DNA from: Betaproteobacteria bacterium
GTDB lineage: Bacteria; Pseudomonadota; Gammaproteobacteria; Burkholderiales; Casimicrobiaceae
Reading direction: 5' to 3'
Length of the DNA stretch: 64,000 nucleotides
Assembly: GCA_027492485.1 (NCBI GenBank)
Contig: JAPUER010000016.1
Span: forward strand, 139,388-203,387
Under the pieces are notes generated by a model. It was not told the origin of the DNA. It saw only the letters and a program-made list of their open reading frames with translations, and ran no database searches. Positions 1 to 64,000 of this stretch are shown here, piece after piece (within the stretch, counting starts at the first letter, position 1; each line of letters begins with the position of its first letter). The translations under genes were made by a program, and so were the position numbers.

Positions 1-75
1 CAGGGCCTCGCTGACCGGATTGCCGAAGGCGTAGCGCGTGAACAGGTTTTCGACGTTGAACCAGGCGACGCGCAT
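1..75 (-). CDS. Endonuclease/exonuclease/phosphatase-family protein, N-terminal fragment
   Basis: Only the first 25 codons lie in the window; the gene runs off the left edge. The peptide begins M-R-V-A-W-F and contains N-V-E-N-L-F, the first strand and metal-site motif (Asn/Glu) seen at the start of EEP-superfamily metal-dependent phosphohydrolases. It lies on the same strand as, and downstream of, the binding-protein gene ending at 144, with a terminator between them, so it is probably transcribed separately. Substrate cannot be told from 25 residues. Confidence 0.5.
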   Translation of the reverse strand, partial: MRVAWFNVENLFTRYAFGNPVSEAL

Positions 76-93
76 AGTCGATATCGGCGGCAG

Positions 94-124
94 AAAAGAA
101 ACAGGCCGCATTATGCGGCCTGTT
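94..124 (-). terminator. Rho-independent terminator after the peptide-binding protein gene
   Basis: Perfect 11-bp arms (100-110 and 114-124, arm AACAGGCCGCA) flank a 3-base loop. Read on the minus strand the stem is followed by a T-rich run (TTTCTTTTC). It lies 20 bases past the stop codon of the minus-strand gene ending at 144. Confidence 0.85.
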
Positions 125-143
125 GCGGGTGGCGGATAGAGGG

Positions 144-1724
144 CTATTTAACCGTGATCCACTCGTATTGCAGGTAGTTGTCGGCGCGGTGCACGACGTT
201 CACGTTGCTGCGCGCCGCCCACGGGATGACCTGGCGATGCAGCGGTAGGTGGTTGATCTGCTCGTTGTGGGCGAGCAGCGCCTCCTTCACCAGCGCCTCG
301 CGTTTCTTGGTATCGACTTCCTTGCTCTGCGCTGCGGCTGCGGCGTCGAGCTTGTCGTTCTTGTAGTTGCCGTAGTTGTAGTCGCCGATGCCGCCCGGCT
401 GCCGGTTGCGCAGCACCGGCGTCAGCGTGGTTTCGGCATCGGTGATGGCGCCGCCCCAGCCGAGCATGTAGAGCGAGGTGTCGAGCTTGTCCAGACGCGG
501 GAAGTAGACGGCGCGCGGCTGGGCGTCGAGCTTGATCTTGATGCCGATCTTCGCCCACATCACGGCCAGTGCCTGGCAGATCTTCTCGTCGTTGATGTAG
601 CGATTGTTCGGGCAGTGCATGGTGACCTCGAAGCCCTGCGGATAGCCGGCCTCGGCCATCAGCTTGGTCGCGGCGGCGAGGTCGAACGGGCGGCGCTTCT
701 CGATGGCCGGATCGTTGTAGGCGCCCAGCGGCGACGGCGTGATGCCGCCGCTCGGGAAGGCCTGGCCGCGCATCAGCTTGGTCTTGATCGTTTCGATGTC
801 GATCGCCTGGTACATCGCCTGGCGGACGCGCTTGTCCTTGAACGGGTTTTTGCCCTTGACGTTCGAGTAGAGCAGCTCGTCGCGCGCCTGATCCATGCCG
901 ATGAAGATCATGCGGTTTTCGATGCCGTTGATCACCTTGACACCGGACGTCTTTTCCAGGCGCTCAAGATCTTGCGGCGGCGGATCGAGAATGAAATCGA
1001 CTTCACCCGAAATCAGCGCCGCGACGCGGGTGGCGTCGTTCTTGATCGACGAATAGGTGACCGAGGTGACGTTGCCCTCCTGCTTGCCCCACCAGGTGTC
1101 GTTCTTCTTCCAGATGGTCTTCACGTCGGGCTGCCGGCTGACCAGGCGGAAGGGGCCGGTGCCGTTGGCGTTGAGCGAGGTGAATTTCTCTTCCTTGTTC
1201 TTGTAGTCAAGCGGCGTGGCCGAGTTGTTCTTCTCGCACCAGAGCTTGCTCATGATGAAGATCTGATTGACGTGATCGAGGAAGATCGGGTTCGGCTCTT
1301 TCAGCTTGAACTCGACGGTCAGATCGTCGATCTTGCGCGGTGTGCCCGACTGGTTGGCGTAGACGCGCAATTGCGAGGTCGGCGCCTTGGCGCGCTCGAT
1401 CGAGAAGACGACGTCGTCGGCGGTGAACGGCGTGCCGTCGTGGAATTTGACACCCTTGCGCAGCTTGAACTGCCAGGTCAGCGGGTCGACCTGCTTCCAT
1501 TCGGTGGCGAGGCCGGGGCCGAGCTTCAACTTCTTGTCGCGGATCAGCAGGAATTCGTAGACCTGCGAGTTGACCGAGTTGGTCAGCCCTTCGTTCTGCG
1601 AGTGCGGGTCCATCGTCTGCGGATCGCCGGAGGCGGCCCAGCGCAGCGGATTGGCGATCACCGAGGTCGCTGCCAGCGCAGCGGCACAGGCGGTCAGGGC
1701 AAAAAAGCGATTGATGCGTTTCAT
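144..1724 (-). CDS. Family 5 (peptide/nickel-type) ABC transporter substrate-binding protein
   Basis: 526 residues, the usual length for periplasmic DppA/OppA-type solute-binding proteins. A Sec signal peptide (K-R start, hydrophobic stretch rich in Ala, cleavage near A-N-P around residue 24) is followed by the family 5 fold. The segment with F-K-L-R-K-G-V-K-F-H-D-G near residue 90 is the classic family signature, and the D-P-H-S/Q-N-E-G segment near the N-terminus also fits. It should capture short peptides or similar solutes for an ABC importer. No permease or ATPase gene is adjacent on the visible side, and the downstream neighbour is an unrelated nuclease-like gene after a terminator, so it may be an orphan. 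Substrate is not predictable. Confidence 0.9.
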   Translation of the reverse strand: MKRINRFFALTACAAALAATSVIANPLRWAASGDPQTMDPHSQNEGLTNSVNSQVYEFLLIRDKKLKLGPGLATEWKQVDPLTWQFKLRKGVKFHDGTPFTADDVVFSIERAKAPTSQLRVYANQSGTPRKIDDLTVEFKLKEPNPIFLDHVNQIFIMSKLWCEKNNSATPLDYKNKEEKFTSLNANGTGPFRLVSRQPDVKTIWKKNDTWWGKQEGNVTSVTYSSIKNDATRVAALISGEVDFILDPPPQDLERLEKTSGVKVINGIENRMIFIGMDQARDELLYSNVKGKNPFKDKRVRQAMYQAIDIETIKTKLMRGQAFPSGGITPSPLGAYNDPAIEKRRPFDLAAATKLMAEAGYPQGFEVTMHCPNNRYINDEKICQALAVMWAKIGIKIKLDAQPRAVYFPRLDKLDTSLYMLGWGGAITDAETTLTPVLRNRQPGGIGDYNYGNYKNDKLDAAAAAQSKEVDTKKREALVKEALLAHNEQINHLPLHRQVIPWAARSNVNVVHRADNYLQYEWITVK

Positions 1725-1941
1725 CGAACGGCTTTCAAGGGAATGGATGAAGACGCCGCAGTGTAGCGAGTTTCCGGCCGGGCGCTGACCGGGCTAACGC
1801 GGTGTTGGCCGTTTGCGGCCACCTTAAGCGCATTGCCGAGCCGCGCCGGATCGGGTTAGTATGCGGCCGTCGGTTCGCCGCAGTCGCGCAACGCGATGGC
1901 GGGTGGTCGGCCGGCACATTTGGCAACCGGGGGTAGCGATC

Positions 1942-2811
1942 ATGGATATGTTGCAACGGGCTCGAAGCGCGGCGGCGATGCTGCTGACCGCGGCGGGAAT
2001 GCTTTTCGCGCAGGGCGCACTGGCGCAGGCGACGCGAACCTGGGTGTCCGGCGTCGGCGACGACGCCAATCCGTGCAGCCGCACGGCACCGTGCAAAACG
2101 TTCGCCGGCGCCATCACCAAGACTGCCGCCGGCGGCGAGATCGACGCGCTGGACTCGGCGGGTTATGGCGGCTTCACCATCACCAAGTCGATTACCATCA
2201 ACGGCACCCCCTTCCAGGCGGGCGTGCTGGTATCGGGCACCAATGGCATCATCATCAATGCCGCTGCCACCGACACGGTGATTCTCAAGGGCCTCGACGT
2301 CGAAGGCTTGGGTACGGGCCTGAGCGCCATCCGTGTGCTGGTCGCCAAGGCGGTGTTCGTCCACGACGTGCGCATCAATGCCTTCACGACGGCCGCCGTC
2401 GACGTACAAACGGCTGCCGACACCACGCTGACGCTCGACAACGTCACGGTCAATCGTTGCGCCGGCGCGGGCCCCAGCCCGGGAGTCTGGCTGCGGCCAA
2501 CCGCCGGCAAAGTGCAGGCCGCGCTGAGCCGCGTTCGTGTCAGCAATTGCGGCAGCGCGCTGGCGGCGGAGCCGAGCGGCGTCAGCACCACCGTCGCCGC
2601 ACTGGTCAGCGACAGCGTATTCGCACACGGCACGACCGGCGTGACGGCGACTGGCGCCGGGGCGAGCGTCTGGCTGTCGAACAGCGACGTATTCGGCAAC
2701 GCCACCGGCCTCGCCGCAAGCAGCGGCGCGGTGCTCACCTCCTACAACAACAACCGGCTGCGCGGCAACACCGCCGACGGCGCGCCTACGAACACCGTCT
2801 ACCAGCGGTGA
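1942..2811 (+). CDS. Secreted right-handed parallel beta-helix protein
   Basis: 289 residues from ATG 1942, chosen because a purine-rich site (GGGGTAG) lies just upstream and a signal peptide follows at once (residues 1-30, ending A-L-A-Q-A). An in-frame ATG at 1861 would put extra Arg-rich residues before the signal. The mature protein opens with T-W-V-S-G-V-G-D-D-A-N-P-C and a second Cys, then repeated short beta-rich stretches (I-T-I-N-G-T, I-I-I-N-A-A, V-I-L-K-G-L-D-V, L-T-L-D-N-V-T-V) typical of beta-helix coils. Such proteins are exported and may bind or cleave polysaccharide, but no catalytic residues are recognisable. The next gene starts 5 bases after its stop, so the two are probably co-translated. 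Confidence 0.75.
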   Translation: MDMLQRARSAAAMLLTAAGMLFAQGALAQATRTWVSGVGDDANPCSRTAPCKTFAGAITKTAAGGEIDALDSAGYGGFTITKSITINGTPFQAGVLVSGTNGIIINAAATDTVILKGLDVEGLGTGLSAIRVLVAKAVFVHDVRINAFTTAAVDVQTAADTTLTLDNVTVNRCAGAGPSPGVWLRPTAGKVQAALSRVRVSNCGSALAAEPSGVSTTVAALVSDSVFAHGTTGVTATGAGASVWLSNSDVFGNATGLAASSGAVLTSYNNNRLRGNTADGAPTNTVYQR

Positions 2812-2816
2812 GCGCA

Positions 2817-3833
2817 ATGGGTGCGATGGGCGCATCGTTCGCGAGATCGCTGCTGGTGGTGGCACTGGCGCTGGCCGGTGCTGCGACGGCGGACGCCGCC
2901 GAGGCGGTCATCAACGGCAGCTTCGAGGCCAACGGCGGCGCCGGCAGCTCGGTGCTGGCCGGCTGGACGCTGGCCACGCGTGCCGGCAGTGGCGGCAACT
3001 TCTATGCGCAACAGGGCACCGTGCTGCCGCGAACGCCGTTCACCGTGCCGGCGCCGGCGCGCGGGACATTCGCCGCGGCGTCCGACCAGATGGGGCCAGG
3101 CACCTCGGTGCTGTATCAGGACATCGCCGTTCCCGCGGCCGGCCAGACCGTGCTGTCGATGCGGCTGTTCGTGCAGAACCAGGCTGAGGACTACGTCTCG
3201 CCGGCGTCGCTCGACTATGCCGTATTTCCGAACCAGCAGGTTCGCGTCGACATCATGTCGCCGCTGTCGGCGTTCGACGCGCTCGGCGCCGGCGTGCTGG
3301 CCAACGTGTTCGCCACCCAACCCGGCGACGCGCAGACGATGGCCTACCGCACGCTAGTGCAGGACCTGACGCCCTGGGCCGGTAGCACCGTGCGCGTGCG
3401 CATCGCCGCCGTCGATACGCTGCAGGGGCTCAACGTGGCGGTGGACGCCGTCAGCACGCAACTGTGCGATCTCGACATCGATTCCGACTCGCGGCTCTTG
3501 GGCACGACCGACGCGCTGCTGATCGTCCGCCAATTGCTGGGATTGAGCGGCGCCGCGTTGAGCAATGGCGCCGTGGCGTCGTCGGGTTCGCTGGCGGCGC
3601 CGGCCCGTCTGTCGTCGCTGGTCGCGGCGATGCGCAGCAACGGCACGCTCGACATCGACGGCAACGGCGTCATCGAAGCGCAATCCGACGGCGTGCTGTT
3701 GCTGCGCGCGATGCTGGGCATGAGCGGCAACGCGGCCGTTGCGGGCGCGCTCGGCACGCCGCCGCGCACGCGCAACGACTGGCCGGCGATCCGCAGCTAT
3801 CTGAACGGCAGTTGCGGCATGAATCTGCCCTGA
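2817..3833 (+). CDS. Secreted protein with C-terminal dockerin-like calcium repeats
   Basis: 338 residues from ATG 2817, five bases after the beta-helix gene; a second ATG at 2826 is also possible. Signal peptide at residues 1-27 (hydrophobic L-L-V-V-A-L-A-L-A-G, ending A-D-A-A). The next about 180 residues start I-N-G-S-F-E and look like a beta-sandwich, carbohydrate-binding-like domain. The C-terminal part has two Asp-rich loops, D-I-D-S-D-S-R-L and D-I-D-G-N-G-V-I, each followed by a helix ending L-L-G or M-L-G. This is the F-hand arrangement of type I dockerin repeats. In non-cellulosomal bacteria such repeats occur on secreted proteins of unknown partner. The pairing with the beta-helix gene suggests a shared extracellular role. 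Confidence 0.65.
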   Translation: MGAMGASFARSLLVVALALAGAATADAAEAVINGSFEANGGAGSSVLAGWTLATRAGSGGNFYAQQGTVLPRTPFTVPAPARGTFAAASDQMGPGTSVLYQDIAVPAAGQTVLSMRLFVQNQAEDYVSPASLDYAVFPNQQVRVDIMSPLSAFDALGAGVLANVFATQPGDAQTMAYRTLVQDLTPWAGSTVRVRIAAVDTLQGLNVAVDAVSTQLCDLDIDSDSRLLGTTDALLIVRQLLGLSGAALSNGAVASSGSLAAPARLSSLVAAMRSNGTLDIDGNGVIEAQSDGVLLLRAMLGMSGNAAVAGALGTPPRTRNDWPAIRSYLNGSCGMNLP

Positions 3834-3868
3834 GCGGTTGCGTCCGCGCGGGCCGATCGCGGCATAGC

Positions 3869-3982
3869 AGCTTTTTGACGAAACCCATATTCAATATGGG
3901 CAAAGACGTTGATTTAGCCAAAGTCGACTTCATGAAAAAACAGCGCTCGCGCCCAATGAAATAAGGCATCCATAGAAAAGCT
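3869..3982. repeat. GTCGAC-centred palindromic repeat, copy 1
   Basis: 114 bp. The left end AGCTTTTTGACGAAACCC starts 60 bases before the end of the GTCGAC core (3923-3928), and the right end, read on the minus strand as AGCTTTTC, mirrors it. It lies 35 bases after the stop of the dockerin-like gene and just before hrpA. It is visibly more AT-rich than the genes on either side. Confidence 0.8.
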
Positions 3983-3997
3983 GTACTCGCGAGCCTA

Positions 3998-4003
3998 TAC
4001 AAT
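3998..4003 (+). promoter_or_regulatory. Candidate -10 box of hrpA, near-leaderless
   Basis: TACAAT lies 11 bases before the hrpA ATG (4015). With normal spacing transcription would start about 4010, leaving a 5-base leader; no Shine-Dalgarno site is visible. The -35 region would fall inside the right end of repeat copy 1. Inference from sequence only. Confidence 0.4.
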
Positions 4004-4014
4004 CCGGCGCTCGC

Positions 4015-7000
4015 ATGACCACCCCGATTTCTCCTCCGGCGCTCGACCGCCGCTCGCTGTTGCTCGCCGATTACTGGCGCCTCAGCCGCCGCGCGCGACA
4101 ACTCAAACCTGACCAACTCGCTGCCGACATCGCTCGCGCCGAGGACCGTTTTCGCGACCGTCTGGCGCGTTCGCCAGCGATTGTCTACGCCGACGGGCTG
4201 CCGGTCTCCGAGCGCGCCGACGAGATCGCCTCGCTGATCCGCAATCACCAGGTCGTGGTGCTGACCGGCGAGACCGGCTCCGGCAAGACGACACAGTTGC
4301 CCAAGATCGCGCTGGCCGCCGGGCGCGGCCGCCACGGCCTGATCGGTCACACCCAGCCGCGCCGCATCGCCGCGCGCAGCGTCGCCGAACGCATCGCCAG
4401 CGAACTCGGCGAGGAGGTCGGGCAGTCGGTCGGCTACAAGGTGCGCTTCACCGAGAAGGCGACGCAGGACGGCTTCATCAAGCTGATGACCGATGGCATC
4501 CTGCTCGCCGAGACGCAGGCCGACCGCTTCCTCAACGCCTACGACACCATCATCATCGACGAGGCGCACGAGCGCTCGCTGAACATCGATTTTCTGCTCG
4601 GCTACCTGCGCCAATTGCTGCCGAAGCGGCCCGACCTGAAAGTCATCATTACCTCGGCCACCATCGACGCCGAGCGCTTTGCGCTGCACTTTCAGGATCG
4701 CCACGGTAAACCGGCGCCGCTGATCGCCGTCTCCGGCCGCACCTATCCGGTCGAGGTGCGCTACCGCTCCACCGAGAGCGAGGACGACGACGAGGAAAAG
4801 CTCGAAGAGGCGATCGCCGACGCGGTCGACGAACTGTGGCTCAACGGGCCGGGCGACGTGCTGGTGTTTTTGCCGGGCGAGCGCGAAATCCGCGAGACGC
4901 AGGACATCCTGCGCCGCCGGTTGAAACCGGGCACCGACATCCTGCCGCTGTTTTCGCGGCTATCGGCCGCCGATCAGCAGCGCATCTTCTCGCGCTCCGG
5001 CGGCCGCCGCGTGATCCTCTCGACCAACGTCGCCGAGACCTCGCTGACCGTGCCCGGCATCCGCTACGTGGTCGACACCGGCCTCGCGCGGCTCAACCGC
5101 TACAGCGTCAAGAACAAGGTGCAACTGCTGCAGATCGAGAAGATCTCGCAGGCCAGCGCCAACCAGCGCGCCGGCCGCTGCGGCCGCGTCGGGCCGGGCA
5201 TCTGCGTGCGGCTCTACAGTGAAGACGATTTCAACGCGCGCGACGCCTTCACCGACCCGGAAATCCTGCGTTCCTCGCTGGCCGGTGTGATCCTGCGTCT
5301 GGCCTCGCTCGGTTTCGGGCGCGTGCAGGAATTTCCGTTCATCGAGCCGCCGTCGAGCCGCGCCGTCGCCGACGGCGTCGCGCAATTGCAGGAGCTGGGC
5401 GCGCTGGCGACCACCGGCGCCGACGCCGATGGCACCACGCTCACCGCCATCGGCCGCGAACTGGCGCGCATCCCGGTCGATCCGCGCATCGGCCGCATGC
5501 TGATCGAAGGCCGGCAGCTTGGCGTGCTGCCGGAGGTGCTGGTGGTCGCGGCGGCACTCTCGGTGCCGGACCCGCGCGAACGCCCGTTCGAGGCGCGCGA
5601 TGCCGCGGACCGCGCGCATCAATGGTTCAAGGATGCCAAAAGCGATTTTCTTTCGCTGCTCAACATCTGGAAATTCTTCGTCGATCTGCGCGAGGAGGGC
5701 GGTCACAAAAAGCAGGTGCAGGCCTGTCGCGAGAAATTCCTGAACTGGCTGCGCCTGCGCGAATGGCGTGACTTGCATGGGCAACTTGTGCAGACCTTGA
5801 GTGAGTTGGGGTGGGCAGCTTACCCCTCCCCCCTCGTGGGGGAGGGGCGGGGGAGAGGGGGTGGCAGCAGGGACTCAACAGAGGCTACTGGCGTGCCACG
5901 TTCCCCCTCTCCCCAACCCTCCCCCACGAAGGGGGAGGGAGTAGAGCGCCTGACGCGTCTGTCCCGCGAAGCCCCCTACGAAGCCTTCCACCGCGCGCTG
6001 CTGCCGGGCCTGCTCGGCAATATCGGCGTCAAGAGCGACGAGGGGGATTTCTACCTCGGCGCACGTGGCATCAAGTTCCATCCGTTCCCCGGCAGCGGCG
6101 TCGACAAAAAGGGCCTCAAATGGCTGGTCGCGGCCGAACTGGCCGAGACCACGCGGCTCTACGCGCGCACGCTGGCGAAGATCGACCCCGACTGGATTGA
6201 GGCGGCGGCGGGCGAGGTGGTGACCCGCAACTATTTCGAACCGAAATGGGAGCGCGCCAGCGGCCAGGTGGTCGCCAGCGAACGCGTCTCGCTCTACGGT
6301 CTTGCCATCGTGCCGCGCCGGCGCGTCAACTACAGCCGCATCGCGCCGGTCGAGGCGCACGAGATCTTCGCCGTCGCGCTGGCGATGGGCGAGGTCGAGA
6401 CCAGCGCCGCTTTCTATGCGCACAACCTCAAACTCGTGAAGGATGTGCAGGCGCTGGAGGACAAGGCGCGACGCAGCGATGTGCTGGTGTCGGAGGAGAC
6501 CATCGCCGCGTTCTACAAATCGCGCATTGCTGCGGAGATTTCTACCCGCGCCGATCTCGAAAAGTGGCTGAAGGCGGAAGACCAGCCGGGCCTGACGCCG
6601 ACCGAACGCGCCGAGTTGCGCGGCAGCCGCGACCAATCGCTGCGCCTGTCGCGCGAGCAGCTCATGCGGCACGGCGCCGAGGCGATCACCGAGGCGCAGT
6701 TTCCGAAGACGCTCAAGCTCGGCGATTTCGAGGTACCGGTCAGTTATCGCTTCGAGCCGGGGCATGTGCTGGATGGCGTCACGGCACGGTTGCCGCTGCC
6801 CTTGCTGAACGCCGTGGAAGACCGCTTCGCGAGCTGGCTGATCCCCGGCCTCTGGCGCGAAAAGATTGCGGTTTACCTGAAAGCCCTGCCCAAGGCCGAA
6901 CGCGGTCGCGTGCAGCCGGTGCCGGACACGGTCACGGCCTTCCTCGAACTCGCCACGCCGCGCGAGAAACCATTGCCGGAAGCGCTGCTCGACTTCCTGC

Positions 7001-8088
7001 GCGACTACCTCAATCTCAAGCTGCCGGCCAGCGTGTGGGATCGCATCGAGCTGCCGGCGCATCTGCAACTCAACGTTCGCGTGATGGACGGCGAAGGCAA
7101 CGAGCTCGCGATGGGCCGCGATCTCGGCCAGTTGCAGCAGGACCTTGGTCAGGCCGCGCGCATGGCGTTTCAGGGCTCGGCGGCGACCGACGCCACCGGC
7201 GCAACCGCCGAGATCGAAAAGACCGGCCTCACCGGCTGGAACATCGGCACCTTGCCGGAAGGCATTCCGGTCAAGCGCGCCGGCCGTAACGTCACGGCTT
7301 ACCCGGCCTGCGTCGACGAAGGCGCTACGGTCGCCGTGCGCCTGTTCGAGACGGCGCTGGAGGCTGAGCGCGCCCATCGCAAAGGCGTGGTGCGGCTGAT
7401 TTCCCTTGAACTAAAGCAGCAATTGCGCAATTGGGAAAAAGGCCCGAGCGGCTTCAACCAGAGCGCGTTGCAACTGAAAACGGCGATCGCCACCGACAAG
7501 CTGCTGGCCGACTTCCTCGCCACGCTCGCCGACCGCGCCATCATCGGCGACGACGCCTTGCCGCGCGACGAGAAGGCCTACCGCGAGCAGATCGCGCGTG
7601 CCAAACAGCGCATTCCGGTGGTCGCCGAGGCGCTCGGCCGCACGCTGGCACAGGTCGCCGACGCTTATGCCGCGTTGCAGGGCGTGCTGTTCAGTCCGGC
7701 GGTGCGCAACAAGGCGCTGCTGCCGCTGCTGGCCGCCTGGCGCGACCGGCTGGTCTATGCGGGCTTTCTCGCCGCGACACCGTGGGCGCAGTTGCCGCAT
7801 GTGCCGCGTTATCTGCGCGCGCTCGGCAAGCGGCTGGAGAAGCAGCAGAGCATGCCCGAGCGCGAGACGCGGCATGCCCCGATACTGGCCGCGTACTGGA
7901 CGGACTGGCAGGCAGAGCTGGCGCGGGTCGGGGCGGCGGCAAGCGATGCACTGCTGGATTTCCGCTGGCAGATCGAGGAGCTGAACGTGTCGCTCTTTGC
8001 GCAGGAATTGAAGACGCCTTATCCGGTCTCGGCCAAGCGTCTGGACAAGGCGTGGACGGAAATCGTGGCTTCCGCGCCACGCGCCTAG
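4015..8088 (+). CDS. hrpA: ATP-dependent RNA helicase HrpA (DEAH box)
   Basis: 1357 residues, close to the roughly 1300 of E. coli HrpA. Motif I is G-E-T-G-S-G-K-T (residues 85-92) and motif II is D-E-A-H (182-185). Motif III S-A-T follows, and motif VI reads Q-R-A-G-R-C-G-R. Helicase, ratchet/OB and long DUF3418-type C-terminal regions follow in the normal order. The enzyme unwinds RNA in the cytoplasm; in E. coli it resolves stalled or collided ribosomes. Unusual: about 41 residues (roughly 603-643, rich in S-P, G-E-G and R-G-R-G) are encoded by an inserted palindromic repeat at 5822-5942, without breaking the frame. No upstream gene appears to share its transcript. Confidence 0.95.
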   Translation: MTTPISPPALDRRSLLLADYWRLSRRARQLKPDQLAADIARAEDRFRDRLARSPAIVYADGLPVSERADEIASLIRNHQVVVLTGETGSGKTTQLPKIALAAGRGRHGLIGHTQPRRIAARSVAERIASELGEEVGQSVGYKVRFTEKATQDGFIKLMTDGILLAETQADRFLNAYDTIIIDEAHERSLNIDFLLGYLRQLLPKRPDLKVIITSATIDAERFALHFQDRHGKPAPLIAVSGRTYPVEVRYRSTESEDDDEEKLEEAIADAVDELWLNGPGDVLVFLPGEREIRETQDILRRRLKPGTDILPLFSRLSAADQQRIFSRSGGRRVILSTNVAETSLTVPGIRYVVDTGLARLNRYSVKNKVQLLQIEKISQASANQRAGRCGRVGPGICVRLYSEDDFNARDAFTDPEILRSSLAGVILRLASLGFGRVQEFPFIEPPSSRAVADGVAQLQELGALATTGADADGTTLTAIGRELARIPVDPRIGRMLIEGRQLGVLPEVLVVAAALSVPDPRERPFEARDAADRAHQWFKDAKSDFLSLLNIWKFFVDLREEGGHKKQVQACREKFLNWLRLREWRDLHGQLVQTLSELGWAAYPSPLVGEGRGRGGGSRDSTEATGVPRSPSPQPSPTKGEGVERLTRLSREAPYEAFHRALLPGLLGNIGVKSDEGDFYLGARGIKFHPFPGSGVDKKGLKWLVAAELAETTRLYARTLAKIDPDWIEAAAGEVVTRNYFEPKWERASGQVVASERVSLYGLAIVPRRRVNYSRIAPVEAHEIFAVALAMGEVETSAAFYAHNLKLVKDVQALEDKARRSDVLVSEETIAAFYKSRIAAEISTRADLEKWLKAEDQPGLTPTERAELRGSRDQSLRLSREQLMRHGAEAITEAQFPKTLKLGDFEVPVSYRFEPGHVLDGVTARLPLPLLNAVEDRFASWLIPGLWREKIAVYLKALPKAERGRVQPVPDTVTAFLELATPREKPLPEALLDFLRDYLNLKLPASVWDRIELPAHLQLNVRVMDGEGNELAMGRDLGQLQQDLGQAARMAFQGSAATDATGATAEIEKTGLTGWNIGTLPEGIPVKRAGRNVTAYPACVDEGATVAVRLFETALEAERAHRKGVVRLISLELKQQLRNWEKGPSGFNQSALQLKTAIATDKLLADFLATLADRAIIGDDALPRDEKAYREQIARAKQRIPVVAEALGRTLAQVADAYAALQGVLFSPAVRNKALLPLLAAWRDRLVYAGFLAATPWAQLPHVPRYLRALGKRLEKQQSMPERETRHAPILAAYWTDWQAELARVGAAASDALLDFRWQIEELNVSLFAQELKTPYPVSAKRLDKAWTEIVASAPRA
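5822..5942. repeat. Palindromic repeat inserted in frame within hrpA
   Basis: Two roughly 40-bp C/G-rich arms (about 5823-5861 and 5899-5940) form an imperfect inverted repeat built on CTCGTGGGGGAGGGG and CCCTCCCCCACGAAGGGG, with about 37 bases between. This is the common intergenic repeat type that reads S-P-L-V-G-E-G-R-G-R in one frame. Here it is translated as part of the helicase. Confidence 0.85.
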
Positions 8089-8281
8089 GAAAGAACTGCG
8101 CACGAAGCGCAGCAACTCGATAACAGTGTGCTAGATTGTCAGAGTGACAAATCGCGTCACATGCAACGCGTTGCAGCAGCGCTCACACACGACGTTGTTT
8201 ACCTTGTCCCGTGGTCCCCGTGCGCTGCTGCAAGCATTGCCGACTGCGCGACCGATTCAACAGATCCAACCGATAGAGTCC

Positions 8282-10483
8282 ATGTCCCCTGAAGCAGCAA
8301 CCGCCCTGTATCCGATCGCCATTTTCAATGGCTGCCGGGATCTCATGCTGCACCGTAGCAACCTGCAGCTTGCCGCCGCCTTCGACCGCTTGTCGGACGT
8401 GTTGATCGACAATGCAACCAAGGCCTACGAGCCGAAGCAGGTCAACGGTCTGCTCGATGCGCGTTCGATGCTGTTGCGTCTGCGTGGCGCAATCGCAGCA
8501 TCGTTTTCGGAGGAATTCACGCAACGGCTGGACGGCCGCAAGTCGTGCGCGATGCCGACCGGCATCGAGCAGCAGTCGAACACGGAGTTGTCGCTGCAGT
8601 CCGACGATGTGCTCGACGAATACGTCACCGCGCGGGCGCTGGCCCGTTCCATCGAAAGCGCCTGTCTCACGCAATTGCCCGAGTTTCACCAGAAGATTGC
8701 CTTCCTGACGCGCTCGCCGGCGATGAAGCTGGAGGAGGATCCGTTTTCGCCGCATTCGATCGTCAGCGCCTTGCTGGCGGCCATGCAAACATCGGCGGAA
8801 TCCACGGGCGAACTCCGCCTGCGGTGGCTGCGCGGTCTGGCCGGAATCGGAGGTCTGGGCTTTAACGATGTCTACGCCGACCTCAACCGCTACCTCACAG
8901 ACCATGGCGTCAATGTGCGCGCGCCCCGCGTCGCGCGTCCCGGCCCTGCACCGCGGGCGCCGATGGCGGGCATGCTGGGGGAGTCGTGGGATCAGGGGGG
9001 CTACGGCGCCGACGCCATCGGTGGCGCGCAGTACGCGCAACTATCCACTCAGCCCGACGCGGTGCCGCTGCAACAGCTCGCCAACAACCTGGTGTCGCTG
9101 GTGGAGCGCTTGCAACATGTGGTGCCGCCAATCTCGGGCGGTCCGGCGGCAGCCGACCCGTCGCTCGCCGCCGTGGTGCGCAACCGCGAAGCGATGCAAG
9201 TGAGCGCGGCGCTTGGCTTTGCGCCGAACGGCGCCTTCCGCGCGCCGCTGCTGGCCGGCGTCGATCGTCGCTTGATCGACAGCCTGACCACCATGCAGCT
9301 CAACACCGGCCAGGTCGACTTTTCGGCACCGGCGGCGGCGCCGCGAACCGTGTTGCGCGAGGTCGTGCCCGGCTATTCCACCGGCGAAATATCGGTGCTT
9401 GATGCGACCACCACCGAGCTGGTCGCGATGCTGTTCGACTTTGTGCTGGCGCGGCCGGAGCTGCGCGACGAAATCAAGGTTCTGCTGGGCCGCCTGCAGA
9501 TTCCGATGCTGAAGGCTGCGATGGTCGACCGCGGATTTTTTTCGCGCAAGAACCATCCGGGCCGGCTGTTGCTCAATCGCCTGGCCGATGCCGGCATCGG
9601 CTGGTCACCCGAGGAGGGCGTCGACGATCCACTGTTCCACAAGATTCAGGAGGTGGTCGAGCACATTTGCCGCGACTTCGTGGACGATCTGGGCATCTTC
9701 ACAGCGGCGATGGTCGACATCGAGCAGTTCATCGCCGAGCAGGAGCTGAGTGCCAAGTCTTCGATCGAAGCGGAAACGGCGGAGGCGCAGGCCGCCGACC
9801 GCCACATTGCCGCGGTGCGCGAAGCCAAGGACACGGTCGACGCCCGCATCAGCCAGCATGCGTTGCCGGAACCGATCAAGGAGTTCATCGAGGTCGCCTG
9901 GCAGCCGCATCTGCAGGATGCGCTGCTCGAACGTGGCAAGGAAAGTGGCGAATACACCAAGGCGGTGGAGGCTCTCGACGAGCTGATCTGGAGCGTGACG
10001 CCGAAGAACCAGCCGGCCGAGCGCGCCCAGTTGAGCCAGCGCGTGCCCTCGCTGGTGAAGCGGCTGCGCGAGGGGCTCAAGTCGCTGTCCAACGAAACGG
10101 TCGCGCCCTTTTTCGACAAGCTCTTCGAGGTGCACGCCGGCCTGTTGCGTGGCACCACGCCGGAGTACGCGCCCCCAGTCGAGATTCCCGAAGCAAGCAA
10201 CGACACCTCGTTCGACCCTTTCCGCGAACTGGTCAAGCAGATGGAACGCAACCAGTGGATCGAGATGAGCGACGAAAAGGGCGCGCTGACCTACGCCAAG
10301 CTCGCCTGGGTAAGCCCGCAGGGAACCACTTATCTGTTCACCACGCGCCACGGCCGCAAAGCGGCGTCGCTGGCGCCGGAAGAACTGGCGGAGTGGTTCC
10401 GTACCGACAAGGCGCGCATGATCGAGTCCGAGCCGATCGTCGACCGCGCGCTGGCGGGCATGTTCCAGACGGCGACGGGCTGA
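8282..10483 (+). CDS. DUF1631 family protein
   Basis: About 733 residues from ATG 8282; a GTG start at 8144 would add 46 residues, and neither has a strong ribosome site. The central and C-terminal blocks fit the DUF1631 family: a segment V-A-M-L-F-D-F-V-L-A-R-P, then G-R-L-Q-I-P-M-L-K and F-F-S-R-K-N-H-P-G-R. A long acidic helical stretch with I-E-Q-F-I follows. Near the C-terminus is the domain with K-L-A-W-V-S-P-Q-G and Y-L-F-T-T-R-H-G-R-K, which resembles the PilZ-like beta barrel ending these proteins. Family members occur widely in proteobacteria; their function is not established. There is no signal peptide, so it is probably cytoplasmic. The next gene starts 20 bases downstream and may be co-transcribed. 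Confidence 0.85.
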   Translation: MSPEAATALYPIAIFNGCRDLMLHRSNLQLAAAFDRLSDVLIDNATKAYEPKQVNGLLDARSMLLRLRGAIAASFSEEFTQRLDGRKSCAMPTGIEQQSNTELSLQSDDVLDEYVTARALARSIESACLTQLPEFHQKIAFLTRSPAMKLEEDPFSPHSIVSALLAAMQTSAESTGELRLRWLRGLAGIGGLGFNDVYADLNRYLTDHGVNVRAPRVARPGPAPRAPMAGMLGESWDQGGYGADAIGGAQYAQLSTQPDAVPLQQLANNLVSLVERLQHVVPPISGGPAAADPSLAAVVRNREAMQVSAALGFAPNGAFRAPLLAGVDRRLIDSLTTMQLNTGQVDFSAPAAAPRTVLREVVPGYSTGEISVLDATTTELVAMLFDFVLARPELRDEIKVLLGRLQIPMLKAAMVDRGFFSRKNHPGRLLLNRLADAGIGWSPEEGVDDPLFHKIQEVVEHICRDFVDDLGIFTAAMVDIEQFIAEQELSAKSSIEAETAEAQAADRHIAAVREAKDTVDARISQHALPEPIKEFIEVAWQPHLQDALLERGKESGEYTKAVEALDELIWSVTPKNQPAERAQLSQRVPSLVKRLREGLKSLSNETVAPFFDKLFEVHAGLLRGTTPEYAPPVEIPEASNDTSFDPFRELVKQMERNQWIEMSDEKGALTYAKLAWVSPQGTTYLFTTRHGRKAASLAPEELAEWFRTDKARMIESEPIVDRALAGMFQTATG

Positions 10484-10502
10484 GCGTCCGTTTGTTGTCG
10501 TG

Positions 10503-11132
10503 ATGCCATTGGGAGTGATCGTTGCCGGCGATTTTGCGCTGGCAACGGGCGCTGACCGCCACCTGCCGTTCCTGACGCGCGAGCTGGCCGCTGACGCCGG
10601 CGGCGCCCGTGTCGCCTGGGCCTGGTTCGTTGCCGCCGATCCGGTCGCCATTGCGGCGGCGTTGAACGAAGCGTGGCTGCGCCCGCACCGGGTCGTCTGC
10701 TTTGGCGGACTCGGCGCCGGCAGCGACGATCATGTGCGCGCCGCGGTCGCTGCCTTGCAGGCCGGGCGCGTCGAAGTCGGATTGCCCGCGCAGGCGGCGG
10801 ACGCCGTAGACGGCGCGCTGAGCTGCGGCAACATCACCTGCTTTCCCGGCCATCCCGAACAGGCGCATCCGCGTTTTCGCCAGTGGTGGCGGGCGCTCGC
10901 GCAGGGGGGCAGTGGCGCGACGGCGGCGACCGAGACGCTGCCCTGGCCGTTGCCGGAAACCGACGCGCGGCAATCGGCCCGTCTGACGGTTGCCCGCGCT
11001 CATCCGGGTGTGCGCCAGCACATCGGCGCCACGGCCGACGGTGCGCCGCGCCTGGTGTTCACGGCCGCCAGCCGCGGCAAGGCGCAGGCCGCGCGCAAAG
11101 CGCTGCAACGCCTGCTGGGTGGTGCCGCCTAA
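10503..11132 (+). CDS. Molybdopterin-binding (MoaB/CinA-like) domain protein
   Basis: 209 residues from ATG 10503; a GTG one codon earlier is equally in frame. The N-terminal half has the MoCF-biosynthesis fold signatures: G-V-I-V-A-G-D at the start, then a G-G-L-G-A-G-S-D-D-H segment near residue 75, matching the G-G-x-G-x-x-x-D-D of CinA/MoaB-type domains. It lacks the C-terminal amidohydrolase domain of full CinA, as do short stand-alone homologues. Real molybdopterin binding is uncertain because the usual acidic/Thr positions are altered (G-D-F-A-L-A-T-G rather than G-D-E-I-L-x-G). It lies 20 bases after the DUF1631 gene, and its stop codon overlaps that of the convergent pyrD. Confidence 0.7.
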   Translation: MPLGVIVAGDFALATGADRHLPFLTRELAADAGGARVAWAWFVAADPVAIAAALNEAWLRPHRVVCFGGLGAGSDDHVRAAVAALQAGRVEVGLPAQAADAVDGALSCGNITCFPGHPEQAHPRFRQWWRALAQGGSGATAATETLPWPLPETDARQSARLTVARAHPGVRQHIGATADGAPRLVFTAASRGKAQAARKALQRLLGGAA

Positions 11133-12163
11133 GCGCGGTTCGTGCGGTTCGCCAGCCCGCGCAGCAGTTCGCCGACGAAGCCGGGGCCGCGATAGAGCAG
11201 GCCGGTGTAAATCTGGATCAGGCTGGCGCCGAGGTCGAGTTTGCGCGCGGCATCGTCCACCGACATGATGCCGCCTACGCCAATAACAGGCACCCGGCCG
11301 GCGGCGGCCTTCACCACCTGGGCGAGCACGGCATCGGCTCGCTTGGTCAGCGGTGCGCCGCTGAGACCGCCGCTCTCGTGCGCATGGGCATGACCGGCCA
11401 CGCCATCGCGGCCGATGGTGGTGTTGCTGGAAATGATGGCATCGGCGCCGGCTTCGATGATGGCATCGACGACGTCGGCAATGATCGCGTCGTCGAGGTC
11501 CGGTGCAATCTTCACCGCGATCGGCCGCCGGCGACCATGCAGGCTAGCCAGTCGGCTGCCTTCGTCGGTCAGCGTCTTGACCAGTGCCGCCACGGAGTCC
11601 GGCGCCTGCAGATCGCGCAGATTTTTGGTGTTTGGCGACGAGATGTTGATCGTGACGTAGTCGGCCGTGGCGTAGACCGCGCGCAGCGCCAGTAGATAGT
11701 CGTCGGCGGCGCGCTCGATGGGCGTGGCGGCGTTCTTGCCGATGTTGACGCCCACCGGCACCGCGGTGTCGCGCGTCTGCAGGCGCTTCAGCGCCTCCTC
11801 CACGCCGCCGTTGTTGAAACCCAGGCGATTGATCAGCGCCTCGTGCTCGGGCAGCCGGAACATGCGCGGCTGCGGGTTGCCCGGCTGCGGTTTCGGGGTC
11901 AGCGTGCCAACCTCGATGAAGCCGAAGCCGAGCTGCGCCAGACCGCGCAGATGTTTGGCATCCTTGTCGAGGCCTGCCGCGAGGCCAACGCGGTTCGGGA
12001 AACTGAGGCCCATCACGCTGACTGGCTGCGCCGGCGGCAGTTGTCCGGCCCACACGCGGGCGAGTCCGAGCGCGGCTTGTGCGTCGAGCGCGGCGAACGC
12101 GGCGCAGTGCGCGGCCTCGGGGTCGAGCGCAAACAGGAAGGGGCGGAATAGCGAGTAAGTCAT
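11129..12163 (-). CDS. pyrD: Dihydroorotate dehydrogenase (quinone), class 2
   Basis: 344 residues. It oxidises dihydroorotate to orotate in pyrimidine synthesis, passing electrons to membrane quinone. The N-terminal amphipathic helix region (L-F-R-P-F-L-F) typical of class 2 enzymes is present. The FMN/active-site block N-I-S-S-P-N-T-K-N-L carries the Ser base that separates class 2 from the Cys of class 1, and G-V-G-G-I and Y-T-G-L-L-Y-R-G phosphate-binding segments follow. Start ATG 12163 gives the usual length. It is divergent from mltB with only 18 bases between start codons, so the two promoters must overlap the opposing genes. The 3' end overlaps the preceding plus-strand gene by four bases. 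Confidence 0.95.
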   Translation of the reverse strand: MTYSLFRPFLFALDPEAAHCAAFAALDAQAALGLARVWAGQLPPAQPVSVMGLSFPNRVGLAAGLDKDAKHLRGLAQLGFGFIEVGTLTPKPQPGNPQPRMFRLPEHEALINRLGFNNGGVEEALKRLQTRDTAVPVGVNIGKNAATPIERAADDYLLALRAVYATADYVTINISSPNTKNLRDLQAPDSVAALVKTLTDEGSRLASLHGRRRPIAVKIAPDLDDAIIADVVDAIIEAGADAIISSNTTIGRDGVAGHAHAHESGGLSGAPLTKRADAVLAQVVKAAAGRVPVIGVGGIMSVDDAARKLDLGASLIQIYTGLLYRGPGFVGELLRGLANRTNRA

Positions 12164-12181
12164 GTCGCTATTATCTCTGCC

Positions 12182-13213
12182 ATGTTGCGTCCGTCTTTTG
12201 CGCTTGTGGTCGCCTTCGGGCTGGCTGTCTCCGGTCTGCCGGTTCCCGCTGCCGTCGCGCAGGATTTTCGCGATCGCGCCGAGGTCGCGGCGCTCAAGGC
12301 CGAGCTGGTCGCCGAGCATGGCTTTGACGCTGCGGCGCTCGATGCGACGTTCGCGAAGATCAAACGGCTCGATCGTGTCGTCGCACTGATGGATGCGCCG
12401 ATCAAGGCGCCGACGCCGTGGCATGTCTATTGGCCACGGCACATCGGCGGCGACCGTCTGCAACGCGGCAGCGAGTTCATGCGCGCCAACCGCGCGAGCT
12501 TCGAGTCGGCGGCGCAAGCCTACGGCGTGCCGGCGCAGGTCATCGCGGCGATCATCGGCGTCGAGACGGTGTATGGGCGTCTGACCGGCACCTTCCGCGT
12601 GGTCGATGCGCTGGCGACGCTGGCGTTCGACTATCCGCGGCGTGCCGAATTTTTTCGCGGCGAGCTGAAGGATCTGCTGCTGCTGGCGCGCGAGCAGAAG
12701 AAATCGCCGTTCGACTTCCAGGGTTCGTTCGCCGGCGCGATGGGCTGGCCGCAATTCATGCCGGGCAGCTATCGCCGCTGGGCGGTGGATTTCGACAACG
12801 ACCAGAAGATCGATCTCTGGAATTCGCCGGCCGACATCATCGGCTCGGTGGCGTCGTTTCTGTCCGGGCACGGCTGGCAGCGCGGCGAACCGGTGATGCT
12901 GCCGGTCGCCAAACCGTCCGCCGACATCCTCGCCACCTTTGATGGCGGGCTGACGCCGCGCAAGCCGCTGAAGGACTACCTCGCGGCCGGCGTTGCCATC
13001 ACGGCGAAGGACGCCGACGTGAGCTTGCCCAACGACGACGCGCAGGTCGGCCTGATCTCGCTCGACCGCGCCGACGGCAGCGACGAATACTGGCTGGTGT
13101 TCGAGAATTTCTACGTGATCACGCGCTACAACCGCTCGCGCATGTATGCCTCCAGCGTGTGGTCGCTGGCCTATGCGCTAAAGGGCGCGGTCAGCAAATC
13201 CGCCCAACCCTGA
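12182..13213 (+). CDS. mltB: Membrane-bound lytic murein transglycosylase B
   Basis: 343 residues. It cleaves peptidoglycan glycan strands with formation of 1,6-anhydro-muramyl ends. A signal peptide (about residues 1-27, ending A-V-A-Q) shows no clear lipobox Cys, so it is probably soluble periplasmic rather than a lipoprotein. The SLT-family B signature follows: Y-W-P-R-H-I, then I-I-G-V-E-T-V-Y-G with the catalytic Glu at about residue 128. After it come F-A-G-A-M-G-W-P-Q-F-M-P-S-type residues, Y-R-R-W-A-V-D and D-L-W-N-S-P-A-D-I-I-G-S. It ends 28 bases before repeat copy 3 and faces queF. Confidence 0.9.
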   Translation: MLRPSFALVVAFGLAVSGLPVPAAVAQDFRDRAEVAALKAELVAEHGFDAAALDATFAKIKRLDRVVALMDAPIKAPTPWHVYWPRHIGGDRLQRGSEFMRANRASFESAAQAYGVPAQVIAAIIGVETVYGRLTGTFRVVDALATLAFDYPRRAEFFRGELKDLLLLAREQKKSPFDFQGSFAGAMGWPQFMPGSYRRWAVDFDNDQKIDLWNSPADIIGSVASFLSGHGWQRGEPVMLPVAKPSADILATFDGGLTPRKPLKDYLAAGVAITAKDADVSLPNDDAQVGLISLDRADGSDEYWLVFENFYVITRYNRSRMYASSVWSLAYALKGAVSKSAQP

Positions 13214-13241
13214 GCCCGGACGGCCGGCGCTGTGCGGTAAT

Positions 13242-13357
13242 GGCTTTTCGCTGAAAGCCTCATTCCAATCGGGCTAAAAGCAGTTTTTTGCAAGAAGTCG
13301 ACTTCTTGCGAAATAACGCGCTTCGCCCTTATCGGAAAAGGCTTCTAGCGTGAAGCT
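13242..13357. repeat. GTCGAC-centred palindromic repeat, copy 3
   Basis: 116 bp. GGCTTTTCGCTGAAAGCC at the left end and, on the minus strand, AGCTTCACGC at the right end lie each 61 bases from the far edge of the GTCGAC core (13297-13302). The centre is a perfect 20-bp palindrome, GCAAGAAGTCGACTTCTTGC. It fills the gap between the convergent stop codons of mltB and queF. Confidence 0.85.
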
Positions 13358-13374
13358 GATTGCCGCGGCGAGGC

Positions 13375-13815
13375 CTAAACCGCTGCCGGATTGGCCAGGC
13401 CAAAACGCGTCAGATCGACCGCCGGCCGTGGCGTCCAGCCTGCCGCCTGATGCTCGGCGACGACGTTGGTGTAGATGCCGCCGCGCACGTTCCAGCGCGC
13501 CGTCACCCGCGCGAAGCGGGGCGAAATGGTGGCGACGATGCGGTCGAGCACGTCGTTGGTGACTTTTTCGTGGAAAGCGCCAACGTCGCGGAAGCTCCAC
13601 ATGAACATCTTCAGCGCCTTCAGCTCGATGCAGGTGGCGTCCGCGATGTATTCGATCGTGAAGTGCGCGAAGTCCGGCTGCCCGGTCAGCGGGCAATGGC
13701 AGGTGAACTCGGGAATCTGGATGTGAATCAGATAATCCCGGCCCGGATGCGGGTTCGCGAAGGTGTCGAGCTCGGTTTGCGGGGCAGAGGGCGTCGAGGG
13801 CTGGCGTTCGGACAT
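13375..13815 (-). CDS. queF: NADPH-dependent 7-cyano-7-deazaguanine reductase QueF
   Basis: 146 residues, the short (unimodular, YkvM-like) form. It reduces preQ0 to preQ1 on the path to queuosine in tRNA. The active-site block [13 protein letters not shown] contains the thioimide-forming Cys (C41) and the catalytic Asp (D48). The downstream signature [15 protein letters not shown] and E-K-V-T-N-D is also typical of the family. Other queuosine genes are not nearby. The gene is monocistronic here: it is convergent with mltB and divergent from smc. Confidence 0.93.
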
Positions 13816-13959
13816 GTTTTTCTTGCAATTTCAAAGGCTTAGGGCGCACCAGAGGTACCGGCGGCAACACCTATAATCGTTTCGATTTTATCGCTGGGCG
13901 CGACGCGGCTGAACGCTTTCCACGGCCCACCGCTCACCGTTCACCCGTCCCATCGCTGC

Positions 13960-16900
13960 ATGCGCCTTACATCGATCAAACTTTCCGGGTTCAAGTCCTT
14001 CGTTGACCCGACCACCATCGCACTGCCCGGCCAGCTCGTCGGCATCGTCGGCCCCAACGGCTGCGGCAAATCCAATGTCATCGACGCCGTGCGCTGGGTG
14101 CTCGGCGAAAGCAAGGCCTCGGCGCTGCGCGGCGAATCGATGGACGACGTCATCTTCAACGGCGGCGGCGAGCGCAAGCCGGTGGCGCGGGCGTCGGTCG
14201 AACTGGTGTTCGACAACGCCAGCGGTCGCGCCGCCGGGCAATGGAGCCAGTACGCCGAACTGTCGGTGAAACGCGTCGTGCAGCGCGACGTCGGCTCCAG
14301 CTACTACATCAACAATCAGGCGGTGCGCCGCCGCGACATCCTCGATGTCTTCCTCGGCACCGGCCTCGGCCCGCGTGCCTATGCCGTGATCGAGCAGGGC
14401 ATGATCTCGCGCATCATCGAGGCCAAGCCCGAGGAATTGCGCGTGTTTCTCGAGGAAGCGGCCGGTGTCTCGCGCTACAAGGAGCGGCGCAAGGAGACCG
14501 AAGGGCGATTGAGCGACACCCGCGAAAACCTCGCCCGCGTGCACGACATCCAGACCGAGCTGACCTCGCAGGTCGAGCGTCTCGAAGGGCAGGCGAAGAT
14601 CGCCGCGCGCTACCGCGAACTGGAAAAGGAAAAGCTCGAAAGCCAGGCGCTGCTGTTTGCCCAGCGCCGCGAGGAGGCGGTGAAGCAGCGCGAATCCGCC
14701 ATGCGGGTGCTCGGCGAAAACGAGACCGCCCTGCTCGCCAAAGAGACGGAAGTGCAGGCGCTGGCCACGCAGCTCGAAGGCCTGCGACAGGACGTGTTTG
14801 CCCGCAACGACGCGCAGCACACGGCGCAGGGCGCGTTCTACGAAATCAATTCCGAAGTCACCCGCATCGAGCAGCAGTTATCGTTCGAGCGCGACCGCGC
14901 GCAGCGCGTGGCCACCGAGGTCGGACAACGGCAGGCGCGGCTCGCCGCGGCGCAACAGCAGGCCGGGCAGCTCGACGAAGCGCTGGCCGAGGCCAACGAC
15001 ACCGTCGCCGTCGCCTCGGCGAAGCACGTCGAGCACAAGGAATTCGTCGACACCGCGGGCACCGCGTTGCCGCTGGCGGAAACGGCGCTGCGCGCGGCGG
15101 CGACGGCACTGGCCGACGTGCAGCAGGCGATCAACACGATCGACAGCGATGCCCAACTGGCGCAACTCAAAAAGACGACCACCGAAAAGAGCATCGTGCA
15201 GTTGCAGGCGCGGCAGCAACGGCTGGTGCAGGAGCGCGAGCGTCTCAATGCGCCGGAAGATGCCGAGCTGATCGCGATCGACGAGCAGCTCGACGGCGAA
15301 CGCGCGGAACTGGACGCCGCAGAGCAGACCGCGCAGGAGGCCGAAGCCGCCGCCACGCATGCCGACGAAGAACGCGGCCACCGTCGCACCGAACTCGACG
15401 TCGCCGCCCGCAGGCTGAGCGAACTCAAGGCGCGCGAAAGCGCCATTGCCGGCGTGCAGGCCAAGTTCGGCAATCGCGGCGAAGGGCAGTTGCAACGCTG
15501 GCTCGACGAACACCAGATTCGCGGCGACAAATTCTGGTCGCAGCTCAAGGTCGACGCCGGCTGGGAAGACGCGGTGGAGGCCGTGCTGCGCGACCGCCTG
15601 AACGCCTTGCCCGTGGCTTCGCTCGATGAGGCGCTGAAGCTGCCGGTACCGCCGGCACGGCTGACCGTGTTCGCCGGGCAGGGCGCTGCCCTCGCCAATG
15701 CGGCGCCCGGCGCGCTGGCCGCGCATGTGCATGCGAGCGACGGCAGCATCGCCACTGCCGTTGCGCACTGGCTGCATGGCGTGCGCACGGCGGAGACGAT
15801 GGCCGCAGCGCTGGCCGCGCGTGAGGCGCTGGCGGCCGGCGAAGCGATCGTCACCCGCGAGGGGCATCTGGTCGGCGCCAACAGCATCACCTGGTTCGCG
15901 CCGGACGAAGCGGTGCACGGCGCAATGGCACGGCAGCGTGAACTGTCCGAAATCGCCACCCTGCTGGCCGACGCCCAGGCCGCTGCGAGCAAGGCCGAGA
16001 CCGCCTTCGCCCATGCCGACAAGCGCTATCAGGATCTGCGCGTGCAGGCCACGCAGCAGCGCGGTGCCATCGTCAGCGTGCAGCGTCGCGTGCACAGCCT
16101 CGAAGTCGAACGCCTGCAGATCGAACAGGCGCGGGCGCAGGCCAGCGAGCGCACCCGGCAGATTGGCGACGAACTGGCGGAGATCGACGAATCGATCGCC
16201 GCCGAGAACGAGCATGTGCAGTCGCACGTCGAAGCGCTCGCCATCTGCGACGACAAGCGCGGCGCTGCGCATGCCGACCGCGAAGTGAAGCGCGGCGTGC
16301 GCAACGAGGCCGATGTCGCGCTGGTGAAGGCGCGCGAGGCGCTGCGCGGCGCCGAGATCGCACTGCGCGACGCCATGTATGGCGAGCGTGCGGCGCAGGA
16401 ACGGGTGCAGGACCTGTCGCGCCGGATCGCCGCCAACCAGCAGCAGATCAAGGAGCTCGACGCCGACGTCGCCCGGCTGTTGACCGAGCAAAGCAGCATC
16501 CTGCTGACGCCGCTGGAAGAGGGCCTGCAGGCGCAGCTCAATGTTCGCGGCGAGCGCGAAGTCACGCTGAAGGCGGCACGGGAAGCGGTCGATGCCGCCA
16601 ATGCGGCGCTGCGCGAGGCGGACGAAGCCCGCCTCAAGCTCGAACAGGAGCTGGAACCGATCCGCAAGAAGATCGAGGACGCCCGCCTGCGCCAGAACTC
16701 CGCCGAAATCAACCTTGCGCAGTTCGAGGAGCAACTGACGGCGCTGAAAGTCGACGCCGAATGGCTGGCACAGGCGCTGGAAAAAGCGCCGCGTGCCGCC
16801 GAATTGCAGCGCACCGTGGCCCGCGTCGACGGCGAAATCGTGCAGCTCGGCGCGGTCAATCTCGCCGCGCTGGAGGAGTTGCAGCAGGCCTCCGAACGCA

Positions 16901-17463
16901 AGCTCTACCTAGACGCCCAGGCCGGCGATCTGGCCGAGGCGGTGCAGACGCTCGAGGACGCCATCCGCCGCATCGACCGCGAGACGCGCGCCCAGCTGCA
17001 GGACACCTACAACAAGGTCAACGAGCAGTTCGGCCGTCTGTTTCCGACGCTGTTCGGTGGCGGTCAGGCCAGACTGGTGCTGACCGGCGAGGAAATTCTC
17101 GACGCCGGTATCCAGGTCGTGGCGCAGCCGCCGGGCAAGCGCAATTCGTCGATCCACTTGCTGTCCGGCGGCGAGAAGGCACTGACCGCGACGGCGCTGG
17201 TGTTCGCGCTGTTCCAGTTGAATCCGGCGCCGTTCTGCCTGCTCGACGAGGTGGACGCGCCGCTAGACGACCCGAACACCGAACGCTTTTGCCGGCTTGT
17301 GCGGGAGATGTCCTCTGCGACACAATTCCTCTTTATCTCGCACAACAAGATCGCGATGGAGATGGCGGAGCAATTGATCGGGGTCACCATGAACGAACCG
17401 GGGGTTTCACGCATCGTCGGGGTCGACGTGTCGCAGGCCATGCGCATGGCGGAGGCCGCCTGA
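13960..17463 (+). CDS. smc: Chromosome partition protein SMC
   Basis: 1167 residues. This is the condensin ATPase that compacts and helps segregate the chromosome. Walker A G-P-N-G-C-G-K-S-N is at residues 31-39 after the standard N-terminal M-R-L-T-S-I-K-L-S-G-F-K-S-F. Long coiled-coil arms flank a hinge near residues 500-620. The C-terminal head carries the signature L-S-G-G-E-K-A-L (about 1068-1075) and Walker B C-L-L-D-E-V-D-A-P-L-D-D. It starts a co-directional run with zipA, ligA and galU, a gene order known in beta- and gammaproteobacteria. Confidence 0.96.
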   Translation: MRLTSIKLSGFKSFVDPTTIALPGQLVGIVGPNGCGKSNVIDAVRWVLGESKASALRGESMDDVIFNGGGERKPVARASVELVFDNASGRAAGQWSQYAELSVKRVVQRDVGSSYYINNQAVRRRDILDVFLGTGLGPRAYAVIEQGMISRIIEAKPEELRVFLEEAAGVSRYKERRKETEGRLSDTRENLARVHDIQTELTSQVERLEGQAKIAARYRELEKEKLESQALLFAQRREEAVKQRESAMRVLGENETALLAKETEVQALATQLEGLRQDVFARNDAQHTAQGAFYEINSEVTRIEQQLSFERDRAQRVATEVGQRQARLAAAQQQAGQLDEALAEANDTVAVASAKHVEHKEFVDTAGTALPLAETALRAAATALADVQQAINTIDSDAQLAQLKKTTTEKSIVQLQARQQRLVQERERLNAPEDAELIAIDEQLDGERAELDAAEQTAQEAEAAATHADEERGHRRTELDVAARRLSELKARESAIAGVQAKFGNRGEGQLQRWLDEHQIRGDKFWSQLKVDAGWEDAVEAVLRDRLNALPVASLDEALKLPVPPARLTVFAGQGAALANAAPGALAAHVHASDGSIATAVAHWLHGVRTAETMAAALAAREALAAGEAIVTREGHLVGANSITWFAPDEAVHGAMARQRELSEIATLLADAQAAASKAETAFAHADKRYQDLRVQATQQRGAIVSVQRRVHSLEVERLQIEQARAQASERTRQIGDELAEIDESIAAENEHVQSHVEALAICDDKRGAAHADREVKRGVRNEADVALVKAREALRGAEIALRDAMYGERAAQERVQDLSRRIAANQQQIKELDADVARLLTEQSSILLTPLEEGLQAQLNVRGEREVTLKAAREAVDAANAALREADEARLKLEQELEPIRKKIEDARLRQNSAEINLAQFEEQLTALKVDAEWLAQALEKAPRAAELQRTVARVDGEIVQLGAVNLAALEELQQASERKLYLDAQAGDLAEAVQTLEDAIRRIDRETRAQLQDTYNKVNEQFGRLFPTLFGGGQARLVLTGEEILDAGIQVVAQPPGKRNSSIHLLSGGEKALTATALVFALFQLNPAPFCLLDEVDAPLDDPNTERFCRLVREMSSATQFLFISHNKIAMEMAEQLIGVTMNEPGVSRIVGVDVSQAMRMAEAA

Positions 17464-17519
17464 GTGCGGACCGTGCAACACGTTGATCGGGCGTTGCGCC
17501 GCACGCTGGGAGCGCGACC

Positions 17520-20835
<3,316 letters not shown>

Positions 20836-20846
20836 ACCCGAACGCG

Positions 20847-21758
20847 ATGACCCCGATCCGCAAAGCCGTCTTCCCCGTCGCTGGTCTCGGCACCCGTTTT
20901 CTCCCGGCGACCAAGGCGATGCCGAAGGAGATGCTGACCGTCGTCGACAAACCGCTGATCCAGTACGCGGTGGAAGAGGCCGCGGCCGCCGGCGTCACCG
21001 ACATGATCTTCGTCACCGGTCGCAACAAGCGCGCCATCGAGGACCACTTCGACCGCGCCTACGAGCTGGAGAACGAACTCGAACGCGCCGGCAAGCAGGC
21101 GCTGCTCGACGAGTTGCAGGCGTCGATTCCGTCCAACATCAACTGCGTGTTCATCCGCCAGGGCGACGCGCTTGGGCTTGGTCATGCTGTGCTCTGCGCG
21201 CAGCCGGTGGTGGGCGACGAGCCGTTCGCGGTGATCCTGGCCGACGAACTGATTCGCCCGACCGGCAGCGGCTCCGGTGTGCGCGGCGCCACGGCGCAAC
21301 TCGCCGATGTGTACGCGCGCCTGTGTGGTGCCGGCAACGGCGGCGGTGGCGTGATCGGCGTCAACTACATGCCTGGCGATTCGATCACCCGCTACGGCGC
21401 GATCAAGATTGCCGACATGGTGCAGCACGCCGACGGCGACGCGATGCGACTGGCCGGTTTCGTGGAAAAGCCGAAGCCTGCCGAGGCACCGTCGCAGTTC
21501 GGCGCCATCGGCCGCTACGTGCTGCCGGCGTCGATCTTCGAGCACCTCAAGCAGATCAAGAGCGGCAGCGGCGGCGAAATCCAGTTGACCGACGCCATCG
21601 CCAGGCTCGCCGCCGTCGAGCCGGTCTACGCGGTGGAAACCGTCGGCCGTCGCTACGACTGCGGCACCAAGCTCGGCTACCTCGAAGCGACCGTCAAGCT
21701 CGGCCTCGAACGGCCGGAATTCAGCGCCGAGTTCGCGGTTTTTCTCAAGCAGCTTTAG
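20847..21758 (+). CDS. galU: UTP--glucose-1-phosphate uridylyltransferase
   Basis: 303 residues. It makes UDP-glucose for surface polysaccharide, osmoprotectant and lipid glycosylation. The nucleotidyltransferase motif G-L-G-T-R-F-L-P-A-T-K-A-M-P-K-E-M is at residues 13-29, followed by V-D-K-P-L-I-Q-Y and the A-D-E/D-L-I block (A-D-E-L-I-R) around residue 133. It follows ligA by 11 bases and is probably in the same transcript. Its last codons (K-Q-L-stop) lie inside repeat copy 5, which begins at 21751. Confidence 0.95.
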   Translation: MTPIRKAVFPVAGLGTRFLPATKAMPKEMLTVVDKPLIQYAVEEAAAAGVTDMIFVTGRNKRAIEDHFDRAYELENELERAGKQALLDELQASIPSNINCVFIRQGDALGLGHAVLCAQPVVGDEPFAVILADELIRPTGSGSGVRGATAQLADVYARLCGAGNGGGGVIGVNYMPGDSITRYGAIKIADMVQHADGDAMRLAGFVEKPKPAEAPSQFGAIGRYVLPASIFEHLKQIKSGSGGEIQLTDAIARLAAVEPVYAVETVGRRYDCGTKLGYLEATVKLGLERPEFSAEFAVFLKQL

Positions 21759-21866
21759 CTACAAACGCGCAGTATTACATGGCTTGCCGGATGATTTTTC
21801 GATAAGTCGACTATCAAGTTTTTTGCGGTGAAAGCGCCGTACGTTGCCGCTCTCACGTAAAAAGCC
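21751..21866. repeat. GTCGAC-centred palindromic repeat, copy 5
   Basis: 116 bp with the GTCGAC core at 21806-21811. Its left end AGCTTTAG supplies the last sense codon and stop of galU. Its right end (GGCTTTTTACGTGA on the minus strand) stops one base before the stop codon of the convergent ABC permease gene (21868). The whole gap between the two genes is therefore repeat. Confidence 0.8.
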
Positions 21867-21867
21867 A

Positions 21868-23079
21868 TTACTTCCCCGTCAGCATTTTCTCGTCGCCCAG
21901 CCGCCGGCTGAACGCGAACAGCGCTACGGCGCAGATCAGCGCCGGAATGACGATCATCGCTAGCCATTCGGTGCCGGCAATCGTCTCTGCGCGCAACACC
22001 TTGCTCAGCACCGCGTACTGCCCGTTGACCGGCACCCATACGTCCCACCACGGCGCTTTGGTTTGCCGCAGCATGCTCATGATCGGCAGCAGGCCGATCA
22101 TCGAGACGCCGAATTGCAGCGAGCTTTGCGCTTCTTTCGCCGTCTTGCCGGCGGCGCCGAAGGCGAGCAGCACGGCGGGCACCATGAAGGCAAACGGTAC
22201 CAGCACGGCCATGAAGCCTGCGTACTCGCGCAGACCGAAGCTGAATGGCAGCCCCAGCCGGTCGATCGGCACCACCTGCAGCGCCAGCACGAAGCCAAGC
22301 AACGACACGGTCACCGCGATCAGGTTGACGCCGGTCACGGCGAGCCATTTGCCGATGGTCAGCTCCGGCACCGTGACCGGCGTGGCCAGCAGCGGCTCCA
22401 GCGTCTGCCGTTCGCGTTCGCCGGCCGTCACGTCGAGCGCGGCGGCGATCGCGCCCATCAACCCGGCAAACAGCGCGTAGAAGCTCATGAACTGCAACAT
22501 CCGCGAACCCTTCTGCTCGGGGGTGGCGAGATCCAGATCGTCGAACTGCACCGGATGCGCGACCGCCGGCGCCACGCCGCGCAGAAGCAGTCGTTCGTTG
22601 CCGACGTAGTCGGCCCAGCCGCGCACGGCGCGCGACAGGCGGCTCGCGACCGGTACTGAGCGGTCGCGGCTGGATTCGGTGACCAGCGTGATGCGCGCGA
22701 CGCGGCCGCTGGCGTAGGCGGCGGCGAAGTCGGGGTCGACCACCAGCACGGCATCGAGATCGCCGGACTTGACCCGCGCTTCGTAGTCGGGCGGATCGGG
22801 CTCCACCTTGATGCCGCCGCGTTCGAGAAAGCGCACCAGATCGGGCGCGAATTGCGCATTCACGATCGGCGCCGTGATCTTCTCCATCCGCTCGGTCACC
22901 GATTGCGCGACGAAGTAAATCAGCCCCACCACCAGCGGGCCGGAAATAGCCACCGCGAACAGGCCCCAGAAGATGCTCTTGCGGTCGCGCAGCAGATCGC
23001 TGAACTCCTTGCGCGCGACCAGCGCGAGCCGTGCCAGGCTGAAGGTGGACGTCGTCATGTTGCCTGCACCGCCGCTCAT
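21868..23079 (-). CDS. ABC-2 type exporter permease (NatB-like)
   Basis: 403 residues. An N-terminal R-K-E-F-S-D-L-L-R-D-R-K-S segment precedes the first membrane helix (residues about 35-58), a periplasmic domain of about 150 residues, then five more hydrophobic segments in the C-terminal half. A cytoplasmic loop E-R-E-R-Q-T-L-E-P-L-L-A-T-P-V is the hallmark of NatB-type permeases. It overlaps the ATPase gene by four bases (stop/start overlap), so the two are translationally coupled. NatAB exports sodium in Bacillus, but homologues elsewhere have other or unknown substrates. The companion peptidase and acylase genes hint at a drug or peptide. Confidence 0.88.
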   Translation of the reverse strand: MSGGAGNMTTSTFSLARLALVARKEFSDLLRDRKSIFWGLFAVAISGPLVVGLIYFVAQSVTERMEKITAPIVNAQFAPDLVRFLERGGIKVEPDPPDYEARVKSGDLDAVLVVDPDFAAAYASGRVARITLVTESSRDRSVPVASRLSRAVRGWADYVGNERLLLRGVAPAVAHPVQFDDLDLATPEQKGSRMLQFMSFYALFAGLMGAIAAALDVTAGERERQTLEPLLATPVTVPELTIGKWLAVTGVNLIAVTVSLLGFVLALQVVPIDRLGLPFSFGLREYAGFMAVLVPFAFMVPAVLLAFGAAGKTAKEAQSSLQFGVSMIGLLPIMSMLRQTKAPWWDVWVPVNGQYAVLSKVLRAETIAGTEWLAMIVIPALICAVALFAFSRRLGDEKMLTGK

Positions 23080-23855
23080 GCGAAGAGCCCTTCCTCGCTG
23101 CCGATCAGTTTGACGAATGCGTCTTCGAGCGTTGCCAGCCCGGTCGCCGCCAGCGCTTCATCGGGCGTGCCGTTGAAAACCACCATCCCTTTGTCGATGA
23201 TGACCACACGGTCGCAGAGTGCCGCGACCTCCTGCATGATGTGGCTGGAGAACAGCACGCATTTGCCCTTTTGCTTGAGGCCGCGGATCAGCTCGCGCAT
23301 GGCGCGGGTCGACATGATGTCGAGGCCATTGGTCGGCTCGTCGAGCAGCACGGTCTGCGGGTCGTGTACCAGCGCCCGCGCGATCGCCACCTTCATCCGC
23401 TCGCCCTGCGAGAAGCCTTGCGTCGGTCGCTCGGCGAGCGCGTGCAGACCCAGCTCGTCGATCAGCACGTCGGCCCGCCGCCGCGCTTCGTCATTGCCAA
23501 GACCATGCAGGCGCCCGAAGTAGACGATGTTCTCGCGCGCCGTCAGCCGCCAGTAGAGCCCCTTGGCGTCACCGAGTACACCGAGGTTGCGGCGCACCAG
23601 TGCGCGGTCCTGCGCGATGTCGTGGCCGTCGATGCGGGCACTGCCGCTGTCCGGCGTCAGCAGCGTGGACAGCATGCGCAGCGTGGTCGTCTTGCCGGCG
23701 CCATTGGGGCCGAGCAGGCCGGTGACTTCGCCGTCGCGCGCCACGAAGCTCACGTTGTTGACGGCAGTGACGCGGCGCGTGGTTGCGCGCAAGGCAAACA
23801 GCGAGCGCCGGTCGCGCGCTTCAAATTGCCGGCAGAGACCGCTGACCTCGATCAT
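23076..23855 (-). CDS. ABC exporter ATP-binding protein (NatA-like)
   Basis: 259 residues from ATG 23855, which overlaps the stop of the preceding hydrolase gene by four bases. Walker A is [10 protein letters not shown] at about residues 49-58, with an insert of about 15 residues ([10 protein letters not shown]) before it. The signature is [12 protein letters not shown], Walker B is [11 protein letters not shown], and the switch His is in F-S-S-H-I-M-Q-E-V. It drives the permease encoded next. Homologues are annotated as Na+ exporter NatA or multidrug exporters; the substrate here is unknown. Confidence 0.92.
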
Positions 23856-25390
23856 GGCCGCGCCTCCAGTGGTGACACGTAGAAAAGCGGCGGCGGCAAT
23901 TTGAGGTCCGCTTCGCAGGCGTCCGTCGCGGCGGCAATATCGCCGGCCTCGACAAACTTGACGATCACCCGGCGCAGACAGGGCAGCGGCGACACGATAT
24001 GCCCCGAATTGGGCACCACGATGTGCTTGTGGCGGGCGAGCGTTTTTGCAGCCAGTTCGGCCTGCGCCGGTGGCGTGACGGGGTCCGCGGCACCGGACAG
24101 CAGCAGCGCAGGAATGTTGCTCACCGTCGGCTCGAAGAACTCCGGCGCCACCTTGCCATGCGGCAGGTCCTTGCAGAAACCGTAGAACAAATCCGTCAAC
24201 GCCTGAAACCGCGGGTTCGGCGTCGGGCTGCGGCCGAGCATGTCTTCCGCGCACATGACCGCGAAGCGCTGGGCAACGGCGATCTCGCCTTCGGCGACCG
24301 AACTGCTGGCGAGGGTGCTGAGCAACGGCGCAAAATTGCCCTGACCCGCCTGCGCGAGCAGCGCCGGGATCAGCCGCGCGCTCTCCGGCTTGTACAGCAG
24401 CGGCCACAGCAGCGACAGCAGCTTGCGGTCGCTCATCGTGCCCTGCAAGGGCTTGCCGGTGGCGGGATGCGGCAGGCTGAGTGCTACCGGCTTGTCGCGC
24501 AGTTGTGCGAGCAGGCGGTCGAAGGCATTCAAGGCATCGGGATAGGCCTTGTTGCAGCCGGCCGACGCCGTGCAGGCGGCGAGCACCGCGCGCAATTGCA
24601 CCTCGGACGCGGCAAGCGCGTCGTCCGGCAGGCGCAGCGTGGTGGGCGCCACGCCGTCGAGCACGGCGGTGCGGATGCTGTCCGGAAAGCGCTTCATGTA
24701 GCGCAGCGCCACCCGTGAGCCGTAGCTGCCGCCCCAGACGTTGATGCGTGTGTGGCCGAGCGCCTTGCGCACCGCCTCGAGATCGTCGATGTAGTCGTCG
24801 CTGCGGTGCGCGGCGGGACTGCCCTTGAGCGTGGCCAGGCACGCCGCCCACTCGCTGCGCACGGCATCGTCGGCGGTGGCAAAGGCTGCGGCGACCGGAT
24901 CGGTCCTGGCGCTGTCCGCTGTTGGCGTCGTACAGGTCAGGGTTTTGCTCTTGCCCGTGCCGCGCTGATCAACCAGCACGATGTCGCGCTTCTTGCGCAG
25001 GTCCGACAGCGCGGCGACGAGCACACCGATGTCGCTGGCGGCCTGCCCCGGGCCACCGGCAAAGAAGTACACCGGGTCGGGTTCGGCCCTGCGCGCCAGC
25101 GCCGGCAACACGGCAACGTGAATGCGTAGCGTCTTGTCCGGGCTCGCGGCCGACTCCGGCACCGCGAATTGCGCGCAGCGCACTGCCGTGTCGATACCGC
25201 GCAGGCGGCAACTGCTGAACTCGATGCCGGCGGACGCTGCCCCGGCGCTGCCGGCGACCATCGTGGCAAGCGCCAATGCGGCGGCGGTCGTCAAGGTCAC
25301 ACCAGGCGACCGCCGGTTGCGTCTGTCGCAAGCGGGATCGGGATGGCGATCACCCATTGCGATCGGTGAAAAACGGGATGTCTGCTGCAT
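23852..25390 (-). CDS. Secreted alpha/beta hydrolase, tripeptidyl aminopeptidase-like
   Basis: 512 residues from ATG 25390; an alternative start 11 codons later (M-G-D-R-H-P-D) is possible, and both keep the signal peptide around residues 31-54 (A-L-A-L-A-T-M-V-A-G-S-A-G-A-A-S-A). The nucleophile elbow is G-G-S-Y-G-S (Ser222), with Asp436 in S-G-A-A-D-P-V-T-P and His464 in N-S-G-H-I-V completing the triad. The oxyanion Gly-rich G-G-P-G-Q is near residue 113. The C-terminal TAP-like region is intact. These enzymes remove N-terminal tri- or aminoacyl residues or hydrolyse esters outside the cytoplasm. It lies 41 bases after the acylase and is coupled to the exporter genes. Confidence 0.88.
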   Translation of the reverse strand: MQQTSRFSPIAMGDRHPDPACDRRNRRSPGVTLTTAAALALATMVAGSAGAASAGIEFSSCRLRGIDTAVRCAQFAVPESAASPDKTLRIHVAVLPALARRAEPDPVYFFAGGPGQAASDIGVLVAALSDLRKKRDIVLVDQRGTGKSKTLTCTTPTADSARTDPVAAAFATADDAVRSEWAACLATLKGSPAAHRSDDYIDDLEAVRKALGHTRINVWGGSYGSRVALRYMKRFPDSIRTAVLDGVAPTTLRLPDDALAASEVQLRAVLAACTASAGCNKAYPDALNAFDRLLAQLRDKPVALSLPHPATGKPLQGTMSDRKLLSLLWPLLYKPESARLIPALLAQAGQGNFAPLLSTLASSSVAEGEIAVAQRFAVMCAEDMLGRSPTPNPRFQALTDLFYGFCKDLPHGKVAPEFFEPTVSNIPALLLSGAADPVTPPAQAELAAKTLARHKHIVVPNSGHIVSPLPCLRRVIVKFVEAGDIAAATDACEADLKLPPPLFYVSPLEARP

Positions 25391-25431
25391 GGCTGTGAAG
25401 CGTAGCAGTCACTTGGCTGCCGCGCAGACTC

Positions 25432-27915
25432 CTAGGAGTCTGCGCGCAAACTGAGCATCCCCGCCGGCTTCGGGTGGGCGAGGTCAATGTAGGCAGCGGC
25501 ACCGCCCGAGCCCCAGCGGCGCGCCAGATCGCGGTAGTGCGGCGAAAACGGATTGCCCGATTGCCCGGTCGAATAGATGATGGTGGCCGCATTGGTATCG
25601 GCGACCGACAAATCGTACACCGCACGCAGGCTGGCGGCGAATTCATTGGCGAAGAGATCGGGTTCGCGACCGCGGACCTTGCCGACCATGACGGAATAGG
25701 TGTCGCCCGCGGTGGGTGTGCGGATTTCGAACAGCGATTTCAAAACGGGCACATTCGAGAACGGGCGGTGTTCGCTGCGTGCGAAATGGCTGCTGTCCCA
25801 GCGCCAGGCGTTGACGTCGCTGCCGTACGTCGCCTGCAGACTGTCGAGCGCGGTGTCGAAAGCTGCGGCGACCGCGTCGTCGCAGCTTTCTTTGAAGGGG
25901 GTCGTGATGTCGTCGCACCAGTAGGCGTCGTTACGCGCGAGCACACCGTTCAGCGCGCTGCGGAAATCGCGACGGCCAAAGATCGCGTTGAACAGGCCTG
26001 GCCCGATGTCGTCGGCGAATAAGCGGCGGGTGGTCTCGCGCGCCCAGCTCCAGTAGACGAGCGTGGCAACGGCGGGATCGTACTGCGAAGCGGCGACCGG
26101 TTCGTCCTTGAAATGCCGGAGCGCACGCAATGCATCGTTGGCCAATGGATGCTTTGAATTGATCTTTGGCAGCCAGTTCAACAGGGGCGTGTCATGGGTG
26201 TGCTTCAGGTCGTGCTGAATCTCGCGCAGGCTTTGCGCATCGTGTTTGGGCTTCGCGGCCAGCAGTTGTTCGATGCGCTGTTTGCGGCCGGGATGTGCCC
26301 ATTCGGCGCCGATGAAATGCGGATAGTCGTCGCCGTGGATGCGCTGGTTGGCAGTGGCGAGAAATCTGTCGACGGTCTGCTGCGGCAGTTGTTCGTAGGG
26401 AAGAAAACCGCCCCAGTCGTACTTCGCGTCCCAGCCTGGCGCCGGTGCGACGCCATTGAGATCGTTCTCCGGCTTGCGCAGCGGCACGCGACCGGCAGCA
26501 ATGAAGGCTGTATTGCCCTGGGTGTCGGCGATCACCACGTTTTGCTGCGGTGCGACGTGCTGGCGCATGGCGTCGCGCAATTCGGCGACCGTTTGTGCCT
26601 TGTTGGCGGCTCCGGCCGCCAGCACGCTTAGGTTGTCGCTGTCGAGCGCCGTCCAGCGCAGGGCGATGGCGTATTTGCGGTCGCCGATGGCGGCGGCGAG
26701 TGGCGCATTGGCATCCGAGATGATCGGGCCGTGGCGGGACGCACGCACGCTGAGGCTGACATCGCGCTCGCCCTTCACCTTGATGCTTTCGTTGCGTATG
26801 ACCAGCGGCTGCCAGCCGTCCGGCGTGCGCGCCTCGCCGCGGTCATTGATCTCCTCGATGTACAGATCCTGCACATCCGGGCCGGTGTTGGTAAAGCCCC
26901 AGGCGACGTTGCGCGTGCGGCCGAGAATGACGTAGGGCGTTCCCGGAAGGGTGGCGCCGCTGACTTCGATGCCGGGCGCCTGTTGCCGGGTGAAGTACCA
27001 GATGGCCGGTGCCGCCAGCGAGAGATGAGGATCGTTGGCCAGCAGCGGTTTGCCGCTGGCCGTGCGACTGCCGTTGACCACCCAGTTGTTGGAGCCGATG
27101 CCCTCGGTTCCGGCGGCAAGCCACTCGGCAGTTTGCGCCGAAGCGGTACAGCCCCCGCCGCCGCACGCGGGAGCGAGCAGGGGCGAGGATGGTTCGCCGG
27201 TATCAGCGGCAACCGGCTTCGAGGGAAGCAGGCCCAGCGTCTTGTACAGCGCACCATAGTCTGCATGCGGCGGCAGCTTGTCGCCCGGCTGCGCCGGCAG
27301 CAGTTCGTCGATTCTTGCAACTGGCATCCGCGCCGCCAACTGCAGGCGAAGGAGTTCGTTGCTCCAGTTGCCGCCGAGGTCGTAGGCCATCATGATCGCC
27401 CAGGCCAGCGTGTCGGCGGGTTCCCAAGGGCCGGGCTGGACGCCGAGAATTACGAACTCCGGCGGCCGCACGGCCATCGCTTCGCGGACGTAGCTGTTGA
27501 CGCCGTCGGCATAGGCTTGCAGCACGTCGCGCGTGGCCGCCGGCAAGCGCTCGAGTTGCGCCCGCGCCGCCCGGTGCACGCCCAGGGTGCGCAGAAAGCG
27601 GTCGGTATCGAGTGCCTTTGGCCCGAGAATTTCGGCCAGCTCGCCACGCCCGACGCGACGGTTCATTTCCAGTTGCCACAGCCGGTCACGGGCGTGCATG
27701 AAGCCGACCGCGAACGCGAGATCGCGTTCGGACTTCGCCTCGATACTGGGGATGCCGTCGCTGTCGATGGCAATGGCCGTCTCCCCAATCCGCTGGCGGA
27801 CAACGTATTGCGCGTTATTGTCAGGCACGCTGCGCCACGCGTACACTGCCATCGCGCTCACAGCCAGCAGCGCCACGCCGATCAATCCGAGCACTATCCG
27901 TTTCAGCCAGCGCAC
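25432..27915 (-). CDS. Penicillin acylase family protein (N-terminal-nucleophile amidase)
   Basis: 827 residues, the usual precursor length. A membrane or signal helix spans residues 7-26. The alpha chain includes F-A-V-G-F-M-H-A-R-D-R-L-W-Q-L-E, a strong family marker. Autoprocessing should expose Ser275 in G-I-G-S-N-N-W as the catalytic N-terminal nucleophile of the beta chain, with N-D-P-H-L following. A Cys-Gly-rich linker (residues about 248-258) lies before the cleavage site. Members hydrolyse amide bonds in beta-lactams, acyl-homoserine lactones or acyl-peptides; the substrate is not predictable. It heads a four-gene minus-strand operon with the hydrolase and NatAB-like exporter, and is divergent from clpB. 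Confidence 0.9.
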   Translation of the reverse strand: MRWLKRIVLGLIGVALLAVSAMAVYAWRSVPDNNAQYVVRQRIGETAIAIDSDGIPSIEAKSERDLAFAVGFMHARDRLWQLEMNRRVGRGELAEILGPKALDTDRFLRTLGVHRAARAQLERLPAATRDVLQAYADGVNSYVREAMAVRPPEFVILGVQPGPWEPADTLAWAIMMAYDLGGNWSNELLRLQLAARMPVARIDELLPAQPGDKLPPHADYGALYKTLGLLPSKPVAADTGEPSSPLLAPACGGGGCTASAQTAEWLAAGTEGIGSNNWVVNGSRTASGKPLLANDPHLSLAAPAIWYFTRQQAPGIEVSGATLPGTPYVILGRTRNVAWGFTNTGPDVQDLYIEEINDRGEARTPDGWQPLVIRNESIKVKGERDVSLSVRASRHGPIISDANAPLAAAIGDRKYAIALRWTALDSDNLSVLAAGAANKAQTVAELRDAMRQHVAPQQNVVIADTQGNTAFIAAGRVPLRKPENDLNGVAPAPGWDAKYDWGGFLPYEQLPQQTVDRFLATANQRIHGDDYPHFIGAEWAHPGRKQRIEQLLAAKPKHDAQSLREIQHDLKHTHDTPLLNWLPKINSKHPLANDALRALRHFKDEPVAASQYDPAVATLVYWSWARETTRRLFADDIGPGLFNAIFGRRDFRSALNGVLARNDAYWCDDITTPFKESCDDAVAAAFDTALDSLQATYGSDVNAWRWDSSHFARSEHRPFSNVPVLKSLFEIRTPTAGDTYSVMVGKVRGREPDLFANEFAASLRAVYDLSVADTNAATIIYSTGQSGNPFSPHYRDLARRWGSGGAAAYIDLAHPKPAGMLSLRADS

Positions 27916-27953
27916 AGTTTCCCCCTCTTGTTTGCGGACAAGTGCTTAATTCA

Positions 27954-27981
27954 GTTGAATCGCCGCGGCGAATCCCTACAT
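27954..27981 (+). promoter_or_regulatory. Sigma-32-type heat-shock promoter of clpB
   Basis: GTTGAA (27954-27959) and CCCTACAT (27974-27981) are separated by 14 bases, a good fit to the heat-shock sigma factor pattern (CTTGAA, then CCCCATnT). The start would be about 28 bases before the clpB ATG, with AGGGGA as ribosome site. The spacer contains the perfect 12-bp palindrome TCGCCGCGGCGA. Confidence 0.7.
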
Positions 27982-28014
27982 TTGATATAGATATTCACTG
28001 ACAGGGGACGCCCG

Positions 28015-30606
<2,592 letters not shown>

Positions 30607-30775
30607 TCGACTGTGCAGTCGTCGCCGCGCGATTCGCGACTCCCTCCCCGCTCGCCGGGGAGGTACGCTCCCCAGTCCTTCCGCGCTCGACTGCTGAGTC
30701 AGCTCAGGTACCTTTTTATCGAGCGTTGGACTGTCAACGCACGAAAAACGGCTGATTGTTTGTGCGCCAATGGCG

Positions 30776-30781
30776 TACAAT
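30776..30781 (+). promoter_or_regulatory. Candidate -10 box of the toxin-antitoxin operon
   Basis: TACAAT ends seven bases before the ATG at 30788, so the transcript would begin at the start codon. A clear -35 element is not visible; TTGTTT (30756-30761) is at a short 14-base spacing. Confidence 0.35.
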
Positions 30782-30787
30782 TCGATC

Positions 30788-31111
30788 ATGCATCTATTCA
30801 TCGAACTGCCAGCGTTTTCGCGCTATCGCGAAGACTATTTCGATGATCGGGCGTTCCATGAGCTGCAGGGTCACCTGTTGTCGCAACCAATGGCCGGTGA
30901 GCTGGTGCCCGGCACGGGTGGCGTGCGCAAGCTGCGCTGGTCGCGTGCAGGGATGGGCAAGCGGGGTGGCGTGAGGGTGCTGTACTACGTGCAGGACGCA
31001 AAGGGACGCATCTGGCTGCTGACGGTGTACGCCAAGAGCGCTCGCGAGAACATTCCGAACGAGTTGTTGAACGAACTCAGAAAGGTGGCCGACCATGCCC
31101 AAATTGACTGA
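30788..31111 (+). CDS. HigB-2/RelE-type toxin of a toxin-antitoxin pair
   Basis: 107 residues from ATG 30788; an in-frame ATG at 30770 would add six codons but overlaps the likely -10 box. The fold markers are G-G-V-R-K-L-R-W, then K-R-G-G-V-R-V-L-Y-Y and W-L-L-T-V-Y-A-K-S-A-R-E-N-I-P. This is the RelE/HigB-2 mRNA-interferase pattern, including the basic residues. Such toxins cleave mRNA in the ribosome. Its 3' end overlaps the antitoxin gene by 17 bases. TACAAT at 30776-30781 would place transcription start at or next to the ATG, suggesting a leaderless message; no ribosome site is visible. Confidence 0.85.
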   Translation: MHLFIELPAFSRYREDYFDDRAFHELQGHLLSQPMAGELVPGTGGVRKLRWSRAGMGKRGGVRVLYYVQDAKGRIWLLTVYAKSARENIPNELLNELRKVADHAQID

Positions 31112-31427
31112 AGCCGCAATCCTGAAACGTGACGCCAAACGCGATCTTGCCGCCGAACTGCGCGAGTCGCTCACGCAAATGAAACGCGGCGAAGTGGGGC
31201 GCGTCTGGGTAAACGACGGCAAAGGTGCCATGCGTGAGTCCGCAGTCGCAAAGGCGCGCATTGCAATGAACCTCTCGCAATCGCAGTTCGCCGATTTGCT
31301 GGGTGTTTCGGTGAGAACGTTGCAGCAATGGGAACAGGGACGCCGCGAGCCGACGGGCGCCGCACAGACGCTGATCAAGGTGGCAATTTGCGAGCCTGAG
31401 GCTTTGCGCAAGGCGGTGGCGGCGTAA
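31095..31427 (+). CDS. HigA-type antitoxin with helix-turn-helix
   Basis: 110 residues. An N-terminal stretch of about 50 residues likely wraps the toxin. The C-terminal XRE helix-turn-helix reads L-S-Q-S-Q-F-A-D-L-L-G-V-S then T-L-Q-Q-W-E-Q-G-R-R-E-P (residues about 60-88). It should neutralise the overlapping toxin and repress the operon. In this toxin-first order, as in higBA, the antitoxin is the downstream partner. Start ATG 31095 lies within the toxin gene and is preceded by AAGGTGG. Confidence 0.87.
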   Translation: MPKLTEAAILKRDAKRDLAAELRESLTQMKRGEVGRVWVNDGKGAMRESAVAKARIAMNLSQSQFADLLGVSVRTLQQWEQGRREPTGAAQTLIKVAICEPEALRKAVAA

Positions 31428-31461
31428 GCGCATTCCTCAGCGCAACGGCAGAACCAGCGGT

Positions 31462-33207
31462 CTATGTCGGCGGCAGTCCGTGCGAACTGGCTTCCATCCG
31501 TGCCGGTCGCCGGGCGCGTTCGCGCAGGACGCGGAACAGCCAGGTGCGTGGCGGCTCGCTGCCGCTGCGGGCAAATTCGATCGCCGTCACGTCGCGCATG
31601 TATCGTCGCTGCAGCCGCTCGGCGCGATCGTCGCCGACGAACAGCACGCGGTCGCCGGGGCGCAGTTCGGTGCCGGCCGCGGGCAGTAGCGTGAGCTCGC
31701 TGCCGCGTGCGAGCATCAGCGGCAGGCAGGACAGGGTCTCCTCGACGGCATAGGGATCGCGTTGCAGCAGTTGCAGCGGCAGCGGTTTGCCGCCGCTCTG
31801 GAAGAACGCGGCAAACATGCCCGGCTGCATGACGTCGCAATGAAACGTCCAGACCTGCGGCGCGCCGCGTCCGAGCGATTGCTGGATGGCTTCGATGACC
31901 GCGCCGGCGGTGCGGCTGCCCTCGGCGGCCACCCGGCGCAGGAAGGTGGCGAGCAGCGGCACCTTGATCAGTTGCAGGCATTCGTGAACCATGATCTCGG
32001 CCTGGACGAAGCGCATGTCGGCGCGGGCGGCGTGAATCAGCACGCTGTCGGCGACGTGGTTTTGCCGGATGACGACGTAGATTTTCGGGTTGACGCGGCG
32101 GGCCAGCGTGGTGATCGCCAGGTTGGCGGCGTCGTTGTCGGTGCCGGCGACCACGACCGCCGCGTGCGCGATGTCGGCGTCGCAGAGCCCGCGGTCGGTA
32201 TCGTCGTCGACGACCAATTGATGCCGGCCGTCGTCGATCGCGCCGCTGCCGCGGTGGTCCACCGCCCGCCAGGGAATGTGGCGGGCGTCGAGCAGGCGGC
32301 CGATGGCGCGGCCGAAGCGTCCGAAGCCAACGATCACCCACGGCCCCGCAGGAATGCCCAGACGGTTGGGGCATTGCGCATCGGGCGAATCGGTCAGCCA
32401 TTCTTCCAGCCGCAGTACGTCCGGCGCGTCGAGGTCGAGCGCCAGGTTGGTGGCGAATGTCTCGAACGGGTTGACCACCTCGATGCCGCCAAGCGCGATC
32501 AGATTCTGCTGCGCCGTGGTGTCTTTCACACGAGCGATGATCTGCAGGTCGCTGCGCAGCGTGCGGGCGCCGATCGCGATGGTCTGGTTGACGTCGTCGA
32601 GCGAAGTCATCGCCAGCAAGCCCATGCATTCGCGCCGGTCGATGCCGGCGTCGCGCAGGACATCGGGAAAGCGGGCATCGGCGCACAGCGCGATCAACGG
32701 CTGCGACACGTCCTCGATCACCAGCCTGGCGGCGCGCTCGGCGCGTTGCTCGACCACCACCAGACGGTAGCCGAGGCGATCCAGCGCCCGCGCAATCTGC
32801 GCCGAACTCTGGCCGTAACCGCAAAGGATGAAAAAGCGGGCACCGACGTGGCGAACTCGCCAGCTGAACATGCTGCGCGCGACGGCGGTGCGGAAGGTCA
32901 TGTCCGACACCAGCGCAAAGATCGAGCCCAGCGTGTAGGTCCAGCCGATGACGGTGAGATGGATGGTGAGAATCATCCACATGCGCTGGGCATCGCTGAA
33001 GGCGTTGGGAATCTCGCCGAAGCCGATGGTGGTGGCGGTGTAGCTCACCACGTAGAAGGCGTGAAACAGGCTCATGTACTCGCGCGTGCCGTCGGCGCGC
33101 ACGCCCGGCGTCAGTGCCAGGCCGAAGACGGCAATGGCGTAGAGCGCGATCAGCACGATCAGCGGCGCCCGCATCCGCCGCAGCACCAGAAACAGGACGT
33201 CGCTCAT
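31462..33207 (-). CDS. Two-helix potassium channel protein with two RCK (TrkA-N) domains
   Basis: 581 residues. The N-terminal channel module has two membrane helices (residues 13-33 and 78-100) flanking a pore loop with the selectivity filter T-T-I-G-F-G (59-64), a variant of T-V-G-Y-G. Two NAD-binding RCK domains follow: F-I-L-C-G-Y-G-Q-S-S near residue 126 and W-V-I-V-G-F-G-R-F-G-R-A-I-G near residue 290. A C-terminal TrkA-C-like part (residues about 480-560) has R-P-G-D-R-V-L-F-V-G. It probably gates K+ flow in response to nucleotides. It is the last gene of a likely operon with the small membrane protein at 33262-33645. Confidence 0.87.
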   Translation of the reverse strand: MSDVLFLVLRRMRAPLIVLIALYAIAVFGLALTPGVRADGTREYMSLFHAFYVVSYTATTIGFGEIPNAFSDAQRMWMILTIHLTVIGWTYTLGSIFALVSDMTFRTAVARSMFSWRVRHVGARFFILCGYGQSSAQIARALDRLGYRLVVVEQRAERAARLVIEDVSQPLIALCADARFPDVLRDAGIDRRECMGLLAMTSLDDVNQTIAIGARTLRSDLQIIARVKDTTAQQNLIALGGIEVVNPFETFATNLALDLDAPDVLRLEEWLTDSPDAQCPNRLGIPAGPWVIVGFGRFGRAIGRLLDARHIPWRAVDHRGSGAIDDGRHQLVVDDDTDRGLCDADIAHAAVVVAGTDNDAANLAITTLARRVNPKIYVVIRQNHVADSVLIHAARADMRFVQAEIMVHECLQLIKVPLLATFLRRVAAEGSRTAGAVIEAIQQSLGRGAPQVWTFHCDVMQPGMFAAFFQSGGKPLPLQLLQRDPYAVEETLSCLPLMLARGSELTLLPAAGTELRPGDRVLFVGDDRAERLQRRYMRDVTAIEFARSGSEPPRTWLFRVLRERARRPARMEASSHGLPPT

Positions 33208-33261
33208 GCGCTGGCGATGCGTTGGCGGCGTTGCTGCCGGGGCGGCACGGTCGTTGCTGTG

Positions 33262-33645
33262 TCAGCGGCCATGCCGCAGGGTTTCGCCGATCAGCAGCAC
33301 GATCGATATGAAATTGGCCAGCAGCGCACCGCCGGAGAGGGAAACGACGGTGGAAACCGCGCCGGAATTCATCGCCAGCCCTTGCCCGTAGACGTGTACC
33401 ACCCAGAACATGGCAGCGGCCACCAGTTGCAGCGATGCCACCAGCGACGTCGCCAGATGGGTGGCGCCCAGGTGGGTGCGGTCACCGAACTTGAGCACGG
33501 TGGCGATCAGGTTCACCGCGACGGCGGCGCCCAGTTCCATCGGATGATGCAGCTCCGGCCGGTCGATATCGCCGATGAAGAAGCCGAAGTTCAGCGTGCA
33601 GGCGAGGATGATGAAGAAACCGAAGATGACTTTTTCGAGGTTCAT
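33262..33645 (-). CDS. Small integral membrane protein (resembles DUF6394)
   Basis: 127 residues with about four hydrophobic segments (residues 6-24, 38-53, 66-88, 102-120). The start M-N-L-E-K-V-I-F-G-F-F and K-F-G-D-R-T-H-L-G-A resemble a conserved family seen next to ion-channel genes in proteobacteria (DUF6394, assigned from memory). No enzyme motif. It lies 54 bases upstream of the channel gene on the same strand, so it may be an accessory subunit. Its start codon overlaps the stop of a possible 61-residue reading frame. Confidence 0.7.
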   Translation of the reverse strand: MNLEKVIFGFFIILACTLNFGFFIGDIDRPELHHPMELGAAVAVNLIATVLKFGDRTHLGATHLATSLVASLQLVAAAMFWVVHVYGQGLAMNSGAVSTVVSLSGGALLANFISIVLLIGETLRHGR

Positions 33646-33827
33646 GCCGTGCCTTGGTTGCGGATGTCGGAGAGCCGGACGCCGCTGCGTCCGTTGCCAT
33701 TGCCGTCGAGCATAGCGACCCGGCGGCCGGCGCGCGAATGCACCGGATCAGGAACGGTGCAGGTTGCGTCGTCGCCGGTGCCGGCGAAAGCGTCGCGGCA
33801 GTACAACTTTTTCTTCCAATTTTTCAT
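33642..33827 (-). CDS. Possible 61-residue hypothetical protein
   Basis: The reading frame starts M-K-N-W-K-K-K-L-Y and ends at a TGA that overlaps the ATG of the following membrane protein (ATGA). That arrangement is the main support for it being translated. It has two Cys, a basic N-terminus, no hydrophobic segment and no family resemblance. The start codon lies ten bases from the end of repeat copy 4. It may instead be a non-coding leader. Confidence 0.35.
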   Translation of the reverse strand: MKNWKKKLYCRDAFAGTGDDATCTVPDPVHSRAGRRVAMLDGNGNGRSGVRLSDIRNQGTA

Positions 33828-33837
33828 GTAACGACCT

Positions 33838-33953
33838 GTGAACAAGGGCTGGCGCCAAGGCAATAGGCCGGAAACGACGGTTTTTAGTTAATGTCGACTT
33901 TCGATATTTTCTTGCTAGCAGCCCATATCCAACTGCGTTTCAAGCAAAAAGCC
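33838..33953. repeat. GTCGAC-centred palindromic repeat, copy 4
   Basis: 116 bp read best on the minus strand: GGCTTTTTGCTTGAAACGC begins at 33953, 61 bases from the far edge of the GTCGAC core (33893-33898). The opposite end is degenerate but keeps a GGCAATAGGCC-like block. This is the only copy located between divergent gene starts. Confidence 0.7.
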
Positions 33954-34094
33954 AATAGCCACAAAGCAAAGCCGAACCCGCGCCTGCACGTTATGCCAAC
34001 AGATTTGGGTCAGACTGGCGCAGGAGACGAGCTGCTGGCGTCTTTGCCGCTGACGGACGGCTGCCGACGCGCGGCGGAAATCGGGGAGGGAGTC

Positions 34095-35129
34095 ATGGCA
34101 AAACGGGCAATCGGCAAGGCAAATTCCGGCACCGCGGCGGACGCCGGTCGCGCGCAGCCCGGCCCGCGCGAGCGCGCCAAAGCCTGGCTGCTGGCGCACG
34201 GCTCGCCGCGGTTCCTGATGTCGATGATGCTGGCGTCGACCATCGGCTGCGGTTTTCTGGCGTCGGTGGCGATGCATCATCTGGGCGTCAACTCGCCGAA
34301 ATGGCGCTACCCGCTCGCGGTGCTGGTGGCCTGGGTGGTGTTTCTCGCGCTGGTGAGCCTGTGGGTGTGGGCGATCCGCCGCCAGAATGCGCAGGCGGAG
34401 CAGCGTGCGAACGATCAGGCGGCACGCGCGTTTGCCGGTGGCCGACAGCAGGCGCGCAGCAATTCGGGTTCGTCGTTCGACTGGTCGGCCGGCGGTGGCT
34501 CGGGAGGGTCGGGCGGCGGCGGATCGTCCTGGGGCGGAGGCGGCGGACGCTTCGGCGGCGGTGGCGGCAGCGGGTCGTTCGGGGAGGCGCCGGTGCAGGG
34601 CTTTGCCAGCGGTTTCGCATCCGGCAGCAATCCGGGCGTTGCCATCGGCGGCGCCGATCTTGGCGATTCGCTGGCGGTTGCCGATGGCGGCGGCACCGGT
34701 GACGCGGGCGGCATTCTCTCCGGCAGCAGTTCGGGTGGCTCCGGCGCTGGAGGCGGTTCCGGCGGCAGCTGGAGCCTGGGCGACATCGATCTCGGCGACG
34801 ACGCCGGTGCCTTCATCATCGTCGTCATCGCCGTTGTCGTGGCGGCGGCGGCGGTGTTTGGCATTGCGTTCTATGCCGTGTACAGCGCGCCGACGTTCTT
34901 CGCCGAGCTGCTGATCGACGGCGGCGTCGGCACATGGCTTTACCGGCGCGCCAACGTGAAGGACGAGCCGGACTGGCTGACGACCGCCGTGCGGCGGACG
35001 CTACTGCCGGCGGCGGCCGCGCTGGTGCTGTTCTGGGCGTTCGGCGGTTTGATCGAATTCATGGCGCCAGGCGCCACCACCGTCGGGCAGGCGTTGCAGG
35101 TAACACAGACGAAACACCGAACGCTTTGA
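34095..35129 (+). CDS. Glycine-rich membrane protein of unknown function
   Basis: 344 residues from ATG 34095, chosen for the strong ribosome site GGGGAGGGAG directly upstream; the frame is open back to 33891. Hydrophobic helices lie at about residues 38-58 and 72-93. A low-complexity Gly/Ser region (about 125-235, with runs of G and S-G-G) follows, then helices at about 239-262 and 295-318. The Gly/Ser-rich segment flanked by helices is reminiscent of TPM-associated and PspC-like membrane proteins, but no family was recognised. It stands alone, between repeat copy 4 and a terminator region. Confidence 0.65.
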   Translation: MAKRAIGKANSGTAADAGRAQPGPRERAKAWLLAHGSPRFLMSMMLASTIGCGFLASVAMHHLGVNSPKWRYPLAVLVAWVVFLALVSLWVWAIRRQNAQAEQRANDQAARAFAGGRQQARSNSGSSFDWSAGGGSGGSGGGGSSWGGGGGRFGGGGGSGSFGEAPVQGFASGFASGSNPGVAIGGADLGDSLAVADGGGTGDAGGILSGSSSGGSGAGGGSGGSWSLGDIDLGDDAGAFIIVVIAVVVAAAAVFGIAFYAVYSAPTFFAELLIDGGVGTWLYRRANVKDEPDWLTTAVRRTLLPAAAALVLFWAFGGLIEFMAPGATTVGQALQVTQTKHRTL

Positions 35130-35143
35130 TGCAAAGGCGCGCC

Positions 35144-35177
35144 AAAAGAAAAAGCCCGCGCGGCAAGCCGGGCGGGC
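35144..35177 (-). terminator. Rho-independent terminator downstream of the phasin gene
   Basis: Stem arms GCCCGCGCGGC (35154-35164) and GCCGGGCGGGC (35167-35177) are followed, on the minus strand, by TTTTTCTTTT. It can end transcripts from the phasin gene 200 bases upstream. The region 35178-35375 between them holds a second hairpin (TCCCACC...GGTGGGA near 35291-35310) and no gene. Confidence 0.75.
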
Positions 35178-35375
35178 GGGAGGGACTTCGCGACTGCCTG
35201 CTCAGAAAGACGGAGGAGGGGCGGCAGTTATCGAGTCATCGTCACCGAGGCGCGTGTAGCGTCTCATGACGAAGGGTGTCGCGGTCCCACCTGGTTGGGT
35301 GGGATCGGCACGATCCCCGTTTCTGCGGATTGAACGCGTGGCCGGTTTCCGGCCCGAGCGTCCTTCCGCTTTGAA

Positions 35376-35909
35376 TTACTTGCGCTTCGGGGCAGCCTTG
35401 GCAGCAGCCTTGACTTGCGAGCCGGCGAACTCAACGCCTTCCTTGGTTGCCTTGGCAACGGTTTCGAAAGCAGCCATCGAGGTCTCAACGCTAGCCTTGA
35501 CGGCGGACAGCGCGTAGTCGGCACCCGGAACGCCTTGCGGGGCGCTCTTGGCCAGCTTGTCGAGGTTCGACACGAACGTCTTGGCGGCTTCGGCAGCTTG
35601 CGCTTCGGCGAACTGCATGGCTTCGGTTTGAGCGGAAGCGATCAGGTCGAGCGCGGCACGGCCGGTCGTCGTGGCCCAGTCGGCCTTTTCTTCGAGTTGC
35701 TTGGCGCGCAGCGGAACGAGGTCCTGCGGAGCCTTGACCGAAGCCAGCGCGTGCAGGTCGGCAGCGGTAGCAGCGGCGAATTCGTTGGCAGCCTTCACGC
35801 CGAAGGTCGAAGCCTTGGTGCTGTAAGCAACGGCAGCGTCAACGCCCTTGAGCACGTTGGCGAGGTAAGCACGGTTCATTTCAGCGACTTGTTCGAAAAC
35901 GGGGATCAT
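35376..35909 (-). CDS. phaP: Phasin (PHA granule-associated protein)
   Basis: 177 residues from the ATG at 35909, preceded by AGGAGAAACAC, a strong ribosome site; the frame is open 17 codons further but without such a site. The sequence is Ala-rich, helical and low in complexity, beginning M-I-P-V-F-E-Q-V-A-E-M-N-R, with K-A-A-A-K-A-A-P-K-R-K at the C-terminus. This fits the phasin 2 family, which coats polyhydroxyalkanoate granules. Regulation is readable: a strong sigma-70 promoter flanked by two similar TGC-rich palindromic sites, and phaR encoded 1 kb away on the other strand. Confidence 0.92.
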   Translation of the reverse strand: MIPVFEQVAEMNRAYLANVLKGVDAAVAYSTKASTFGVKAANEFAAATAADLHALASVKAPQDLVPLRAKQLEEKADWATTTGRAALDLIASAQTEAMQFAEAQAAEAAKTFVSNLDKLAKSAPQGVPGADYALSAVKASVETSMAAFETVAKATKEGVEFAGSQVKAAAKAAPKRK

Positions 35910-35944
35910 GTGTTTCTCCTGGGGTTTTGGTTGGCAGCCGAAAT

Positions 35945-35960
35945 TTGCTGCATCGCACAA
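35945..35960. promoter_or_regulatory. Candidate PhaR operator overlapping the phasin transcription start
   Basis: TTGCTGCATCGCACAA, whose reverse complement TTGTGCGATGCAGCAA closely matches the second site at 36002-36018. It falls at about +1 of the phasin promoter, where binding would block transcription. PhaR proteins are known to bind TGC-rich sites of the CTGC-N-GCAG kind. Confidence 0.55.
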
Positions 35961-35965
35961 AACGA

Positions 35966-35994
35966 ATGTTAGGGATGCTCCATGACCAAGTCAA
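35966..35994 (-). promoter_or_regulatory. Sigma-70 promoter of the phasin gene
   Basis: Minus strand: -35 TTGACT (35989-35994), 17-base spacer, -10 TAACAT (35966-35971). It lies about 57 bases upstream of the start codon. Confidence 0.8.
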
Positions 35995-36001
35995 GACAAA
36001 T

Positions 36002-36018
36002 TTGTTGCGTTGCAGCAA
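36002..36018. promoter_or_regulatory. Second candidate PhaR operator, upstream of the phasin -35
   Basis: TTGTTGCGTTGCAGCAA lies seven bases upstream of the -35 box and is in inverted orientation to the downstream site. Two sites bracketing the promoter suggest repression by cooperative binding or looping. It lies just 20 bases inside the IS insertion point at 36039. Confidence 0.5.
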
Positions 36019-36038
36019 ATTAGAGTCGAAACTACTAG

Positions 36039-36848
36039 GCAGTGTCGTCACGAGATATTCAACCAGAGCACGAGACAGCGAATCTGCGCGGCGGCAAGAA
36101 ATGAGCAAAGGCGCTTGGCATAGCGCGTAGCAATCCCTCGCCAAAGCTTTAGTTTGAGAAAGGCATTTTCGACCAGGTGGCGCTGGCGATACAGGTGCTT
36201 GTCGTATTCACGTGGCTGCTTTCGGTTCTTTTTCGGCGGAATCTGCGCTTTGGCCTGCGCCACGATGGCATCACTGTCGTAGCCTTTGTCGGCAATCAAG
36301 TGCTGCGCCGAGAATCCTTCGATCAGTGCGTGAGCCCGCTGCAGTCCGCTCGGGTAGCTTCTGTAGCAAGGATTCGGACTGGCATACCATGCGCATCCAC
36401 GGCCAGGTGTATCTTGGTGTTGAGCCCCCTTTTGTCCGGCCCATCCCTTCGTTGCCGCCATGTGCCCCCGCCGCATGCGGATGCACTTTGCAATGGCTGG
36501 CGTCGATCATCAGCCATTCGTAGTCGGGCTCATCAATCATGACTTCCAGCAGTCGCTCCCACACACGCCGATCCCGCCAGCGACGGAAGCGCCGGTGCGT
36601 GTTCTTCCAGGCTCCATAGCTCTCCGGCAAATCCCGCCACGGCGCGCCGGTGCGCAGAATCCAGAAGACTGCGTTGAGGAAACGCCGGTTGTCTTGGGCG
36701 ACACCGCCCCACTGTCCGCTTTGTCCCGGCAGGTGCGGCCGTAGTAACTCCCACGCCGCATCCGTGAGCTCATGACGCTGATGCCGCTCTGCCAAGGCCG
36801 CGCTCCGTTGTTTTGATGCTCAATTATCACATCTCGTGACGACATCAT
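36039..36848 (-). mobile_element. IS5-family (IS427-group type) insertion sequence, degenerate
   Basis: 810 bp bounded by inverted ends sharing TGTCGTCACGAGAT (36043-36056 and, inverted, 36831-36844). Flanking CTAG tetranucleotides (36035-36038 and 36849-36852) fit a 4-bp target duplication. It carries one split transposase gene. It sits between the divergent phasin and phaR promoters without touching the phasin operators. Confidence 0.85.
36048..36795 (-). pseudogene. IS5-family DDE transposase, two-frame plus an extra frameshift
   Basis: OrfA (36795 down to 36271) opens M-A-E-R-H-Q-R-H-E-L-T-D-A-A-W and includes the N-terminal DUF4096-like domain and the first Asp region (L-M-I-D-A-S-H-C-K). 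At about 36425-36432 the run AAAAGGGGG permits the -1 shift used by this group to reach the frame reading L-N-T-K-I-H-L-A-V-D-A-H-G. That frame then stops, because near 36336 one base appears to be missing. The rest (A-L-I-E-G-F, A-D-K-G-Y-D-S-D and the conserved H-L-V-E-N-A-F-L-K-L-K) continues in the third frame to the stop at 36048. The second break is not the normal programmed one, so the element is probably unable to move by itself. Confidence 0.75.
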
Positions 36849-36943
36849 CTAGGAATGGTTTGAAACGGCCTGCAATTGGCATCCTCCGCCATCGCCCGGA
36901 CGCCGCGGCAATCGCCGCAAAGCCGCATCCGCATGCGGCTTTG

Positions 36944-36970
36944 CGCACTGCACTACAATGGCGCACTGCA
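36944..36970 (+). promoter_or_regulatory. phaR promoter with flanking direct repeats
   Basis: The 10-mer GCGCACTGCA occurs at 36944-36953 and 36961-36970, bracketing a -10 box TACAAT (36954-36959). On the minus strand these read as TGCAGTGCGC, similar in character to the TGC-rich phasin operators. Autoregulation by PhaR is therefore likely. No good -35 hexamer is visible. Confidence 0.45.
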
Positions 36971-36987
36971 CAAAGAGGACAGTTACG

Positions 36988-37593
36988 ATGGCAACCAAGG
37001 CAGGATTCGGCGCCCGCGCGGCAACCGGTGCGCGCTCAGCGATGCGCATCATCAAGAAGTACCCGAACCGCAGGCTCTACGACACCGCGACCAGCGGCTA
37101 CATCACGCTGGCGGACGTCAAGCAGATGGTGGTGGAGAACACGCCGTTTCAAGTGCGCGATGCCAAGACCAACGAAGAACTGACCCGCGCCATCCTGCTG
37201 CAGATCATCCTTGAGGAAGAAGCGGCCGGGGTGCCGATGTTCTCCAACGAAATGCTGGCGCAGATGATCCGCTTTTACGGCGGTGCCATGCAGGGCGTCG
37301 TCGGCGGTCTGTTCGAGCAGAACGTGCGCGCCTTCATGGACTTCCAGAAGAAGATGGCCGAGCAGGGCGGGGCCATGCTCGGCGGCGCCGGCGGCGACCC
37401 GTCGAAAGTGGGCTCGGAAGTGTGGCAGCAGTTCATGCAGATGCAGGCGCCCGCGATGCAGGGCGTGATGCAGAACTACCTCGAGCAGTCGAGCAAGATG
37501 TTCCTCGACATGCAGCAGAAGATGCAGGAAAGCACCAAGCAGTTTTTTCCCGGCTTCTCGTTCCCCGGTTTTCCTGGCGGCGAGAAGAAGTAA
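36988..37593 (+). CDS. phaR: Polyhydroxyalkanoate synthesis regulator PhaR
   Basis: 201 residues from ATG 36988, preceded by AGAGGA; the ORF extends ten codons upstream through the promoter. The DNA-binding N-terminal PHB/PHA accumulation domain includes R-I-I-K-K-Y-P-N-R-R-L-Y-D-T then G-Y-I-T-L-A-D-V-K (residues about 18-50), almost invariant in this family. The second accumulation-regulator domain (F-S-N-E-M-L-A-Q-M-I-R-F-Y-G) follows. The C-terminal Gln/Met-rich helix is thought to sense PHA polymer. PhaR represses phasin genes until granules form. The PHA synthase genes are not in this window. Confidence 0.93.
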   Translation: MATKAGFGARAATGARSAMRIIKKYPNRRLYDTATSGYITLADVKQMVVENTPFQVRDAKTNEELTRAILLQIILEEEAAGVPMFSNEMLAQMIRFYGGAMQGVVGGLFEQNVRAFMDFQKKMAEQGGAMLGGAGGDPSKVGSEVWQQFMQMQAPAMQGVMQNYLEQSSKMFLDMQQKMQESTKQFFPGFSFPGFPGGEKK

Positions 37594-37627
37594 GCGCGCA
37601 GAGCGCGCAGGACGGACGCGCTGCGCG

Positions 37628-37763
37628 CAGGACGGAAGACGAATGACGAACGCGCTTCGCGCTGGACGAAGTGCAAGGTGCCGGCCGTCATCGTCTGGCC
37701 GGGCGTCGATTGACCGCTACTGACCGCCAGGCTTTGCGTCATTCGTCCTTCGTCATTCGTCCT
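37628..37763. repeat. Inverted repeat pair between phaR and rimO
   Basis: GACGAATGACGAA (37638-37650) recurs inverted as TTCGTCATTCGTC (37749-37761), with a second partial TTCGTCATTCGTC-like unit beside it. The arms are about 98 bases apart. There are also tandem GCGCGCAGGACG units at 37603-37632. Of the 197-bp gap, nothing looks coding. Confidence 0.6.
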
Positions 37764-37764
37764 T

Positions 37765-37780
37765 TTGGCGCGGGCGCCAA
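37765..37780 (+). promoter_or_regulatory. Hairpin just before the rimO start codon
   Basis: TTGGCGC, two-base loop, GCGCCAA: perfect 7-bp arms ending ten bases before the rimO ATG. Such a stem would cover the ribosome site region; whether it regulates translation is unknown. Confidence 0.35.
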
Positions 37781-37790
37781 CTAATTCACC

Positions 37791-39173
37791 ATGAACCGCA
37801 GTACGTTGCAAAACAAAACGCTTGCGCCAAAAGTAGGCTTCGTCTCCCTCGGCTGCCCGAAAGCACTCGTCGACAGCGAACAGGTGCTCACGCGCCTCAA
37901 GGCCGAAGGCTATGCCACGGTTGGCGACTACGCCGACGCCGATCTCGTCGTGGTCAACACCTGTGGCTTCATCGATGATGCCGTGGCCGAGTCGCTCGAT
38001 GCCATCGGCGAAGCGCTTGCCGAAAACGGCAAGGTGATCGTCACCGGCTGCCTCGGCGCCAAACAGGACGGCAACTTCATCCGCAACATCCATCCGAAGG
38101 TGCTCGCGGTCACTGGTCCGCATGCGCCGAACGAAGTGATGGACGCGGTGCACACGCATCTGCCGAAGCCGCACGACAAGTTCATCGATCTGGTGCCCGA
38201 TCACGGCGTCAAGCTGACGCCGAAGCACTACGCCTACCTGAAGATTGCCGAAGGCTGCAACCACCGTTGCAGCTTCTGCATCATCCCGTCGATGCGCGGC
38301 GACTTGGTCAGCCGGCCGATCGGTGACGTGATGCGCGAGGCCGAATCGCTGGTCAAATCCGGCGTCAAGGAACTGCTGGTCATTTCGCAGGACACCTCGG
38401 CCTACGGCGTCGACGTCAAATACCGCACCGATTTCGTCAACGGCAAACCGGTCAAGACGCGCATGCTGGAGCTCGCCGAATCGCTCGGTCAGCTGGGCGT
38501 GTGGACGCGCATGCACTATGTGTATCCGTATCCGAGCGTGGACAACGTGATTCCGCTGATGGCGCAATCAACGCTCGCGAGCGGCGGCCGCGTGCTGCCG
38601 TACCTTGACGTGCCGTTTCAGCATGCCAGCCCGCGCATTCTCAAGCTCATGAAGCGCCCGGCCAGCGGCGAGAAAAACATTGAGCGCGTACGTGCGTGGC
38701 GCGCCGCGTGCCCGGACCTCACCATCCGCTCCACCTTCATCGTCGGCTTCCCCGGCGAGACCGAGGCCGAGTTCGAGGAACTGCTCGACTTCCTGCGCGA
38801 GGCGCAGCTCGACCGCGTCGGCTGCTTCGCGTACTCGCCGGTTGAGGGCGCAACGGCTAACGATCTGCCGGACCAGTTATCGGATGAAGTGAAGGAAGAG
38901 CGCCGCGAGCGCTTCATGGAAGTGCAGGCCGAGATCAGCGAGGCGCGTCTGCGCGCCAGGATCGGCCGCGAGATCGAGGTGATCGTCGACGACGTGCAGG
39001 ACAACATCGCCGTCGCGCGTTCATGGGCGGACGCGCCCGAGATCGATGGCCTCGTGCACGTGCAGAACGGCGACGAACTCAACGTCGGCGACATCGTCAA
39101 AGTCACGGTCGTCGAAACGACCGAGCATGACCTGATTGCGGTGTTGCCGAGGTTTGAGCGGGACGAGGATTGA
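37791..39173 (+). CDS. rimO: Ribosomal protein S12 methylthiotransferase RimO
   Basis: 460 residues. This radical-SAM enzyme adds a methylthio group to an Asp of ribosomal protein S12. The N-terminal cluster-binding domain has [22 protein letters not shown] and G-C-L-G. The radical-SAM triad is C156-N-H-R-C160-S-F-C163. A C-terminal TRAM domain (with [13 protein letters not shown]) completes it. Length and motifs are normal. It is preceded by a repeat-rich gap after phaR, and a NUDIX gene follows 22 bases downstream. Confidence 0.96.
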
Positions 39174-39195
39174 GCCTCGCGCGCACGATCGCGTG

Positions 39196-39651
39196 ATGAA
39201 AACCCCCAAAGCTGTCCCGATCGTACTGCGCCATCGTGCCGGATGCGCCGAAGTTCTGGTGTTCACTCACCCGCAGGCCGGAACACAAATCGTCAAGGGA
39301 ACCATTGAACCGGGCGAATCCGTTTCGCAGGCTTGTTTGCGTGAGCTGGCCGAGGAGTCGGGCGTGAGCGGCACGGCGTACGTGCGCGATCTTGGTACCT
39401 GGGAACAATGCCCGCGTGGCCAAGTCTGGCACTTTCGGGAAGTGTCGGTTTCAGGCGAACTGCCTGACGCCTGGAGTCATTTCACGCAAGACGGTGGAGG
39501 GCAGGTTTTCACGTTCCGTTGGCACGTGCTTGATCAGCCTGCGCCCACAGACTGCCACCCAACTTTTGTGCGCGCCTTGCGTTTCCTGCACGATCGGCTG
39601 GCGGAGCTTTCACAACACGCAAGTCCTCCGGATGACGCATTGCGAAAGTAA
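39196..39651 (+). CDS. NUDIX hydrolase
   Basis: 151 residues from ATG 39196. The NUDIX box fits the consensus exactly: G-T-I-E-P-G-E, seven residues, then R-E-L-A-E-E-S-G (about residues 36-57). It binds Mg2+ and hydrolyses a nucleoside diphosphate linked to another group. Substrate is not evident. It follows rimO by 22 bases and may be co-transcribed. The convergent ModA-like gene starts its 3' end 30 bases later. Confidence 0.88.
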   Translation: MKTPKAVPIVLRHRAGCAEVLVFTHPQAGTQIVKGTIEPGESVSQACLRELAEESGVSGTAYVRDLGTWEQCPRGQVWHFREVSVSGELPDAWSHFTQDGGGQVFTFRWHVLDQPAPTDCHPTFVRALRFLHDRLAELSQHASPPDDALRK

Positions 39652-39681
39652 CCGGTCGGCTAGCGCCGCCGGGAGCCGGCA

Positions 39682-40485
39682 TCACGGCCCCTCCATCCCC
39701 TTCTCCCGCAACACCTCCCGCGTCTTCGCGTTGGCGAGCGTGGACAGCAGCGCCCGTGCTGTGTCCGCATCGCGTGCAGCGCTGCCAATGGCACCGGCGT
39801 AGACGGTGTAGTTCTGGATTTCGGCCGGGATCGGGCCGACCAACTGCGCGCCGGGGACGGCGAGGATTTCGCTGATCTGGTGGATGGCGAGGTCGGCCTG
39901 ATCGTTGATCAGCCGCTGCGCGACGAGCCCGCCGGGCACCAGCACCGCTTTCGGCTTGATGCGGTCGGCGATGCCGGCCTTCTCGAACCATTGCGCGAGG
40001 TAGATGCCGCTGGAGCCGCCGGCCGCCGGATCGATGTACGCCACCGCGCGGGCGGCGAGTAGGGCATTCTTGAGGGCGTCGACGGTGCCGATGTCCGGCA
40101 GCGGCGCACCGCGCTTGACCGCCACGCCGATCGCCACCTTCGCGAGCCGCTGCACGCTGGCGCCGACGACCTTGCCGTCCTTCGCCAGCGGCTCCAGCGC
40201 GCCGGGCGTCAGCACCACCAGATCGAACGCTTCGCCGCCGTTGATGCGCTTCACCAGCGCGCCGGCGGTGTCGTTGTCGACCGTGACTTTGTGGCCCGTC
40301 TGCTTCTCGAAGTCGGCGACGACCGCGCTGACCACGGGCTTGAACGCGCCGGCGGTGAGCACCCTGATCTCGGCGCCAATGGCGGGCGTCGCGGCCGACG
40401 ACAGCATCAGCGCGCCGGCCACGCCGGCCACGATATGGGCAAGCCTCGCGCCGCTGCCGGCACACATTGGGGACCACGTCAACAT
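39682..40485 (-). CDS. ModA-like periplasmic binding protein (orphan)
   Basis: 267 residues from the ATG at 40485, chosen because GGAG lies seven bases upstream; the open frame extends to 40632 only through repeat copy 2. Signal peptide follows (hydrophobic A-H-I-V-A-G-V-A-G-A-L-M-L-S-S-A). The mature start E-I-R-V-L-T-A-G-A-F-K-P-V and the block V-D-N-D-T-A-G-A-L-V-K-R-I, then D-P-A-A-G-G-S-S-G-I-Y, are those of the ABC molybdate-type binding fold. No modB or modC is adjacent. Ligand could be molybdate, tungstate or an organic anion. Confidence 0.75.
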   Translation of the reverse strand: MLTWSPMCAGSGARLAHIVAGVAGALMLSSAATPAIGAEIRVLTAGAFKPVVSAVVADFEKQTGHKVTVDNDTAGALVKRINGGEAFDLVVLTPGALEPLAKDGKVVGASVQRLAKVAIGVAVKRGAPLPDIGTVDALKNALLAARAVAYIDPAAGGSSGIYLAQWFEKAGIADRIKPKAVLVPGGLVAQRLINDQADLAIHQISEILAVPGAQLVGPIPAEIQNYTVYAGAIGSAARDADTARALLSTLANAKTREVLREKGMEGP

Positions 40486-40578
40486 CGTCATTCTCCGCAG
40501 GGGTGCGCCGACAAAATCGCTGCCGGCGGCCACAGGCGAAGTGTCCATGAAAACGGCGTCGCCGATTTCATGGCATAC

Positions 40579-40693
40579 AGCTTTTTGCTGAAACCCGCAT
40601 TTGAATTGGGCAAAGCGCGAATATTTATTCAAAGTCGACTTATAGAAAATACAAGCGTACGCCCATACACAATGGGCATATCACGTCAAAGCT
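40579..40693. repeat. GTCGAC-centred palindromic repeat, copy 2
   Basis: 115 bp. The left end AGCTTTTTGCTGAAACCC aligns with copy 1 almost without gaps, and GTCGAC sits at 40634-40639. The right end (AGCTTTGACG on the minus strand) contains the stop codon of the minus-strand gene ending at 40686. Confidence 0.85.
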
Positions 40694-41126
40694 GCTTGCC
40701 CTCCGCCGCCCGCGCTTCGCGCTCGAAGCGGTTGTTCCAGTAGTACGCCCCAAGGCTGCGGGCACGCAGCGCCGCGTACAGTCCGGCGCCGACGTAGGCG
40801 AACGGGAACAGCGGCCCCCAGCGCTCGCACTGGCGCACGTGGACGTGCTCGTGGGTGCGGCAGTCGGCGAGGCATTGCGCGTTGCGGGCGACGATGACGT
40901 GGCCGATAGTGGCCGCCGCAAAACCGGTGCCGCCGGTGAGCAGCCGGAACCACGGCCCGTGCAGGAACCACGATAGCGCCGGGCTGCTGATTTCCAGCAC
41001 GCCGTCGACCAGTTGCCAGCGCGCACGCCACAGCGCCAGCGGCAGCAGCGGCAGCGCGCAGAGGCTGACCGGTGCGACCCAGAGCACGGCGGCCAGCGCG
41101 GCAATACGGCGAACGACGGATGACAT
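40686..41126 (-). CDS. Small membrane protein with an H-E-H-V-H-V-R-Q motif
   Basis: 146 residues from the ATG at 41126; a further ATG at 41189 overlaps the ribosome site of the divergent gene and seems less likely. Two or three hydrophobic segments (about residues 5-32 and 67-85 of the short form) precede a cytoplasmic-looking segment with C-R-T-H-E-H-V-H-V-R-Q-C-E-R-W-G-P. This His-rich motif recurs in uncharacterised bacterial membrane proteins; it could bind a metal, but no activity is known. Its last codons K-Q-L-stop lie in repeat copy 2, as do those of galU in copy 5. Confidence 0.6.
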   Translation of the reverse strand: MSSVVRRIAALAAVLWVAPVSLCALPLLPLALWRARWQLVDGVLEISSPALSWFLHGPWFRLLTGGTGFAAATIGHVIVARNAQCLADCRTHEHVHVRQCERWGPLFPFAYVGAGLYAALRARSLGAYYWNNRFEREARAAEGKQL

Positions 41127-41191
41127 GGGCACAAAGTTAACGTAGATTCCGTTTCTGCCGTTAACGCCCACAGCCCCGGAGAAGCTCATTC

Positions 41192-41887
41192 ATGCGGTCC
41201 ATCCTTACGCACTTTCCGGCCTCGCCCGCGGCGTTGCCGGTCGCCGTCGCCGCCTTGGTCGGCGCGCTGGCCGCCAGCGTCGCCCAGGCCGGCACGCTGG
41301 TGACCCAGATTAAGGACAAGAACGGGGCGCCGGTGCCGAACGCGGTCGTCTATGCCGTCCCGGTCGGGGTTGCAGCGCCGGCGGCCGCAGCGAACGCCAC
41401 CGCGATGGTCGAGCAATCCTTCTACAAGTTCGAGCCGTTCGTCAGCGTGGTGCAGACGGGGACGCGCATGCGCTTCCCCAATCGCGATCGTGGCGAGCAT
41501 CACCTCAAGGTGCTGTCCGGGCCGTCGCTGTTCGAGCACAAGGTCTACACCCGCCGGGAGCCCGATCCGGTTTTGCTCGACAAGGCCGGTCAGATCACGC
41601 TGCAATGCCTGATCCACGACTGGATGAATGCGCACATTTACGTTGTCGATTCGCCGTATTTCGGCAAGACGACCAAAGCCGGCTCCGCCGTCGTCGAGAA
41701 CATCCCGGCCGGTGAGTACGACGTGTACGTCACCCACCCGAGCATGCTGGTGCCGGGCCAGATCAGCCCCTCGATGCCGCGGCGGCTGAAGTTCGAGCCC
41801 AGCAACGTGCAGGTGCTCGAAGCCCGGCTCGATCTGGTGCCCAAGGCCGAGCCGTCGCGCCGCACGCCACCGGCCCACTACGAATAG
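41192..41887 (+). CDS. Secreted cupredoxin-like copper protein
   Basis: 231 residues with a signal peptide (about 1-33, ending V-A-Q-A-G). It has the cupredoxin beta-sandwich pattern and the type 1 copper ligand set: His in G-E-H-H-L-K, then C-L-I-H-D-W-M near residue 137 (Cys, His, Met). These residues form the C-x-x-H-x-x-M ligand loop typical of single-domain cupredoxins. It is the family often annotated as methylamine-utilisation-associated. It should carry electrons in the periplasm; the partner is unknown. ATG 41192 has GGAGAAG before it. The next gene, DUF72, begins 15 bases downstream. Confidence 0.75.
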   Translation: MRSILTHFPASPAALPVAVAALVGALAASVAQAGTLVTQIKDKNGAPVPNAVVYAVPVGVAAPAAAANATAMVEQSFYKFEPFVSVVQTGTRMRFPNRDRGEHHLKVLSGPSLFEHKVYTRREPDPVLLDKAGQITLQCLIHDWMNAHIYVVDSPYFGKTTKAGSAVVENIPAGEYDVYVTHPSMLVPGQISPSMPRRLKFEPSNVQVLEARLDLVPKAEPSRRTPPAHYE

Positions 41888-41902
41888 GCGCAGGCCGGAC
41901 CG

Positions 41903-42928
41903 TTGACGGCCGACCAGTTCGACCTGTTTGCCGCGCCGGCGCCGGCCGGGAAGCCGCAGCGGGAGGCGGGCGGCGACGGGGCGGACAAGGTTGCGCCGGC
42001 GCCGTCCGACGAGCGGTTGCGCGCGCTCGGCGCAGCGCTGCCGCCGGGCATTCGCCTTGGCACCTCGTCATGGAGCTTTCCGGGCTGGGCCGGCATGGTC
42101 TACGACGGCGGTCATTCCGACGTCAAGCTGTCGCGTCACGGGCTGCCGGCTTACGCGGCACATCCCTTGCTGCGCACCGTCGGCATCGATCGCACCTTCT
42201 ACGCGCCGATGGCCGAGGCCGATTTCCGCCGCTATGCCAATCAGGTGCGGACGGTGGCGCCGGATTTCCGCTTTCTGGTCAAGGCGCCGATGCTGTTCAC
42301 CGGTCCGCGGCTGCGCAGCGACGACGGCCAGTGGACGGACAATCCGGCGTTTCTCGACGCCGCGCTGGCGACCGCACAATTCGTATTGCCGGCAACGCAG
42401 GGTCTGGCGGAGTGTTGCGGCCCGCTGGTCTTTCAGTTTCCGCCGCTGGGGCCGCGTTTCACCCGGGCGCCGCAGCGCTTCGCCGACGCGCTGGCCGAGT
42501 TCCTGCTGGCCTTGCCGCGGCTGTCGGGCGCTGCGTTCTACGCGGTGGAAGTGCGCGATCCGGCGCTGCTGAGCGATGACTACCTCGCCGCGCTGTGTGC
42601 CGGCGGTGCCACCCATTGCATCGCCATTCACGCCCGGATGCCGCCGGCAGCCGAGCAGGCACGCTTCTGGCGCGAGGCCGGACGGCTGCCGCTGGTGGTG
42701 CGCTGGAGCCTGCATTCGGGCATGAAGTACGAGGAGGCCAAGGAACGCTACGCGCCGTTCAACGCGCTGGTCGACGAGGACCCGGACGGCCGCCAGCAGC
42801 TCGCCGGATTGCTGGCGGAGGCGGTGCGCCGCGAAATTGCAGCCTATTTGATCGCGAACAACAAAGCGGAAGGTTCGGCGCCGCTCACCATACAAAAGCT
42901 CGCCGACCTCGTTGTGCGGCGCAGCTAG
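41903..42928 (+). CDS. DUF72 family protein
   Basis: 341 residues from a TTG start at 41903. The DUF72 barrel signature is clear: L-G-T-S-S-W-S-F-P-G-W-A-G-M-V-Y near residue 52, followed by T-F-Y-A-P and F-L-V-K-A-P, and Y-A-V-E-V-R-D near residue 215. The N-terminal 45 residues are a Pro/Ala-rich extension, so a later start cannot be excluded. Members have a TIM-barrel fold of unknown function. It is preceded by the cupredoxin gene by 15 bases and followed by the Pit accessory gene after 35 bases. Confidence 0.88.
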   Translation: MTADQFDLFAAPAPAGKPQREAGGDGADKVAPAPSDERLRALGAALPPGIRLGTSSWSFPGWAGMVYDGGHSDVKLSRHGLPAYAAHPLLRTVGIDRTFYAPMAEADFRRYANQVRTVAPDFRFLVKAPMLFTGPRLRSDDGQWTDNPAFLDAALATAQFVLPATQGLAECCGPLVFQFPPLGPRFTRAPQRFADALAEFLLALPRLSGAAFYAVEVRDPALLSDDYLAALCAGGATHCIAIHARMPPAAEQARFWREAGRLPLVVRWSLHSGMKYEEAKERYAPFNALVDEDPDGRQQLAGLLAEAVRREIAAYLIANNKAEGSAPLTIQKLADLVVRRS

Positions 42929-42963
42929 AATCCCGGCAACTTGAAAATTTGCAGGGGTCGCGC

Positions 42964-43602
42964 ATGTTTGGTCGCTTCATGCCGCAGGAAGGGCGTTTTT
43001 TTGAACTGTTCAATCTGCACGCCCATGAGATCGTCGAAGGCGGCAAGGAGCTGGTGGCGCTGCTGAACGCGCTGGGCGAGGGGGCGACCGACCTGCGCGA
43101 CCACGCCAATGCAATCGACGCCATCGAAAAGCGCGGCGACACCTACACCCGCGAGGCGATCCAGCTCCTGCACAAGACCTTCATCACGCCGCTCGACCGC
43201 GAAGAAATCCACCGCCTCATCTCCAACATGGACGACGTGCTGGACCTGATGCAGGACGTCGCGGAATCGGTGTCGCTCTACGACATCAAGACGGTGACGC
43301 CGGAGGCCAAGCAACTGGGCGAGATTTGCCTGCAGTGCTGCGAACGGGTGAAGTCGTCGGTGGCGCTGGTGTCGAACATGGACAACGCCACCACCATTCT
43401 CAAGATTTGCGAGGAAATCGACCGCCTCGAATCGGATGCCGACCGCGTGATGCGCAGCGCCATCTCCAAACTGTTTCGCAGCGAGCGCGACGCCGTGCAG
43501 TTGATCAAGCTGAAGGCGATTTACGAATTGCTGGAAACGGTGACCGACCGCTGCGAAGACGTTGCCAATGTGATGCAGGGCATCGTCATCGAGAACGCCT
43601 GA
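42964..43602 (+). CDS. DUF47 (PhoU-like) accessory protein of the phosphate transporter
   Basis: 212 residues from ATG 42964, preceded by GCAGGGG. It is all-helical with repeated acidic motifs (D-A-I-E-K-R-G-D, M-D-D-V-L-D-L-M, E-I-D-R-L-E-S-D-A-D) typical of the PhoU/DUF47 metal-binding bundle. Genes of this family lie next to pit and are thought to control Pit activity. Here pit starts 55 bases downstream, which supports that role. Confidence 0.88.
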   Translation: MFGRFMPQEGRFFELFNLHAHEIVEGGKELVALLNALGEGATDLRDHANAIDAIEKRGDTYTREAIQLLHKTFITPLDREEIHRLISNMDDVLDLMQDVAESVSLYDIKTVTPEAKQLGEICLQCCERVKSSVALVSNMDNATTILKICEEIDRLESDADRVMRSAISKLFRSERDAVQLIKLKAIYELLETVTDRCEDVANVMQGIVIENA

Positions 43603-43657
43603 GTCGTCCGCGTCACCCGCGCCGCCACCGCCAACGCCTCCGGCAGAAAACCTGGTC

Positions 43658-44668
43658 ATGGAACCCACTGCAATCGCCCTCTGGGTCATCGTACTGCTCG
43701 TTGCGCTGGCGCTGGCGTTCGACTTCATGAACGGCTTCCACGATGCCGCCAACGCGATCGCCACCATCGTGTCGACCGGCGTGCTGAAGCCGGGTCAGGC
43801 CGTCATCTGGGCAGCCGTATTCAACTTCCTCGCGCTGTTCATCTTCGGCCTGCATGTGGCCGCCACCATCGGCAAGGGCATGGTCGATCCCGCGGTGGTG
43901 GACTATCACGTCATCTTCGGCGCGCTGGTCGGCGCCATCAGCTGGAACGTCATTACCTGGTACTACGGCATCCCTTCGTCGTCCTCGCATGCGCTGATCG
44001 GCGGCATGATCGGCGCGACGGTCGCCAAGGCGGGCACCGGCGCGTTGGTCGGCGCCGGCATCGGCAAAACGGTGCTGTTCATCGTGCTGTCGCCGGCGAT
44101 GGGCTTCATCCTCGGCGCGCTGATGATGCTGGCGGTGTCGTGGGTTTTCCGGCGGGCGATGCCGGGGCGGGTCGATCGCTGGTTCCGGCGCGGGCAGTTG
44201 TTCTCCTGCGCGCTGTACAGCCTCGGCCACGGCAGCAACGATGCGCAAAAGACGATGGGCATCATCTGGCTGCTGCTGATCATTGCCGGCATGGCGACCA
44301 AAGACCCGAAATCGCTGCCCTACTGGGTGATCATCGGCTGTTATGCCGCCATTTCGCTCGGTACATTGTTCGGCGGCTGGCGCATTGTGAAGACGATGGG
44401 GCAAAAGATCACCAAGCTGAAACCGGTGGGCGGTTTCTGCGCCGAAACCGGTGGCGCGATTACGCTGTTCATCGCATCGTCGTTCGGCATTCCGGTATCG
44501 ACCACACACACCATCACCGGCGCCATCGTCGGCGTCGGCGCGGCGCGCAAGTTCTCGGCGGTGCGCTGGGGCATCGCCGGCAGTATCGTCTGGGCCTGGG
44601 TGTTCACCATTCCGGCGTCTGCCTTCATCGCCGCGCTGGCGTGGTGGTTCGGCAAGCAGTTTTTCTAG
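43658..44668 (+). CDS. pit: Low-affinity inorganic phosphate transporter Pit
   Basis: 336 residues with about ten membrane helices. The family marker F-D-F-M-N-G-F-H-D-A-A-N-A-I-A-T is at residues about 21-36, and the matching C-terminal repeat G-S-N-D-A-Q-K and P-V-S-T-T-H-T are present. It imports metal-phosphate in symport with protons. It is short compared with the approximately 500 residues of E. coli PitA, but this is the usual length of the PHO4-type betaproteobacterial form. It is co-transcribed with the DUF47 gene. Confidence 0.92.
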   Translation: MEPTAIALWVIVLLVALALAFDFMNGFHDAANAIATIVSTGVLKPGQAVIWAAVFNFLALFIFGLHVAATIGKGMVDPAVVDYHVIFGALVGAISWNVITWYYGIPSSSSHALIGGMIGATVAKAGTGALVGAGIGKTVLFIVLSPAMGFILGALMMLAVSWVFRRAMPGRVDRWFRRGQLFSCALYSLGHGSNDAQKTMGIIWLLLIIAGMATKDPKSLPYWVIIGCYAAISLGTLFGGWRIVKTMGQKITKLKPVGGFCAETGGAITLFIASSFGIPVSTTHTITGAIVGVGAARKFSAVRWGIAGSIVWAWVFTIPASAFIAALAWWFGKQFF

Positions 44669-44699
44669 GCCCCCGGTAGTGGACGCACCGCCGGTCGCG

Positions 44700-45791
44700 A
44701 TGTCACGCCACTGGCGCTGGCTGTTTGCATCGATTCCGCTGGCGCTCGTGCTTGCCGTGCTCGCCGCATGGTGGGTGCCCGACATCGCGTTTTTCGAAGC
44801 CTGGCCGGCGTTTAATGTGTTGTTCTTCCTGCTCGGTCTGGCCATCGTTCCGGTGTTTTCACCGAATGCGAGTCTGGCGCGAAAACTGATCCACATCACC
44901 GTGCTGGCACCGATTGCCGCCGTGTTCATCGCGCTGTTGATCGGTGCCGCGCTTGACCGCTACTACGGCAACGATCTGCGCCAGACCTTCTATCTCCGCT
45001 TTCAGGCAACGCTGATCGCCGGCTTGTCGGCCGGCCTGCTGTACGCGGCGGTGGTCGGCGCGATCGTCTACCTGCGGGCGCAGCAGATTGCCGCCGCCAA
45101 CCGGCGCCTGTCGTCGGAGAAGCAGGCCAGCGAGGTGCAGCGCCAGTTGACCGAAACGCGGCTGCGCCTGCTGCAGGCGCAGATCGAGCCGCATTTTCTG
45201 TTCAACACACTGGCCTCGGCCCAGCAGCTGGCGCAAAAGGGGGCGCCGGACGCGGCGCGCCTGATCGGCCACCTGGTGCGTTTTCTGCGCATCTCGATTC
45301 CGTCGATGCGCGACGACAAGGGCGCGTTGAAGCGCGAGTTCGAGCAGGTTGGCGCCTATCTGGCCATCATGCAGACGCGGATGGGTGAGCGCCTGCAGTA
45401 CTCGGTCGTTGCCGATCCCGCAACCGAGCAGTTTCCCCTGCCGCCGGCACTGGTGATGACGCTGGTGGAGAATGCCATCAAGCATGGCATCGAGCCTGCG
45501 GCAGATGGCGGTCGTGTGGACGTGCGGGCGGCCATCGAGGGCGCACAACTGGTGGTCAGCGTGGCCGACACCGGCGTCGGCCTGTTGCCGGAAAAACGCG
45601 ATGCCACGGAAACGGGCAGCGGGCTCGGTCTCTCCAACATCGCGCAACGCTTGCAGGCGATCTACGGCGACGCGGCGCGGCTTCACCTGACGCAAAATGC
45701 GGCGCAGGGCTGCCTTGCGACGCTGTCGCTGCCGCGCGCCGCTACCGGCGACGGGACTGCATCGCCGGCATCTACCAATCTCCCTGCCTGA
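44700..45791 (+). CDS. LytS/AlgZ-type sensor histidine kinase
   Basis: 363 residues from ATG 44700; a GTG at 44679 would add seven residues. Four or so membrane helices occupy residues 1-130. A short coiled coil leads to the phosphoacceptor in Q-I-E-P-H-F-L-F-N-T (His165), the hallmark of the His-kinase PF06580 type. The catalytic domain follows with V-E-N-A-I-K-H-G and G-S-G-L-G-L-S-N-I. It should phosphorylate the LytTR regulator encoded 16 bases downstream. The signal is unknown. Confidence 0.9.
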   Translation: MSRHWRWLFASIPLALVLAVLAAWWVPDIAFFEAWPAFNVLFFLLGLAIVPVFSPNASLARKLIHITVLAPIAAVFIALLIGAALDRYYGNDLRQTFYLRFQATLIAGLSAGLLYAAVVGAIVYLRAQQIAAANRRLSSEKQASEVQRQLTETRLRLLQAQIEPHFLFNTLASAQQLAQKGAPDAARLIGHLVRFLRISIPSMRDDKGALKREFEQVGAYLAIMQTRMGERLQYSVVADPATEQFPLPPALVMTLVENAIKHGIEPAADGGRVDVRAAIEGAQLVVSVADTGVGLLPEKRDATETGSGLGLSNIAQRLQAIYGDAARLHLTQNAAQGCLATLSLPRAATGDGTASPASTNLPA

Positions 45792-45807
45792 CGGGTATTG
45801 TGCATTC

Positions 45808-46560
45808 ATGGATCCGATCCGCTGTCTGTTTGCCGACGATGAACCGCTGATGCGCGATCGCATGCGCGAGCTGCTCGCCGCGCATGGCAGTGACTTCGAA
45901 CTGGTCGCCGAAGCCAGCAACGGCGCCGATGCGCTGGAGAAGTTCGAGGCCACGCAGCCGGACGTTTGTTTTCTCGATATCCGCATGCCGGTGCGCTCCG
46001 GGCTCGAAGTGGCGGCGGAGATTGGCGACCGCGCCCGCATCGTGTTCTGCACCGCATACGATCAGTTTGCCATCGAGGCATTCGAGCGCGGTGCCGTCGA
46101 CTACCTGCTGAAACCGATCGAGGAGGAGCGGCTTGCGGTGACGCTCGAACGGCTGCGCAAGGGGATCGACATCCCGCCCGACGACGTTACGCCGGTCATT
46201 CACCTGCTCAACAGCCAGACGCCGCGCACGACACCGCGGCTGAAATGGATCAAGGCGCTGGTCGGCCACGACGTGAAGATGTTCCCGGTCGACGACGTGA
46301 TCTTCTTCCAGTCCGACACCAAGTACACGCGTGTGGTCACCGAAAGCGAGGACGTGCTGATCCGCACTTCGCTGCGCGAGCTGCTCGACGGCCTCGATCC
46401 GGAGATCTTCTGGCAGGTGCATCGCAGTGCGATTGTGAACGTGAACCGGATCAACCGCATCACCCGCGACGGTGTTGAGAAGCACTCGCTGGTGCTGCGC
46501 GGCAGCCCGGAAAAAATTGCCGTCAGCCGTCACTTCTTTTATCTCTTCAAGCAGATGTGA
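45808..46560 (+). CDS. LytTR-family response regulator
   Basis: 250 residues from ATG 45808. The receiver domain (1-120) has the acidic pair D-D-E near residue 10 and phosphoacceptor Asp57 in F-L-D-I-R-M-P, with Lys in L-L-K-P. A LytTR DNA-binding domain spans about 145-245 (D-V-I-F-F-Q-S-D-T-K-Y-T, W-Q-V-H-R-S-A-I-V-N-V). It pairs with the upstream kinase. Targets may include genes with extended direct repeats, but none was recognised here. Confidence 0.92.
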   Translation: MDPIRCLFADDEPLMRDRMRELLAAHGSDFELVAEASNGADALEKFEATQPDVCFLDIRMPVRSGLEVAAEIGDRARIVFCTAYDQFAIEAFERGAVDYLLKPIEEERLAVTLERLRKGIDIPPDDVTPVIHLLNSQTPRTTPRLKWIKALVGHDVKMFPVDDVIFFQSDTKYTRVVTESEDVLIRTSLRELLDGLDPEIFWQVHRSAIVNVNRINRITRDGVEKHSLVLRGSPEKIAVSRHFFYLFKQM

Positions 46561-46657
46561 TGCGCTGTCTGTCGCCGACGTCGTCACCGGTCCCCGGCGC
46601 TCGTCGTTCGTCGCAAACCGGTTCCCGGCGCGGTCGCGGCACTGCACACTGGCTGCC

Positions 46658-48781
46658 ATGACAAGCGGTATCGGTGGGCCAGCGGGGGGCGGCAGTACGA
46701 ACGGGGCAGGCGCTGGCGTGGCTGGACGCCTGTGGCCGTTGCTGCTGGCGCTTGCCGTGGCGACGGCGAGCCCGCCCGTTGCCGCGCAGTCGTCATCGTC
46801 GGCCACCACCCCGGCCGCCTTGCCGGCACTTGCCACGCCACCGCAGTCGGCCACAGCTCCGCTGCCACACACGGCGACACCGCCCGCACAGATCGCAGCA
46901 CAGGACTTCTTTCGCCTTCCAGATGTGTTCCGGCCTGGGCTATCGCCTGACGGCAACCATCTTGCCTTCCTCGCCCGCGCGGGCAGCCGCCTCGGTCTGG
47001 CCGTCATCGACGTCGACAAGCGCACCTCGCGGATGGTGGCAACGCTGCCCGACACCGACATCGTCGAGTACCACTGGGTCAATTCAAAGCGCTTGGTGTT
47101 TGTCAGCGGCAATGTGTTCGATCCGGTCGGGACGGCCAACCCCTGGCGTACCGGCGGCTTGTTCGCGGTGGATCGCGACGGCAGCGAGGCGAAGCGCCTG
47201 GCGCTGCCGATGGGTGAGGGCGGTGCCATCATCGTGCGGCCGCGATACACGCGGGTGATGGCGACACTCGCCGACGGCAGCGACGACGTCATCGTCGCCA
47301 GCAACGAGCGCAATTTCGACGCCAGCGATGTCTATCGCCTGAACACGCGCACGGCGCGCAAGAAACTGTTGAGTTTCGACAACCCCGGCGACGTGGTGCA
47401 ATGGGCACTCGATCGCGACGGCGTTCCACGCGGCGCGCTGTCGAGCAAGGGGCCAGTGAATCGCGTCTTTTATCGACGCGACGACAAGTCGCCGTGGATC
47501 AAATGGAGCGAGGCGGATTTCCGCGAGCCGGCAAGCTGGCCGCATTCCATAGGCTACGACGGCAGTATCGTCGGCTTTGGCCTCAAGGACCGCAGTGCCG
47601 CGACGCTTGCCAGCTCGCGGCTGACCGCCGCGCTGCTCCGTTTCGACGATCGCGGACAGACGCAAGCCGTGCTCGCGCATCGCGACGAATACGATCTGAT
47701 GTACCCGGTGTATGACCCGGTGGCGAAAAAACTGGCCGGCGTCGGCTATCGCGGCGAACGGCAGGCGATCGCCTGGTTTGACGAGCGCTGGGCGGCCTTG
47801 CAGCGGCAGTTCGACCAGCAGTTGCCGAACGCGGTGAACTGGTTCGTGCCGCCGGAGCAGGGCCGGCGCATGCTGGTCTACTCGTTCTCCGACCGCCTGC
47901 CGGGCACGGTGTATCTGTTCGACTTCCAGACCAGCAAGCTGGAGTATCTGATCGACGCCCGGCCGTGGATCAAACCGGCGCTGATGGCGGAATCGCGCAT
48001 CGTCAAGTTTGCGGCCCGCGATGACTTGCCGCTCACCGCCTTGCTGACGTTGCCGCGTAACCTGCCTGCAAAGAATCTGCCGCTGGTGGTGATTGTGCAC
48101 GGCGGCCCGTGGGTGCCGGGTTACGCATGGCAATGGGATGCCGAGGCGCAGTTTCTTGCGTCACGCGGCTATGCCGTAATCCAGCCAAACTTTCGCGGCA
48201 CCGCCGGCCTCGGCGCGAAGCATCTGCTGGCGAGCTTCAAGCAGTGGGGGCTTGCGATGCAGGACGACATCACCGATACCGCGCAGTGGGCGGTGAAGCA
48301 GGGCATCGCCGACGCAAGGCGCATGTGCATCTATGGCGCAAGCTACGGCGGCTATGCGGCGATGCAGGCGCTGGTGCGCACACCCGATCAGTTCCAGTGC
48401 GCCATCGACTACGTCGGTGTGACCGACCTGCAACTGTTCCATTCGGTCACCTGGTCGGACGCCAGCGACAGCGACTTCATGCGTTACCTGTTTCCGTTGA
48501 TGGTGGGCGACCCCGAGCGCGACGTGGCCCAACTGCGCGCGACCTCACCGGCACAGAATGCCGAGCGCATCACCAAGCCGGTGCTGATGGCGTATGGCGG
48601 CGAAGACCGTCGGGTGCCGCTGATTCACGGCGAAAAGATGCGCGACGCGATGGAGCGGCTGGGCAAACCGGTCGAATGGATGGTGCGCGCCGACGAAGGT
48701 CACGGCTACGCCAAGCTGGAAAACCGCGTCGAGTTTTACGCGCGGATGGAGGCCCTGCTGAAGCGCACCATCGGCCGCTAA
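46658..48781 (+). CDS. S9-family secreted prolyl oligopeptidase-like peptidase
   Basis: 707 residues from ATG 46658. A Gly-rich N-terminus precedes the signal helix (about residues 24-44), then a Pro/Thr-rich linker. A beta-propeller region (L-S-P-D-G-N-H-L-A-F-L) leads to the alpha/beta hydrolase domain. The triad is Ser562 in Y-G-A-S-Y-G-G, Asp650 in Y-G-G-E-D-R-R-V-P and His682 in D-E-G-H-G-Y. It should cleave short peptides in the periplasm or outside. It stands after the two-component pair but with a 97-base gap, so regulation by that pair is only a guess. Confidence 0.88.
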   Translation: MTSGIGGPAGGGSTNGAGAGVAGRLWPLLLALAVATASPPVAAQSSSSATTPAALPALATPPQSATAPLPHTATPPAQIAAQDFFRLPDVFRPGLSPDGNHLAFLARAGSRLGLAVIDVDKRTSRMVATLPDTDIVEYHWVNSKRLVFVSGNVFDPVGTANPWRTGGLFAVDRDGSEAKRLALPMGEGGAIIVRPRYTRVMATLADGSDDVIVASNERNFDASDVYRLNTRTARKKLLSFDNPGDVVQWALDRDGVPRGALSSKGPVNRVFYRRDDKSPWIKWSEADFREPASWPHSIGYDGSIVGFGLKDRSAATLASSRLTAALLRFDDRGQTQAVLAHRDEYDLMYPVYDPVAKKLAGVGYRGERQAIAWFDERWAALQRQFDQQLPNAVNWFVPPEQGRRMLVYSFSDRLPGTVYLFDFQTSKLEYLIDARPWIKPALMAESRIVKFAARDDLPLTALLTLPRNLPAKNLPLVVIVHGGPWVPGYAWQWDAEAQFLASRGYAVIQPNFRGTAGLGAKHLLASFKQWGLAMQDDITDTAQWAVKQGIADARRMCIYGASYGGYAAMQALVRTPDQFQCAIDYVGVTDLQLFHSVTWSDASDSDFMRYLFPLMVGDPERDVAQLRATSPAQNAERITKPVLMAYGGEDRRVPLIHGEKMRDAMERLGKPVEWMVRADEGHGYAKLENRVEFYARMEALLKRTIGR

Positions 48782-48827
48782 GCGCTGCTGCGGCCGGCGC
48801 CGTGGGGGCGCGGCGATCGCGATGCAA

Positions 48828-49649
48828 CTACCGGCTGGCGGTATCGTCATCGAGCAATGCTCGCGCCGCCGCCAATGCCTGTCGCGCCCACTCGCGTTCG
48901 CCGAGTTGCGGAACGCGCAGGTAGTTGGGCACTTCGACGCTGACCGGCAGGTCGCCTGGCAGCGTTGTGAACAGACCGCGCAGATCGATCCCGCCTTCGC
49001 CCGGCAACAAGCGTTCCTGGCGCGCCGTGTGGATCAGTTCCTCTTCGGTCGCAGGAATTGCAGCGGGTGCGTCGCAGATCTGCGCGTAGTGCAGCCACCG
49101 GCGCGTAATCGCCGCGATGTCGGCGAGCGTCGTCGCCGAGCGTGCAAAGTGCAGGGCGTCGACCAGTACGCCGGCATAGGCTGGCGAGCCTGCCGTTTCG
49201 ACGATCGCGACCGCGTCACGGGCATTCTTGACGGCGGTCCACGGCATGAATTCGAGATTGGCGCACAGCTTGTAGCTTGCGGTCAACTCGCAGAGTCGTG
49301 CGAAATTTTCAGCGAGCCGGGTCCGGTCCGGGTCATCGCCCACGACCAGCAGCGAATGCGCGCCAAGTGCGGCGCCGGCTTCCAGCAGTGGCACGTACTG
49401 TTGCGGATCGAATCCGCTTCCGATGCGGATGATTTCGAGATCGAACACACTGACGCCGGTATCGCGCAACCGTTGTTGCGTTTCGCGCAGCGCTGCAGCA
49501 TCGCCGATCAGGTGCTGCTGTGGCGCACCGGGCGCATTCGGCAGCAAGCGCAGGCCGACGTGGCTGTAGCCCAGTTCCGCCGCCAGCGTGACCATGTCGG
49601 CGGGTTTCAGTGCGCTGGCGGTGAGGTAGGCGAGCGAGTAGGTACGCAT
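48828..49649 (-). CDS. Sugar phosphate isomerase/epimerase-type TIM barrel
   Basis: 273 residues from ATG 49649; an ATG two codons earlier is also possible. AP_endonuclease_2-type barrel with a plausible metal set: Glu in V-F-D-L-E-I-I-R, Asp and His in L-V-D-A-L-H-F, Asp in Q-I-C-D-A-P and Glu in L-P-G-E-G-G-I-D. Enzymes of this fold include hydroxypyruvate isomerases, inositol-type epimerases and 3-dehydroshikimate dehydratases. It is the last gene of the IclR operon, 17 bases after the NIPSNAP gene. A role on a cyclic hydroxy acid such as a dehydroshikimate-like compound is inferred from the neighbours. Confidence 0.75.
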   Translation of the reverse strand: MRTYSLAYLTASALKPADMVTLAAELGYSHVGLRLLPNAPGAPQQHLIGDAAALRETQQRLRDTGVSVFDLEIIRIGSGFDPQQYVPLLEAGAALGAHSLLVVGDDPDRTRLAENFARLCELTASYKLCANLEFMPWTAVKNARDAVAIVETAGSPAYAGVLVDALHFARSATTLADIAAITRRWLHYAQICDAPAAIPATEEELIHTARQERLLPGEGGIDLRGLFTTLPGDLPVSVEVPNYLRVPQLGEREWARQALAAARALLDDDTASR

Positions 49650-49666
49650 GAGCATTGACCGCCGGA

Positions 49667-50293
49667 CTAGCGCAGCGGCGACACGGCCGTCGGCAGTGCG
49701 ATGGTCGACGTCATCGCCGTCGTCAGCCACGCCGGACCGCCCTTCGGCGGCCAGATGCCCTGCGCGACGGCATCGGCACGCGCCTTGGTGCGGGCGTCGA
49801 GCGACGAGTAGGCCCAGATGTTGGTAAAGCGTAACGGGCCGTCGAGGGCGATCATGGCGATGATGCAGGGCGAGATTTTTTCGCGCTCGGGGACGTACTG
49901 CTGCCACAGATCAACCGTGGGCTGCACGCCGTCGGGCTTGATGCCGTAGGTGCGGATTTCGTATACGGGGCCCAGAATGCCGCTCTCGTCGGACGGACGT
50001 ACCGGCGGCATCCAGTGGAAGGCGCGGTAGCTGTCGAACGTCAGCGACTGATAGAGTGCCGCGCAGCCGAATGCGTCACCGCCGTCATGTGCGCGCTGAC
50101 GTTCCGCCTGCAGGGCTGCCAGGTCGACGAAGCCGCGTAGCACCAGCATCTGGTTCAGGGGGCCGATGTCGGTGAACCAGCAGCCCAGTAGCTGACCGCC
50201 CGCCTGCGGTGCCGTGCAGAAGGCGTGAACACGGCTGGCGGCCTGGGCGGCCGCGCCGAACGGCAGTGTCATGGTGGCGATTTCGTAGTACAT
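49667..50293 (-). CDS. NIPSNAP family protein
   Basis: 208 residues. It holds two ferredoxin-like repeats: one near the N-terminus (M-Y-Y-E-I-A-T-M-T-L), one from about residue 110 beginning V-Y-E-I-R-T-Y-G-I, the clearest NIPSNAP mark. Small alpha-beta-barrel proteins of this type are often found in degradation operons, sometimes as monooxygenase-like or isomerase-like partners; the function is not established. It lies between the flavoprotein and the TIM-barrel gene on the same strand. Confidence 0.82.
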   Translation of the reverse strand: MYYEIATMTLPFGAAAQAASRVHAFCTAPQAGGQLLGCWFTDIGPLNQMLVLRGFVDLAALQAERQRAHDGGDAFGCAALYQSLTFDSYRAFHWMPPVRPSDESGILGPVYEIRTYGIKPDGVQPTVDLWQQYVPEREKISPCIIAMIALDGPLRFTNIWAYSSLDARTKARADAVAQGIWPPKGGPAWLTTAMTSTIALPTAVSPLR

Positions 50294-50365
50294 GATGCGT
50301 CTTGGTCCATGAAGGGAGGAAAGAGGGTAAGCCGGGGGCCACTGCCGGCCTCGGCTGCCGTCGAG

Positions 50366-52123
50366 TTAAACCGTCACGCCGGCTTTGCCGGCAGCATGCC
50401 GTGCTGCCAGGTAACCGAAGGTCATTGCCGGCCCGAGCGTGATGCCGCCGCTCGGGTAGTTGCCGCCCATGATCGAGTTCATGTCGTTGCCGCAGGCATA
50501 GAGTCCGCCAATGGCCTGACCGGCGCCATCGAGAACCTGTGCGTGCTCGTTGGTTACCAGGCCGGCAAAGGTGCCAAGACTGCCCGGCACCACTTTGACC
50601 GCATAGAACGGCGCCGTTTCGATCGCGGCCATACAGGGGTTGGCGCCATTGTGCGCGGCATCGCCCTGAACGCGGTTATAGGGTGTTTTGCCCTTGCCAA
50701 AGTCATCGTCGACCCCGGTTTTTGCCTGTGCGTTGTAGCGTGCAACGGTTGCCATCAATGCGGAAGCCTCGATGCCGCACTCGGGCGCGAGCGCAGCCAG
50801 CGTTCGGCCACGCTTGAGGTAACCCGATCGCAGGTAAGGGCCGAGCGGCAGCGGTGCCGGCTTTGCCGCGCCAAGCCCCCAATGCCGAATGAAACGGTGA
50901 TCGCAAATCAGCCATGCTTCGACCGGCAGCTTGCCGCCACAGTCTTTGAGCAAATCGCTCATGAAATCGTGGTATGAGTTTGCCTCGTTGGTGAACCGTG
51001 CGCCACGACGGTTCACGGCAATCAGGCCGGGTTTGGCGCGTTCGAGCAGGTGGGGGTAGTGCCCGACGCTGCCATCCCGCCGCGGCACCAACGAGACGGG
51101 TGCAAGTGCCGCGGCCGACGCTTGGCGTGACGACACGTGACCGCCGGTAGCTTCACCGACGCGAAGCCCGTCGCCGGTACACGACGTGGCGGCGGCCGAC
51201 CAGTGCTCGGTGCCGGACGGCGCATGCGGCAGCAATTGCCGCTTGCGTGCGCTGTCATGCGGAAATCCGCCACAGGCGAGGACAACGCCACGGCTTGCCC
51301 GGATTTCTATCTCGCCGCGCGCCGTGCGGACGATTGCACCAGCAACGGCGCCGCCCGCGTGTTGATCGGCGCCGACGAGGCCGACAAGTGCGCTGTTCAG
51401 CCGAATTTCCACGCCGCGGTCGAACGCGGATTGCGCCAGTGCCGCAACCAGCGCATTGCCGTTGACCAGGTGCATGCCGCGGCCATGCAGCATGCGGTCG
51501 CGGCCATGACGCAACACGCGCCCGGCGACATACGCGAACGAACGCCAGGTTCGCATCGCGTTGAAGAAATGGCGGATGTCCGCGCCCGAGGCGATGCCCA
51601 TGCCCCACGGCGCAGTTTCCCCGAGCGGTGGCTTCAGCCCGGCGATGTGTTTGCCTAGCCGCCGACCGTCGAACGGTGCGGCGCACAAGCTGCGTCCGCC
51701 GGTGGCGGCGTCGGGCGTGTTGCCGTGAAAATCGGGGATCAGATTGCCGTCGATGAACTGCAACGCCGTTTGTTCCCGAAAGAATCTCACCATGTCGGGG
51801 CCGTGGGCAAGAAAGGCGCGTAGCAACGATTCGTCGAAATGACCGCCAAGTTCGTGGCGCAGATAGTTGAGCGGTGCATCCGCGCCTTCGACGATGCCGG
51901 CTTCGACGGCCAGCGGGTTGCGCGGAATCCACATCCAGCCGCCCGACCAGGCCGTGGTGCCACCGAACTGCCCATCCTTCTCGATGACAATTACTTTGAG
52001 GCCCGCATGTGCAGCGACCACGGCGGTCGACAGCCCGCCGGCACCGGAGCCCGCGACCAGCAGATCGCAATGCTCGACCGGTCGCATCGGCGCCTGCGGC
52101 GCGATCGCGGTGTCAGGCTGCAT
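50366..52123 (-). CDS. KstD-like FAD-dependent dehydrogenase (copy 1)
   Basis: 585 residues from the ATG at 52123, which overlaps the end of iclR by 11 bases. N-terminal FAD fold L-L-V-A-G-S-G-A-G-G-L-S (21-32) then G-G-T-T-A-W-S-G-G-W-M-W-I-P. At the C-terminus N-Y-P-S-G-G-I-T-L-G-P-A-M-T-F-G-Y holds a Tyr (Y556) placed like the enolising Tyr of 3-ketosteroid 1-dehydrogenase. It probably desaturates a carbon-carbon bond next to a ketone. Low-complexity is absent and length is close to its paralogue at 54019. No steroid degradation genes are seen nearby, so a steroid substrate is unlikely. Confidence 0.87.
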   Translation of the reverse strand: MQPDTAIAPQAPMRPVEHCDLLVAGSGAGGLSTAVVAAHAGLKVIVIEKDGQFGGTTAWSGGWMWIPRNPLAVEAGIVEGADAPLNYLRHELGGHFDESLLRAFLAHGPDMVRFFREQTALQFIDGNLIPDFHGNTPDAATGGRSLCAAPFDGRRLGKHIAGLKPPLGETAPWGMGIASGADIRHFFNAMRTWRSFAYVAGRVLRHGRDRMLHGRGMHLVNGNALVAALAQSAFDRGVEIRLNSALVGLVGADQHAGGAVAGAIVRTARGEIEIRASRGVVLACGGFPHDSARKRQLLPHAPSGTEHWSAAATSCTGDGLRVGEATGGHVSSRQASAAALAPVSLVPRRDGSVGHYPHLLERAKPGLIAVNRRGARFTNEANSYHDFMSDLLKDCGGKLPVEAWLICDHRFIRHWGLGAAKPAPLPLGPYLRSGYLKRGRTLAALAPECGIEASALMATVARYNAQAKTGVDDDFGKGKTPYNRVQGDAAHNGANPCMAAIETAPFYAVKVVPGSLGTFAGLVTNEHAQVLDGAGQAIGGLYACGNDMNSIMGGNYPSGGITLGPAMTFGYLAARHAAGKAGVTV

Positions 52124-52949
52124 AAATGGGTTTCGCTGCGCCGCCCGCGGAGTTCGGTGTCGCGCCACGGCCAGCCCGACTGAGGAAAGGCGAGGCGCTG
52201 CTTGCGGCCGCCAGTTGGGCCGCGAACGAGAGCAGCTCCGGCGCCAGCGCCTGCATTCGTGCTTCGGTAAAGCGGACCGTCGGCCCGGCAATGCTGACTA
52301 CACCCAGCGGCGGTTGACCGGCCAGGCGGACCGGTGCCGCCATTGCGTTGAGTCCGGCGGTGTAGGTTTCGACAGTGATGCTGTAGCCACGCTCGCGTGC
52401 CCTCTGGACGTGGGCGAGCACTGCCTGCACGGTGGTCGGTGCGTTGGGGCCGAACTCGTCGGCGCGGCCGAGTTCCTGACTTGCCAGCAGTCGCAGGGCT
52501 TCTTCATCGCTTAGCGCCGACATCCAGGCAATGCCAGACGATGAACAGGAGAGTCGCGCGTCGCTGCCCATATCCGGGTCATAGCGCAAGCCCTGCCGCG
52601 CGCCCTGCGCACGGGCAACCCAGGTCAGGCGCTGGCCGTCGATTACCGACAGCCGTACCAGTTCGCCGGAAATCTCCGCCAGACGGTCAAGCAGCGGCTG
52701 CGCGACATCGACGATGCCGGTATTGCTGAGGAAGCTGAGCCCGAGCGACACCAGCTTCGTTGTCAGCACATAGTCGCCGTGATCCCGCGTCTGCCGCACA
52801 TAGCCGCAGCGAAGCAGATCGGTGAGCAGCCGGTGGGTTGCACTGCGCGGAATGCCGAGCTGATCGGCAATGGCGGCGAGTTCGAGCGGCTCGCCGCGCT
52901 GCGCCAGCAATTCCAGGATGGCCAGTGTGCGTTCAAGGATGCCGTTCAT
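52113..52949 (-). CDS. IclR-family transcriptional regulator
   Basis: 278 residues. The N-terminal winged helix (L-E-L-L-A-Q-R-G-E-P-L-E-L-A-A-I-A, then I-P-R-S-A-T-H-R-L-L) covers residues 1-60, and the effector domain (about 75-250) carries A-P-V-R and the final G-P-T-V-R-F. It is the first gene of the minus-strand operon and divergent from the AroE-like gene. The intergenic palindromes at 53116-53148 are probable binding sites. IclR relatives often respond to aromatic or ring acids. Confidence 0.92.
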   Translation of the reverse strand: MNGILERTLAILELLAQRGEPLELAAIADQLGIPRSATHRLLTDLLRCGYVRQTRDHGDYVLTTKLVSLGLSFLSNTGIVDVAQPLLDRLAEISGELVRLSVIDGQRLTWVARAQGARQGLRYDPDMGSDARLSCSSSGIAWMSALSDEEALRLLASQELGRADEFGPNAPTTVQAVLAHVQRARERGYSITVETYTAGLNAMAAPVRLAGQPPLGVVSIAGPTVRFTEARMQALAPELLSFAAQLAAASSASPFLSRAGRGATPNSAGGAAKPIYAA

Positions 52950-53115
52950 CTTGTCCTTTCAATCAGCGTCGCGCAGCGGCGGCCATCTGCCTTCCGCCCG
53001 TCCGCCGTGTGGCGGGCGATTGGATTGTTTACGAGCCCACGCACGGCTGTGGTGGCTGCCAAAACAGCCCGGGGCGTTTGCCCTAAAAAATCACGCCCGT
53101 GAATCAATGTTGAAA

Positions 53116-53148
53116 TGGAATTAAATTCAATAATGGAATAATATTCCA
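53116..53148. promoter_or_regulatory. Tandem IclR-type operators in the divergent promoter
   Basis: Site B (53134-53148) TGGAATAATATTCCA has perfect 7-bp arms. Site A (53116-53130) TGGAATTAAATTCAA is nearly palindromic. They lie 18 bases apart start to start. The pattern is close to the E. coli IclR consensus TGGAAAT-n-ATTTCCA. Confidence 0.65.
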
Positions 53149-53149
53149 A
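53120..53149 (-). promoter_or_regulatory. Putative iclR promoter
   Basis: Minus strand: -35 TTGGAA (53144-53149), 18-base spacer, -10 TTTAAT (53120-53125). The -10 lies within operator A and the -35 within operator B, so binding would shut off iclR. A weaker opposite promoter (TTCCAA at 53144-53149 and TAAAAT at 53167-53172, spacer 17) could serve the AroE-like gene. Confidence 0.45.
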
Positions 53150-53222
53150 TTAAGAAAAAAAGCAAGTAAAATCAATTCACTATTCGTATGTCAACCGGCA
53201 AGCCGGCCGTGGTGGAAGAAAA

Positions 53223-54017
53223 ATGATCGAAACTCTCAATGGCGCAACCCGTGTCCACTTTATCGTCGGCGACCCCATTGCGCAGGTGAAATCGCCGGCT
53301 GGTGTGACGCGGGCTTTCAGCGAGCACCAACAGAACGCAATCGTGGTGCCGGCGCACGTTACGCCGGCCGACCTGGCGAGCTGGCTGCGCGGCGCCTCTC
53401 TGGCGCGCAATGTCGACGGCATCATCGTGACCGTGCCACACAAATTTGCCTGCTGCGATTTGTGCAGTACCACGTCCGATCGTGCACGCTTCCTGAGCAC
53501 CGTAAACACCATGCGCCGTAACCCTGACGGCAGCTGGCATGGCGACATGTTCGACGGCCTGGGGTTCGTCGCCGCAATGCGTGACAACGGCTGTGAACCC
53601 CAGGGCAAACGCGCGTTGCTGGTCGGCGCCGGTGGTGCCGGCTCGGCCATCGCCCATGCGCTGGTGATGGCCGGCGTCAGCGCGCTCGCCATTCACGACG
53701 AGGACGCGGCACGCCGCACGTCGCTGGTCGACCGGCTGGCCGGGCTTGGCCGCAGACCGGTGACGCACGGCAGTGCGGACCCGGGTGGCTACGACATCGT
53801 GCTCAATGCAACACCGGTCGGCATGAAAGAAAACGACCCCTATCCACTGGATGTCGCAAGGCTGAAGGCGACGATGTTTGTCGGCTGCGTCATCACGGTG
53901 CCGGCCATCACGCCTTTGATCGCGGCCGCGCGGCAACTCGGCTGTCGCACGATGACGGGCGCGGACATGTTTGGCCGGGTGCGCGATTTGATGGTCGATT
54001 TTCTGCTCGGAGCCTGA
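53223..54017 (+). CDS. AroE-like (shikimate dehydrogenase family) oxidoreductase
   Basis: 264 residues. AroE fold: G-D-P-I-A-Q-V-K-S-P (16-25), catalytic Lys74 in V-T-V-P-H-K-F, N95 in V-N-T, Asp111 in D-M-F-D-G-L-G-F, NADP loop G-A-G-G-A-G-S. Unlike E. coli AroE, one of the two shikimate-carboxylate Ser (Ser14 equivalent) is Val22, the other (Ser24) remains, and the C-terminal Gln (Q244 equivalent) is missing. This suggests a related but different ring hydroxy acid. It starts a two-gene operon with the KstD-like flavoprotein, one base apart. Confidence 0.85.
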   Translation: MIETLNGATRVHFIVGDPIAQVKSPAGVTRAFSEHQQNAIVVPAHVTPADLASWLRGASLARNVDGIIVTVPHKFACCDLCSTTSDRARFLSTVNTMRRNPDGSWHGDMFDGLGFVAAMRDNGCEPQGKRALLVGAGGAGSAIAHALVMAGVSALAIHDEDAARRTSLVDRLAGLGRRPVTHGSADPGGYDIVLNATPVGMKENDPYPLDVARLKATMFVGCVITVPAITPLIAAARQLGCRTMTGADMFGRVRDLMVDFLLGA

Positions 54018-54018
54018 G

Positions 54019-55797
54019 ATGGACGCCTCCCTGCAATCGCTCGCCGAGCACGATAGCTTTGACGTGGTGGTGATCGGTGCCGGTGGCGCTGGAATGTCGG
54101 CGGCGCTGTTCGCGGCGATTGACGGCGCCAGGGTGCTGCTGGTTGAGCGTACCGAATACCTGGGTGGCACCACTGCGCTGTCGGCGGCGACCAGTTGGGT
54201 GCCACTCAGCAAGCCGGGGCTTGCCGTCGACCCGAGCGACAATTACGACAAGGTGCTGGGCTTCCTTGATCGCGCGGTTGGCGCGCGCGCGCCGCGTGCC
54301 CTGCGCGAGGCCTTTCTGGCCAACGGTCACAAGGCCGTTGCCAAGCTGGAGGAAAACAGCCACGTGCAGTACCAGGTGCGGCCGTTGCACCCGGACTACA
54401 TGACCGAATTGCCGGGCTCCGTGCTGCGTGGCCGCGCGATCGAGCCGAAACCGTTCGACGGCCGCCGGCTCGGCAGGATGCTCCGGCTGATCCGGCCGCC
54501 CATCCCGGAATTCACGGTGCTCGGCGGCATGATGGTCGACCGCGACGACATCGGGCACCTGCTGAACGTGAGCAAATCGTTGCGCTCGTTCCGCTATGCA
54601 GCGCGCATCATCCTGCGTCATCAGATGGATCGTTTGCTGCACGGTCGCAGCACCCGCCTGGTGATGGGCAACGCACTCATCGGCCGTTTGCTGTTGTCGT
54701 TGCACGAGCGCCGGGTCACGATCGTCACCCGCTGCAACGTGACCGCGCTGCAAACGCGGGCGACGGCATCGGCGGGCGTGCAGGTGACCGGCGTCGTGCT
54801 CGAGCAGGATGGCGTGCGGCGCGAGGTGACGGTGGGCGGTGGCGTGATTCTCGCCAGCGGCGGCTTCAATCGCCACCCTGATCGGCGCGCCGGGTGGCTG
54901 CCCGGCATCAGTGCATTGTGGAGTCCAGCGGCACCGGGCCATACCGGCAGCGCCCAGGATCTCGCCGTTGCCATCGGCGCCGGCTATGGCGCGGACACGG
55001 TCGCCGCGGATGCGACGGATAGCGGCCGCGTGCTGAGTCATGCCTTCTGGGCGCCGGTGTCGATTCGCACTCGTGCCGACGGCAGCGTTGCGGCCTTCCC
55101 CCACTTTGTGATGGACCGGGGCAAGCCGGGCATGATCACCGTGAATCAGCGCGGCGAGCGTTTTGTCAACGAATCGACCTCCTATCACCTGTTCGGTCTC
55201 GCCATGCAGGCGGCGAATCGGGAGACGCCGAGCATTCCGGCGTGGCTGCTTTGTGATGCGACGGCACTCGCGCGCTACGGTCTCGGCATGATCCGACCGG
55301 GGGCGAAAGATGGAGGCAGCATCGCGCCCTACCTCGCCGACGGCTATCTGACGCGCGGTCAAACCATCGCTGAACTGGCCACAAAGATAGGTGCCGATCC
55401 GGCCGTGCTGGCGGCCACGATCGAACGCTTCAACGCAGCAGCAGACCAGGGTGTCGATGCCGATTTCCAGCGCGGCAGCACCGATTATCAGCGTGCGAAT
55501 GGGGACGGCACGCGAGACGGCAAAAATCCGTGCCTCGGCGCACTACGCAGTGGCCCGTTCTACGCGATCCGTCTCTACCCGGGGGATATCGGCGCTTCAA
55601 CGGGGTTGCGCACGGATGCGAGCGCAAGGGTTCTCGATCGATCGGGCAAGCCAATCGCGGGCCTGTACGCCTGCGGCAACGACATGCACTCGATCATGGG
55701 GGGCACCTACCCGGCGCCCGGCATCACGATCGGTCCGGGCCTCACCTTCGCGTATCTGGCGGCGGAAGACGCGGTGGCGCGCAGCGGCGTCACCTGA
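54019..55797 (+). CDS. KstD-like FAD-dependent dehydrogenase (copy 2)
   Basis: 592 residues. FAD fold V-V-V-I-G-A-G-G-A-G-M-S (16-27), G-G-T-T-A-L-S-A-A-T-S-W-V-P, and C-terminal G-G-T-Y-P-A-P-G-I-T-I-G-P with Tyr564 in the position of the KstD enolising Tyr. It is paralogous to the gene at 50366 on the opposite strand. It begins one base after the AroE-like stop, so the two are co-translated. Together with the upstream dehydrogenase this fits oxidation of an alcohol to a ketone followed by ring desaturation. A second desaturase could complete a route to an aromatic ring. Confidence 0.87.
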   Translation: MDASLQSLAEHDSFDVVVIGAGGAGMSAALFAAIDGARVLLVERTEYLGGTTALSAATSWVPLSKPGLAVDPSDNYDKVLGFLDRAVGARAPRALREAFLANGHKAVAKLEENSHVQYQVRPLHPDYMTELPGSVLRGRAIEPKPFDGRRLGRMLRLIRPPIPEFTVLGGMMVDRDDIGHLLNVSKSLRSFRYAARIILRHQMDRLLHGRSTRLVMGNALIGRLLLSLHERRVTIVTRCNVTALQTRATASAGVQVTGVVLEQDGVRREVTVGGGVILASGGFNRHPDRRAGWLPGISALWSPAAPGHTGSAQDLAVAIGAGYGADTVAADATDSGRVLSHAFWAPVSIRTRADGSVAAFPHFVMDRGKPGMITVNQRGERFVNESTSYHLFGLAMQAANRETPSIPAWLLCDATALARYGLGMIRPGAKDGGSIAPYLADGYLTRGQTIAELATKIGADPAVLAATIERFNAAADQGVDADFQRGSTDYQRANGDGTRDGKNPCLGALRSGPFYAIRLYPGDIGASTGLRTDASARVLDRSGKPIAGLYACGNDMHSIMGGTYPAPGITIGPGLTFAYLAAEDAVARSGVT

Positions 55798-55853
55798 CGC
55801 AGACGGCAGCGCGGCGTTGCCGCCGCCGAGTGTGCCGTCGGCTGCCGTCTGCG
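55798..55853. terminator. Large palindrome between convergent genes
   Basis: Perfect 13-bp arms CGCAGACGGCAGC (55798-55810) and GCTGCCGTCTGCG (55841-55853), with a smaller GCGGC-GTT-GCCGC hairpin in the loop. It fills the gap between the stop codons of the flavoprotein (55797) and gdhA (55858). No T run follows on either strand. Confidence 0.55.
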
Positions 55854-55857
55854 CAAC

Positions 55858-57135
<1,278 letters not shown>

Positions 57136-57462
57136 CGTTGATCCAGGGTAAGGATGAAAACCCTGCAATGTAGGGGTAGCTAGCTGCGGCGTGCAATGTC
57201 GGACAATGCCTATACTGACATGCGTTATGCGCGATTCCTACTATGCAATATGCAATTCTCATTGCAAGTGGGAATGCGGTGTGTCACATTAGGTCTCGCG
57301 CACAAAATGGAGCCAGCCGGGTGGCGGATGGCGGCGGATTTCGATGGTAATCGGTCATCGTCACCCGGTCGCGGAGGCAGCCCGGTGTCGCAAGCGGTAC
57401 ATTCGCAAGCGCACGACGCGTGGCCGAATGCGGCCGACCTTGCTTTTCGGGAGTAGCGAACG
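57136..57462. promoter_or_regulatory. 327-bp divergent control region of gdhA and the binding-protein gene
   Basis: No gene seen. TGCAAT occurs at 57244-57249 and 57251-57256, and with ATTGCA (57261-57266) forms a perfect 6-4-6 inverted repeat, a possible regulator site for the divergent pair. No clean sigma-70 promoter is recognisable; gdhA may use TATAGG-like elements near 57200. Confidence 0.4.
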
Positions 57463-58335
57463 ATGTTGCGAAGTTCTGGGTCGAGGACGTTGGGATTGCT
57501 GGCAGCGCTTGCGTTCTCTGCATGGAGTCATGCCGATACGCTATCGGAGGTTCGCGAGCGCGGCGAGTTTCGCCTCGGTCATCGCGAGAGTTCATCGCCG
57601 TTCTCGTATGTCAACGAGAAGGGAGACGCGGTTGGCTATTCGGTCGATATTTGTCTGAAGGTTTTCGATCAGGTCAAGGCGGAGTTGAAGCGCCCGGACC
57701 TGAAAGTCAAGTTCGTGGCGTTGAAGCCGGCCGACCGCATTGCCGCAGTCAAAGACGGGCGGGTCGATGTCGAGTGCGGGTCCACCACCAATACGGTTGC
57801 GCGGCAGAAAGACGTCGCCTTCAGCTACACCACCTTCATGGCCGGCGCGCGCCTGCTGGCAAAGAAGACGTCTAACCTGAAAGACCTTGCCGACCTGCGC
57901 GGCAAGACAGTCGTGGTGACCGAAAAAACCACGACCGAATCGTTGATCAAGCAGATGAGCTCGGAACGCAACCTGAATTTCAAGATACTGATCGCCAAGG
58001 ATCATGCCGAAGGATTTGCGCGGATGGACTCCGGCGAGGCAATGGCGGTGGCCAACGATGACGCGCTGCTGTTCGGGCTGGTCGGCAAGGCGAAAGATCC
58101 GACCGCCTACGATTTCGTCGGCAAGTACATCTCGGTCGAGCCTTACGGCATCATGTACCGCAAGGGCGATCCGGCGTTCGAAAAGCTGATCGACAGCGCG
58201 ATTGCCAACCTGTTCAACACGGGGCAACTGAAGTCGATTTACGCCAAGTGGTTCGAGAGCGGCACCTTCAAACTGCCGATGAACCAGTACATGAAAGAAA
58301 ACCTCAAGTTGCCCAACAAGTACGGCGTGCAGTAG
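57463..58335 (+). CDS. Amino acid ABC transporter substrate-binding protein (glutamate/aspartate type)
   Basis: 290 residues with GGGAG before the start and a signal peptide (1-24, ending S-H-A). The mature protein is of the family 3 type: R-G-E-F-R-L-G-H-R-E-S-S-S-P-F-S-Y, then G-Y-S-V-D-I-C near residue 63 and K-D-G-R-V-D-V-E-C-G-S-T-T-N-T. The C-terminal F-K-L-P-M-N is like GltI. The R-E-S-S and S-T-T-N-T segments resemble dicarboxylic amino acid binders. Permease and ATPase are not adjacent: purL follows. Confidence 0.87.
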   Translation: MLRSSGSRTLGLLAALAFSAWSHADTLSEVRERGEFRLGHRESSSPFSYVNEKGDAVGYSVDICLKVFDQVKAELKRPDLKVKFVALKPADRIAAVKDGRVDVECGSTTNTVARQKDVAFSYTTFMAGARLLAKKTSNLKDLADLRGKTVVVTEKTTTESLIKQMSSERNLNFKILIAKDHAEGFARMDSGEAMAVANDDALLFGLVGKAKDPTAYDFVGKYISVEPYGIMYRKGDPAFEKLIDSAIANLFNTGQLKSIYAKWFESGTFKLPMNQYMKENLKLPNKYGVQ

Positions 58336-58492
58336 AGCTTGCAGGCACCGCCGGACGCCGTGCGCGGCGCCCGTGCGGAACGCAGCCCGGCCGCGCGGCG
58401 GCGGATTGCGCAACCGCTAAAATCCAGTTTTCCGCATCGGCTTCTGGCGCGCTGGTTTCGGCCCGACGCGCCCGACGCATACCGCCTCGCGC

Positions 58493-61400
58493 ATGACCGC
58501 TACTTTCCTGTCTCTTCGCGGTTCCGCCGCGCTTTCGCAATTCCGTCAAGACAAACTGGTCGCCACGTTGGCCGGCCATCGGGTGACGGCGATCAATGCC
58601 GAGTTCTGGCACTTTGCCGCCGTCAGCCGGGAGCTTACCCGCGAAGAACGCACCCGACTCGATGCCTTGCTGGCATATGGCGCCGATGCCGAGCCGAGTG
58701 ACGGGCATCAGTACGCCTTCCTCGTCGTGCCCCGGCTCGGCACCATCTCGCCGTGGTCGTCGAAGGCGACCGACATCGCGCACAACTGCGGGCTCGATGC
58801 CGTGCGGCGCATCGAGCGTGGCGTCTGGTTCTGGGTGTCGGCTGAAAAAGCCTTGACCACGCAGGCGAAGCGGGCGATCGAGGATGCCTGCCACGACCGC
58901 ATGACGGAGACGGTGTTGCCCGATCTGAAGGCGGCGGAGGCGCTGTTCGAGGCGCACACGGCCAAATCGCTGACCACGATTGCGCGCAGCAAAGCATCGT
59001 TGCAGGCCGCCAACGGCAAGCTCGGCCTCGCGTTGTCAGACGACGAAATCGACTATCTCGTCGCCGCGTTCGACCGCCTGGGCCGCGATCCGACCGACGT
59101 CGAACTGCTGATGTTCGCGCAGGCCAACTCCGAACATTGCCGGCACAAGGTGTTCAACGCGAGCTGGAGCATCGACGGCGAGGCGCAGGACCGTTCGCTG
59201 TTCGCGATGATCCGCAACACGTACAAGCTATCGCCGCAGGGTACCGAGGTCGCGTACTCAGACAACGCGGCCATCATGACCGGTGGCGACGCACAGCGGT
59301 TCTATCCCGATGCCGACGGGCGCTACGCGCTGCATGCCGATCGCACGCACTATCTCGCCAAGGTCGAAACGCACAATCATCCCACCGCCATCGCGCCGTA
59401 TGCGGGCGCCGCCACCGGTGCCGGCGGCGAGATCCGCGACGAGGGCGCGACCGGGCGCGGCGCGGTACCGAAGTCCGGCCTCACCGGTTTCACTACCTCG
59501 AACCTGCGCCTGCCGGGCCTGCCGCAGCCGTGGGAGGCGGCCACTGCCGACGTCGGCAAGCCGGGGCGCATCGTGTCGGCGCTCGACATCATGATCCAGG
59601 GGCCAATCGGCGGCGCCGCGTTCAACGACGAATTCGGCCGCCCCAACCTTGGCGGCTACTTCCGCACCTTCGAGCAGAGGCTCGGCGATACGGTGTATGG
59701 CTATCACAAGCCGATCATGATCGCCGGCGGCGTCGGCGCGGTGTCCGATGCGCACGTGCACAAGATCGCGTTTGCGGCCGGCACGCTGCTGATCCAGCTT
59801 GGCGGCGAGGGCATGCGCATCGGCATGGGCGGCGGTGCCGCCTCGTCGATGACCACCGGCCAGAACACCGCCGATCTCGATTTCGATTCGGTACAGCGCG
59901 GCAACCCCGAGATGGAGCGCCGTGCGCAGGAAGTCATCAACGCCTGCTGGCGCTTGCGCGAGGCCAATCCGATACTGGCGATCCACGACGTTGGCGCCGG
60001 TGGCCTGTCCAACGCGCTGCCGGAACTGGTGCACGATGCGGGCCGCGAGGGCGATCCCCGCGGCGCGCTGTTCGATCTGCGCAAGGTGCTCACGCTCGAG
60101 CCCGGCATGAGCCCTGCCGAGATCTGGTGCAATGAGTCGCAGGAGCGCTACGTGCTCGCGATCGCGCCGCAGAGCCTCGCCACGTTCAAGGCCTTTTGCG
60201 AGCGCGAACGCTGTCCGTTTGCGGTGCTCGGCGTGGCCGACGGCTCCGGCAACCTCACTGTTGCCGACGCGAAGTTCAGCAACCAGCCGGTCGACATGCC
60301 GCTCGAGGTGCTGCTCGGCAAGCCACCCAAGATGGAGCGCAATGCCACGCGCAAGCTCGCGCCCGCCGTGCCGCTGGCAGCGGGTGCGGCAAATCTGCGC
60401 GACTCCGCCTACCGCGTGTTGCAGCATCCGGCAGTGGCCGACAAGACTTTCCTGGTGACCATCGGCGACCGCTTCGTGGGCGGACTCACGGCGCGCGAGC
60501 AGATGGTCGGTCCCTGGCAGGTGCCGGTGGCCGATTGCGCGGTCACGTTGCGCGACTTCGTCGGCAGCGCCGGCGAGGCGATGGCGATGGGCGAGCGCAC
60601 GCCGCTCGCGGTGCTCAACGCGCCCGCCTCGGCGCGCATGGCTGTCGCCGAGGCGATCACCAACATCGCCGCCGCGCGCATCGACGCGATCGGCGACATC
60701 AAGCTGTCCGCCAACTGGATGGCGGCCGTCGGCGTGCCTGGCGAGGACGCCGCGCTGTACGACGCCGTGCGCGCCGTTGGCATGGAGCTCTGTCCGGCGC
60801 TGGGCATCGCGATTCCGGTCGGCAAGGACTCGATGAGCATGCGCACGGCGTGGGGCGAGGGCGACGCGAAGAAATCGGTGCACTCACCGGTTTCGCTGAT
60901 CGTCACCGCGTTCGCCAATGTCGCTGCGGCCGGCAAGACGCTCACGCCGCTGCTGCGCACCGAGGGCGACAATGTTCTTTTGCTGGTCGACGTGGCGCGC
61001 GGCAGGCAGCGTCTTGGCGGCTCGATCCATGCGCAGGTGCATTCGTTGATGGGCGCCGAGGTGCCCGATTGCGATTCGGCCGACGATCTCAAGCGCTTCT
61101 TCGCGGGCGTGCAGATGCTCAACGCGCAGGGGCTCGCGCTGGCCTATCACGACAAGTCCGACGGTGGGCTGTTTGCCACGCTGGTGGAGATGATGATCGC
61201 CTCGCGTTGTGGATTGACGGTGACGCTGGATGCCTGCCTGTCCGTTCGCCCTGAGCGTAGCGAAGGGTCTGATGGCGGATCAAACCCTTCGGCTTTCGCC
61301 TCAGGGCGAACGGATGGGGGCGAAGTGGTGGCCGCGCTGTTCAACGAGGAACTGGGCGCCGTGATCCAGGTGCGTCGCGCCGACCTCGATCGTGCGCGGG

Positions 61401-62446
61401 CCGCGTTTGCCGGCCTGCCGGTGCACGAAGTTGCCACGCTGCGCGACGACGGCAAATTGGTCGTCTCGCTTGCCGGCAAGACCGTCCTCGACGAGGCGCG
61501 CCAGGCGCTGCATGCCGCCTGGAGCGCCACCAGCATCGAAATCCAGCGCCTGCGCGACAACCCCGATTGCGCCGACGCCGAGTTCGACCGTGTGTTCGAC
61601 GATGCCGATGCCGGGCTCGCGCCGCGGGTGCTGTTCGACGCTAGCGTCAACGCCGCCGCGCCGATGATCGCGACCGGCGCCCGCCCCAAAGTCGCGATCC
61701 TGCGCGAGCAGGGCGTCAATTCGCACATCGAGACCGGCCACGTGTTCACGCTCGCCGGCTTCGACGCCTATGACGTGCACATGACCGATCTGCAGACCGG
61801 CCGCCGCTCGCTCGACGAATTCAAGGGCTTCGTCGCCTGCGGTGGCTTCAGCTACGGCGACGTGCTCGGCGCCGGCGCCGGCTGGGCCAAGTCGATCCTG
61901 CTCAATCCAGCGCTGCGCGAGCAGTTTCAGGAATTCTTCAACGAGGACGACAGCTTCGCGCTCGGCATCTGCAACGGCTGCCAGATGCTGGCGCAGATGG
62001 CGCCGATCATCCCCGGCGCCGCGCATTGGCCGAAGTTCGTGCGCAATGGCAGCGAGCAGTTCGAGTGCCGCACGGCGCTGGTCGAGGTGATGGACACGCC
62101 GTCGATCTTGTTCAAGGGCATGACCCAGACGCGCTTGCCGATCGTCGTCGCGCACGGCGAAGGCTTCGCCCAATTCAAGGACGAAGAACAGCTCGAAGCC
62201 GCGCAGCCGCTGGTGACGTTGCGTTTCGTCGACGGCCACGGTGCGGCGACCGAGACCTATCCGCTCAATCCGAACGGCTCACCAGGCGGTATCACCGGAC
62301 TCACCACCGCAGACGGCCGCTTCAATGTGCTGATGCCGCATCCCGAACGCACGCATCGCGTCGAAAACTTCTCGTGGCATCCCGAAGGCTGGACGCGCTC
62401 GCCATGGCTGCGCATGTTCGAGAACGCTCGGGTATGGCTGGGCTAA
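58493..62446 (+). CDS. purL: Phosphoribosylformylglycinamidine synthase PurL
   Basis: 1317 residues, the large single-chain type. It converts FGAR and glutamine to FGAM in purine synthesis. The N-terminal domain is followed by two synthetase repeats (including E-T-H-N-H-P-T-A-I near residue 291 and H-D-V-G-A-G-G-L). The C-terminal glutaminase has Cys1160 in [10 protein letters not shown] and His in M-P-H-P-E-R. Compared with E. coli (1295) it is about 22 residues longer, mostly the segment (about 917-942) encoded by the palindromic repeat at 61241-61314. Stop TAA at 62444-62446. Confidence 0.96.
61241..61314. repeat. Palindromic repeat inserted in frame within purL
   Basis: Inverted arms TCCGTTCGCCCTGAG (61241-61255) and CTCAGGGCGAACGGA (61300-61314) with further matching inward (GCGAAGGGT and ACCCTTCG). 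This is the frequent proteobacterial intergenic repeat reading S-V-R-P-E-R-S-E-G. Here it codes for part of the synthase without a stop. Confidence 0.9.
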
Positions 62447-62447
62447 T

Positions 62448-62563
62448 AGCTTTTTGGCGGAAACGATTGCCCAGTGGACGTTGTACCGAGAAAAACAGAA
62501 TAGTCGACTAGATGAAAAAAAGCCTCGGAACTACCGTGTAGCGGTCGTTACACCTGAAAAGCC
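62448..62563. repeat. GTCGAC-centred palindromic repeat, copy 6
   Basis: 116 bp with core TAGTCGACTA (62501-62510). The left end AGCTTTTTGGCGGAAAC starts one base after the purL stop region, and the right end (GGCTTTTCAG on the minus strand) stops three bases before the stop of the MFS gene. Both ends are exactly 61 bases from the far core edge. Confidence 0.85.
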
Positions 62564-62566
62564 AAT

Positions 62567-63748
62567 CTAAACCGAGCTTCGTGTGCGCCACGCCAGCCAC
62601 AGCGCCGCAAGCGTAGCGCCGCCGATAAAAGGCAAGGCGGTGTAGTTCACCGTCGACCAACCCTGGGCGTTAACCAGCACGCCGGCGCCCGACGACGACA
62701 CGGCCATCGTCGCGAACACCAGCATGTCGTTGAAGCCCTGCACCCGCGTTTTCTCCGACGGGCGATAGGTCTCGGTGAGCAGCGCGGTGCCGCCGATGAA
62801 CATGAAATTCCAGCCGACGCCGAGCACGAAAAGCCCCAGCCAGAAGTGCGTCACCGTGGTGCCCGACAGATCGATGGCCAGCGTCGCGAAATTCAGCAGG
62901 CAACCGGCCAGGATGATCTGCAACGCGCCGAAACGCTTGATCAGATTGCCGGTGAAAAAGCTCGGTGCGAACATGCCCACCACGTGCCACTCGAGCACGA
63001 ACACGCCTTCCTTGAACGGATGCCCGCAGAAGCTCATCGCCAATGGCGTCGCCACCATCAGCAGGTTCATCACGCCATAGCCGAGCGCTGCCGACAGCGC
63101 GGCGACGATGAACTTCGGCTGCCGCGCGATCTCGCGCAGCGGCCGCGCCGCCTCGTCGCTTTTGTCGATGCCGAGCGCCGGCAGTTTCAGTCGCGATTGC
63201 ACGGCCATCGCGACGATGGCGAAGGCCACCAGCGACAGATAGGTGCCGGCGTAGGTGACCGACAGCCAGTCCTTGCTCAGCTTCGAACTCTCCGGACCGA
63301 TCAGCCCGCCGACGATGCCGCCGGCAAGCACCAGCGAGATGGCGCGCGCCTTGTCCGGGCCGGTCACAGCGTCGGCCGCGGCAAACCGGTAGAAGCCGCC
63401 GGTCGCGTTGTAACAGCCGATGAAGAAGGTGCCCAGGCAGAGGCCGGAGAAGGACTTCGCCACCACCGCCACGGCACAGATCACCGCGCCCAATATCGCC
63501 AGCAGGCTACCGGTCATGAAGCCGCGGCGGCGACCACGCTTGCGCATGAATGCCGCCGCCGGCATCGCCGACATCGCGCTGCCGACCACATAGGTCATCG
63601 CCGGCAAGGTGGCGAAGATCTTGTTGTCGGCCAGCATGTAGCCGGTCAGCGCATTCACCGCCATCAGGATGACGGTATTGGTCAGCAGCAGGCCCTGGCA
63701 GAGGGCAAGCAGGATGACCGCGCGACGCTGGTCAGTGGAGAAGCTCAT
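62567..63748 (-). CDS. MFS transporter
   Basis: 393 residues with twelve predicted membrane helices. It has the loop between helices 2 and 3 with R-K-R-G-R-R-R-G-F in place of the usual G-x-x-x-D-R-x-G-R-R consensus, and a matching basic loop later. It exports or imports a small molecule; the substrate is not evident. It is convergent with purL across repeat copy 6, and upstream (at higher coordinates) lies the pncB gene on the same strand, with 63 bases between. Confidence 0.88.
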   Translation of the reverse strand: MSFSTDQRRAVILLALCQGLLLTNTVILMAVNALTGYMLADNKIFATLPAMTYVVGSAMSAMPAAAFMRKRGRRRGFMTGSLLAILGAVICAVAVVAKSFSGLCLGTFFIGCYNATGGFYRFAAADAVTGPDKARAISLVLAGGIVGGLIGPESSKLSKDWLSVTYAGTYLSLVAFAIVAMAVQSRLKLPALGIDKSDEAARPLREIARQPKFIVAALSAALGYGVMNLLMVATPLAMSFCGHPFKEGVFVLEWHVVGMFAPSFFTGNLIKRFGALQIILAGCLLNFATLAIDLSGTTVTHFWLGLFVLGVGWNFMFIGGTALLTETYRPSEKTRVQGFNDMLVFATMAVSSSGAGVLVNAQGWSTVNYTALPFIGGATLAALWLAWRTRSSV

Positions 63749-63811
63749 GTCGGCATGCTAGCGCGCCGTCGTGGCCGGGGCGCGGCGGAGCCGCGGCAAC
63801 ACTGCGTTTCG

Positions 63812-64000
63812 CTACGCGATTTCGAACACCTGTTTCAGATACGCCAGATAGGAAGCATCGTCGCACATCGTCTTGGCCGGCGTGTCGGAGAGTTTGGCGA
63901 CCGGCTGCCCGTTGCAACGCACCATCTTGAGCACGATCTGCAGCGGCGTGTAGCCAAGATCGTTGGTGAGATTGGTGCCGATGCCGAATGCGGTTTTGGC
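63812..64000 (-). CDS. pncB: Nicotinate phosphoribosyltransferase, C-terminal fragment
   Basis: 63 codons to the stop at 63812; the rest lies beyond the window. The peptide includes [13 protein letters not shown] and [20 protein letters not shown]-type residues, then K-T-M-C-D-D. This matches the C-terminal barrel of the E. coli enzyme ([19 protein letters not shown]). It salvages nicotinate for NAD synthesis. Confidence 0.9.

Follow-up and report, generated by a model that had tools for sequence, protein, structure and literature searches.

Dispersed sites that organise bacterial chromosomes, such as matS, parS and KOPS, are roughly 8–16 bp long and have a regional or polar distribution. Longer intergenic palindromes are best described from E. 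coli, where BIME-2/REP (PU) sequences are reported as hundreds of intergenic palindromes that favour gene ends and convergent gaps, and have been proposed as domain barriers and gyrase sites (PMC3733652, PMC6379681, PMC6907758). The REPs are palindromes of 20–40 bp (PMC3733652) which RAYTs replicate within REPINs (PMC8049555). REPINs are inverted doublets described as persisting vertically over long times (PMC8049555), and one account gives them ends of 16 bp that do not vary, frequent compensatory changes and a random distribution (PMC3116915). ERIC, YPAL and NEMIS are families with lengths of 127, 130–169 and 106–158 bp, and most families of this type are, in the same description, predicted to fold into shared stem-loops (PMC2267715). 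The E. coli gyrase motif is given as a sequence of about 130 bp, symmetric about the 4-bp cut and with phased A/T (PMC6379681). According to a review on the nucleoid of E. coli, it is an open question what supercoil-diffusion barriers are, and their placement is described as random (PMC6907758).

Six copies in the window

Six palindromes had been noted in a preliminary description of the window, the whole stretch of 64,000 nucleotides that was analysed. All are present, with details corrected, and all are among the 51 matches of a profile search, with E-values from 1.7e-8 to 1e-20. They are listed here without a strand.

3869..3982, copy 1, intact, type A halves, profile E-value 8.5e-18
13242..13357, copy 2, intact, profile E-value 1e-20
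21751..21866, copy 3, occupying the gap of two convergent genes, profile E-value 1.5e-10
33838..33953, copy 4, core and right half intact, left half degenerate (possible insertion), E-value 5e-12 (33835–33953)
40579..40693, copy 5, intact, type A halves, profile E-value 1.6e-18
62448..62563, copy 6, right half type B, profile E-value 1.7e-8

The distance from the end of each half to the far edge of the central GTCGAC, originally given as 59–61 bases in every half counted, holds for 11 of the 12 halves (60–61 bases) and fails for the left half of copy 4, where the RGCTTTT end is absent and the sequence is degenerate or carries an insertion. Shared RGCTTTT ends were found broadly as described, the exact form not being universal among the six: copy 3 starts with AGCTTTA, and the right halves of copies 2 and 5 start with AGCTTCA and AGCTTTG, respectively. 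The GGGC block reported for four copies is present in copies 1, 2, 4 and 5.

Copy 1 is flanked by ORF 1896–3833 (+) and a helicase/DUF3418 ORF (4015–8088, +); its counterpart in genome G005 adjoins the orthologous helicase gene and is anchored on the right flank only. Copy 2, the sole near-perfect hairpin among the six (RNA fold z −7.0), has a G005 counterpart flanked by the same genes. Copy 3 overlaps the final 8 bases of a nucleotidyl transferase ORF (20847–21758, +; Pfam) and stops 1 base short of an ORF for an ABC2 membrane protein (21868–23079, −; Pfam). Orthologous elements exist in G005 for copies 3, 4 and 5, that of copy 4 being likewise irregular with a span of 141–147 bp, and no element was found in the gap matching copy 5 in G015. 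Copy 6 sits between the stop codons of purL (58493–62446, +) and an MFS gene (62567–63748, −), and the matching gap holds an element in G005, G012, G013 and G015. One strict match, at about position 18252 of the window, lies within long ORFs and has no corresponding profile match.

Copy number and range

The strict dyad pattern matched 134 times in the genome of the window, compared with 2 matches for the reversed pattern used as a control. A profile search of 463,387 bp of this genome, with a profile trained on matches from the very stretches on which it was scored, yielded 51 copies, while the reversed sequence gave none at E≤1. The genome thus holds many more copies than those in the window, and the early judgement that constant geometry with loose sequence is not due to chance is borne out by both controls. 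As 23 of the 134 strict matches fall within the fetched 463 kb, which came from contigs chosen as rich in elements, the genome would contain about 300 copies. A 1.02-Mb sample of G005 holds 75 copies, which scale to about 330 by length and to about 410 by strict half-matches (17 of 93 inside the sample), and strict matches occur all the way round the closed chromosome of G005. From these counts we estimate 300–400 copies per genome.

Of 17 genomes from a single Burkholderiales genus of uncultured bacteria, 16 contain the element, the per-genome profile counts being lower bounds. It occurs in none of 43 genomes from six sister genera, and the strict patterns matched none of 368 other genomes of the class and no stretch of viral contigs. 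Within the genus it is absent from G016 and there are few copies among the matches listed for G009, which indicates that it is dispensable in reduced genomes. The general profile found 2–3 copies in G007, and one built up from 13 loci of the G007 clade gave 48 copies in 400 kb (E≤0.01).

Architecture of the element

Conservation reaches about 3 bases beyond each end (consensus WWC before AGCTTTT), so that the element spans about 122 bp. Its modules are placed symmetrically about a central TCGA: A/T tracts lie at ±13 from this centre, a nested dyad lies at ±33.5, and the CAGCTTTT ends come at about ±56. Information content is 81.5–88.7 bits in four genomes and 65.5 bits in G007, values which are inflated by small samples. 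A divergent subclade has a different consensus at identical offsets (33.5 and 56 bp), and among the matches listed for G012 five pairs of nested B dyads lie exactly 67 bp apart. Half-sites are mostly of type A in G000, G005 and G015, whereas all 38 halves that could be used in G012 are of type B.

Symmetry is a property of the consensus, and individual copies are often poor hairpins. Covariation between the arms is nearly absent: arm–arm pairing in G000 is.469 versus.461 expected from column composition (z 1.1), with z-values of 1.5, −1.9 and −1.0 in G005, G012 and G015. Nested pairing in these four genomes is also near expectation, save for one register in G000 (z 3.2); the corresponding values for G007 are 0.8 (arm–arm) and 2.8 (nested). 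An earlier G000 alignment had given an arm–arm z of 2.6, limited to positions 12–36, and the G000 excess lies where both halves tend toward the same subtype. When the six window copies were folded as RNA, two gave folds as weak as those of shuffled sequence (z −0.5 and −0.6). An Rfam scan of the window at gathering threshold gave no match. The suggestion of a structured DNA or RNA element survives for DNA, in the sense of a putative protein–DNA site, and is not supported for RNA. An RNA hairpin or cruciform was rejected on the folding and pairing tests, as the arms pair about as composition predicts.

Kinship and inheritance of the copies

On average, the copies of one genome are about as alike as sequences drawn independently from a single motif. 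Their mean pairwise identity in G000 is.503 versus.506 for such draws, with similar results for the other four genomes; in none of the five does it exceed the value for independent draws. This distribution disfavours a copying family, average kinship being nil. The closest pair exceeded the maximum of 20 simulations in G005 (.658/.640), G015 (.632/.623) and G007 (.649/.553), not in G000 and G012, so some kinship may remain.

An element was kept in 25 of 30 syntenic comparisons. These 25 orthologous pairs match at.324 of variable positions (random pairs,.296) and at.746 of consensus positions (random pairs,.723); elements are therefore inherited in place, with variable bases nearly as diverged as in unrelated copies. 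One of the five comparisons without an element is a 36-bp gap with its left edge unaligned, and no target duplication was seen in an unsystematic look at the 30. Y1_Tnp genes are present in 15 of the 17 genus genomes and absent from G016 and G009. A second palindromic repeat family, REP-like in look, may be the partner of a RAYT.

Spacing and gene context

In the stretches sampled from two species, elements are distributed more regularly than expected by chance. The coefficient of variation (CV) in G000 is.49 versus.90±.11 (0 of 2000). A first spacing test gave a CV of.52 (0 of 2000), a result that did not hold unchanged: the larger G005 sample is non-significant owing to an element-free 105-kb stretch (722 of 5000 with this gap kept); with the gap cut out, a post hoc step, the CV is.484 versus.935±.102 (0 of 5000). 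Exclusion at short distance, found in two genomes, is independent of this cut in G005, where 1 of 73 spacings is below 3 kb and 13.5 were expected. Spacing is non-significant in G007 (165 of 2000; 8 spacings below 3 kb versus 12.9 expected) and weak in G012 and G015 (84 and 54 of 2000). G015 has 2 spacings below 3 kb versus 3.2 expected, and two copies in G012 are just 0.8 kb apart. Even spacing could stem from selection against close pairs and not from a function at distance. The 105-kb stretch, the one element-free gap of this length in the G005 sample, carries TraC, TraG/TraD-like and Tn3-transposase genes (10 of 64 ORFs scanned).

With genes called by a simple script, convergent gaps are enriched for elements (odds ratio 2.03, p 4e-4) while divergent gaps are not (p 0.26).

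Candidate binding proteins

No consistent genus-specific ParB was found across 17 genomes of the genus and 13 outside it. ParB_N has 1–3 matches per genome in both groups (a single one in 11 of the 17), and these similar counts led us to reject a dedicated ParB-like paralogue, such as a ParB/Noc-type site would have. An extra gyrase-wrapping protein was also rejected, since GyrA_C repeats among the matches listed (6 or 7 in 16 of the 17 genus genomes, 0 in G013) fit one gyrA per genome.

Discussion

Of several explanations for these elements, we favour selectively kept composite protein-binding sites that probably serve chromosome organisation. That each is a selected double-stranded DNA site bound by protein is very likely, while for a role on the scale of the chromosome the balance tips only slightly in favour. 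In this model, every element would be a composite, dyad-symmetric recognition site of about 122 bp, over whose full length one or more sequence-specific dimeric proteins would assemble. The 300–400 sites, at fixed intergenic places and largely mutually exclusive within about 3–5 kb, would punctuate the core chromosome and anchor its organisation, for example as fixed boundaries of supercoil domains or as docking sites for topoisomerase or condensin, a role like that proposed for BIMEs in E. coli. As hundreds of sites of about 80 bits are unlikely to arise by independent point mutation, an origin from a mobile sequence at the root of the genus is likely; a mobile palindrome may have spread once and then been domesticated.

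One alternative is an RNA-level element, such as a bidirectional transcription terminator or a stabiliser of mRNA 3′ ends. Some copies do fold well, and 41% of 167 stop-side edges lie −10 to 20 bp from a stop codon, compared with 12% of 143 start-side edges. However, there is little covariation between the arms, no U-run follows a G+C hairpin in the consensus, divergent genes flank 31 of 155 placed copies, Rfam gave no match in the window, and a terminator needs no full symmetry down to the TCGA core; we regard this reading as very improbable. The early idea of a miniature mobile element, in the form of a REPIN/BIME- or ERIC-like palindrome that a RAYT or another transposase still copies at a slow rate, agrees with the presence of hundreds of symmetric intergenic copies of about 120 bp, with the lack of Y1 transposase genes in exactly the two genus genomes having no or few elements, and with the closest pairs that beat the simulations in three genomes. 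As a process of the present day it is nevertheless most improbable. We found little or no compensatory pairing, reported as common in REPINs (PMC3116915), and on average no kinship between the copies of a genome; REP doublets are described as randomly distributed (PMC3116915), whereas these elements exclude one another. Positions are mostly orthologous, the acquired stretch with transfer genes is free of elements, and no viral contig matched a strict pattern.

Among protein-bound alternatives, operators of a very large regulon under a conventional regulator would fit dyad sites whose species-specific half-sites change together (type A versus type B), but enrichment is found in convergent gaps and not in the promoter-bearing divergent ones, the element far exceeds the usual size of an operator, and elements exclude each other along the chromosome. 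Also, the best 10 of 85 nested-dyad matches in G012 all lie inside full elements, none being a solo operator. We consider a regulon quite improbable. An unlikely possibility is that the element is wrapped over its full length by gyrase and cleaved at the central TCGA with a 4-base stagger, so that every domain would have one element as its fixed supercoil sink; no other version of the explanation that we prefer is as specific. The length of about 122 bp is near that of the symmetric, degenerate 130-bp E. coli gyrase motif (PMC6379681), convergent gene ends are preferred, and A/T peaks occur at several offsets (11–14, 23–24, 29–31, 35–37, 43, 51–53 and 59–60 in G000, differing between genomes). 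When phage Mu was scored with the A/T profile of the element, the annotated gyrase site fell close to a local maximum (z 1.35–1.83), yet the result is weak: the expected centre ranks 713 of 7851, and a position one base away ranks 267. The best spectral A/T period is 7.5–7.75 bp in three of five genomes and 9.75–10.25 bp in two, and G016 has a gyrA-type gene and no elements. Furthermore, recognition by E. coli gyrase is degenerate, whereas the modules here are base-specific (about 80 bits) and the sequence of the nested dyad changes from one species to another, pointing to a dedicated protein.

If organising sites are indeed what selection has maintained, supercoil-domain boundaries in this genus would be genetically encoded, not random, and long fixed sites every ~10 kb would allow the question of supercoil barriers to be tested directly from sequence alone: the identity of the bound protein, the effect of removing sites, and whether borders in contact maps coincide with sites. 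Tentatively, we picture a genus with near-evenly spaced, sequence-coded chromosome partitions, in which 300–400 maintained 122-bp dyads, one per ~9–14 kb, may each carry a nucleosome-scale protein–DNA assembly whose recognition sequence switches between species under a geometry fixed to the base pair. The change from type A to type B half-sites would then be a natural experiment in how a DNA-binding protein and its hundreds of targets evolve together. Copies that resemble motif draws, orthologous positions, near-saturated variable bases and exclusion of close pairs together set an array of functional sites apart from a family of repeats, which is usually difficult to do for intergenic palindromes.

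Comparison with known systems

As far as the cited descriptions go, BIME-2/REP sequences are alike in number, intergenic place and preference for gene ends and convergent gaps; the element differs as a 122-bp dyad with no evident stem constraint and little kinship that largely excludes its neighbours. With REPINs, as characterised in these sources, it shares vertical persistence as an inverted doublet, but their fixed 16-bp ends, frequent compensatory changes and random distribution were not found in it. ERIC, YPAL and NEMIS, as described, resemble it in length, intergenic place and inverted repeats, but the element shows no stem-loop constraint of the kind predicted for most such families. 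The E. coli gyrase motif and the strong Mu gyrase site are similar in length, symmetry and A/T tracts; the motif is, in its published description, degenerate, read indirectly and without fixed modules, and the Mu cross-test of the element was weakly positive. Like matS, parS and KOPS, the element is sequence-specific, distributed over the chromosome and apparently kept by selection, but it is about 122 bp long, occurs in hundreds of copies and has strict matches all around the closed chromosome of G005.

A genus-confined family of symmetric sites

The six palindromic places reported in the preliminary description were all read directly in the sequence, and five of the six are intact dyads. A half-length of 59–61 bases, claimed for every half counted, holds for 11 of the 12 halves (60–61 bases) and breaks down in copy 4 (33838–33953), where right half and core are good and the left half is degenerate. 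In the window's genome (G000; 4,123,058 bp in 83 contigs), RGCTT-N40-58-GTCGAC-N40-58-AAGCY matched 134 times vs 2 for a reversed control, and a profile built from such copies found 51 elements in 463,387 bp, with no match at E≤1 in the same sequence reversed, bearing out the expectation of a non-chance family with further copies. The contigs searched with the profile were selected from ones in which copies had been listed, and they over-represent the element: 11% of the genome carries 23 of the 134 strict matches. The estimate for G000 is therefore about 300 copies; for its congener G005 it is about 330 to 410.

Counted from the TCGA dyad centre, the modules are the core AAGTCGACTT, an A/T tract at offsets 11–14, a nested dyad centred at 33.5, CAGCTTTT at about 56 and more A/T at 59–60. 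The nested dyad occurs as type A, GCCCAT-N5-ATGGGC, or type B, TAACGACC-N7-GGTCGTTA. By a simple score, type B accounts for all 38 usable halves in G012, 16/94 in G000, 4/83 in G005, 5/25 in G015 and 1/46 in G007 (all congeners); in G012 its dyad matched 85 times vs 1 in the control, with five pairs exactly 67 bp apart among the matches listed. A different consensus characterises the G007 subclade, for which 400 kb gave 48 copies at E≤0.01 and the control none, but the offsets are unchanged (nested dyads 33.5, AGCT ends 56, TCGA centre 0). The geometry is fixed while the sequence changes.

The strict pattern is present in 11 of the 17 genomes of the genus and in none of 23 other relatives, 368 other genomes of the class or the viral contigs searched. 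A very strict version yielded, across 84,980 species genomes, 20 stretches in five metagenome-assembled genomes (Burkholderiales or Pseudomonadota bacterium), JAGNQL010000003.1 being among the contigs. The broad profile, scanned with Infernal's stricter filters and at most 59 candidates scored per genome, detected the element in 16 of the 17 genomes and in none of 43 from six sister genera; the exception is G016 (2.6 Mb, 97% complete). G009 and G016 (2.5 and 2.6 Mb) are the two smallest genomes of the genus, with few or no elements, and no Y1 transposase was seen in either. Element loss may have accompanied genome reduction there.

Other repeats in the window are:

61242–61313, second palindromic repeat, about 72 bp (CCGTTCGCCCTGAGC...GCTCAGGGCGAACGG), in frame inside purL
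5821–5943, very G+C-rich inverted repeat inside helicase/DUF3418 ORF 4015–8088
50403–50543 and 55623–55763, two 141-nt stretches in inverted orientation, separated by 5 kb and 76% complementary

The alignment of purL to relatives breaks at the 72-bp repeat, which makes up, among the matches listed (both strands), most of 33 query matches in G000 and many of 76 in the congener G004, there partly clustered about 200 bp apart. In the G+C-rich repeat complementarity is 73% over the 41-nt arms and rises to 90% over inner arms of 29 nt; the inverted pair possibly represents paralogous gene segments.

Placement, spacing and maintenance

Gene context was taken from rough gene calls for 178 copies in five genomes, of which 22 overlap called ORFs and one was dropped for a missing neighbour. 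The 155 placed copies lie in 43 convergent, 81 tandem and 31 divergent gaps, vs 270, 1048 and 267 in the background, an enrichment of convergent gaps (odds ratio 2.03, p = 4e-4). Element edges fall within −10 to 20 bp of stop codons in 41% of 167 cases vs 12% of 143 for starts.

Against a random choice of intergenic gaps, spacing is even in G000 (coefficient of variation, CV,.49 vs.90±.11, 0 of 2000; 1 spacing <3 kb vs 12.8) and in the first 620 kb of G005 (.49 vs.93±.12, 0 of 2000), two results that are not independent, since orthologous regions are common to both. It is suggestive in G012 and G015 (84 and 54 of 2000), and G007 showed no significant evenness (165 of 2000). Extended to 1.02 Mb, the G005 sample holds 75 elements (control 0) and one long gap:

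G005:C1:110305–215434, element-free, 105 kb, 64 ORFs called, 10 scanned

With this gap the CV is.854 and its significance is gone (722 of 5000), although short-distance exclusion stays significant: 1 of 73 spacings is <3 kb vs 13.5 (minimum 3 in 5000) and 4 are <5 kb vs 22.3 (minimum 8). A post hoc cut of the gap gives.484 vs.935±.102 (0 of 5000). Strict half-pattern matches occur around the closed chromosome, from 19.9 kb to 4.44 Mb. Products of the 10 of 64 ORFs scanned include TraC, a TraG/TraD-type protein, a topoisomerase, a Tn3 transposase, a DNA methylase and SNF2/ResIII helicases, with a subtilase and an aminotransferase near the edges; the gap is apparently an acquired conjugative island.

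Each of the six window copies is matched by an element in G005, whose flanking genes are about 81–88% identical; both flanks anchor the match for five copies, and only the right flank does so for copy 1. The element was in both genomes in 16 of 18 comparisons of a first synteny set and was kept in 25 of 30 in a larger set from five genomes, some comparisons having a site in common and a few gaps being 1–3 kb long. Agreement across the 25 orthologous pairs vs random pairs was.324 vs.296 at variable positions,.746 vs.723 at consensus positions and.359 vs.270 in nearby flanks, so that hardly any trace of shared ancestry survives in the variable bases, while the consensus persists. To judge from these sequences, the element is probably kept in place by selection. 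The gap below purL carries it in G000, G005, G012, G013 and G015; in G005 this gap measures 2.2 kb vs about 0.1–0.4 kb elsewhere, with the element retained near the purL edge, seemingly an insertion beside it.

Nature of the elements

A structured DNA or RNA element had been proposed. If arms paired, as RNA or cruciform, a change in one would be mirrored in the other, yet arm–arm pairing is close to that of arms shuffled among copies (G000.469/.461, G005.515/.495, G012.504/.525, G015.484/.497). An earlier G000 alignment gave z 2.6 overall; in both alignments the excess is restricted to positions 12–36, where left and right halves tend toward a common type (38 AA, 6 AB, 5 BB) and where G015 has a deficit (z −3.1). 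Nested-dyad pairing matches expectation except in G000 (z 3.2, 1 of 10 registers) and G007 (z 2.8), both excesses being small (.36 vs.33;.54 vs.50). The other suggestion, a miniature mobile element, fares no better as regards present-day copying: mean copy identity is at or below that of independent draws in all five genomes (G000.503 vs.506, drawn column by column). The closest G000 pair (.675) equals the highest maximum of 20 simulations, whose maxima average.636. A few related pairs may exist, since in G005 (.658 vs.640), G015 (.632 vs.623) and, clearly, G007 (.649 vs.553) the observed maximum lies above all simulated ones. Recent copying would have left many; there is little kinship.

One long, symmetric motif at fixed places, with mutual avoidance and no evident stems, points to binding sites rather than repeats. 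To pick out some 300 sites from 4 Mb, one regulator would need about 15 bits, and since each element carries about 80, a multi-contact protein assembly would span its whole length. A chromosome-organising role would fit the even spacing, the preference for convergent gaps and the absence from the acquired stretch. The element might be a gyrase site, its A/T peaks and length recalling the 130-bp E. coli gyrase motif described in PMC6379681, but the A/T period analysis was mixed and a test against the phage Mu gyrase site weak. The genus genomes showed no extra gyrase-type and no consistent ParB-type protein marking the genus. Given its restriction to one genus, the putative binding site most likely goes back to a mobile palindrome that spread in one burst and was then domesticated.

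Comparison with known systems

By the stem, copy-kinship and placement tests the element does not behave as a REP/BIME/REPIN or an ERIC-like palindrome would, in agreement with the initial impression that no named family matches, and searches of open-access full text turned up no title or abstract describing such an element. The element may share the function proposed for BIME-2, that of domain barrier and gyrase site, without belonging to that family.
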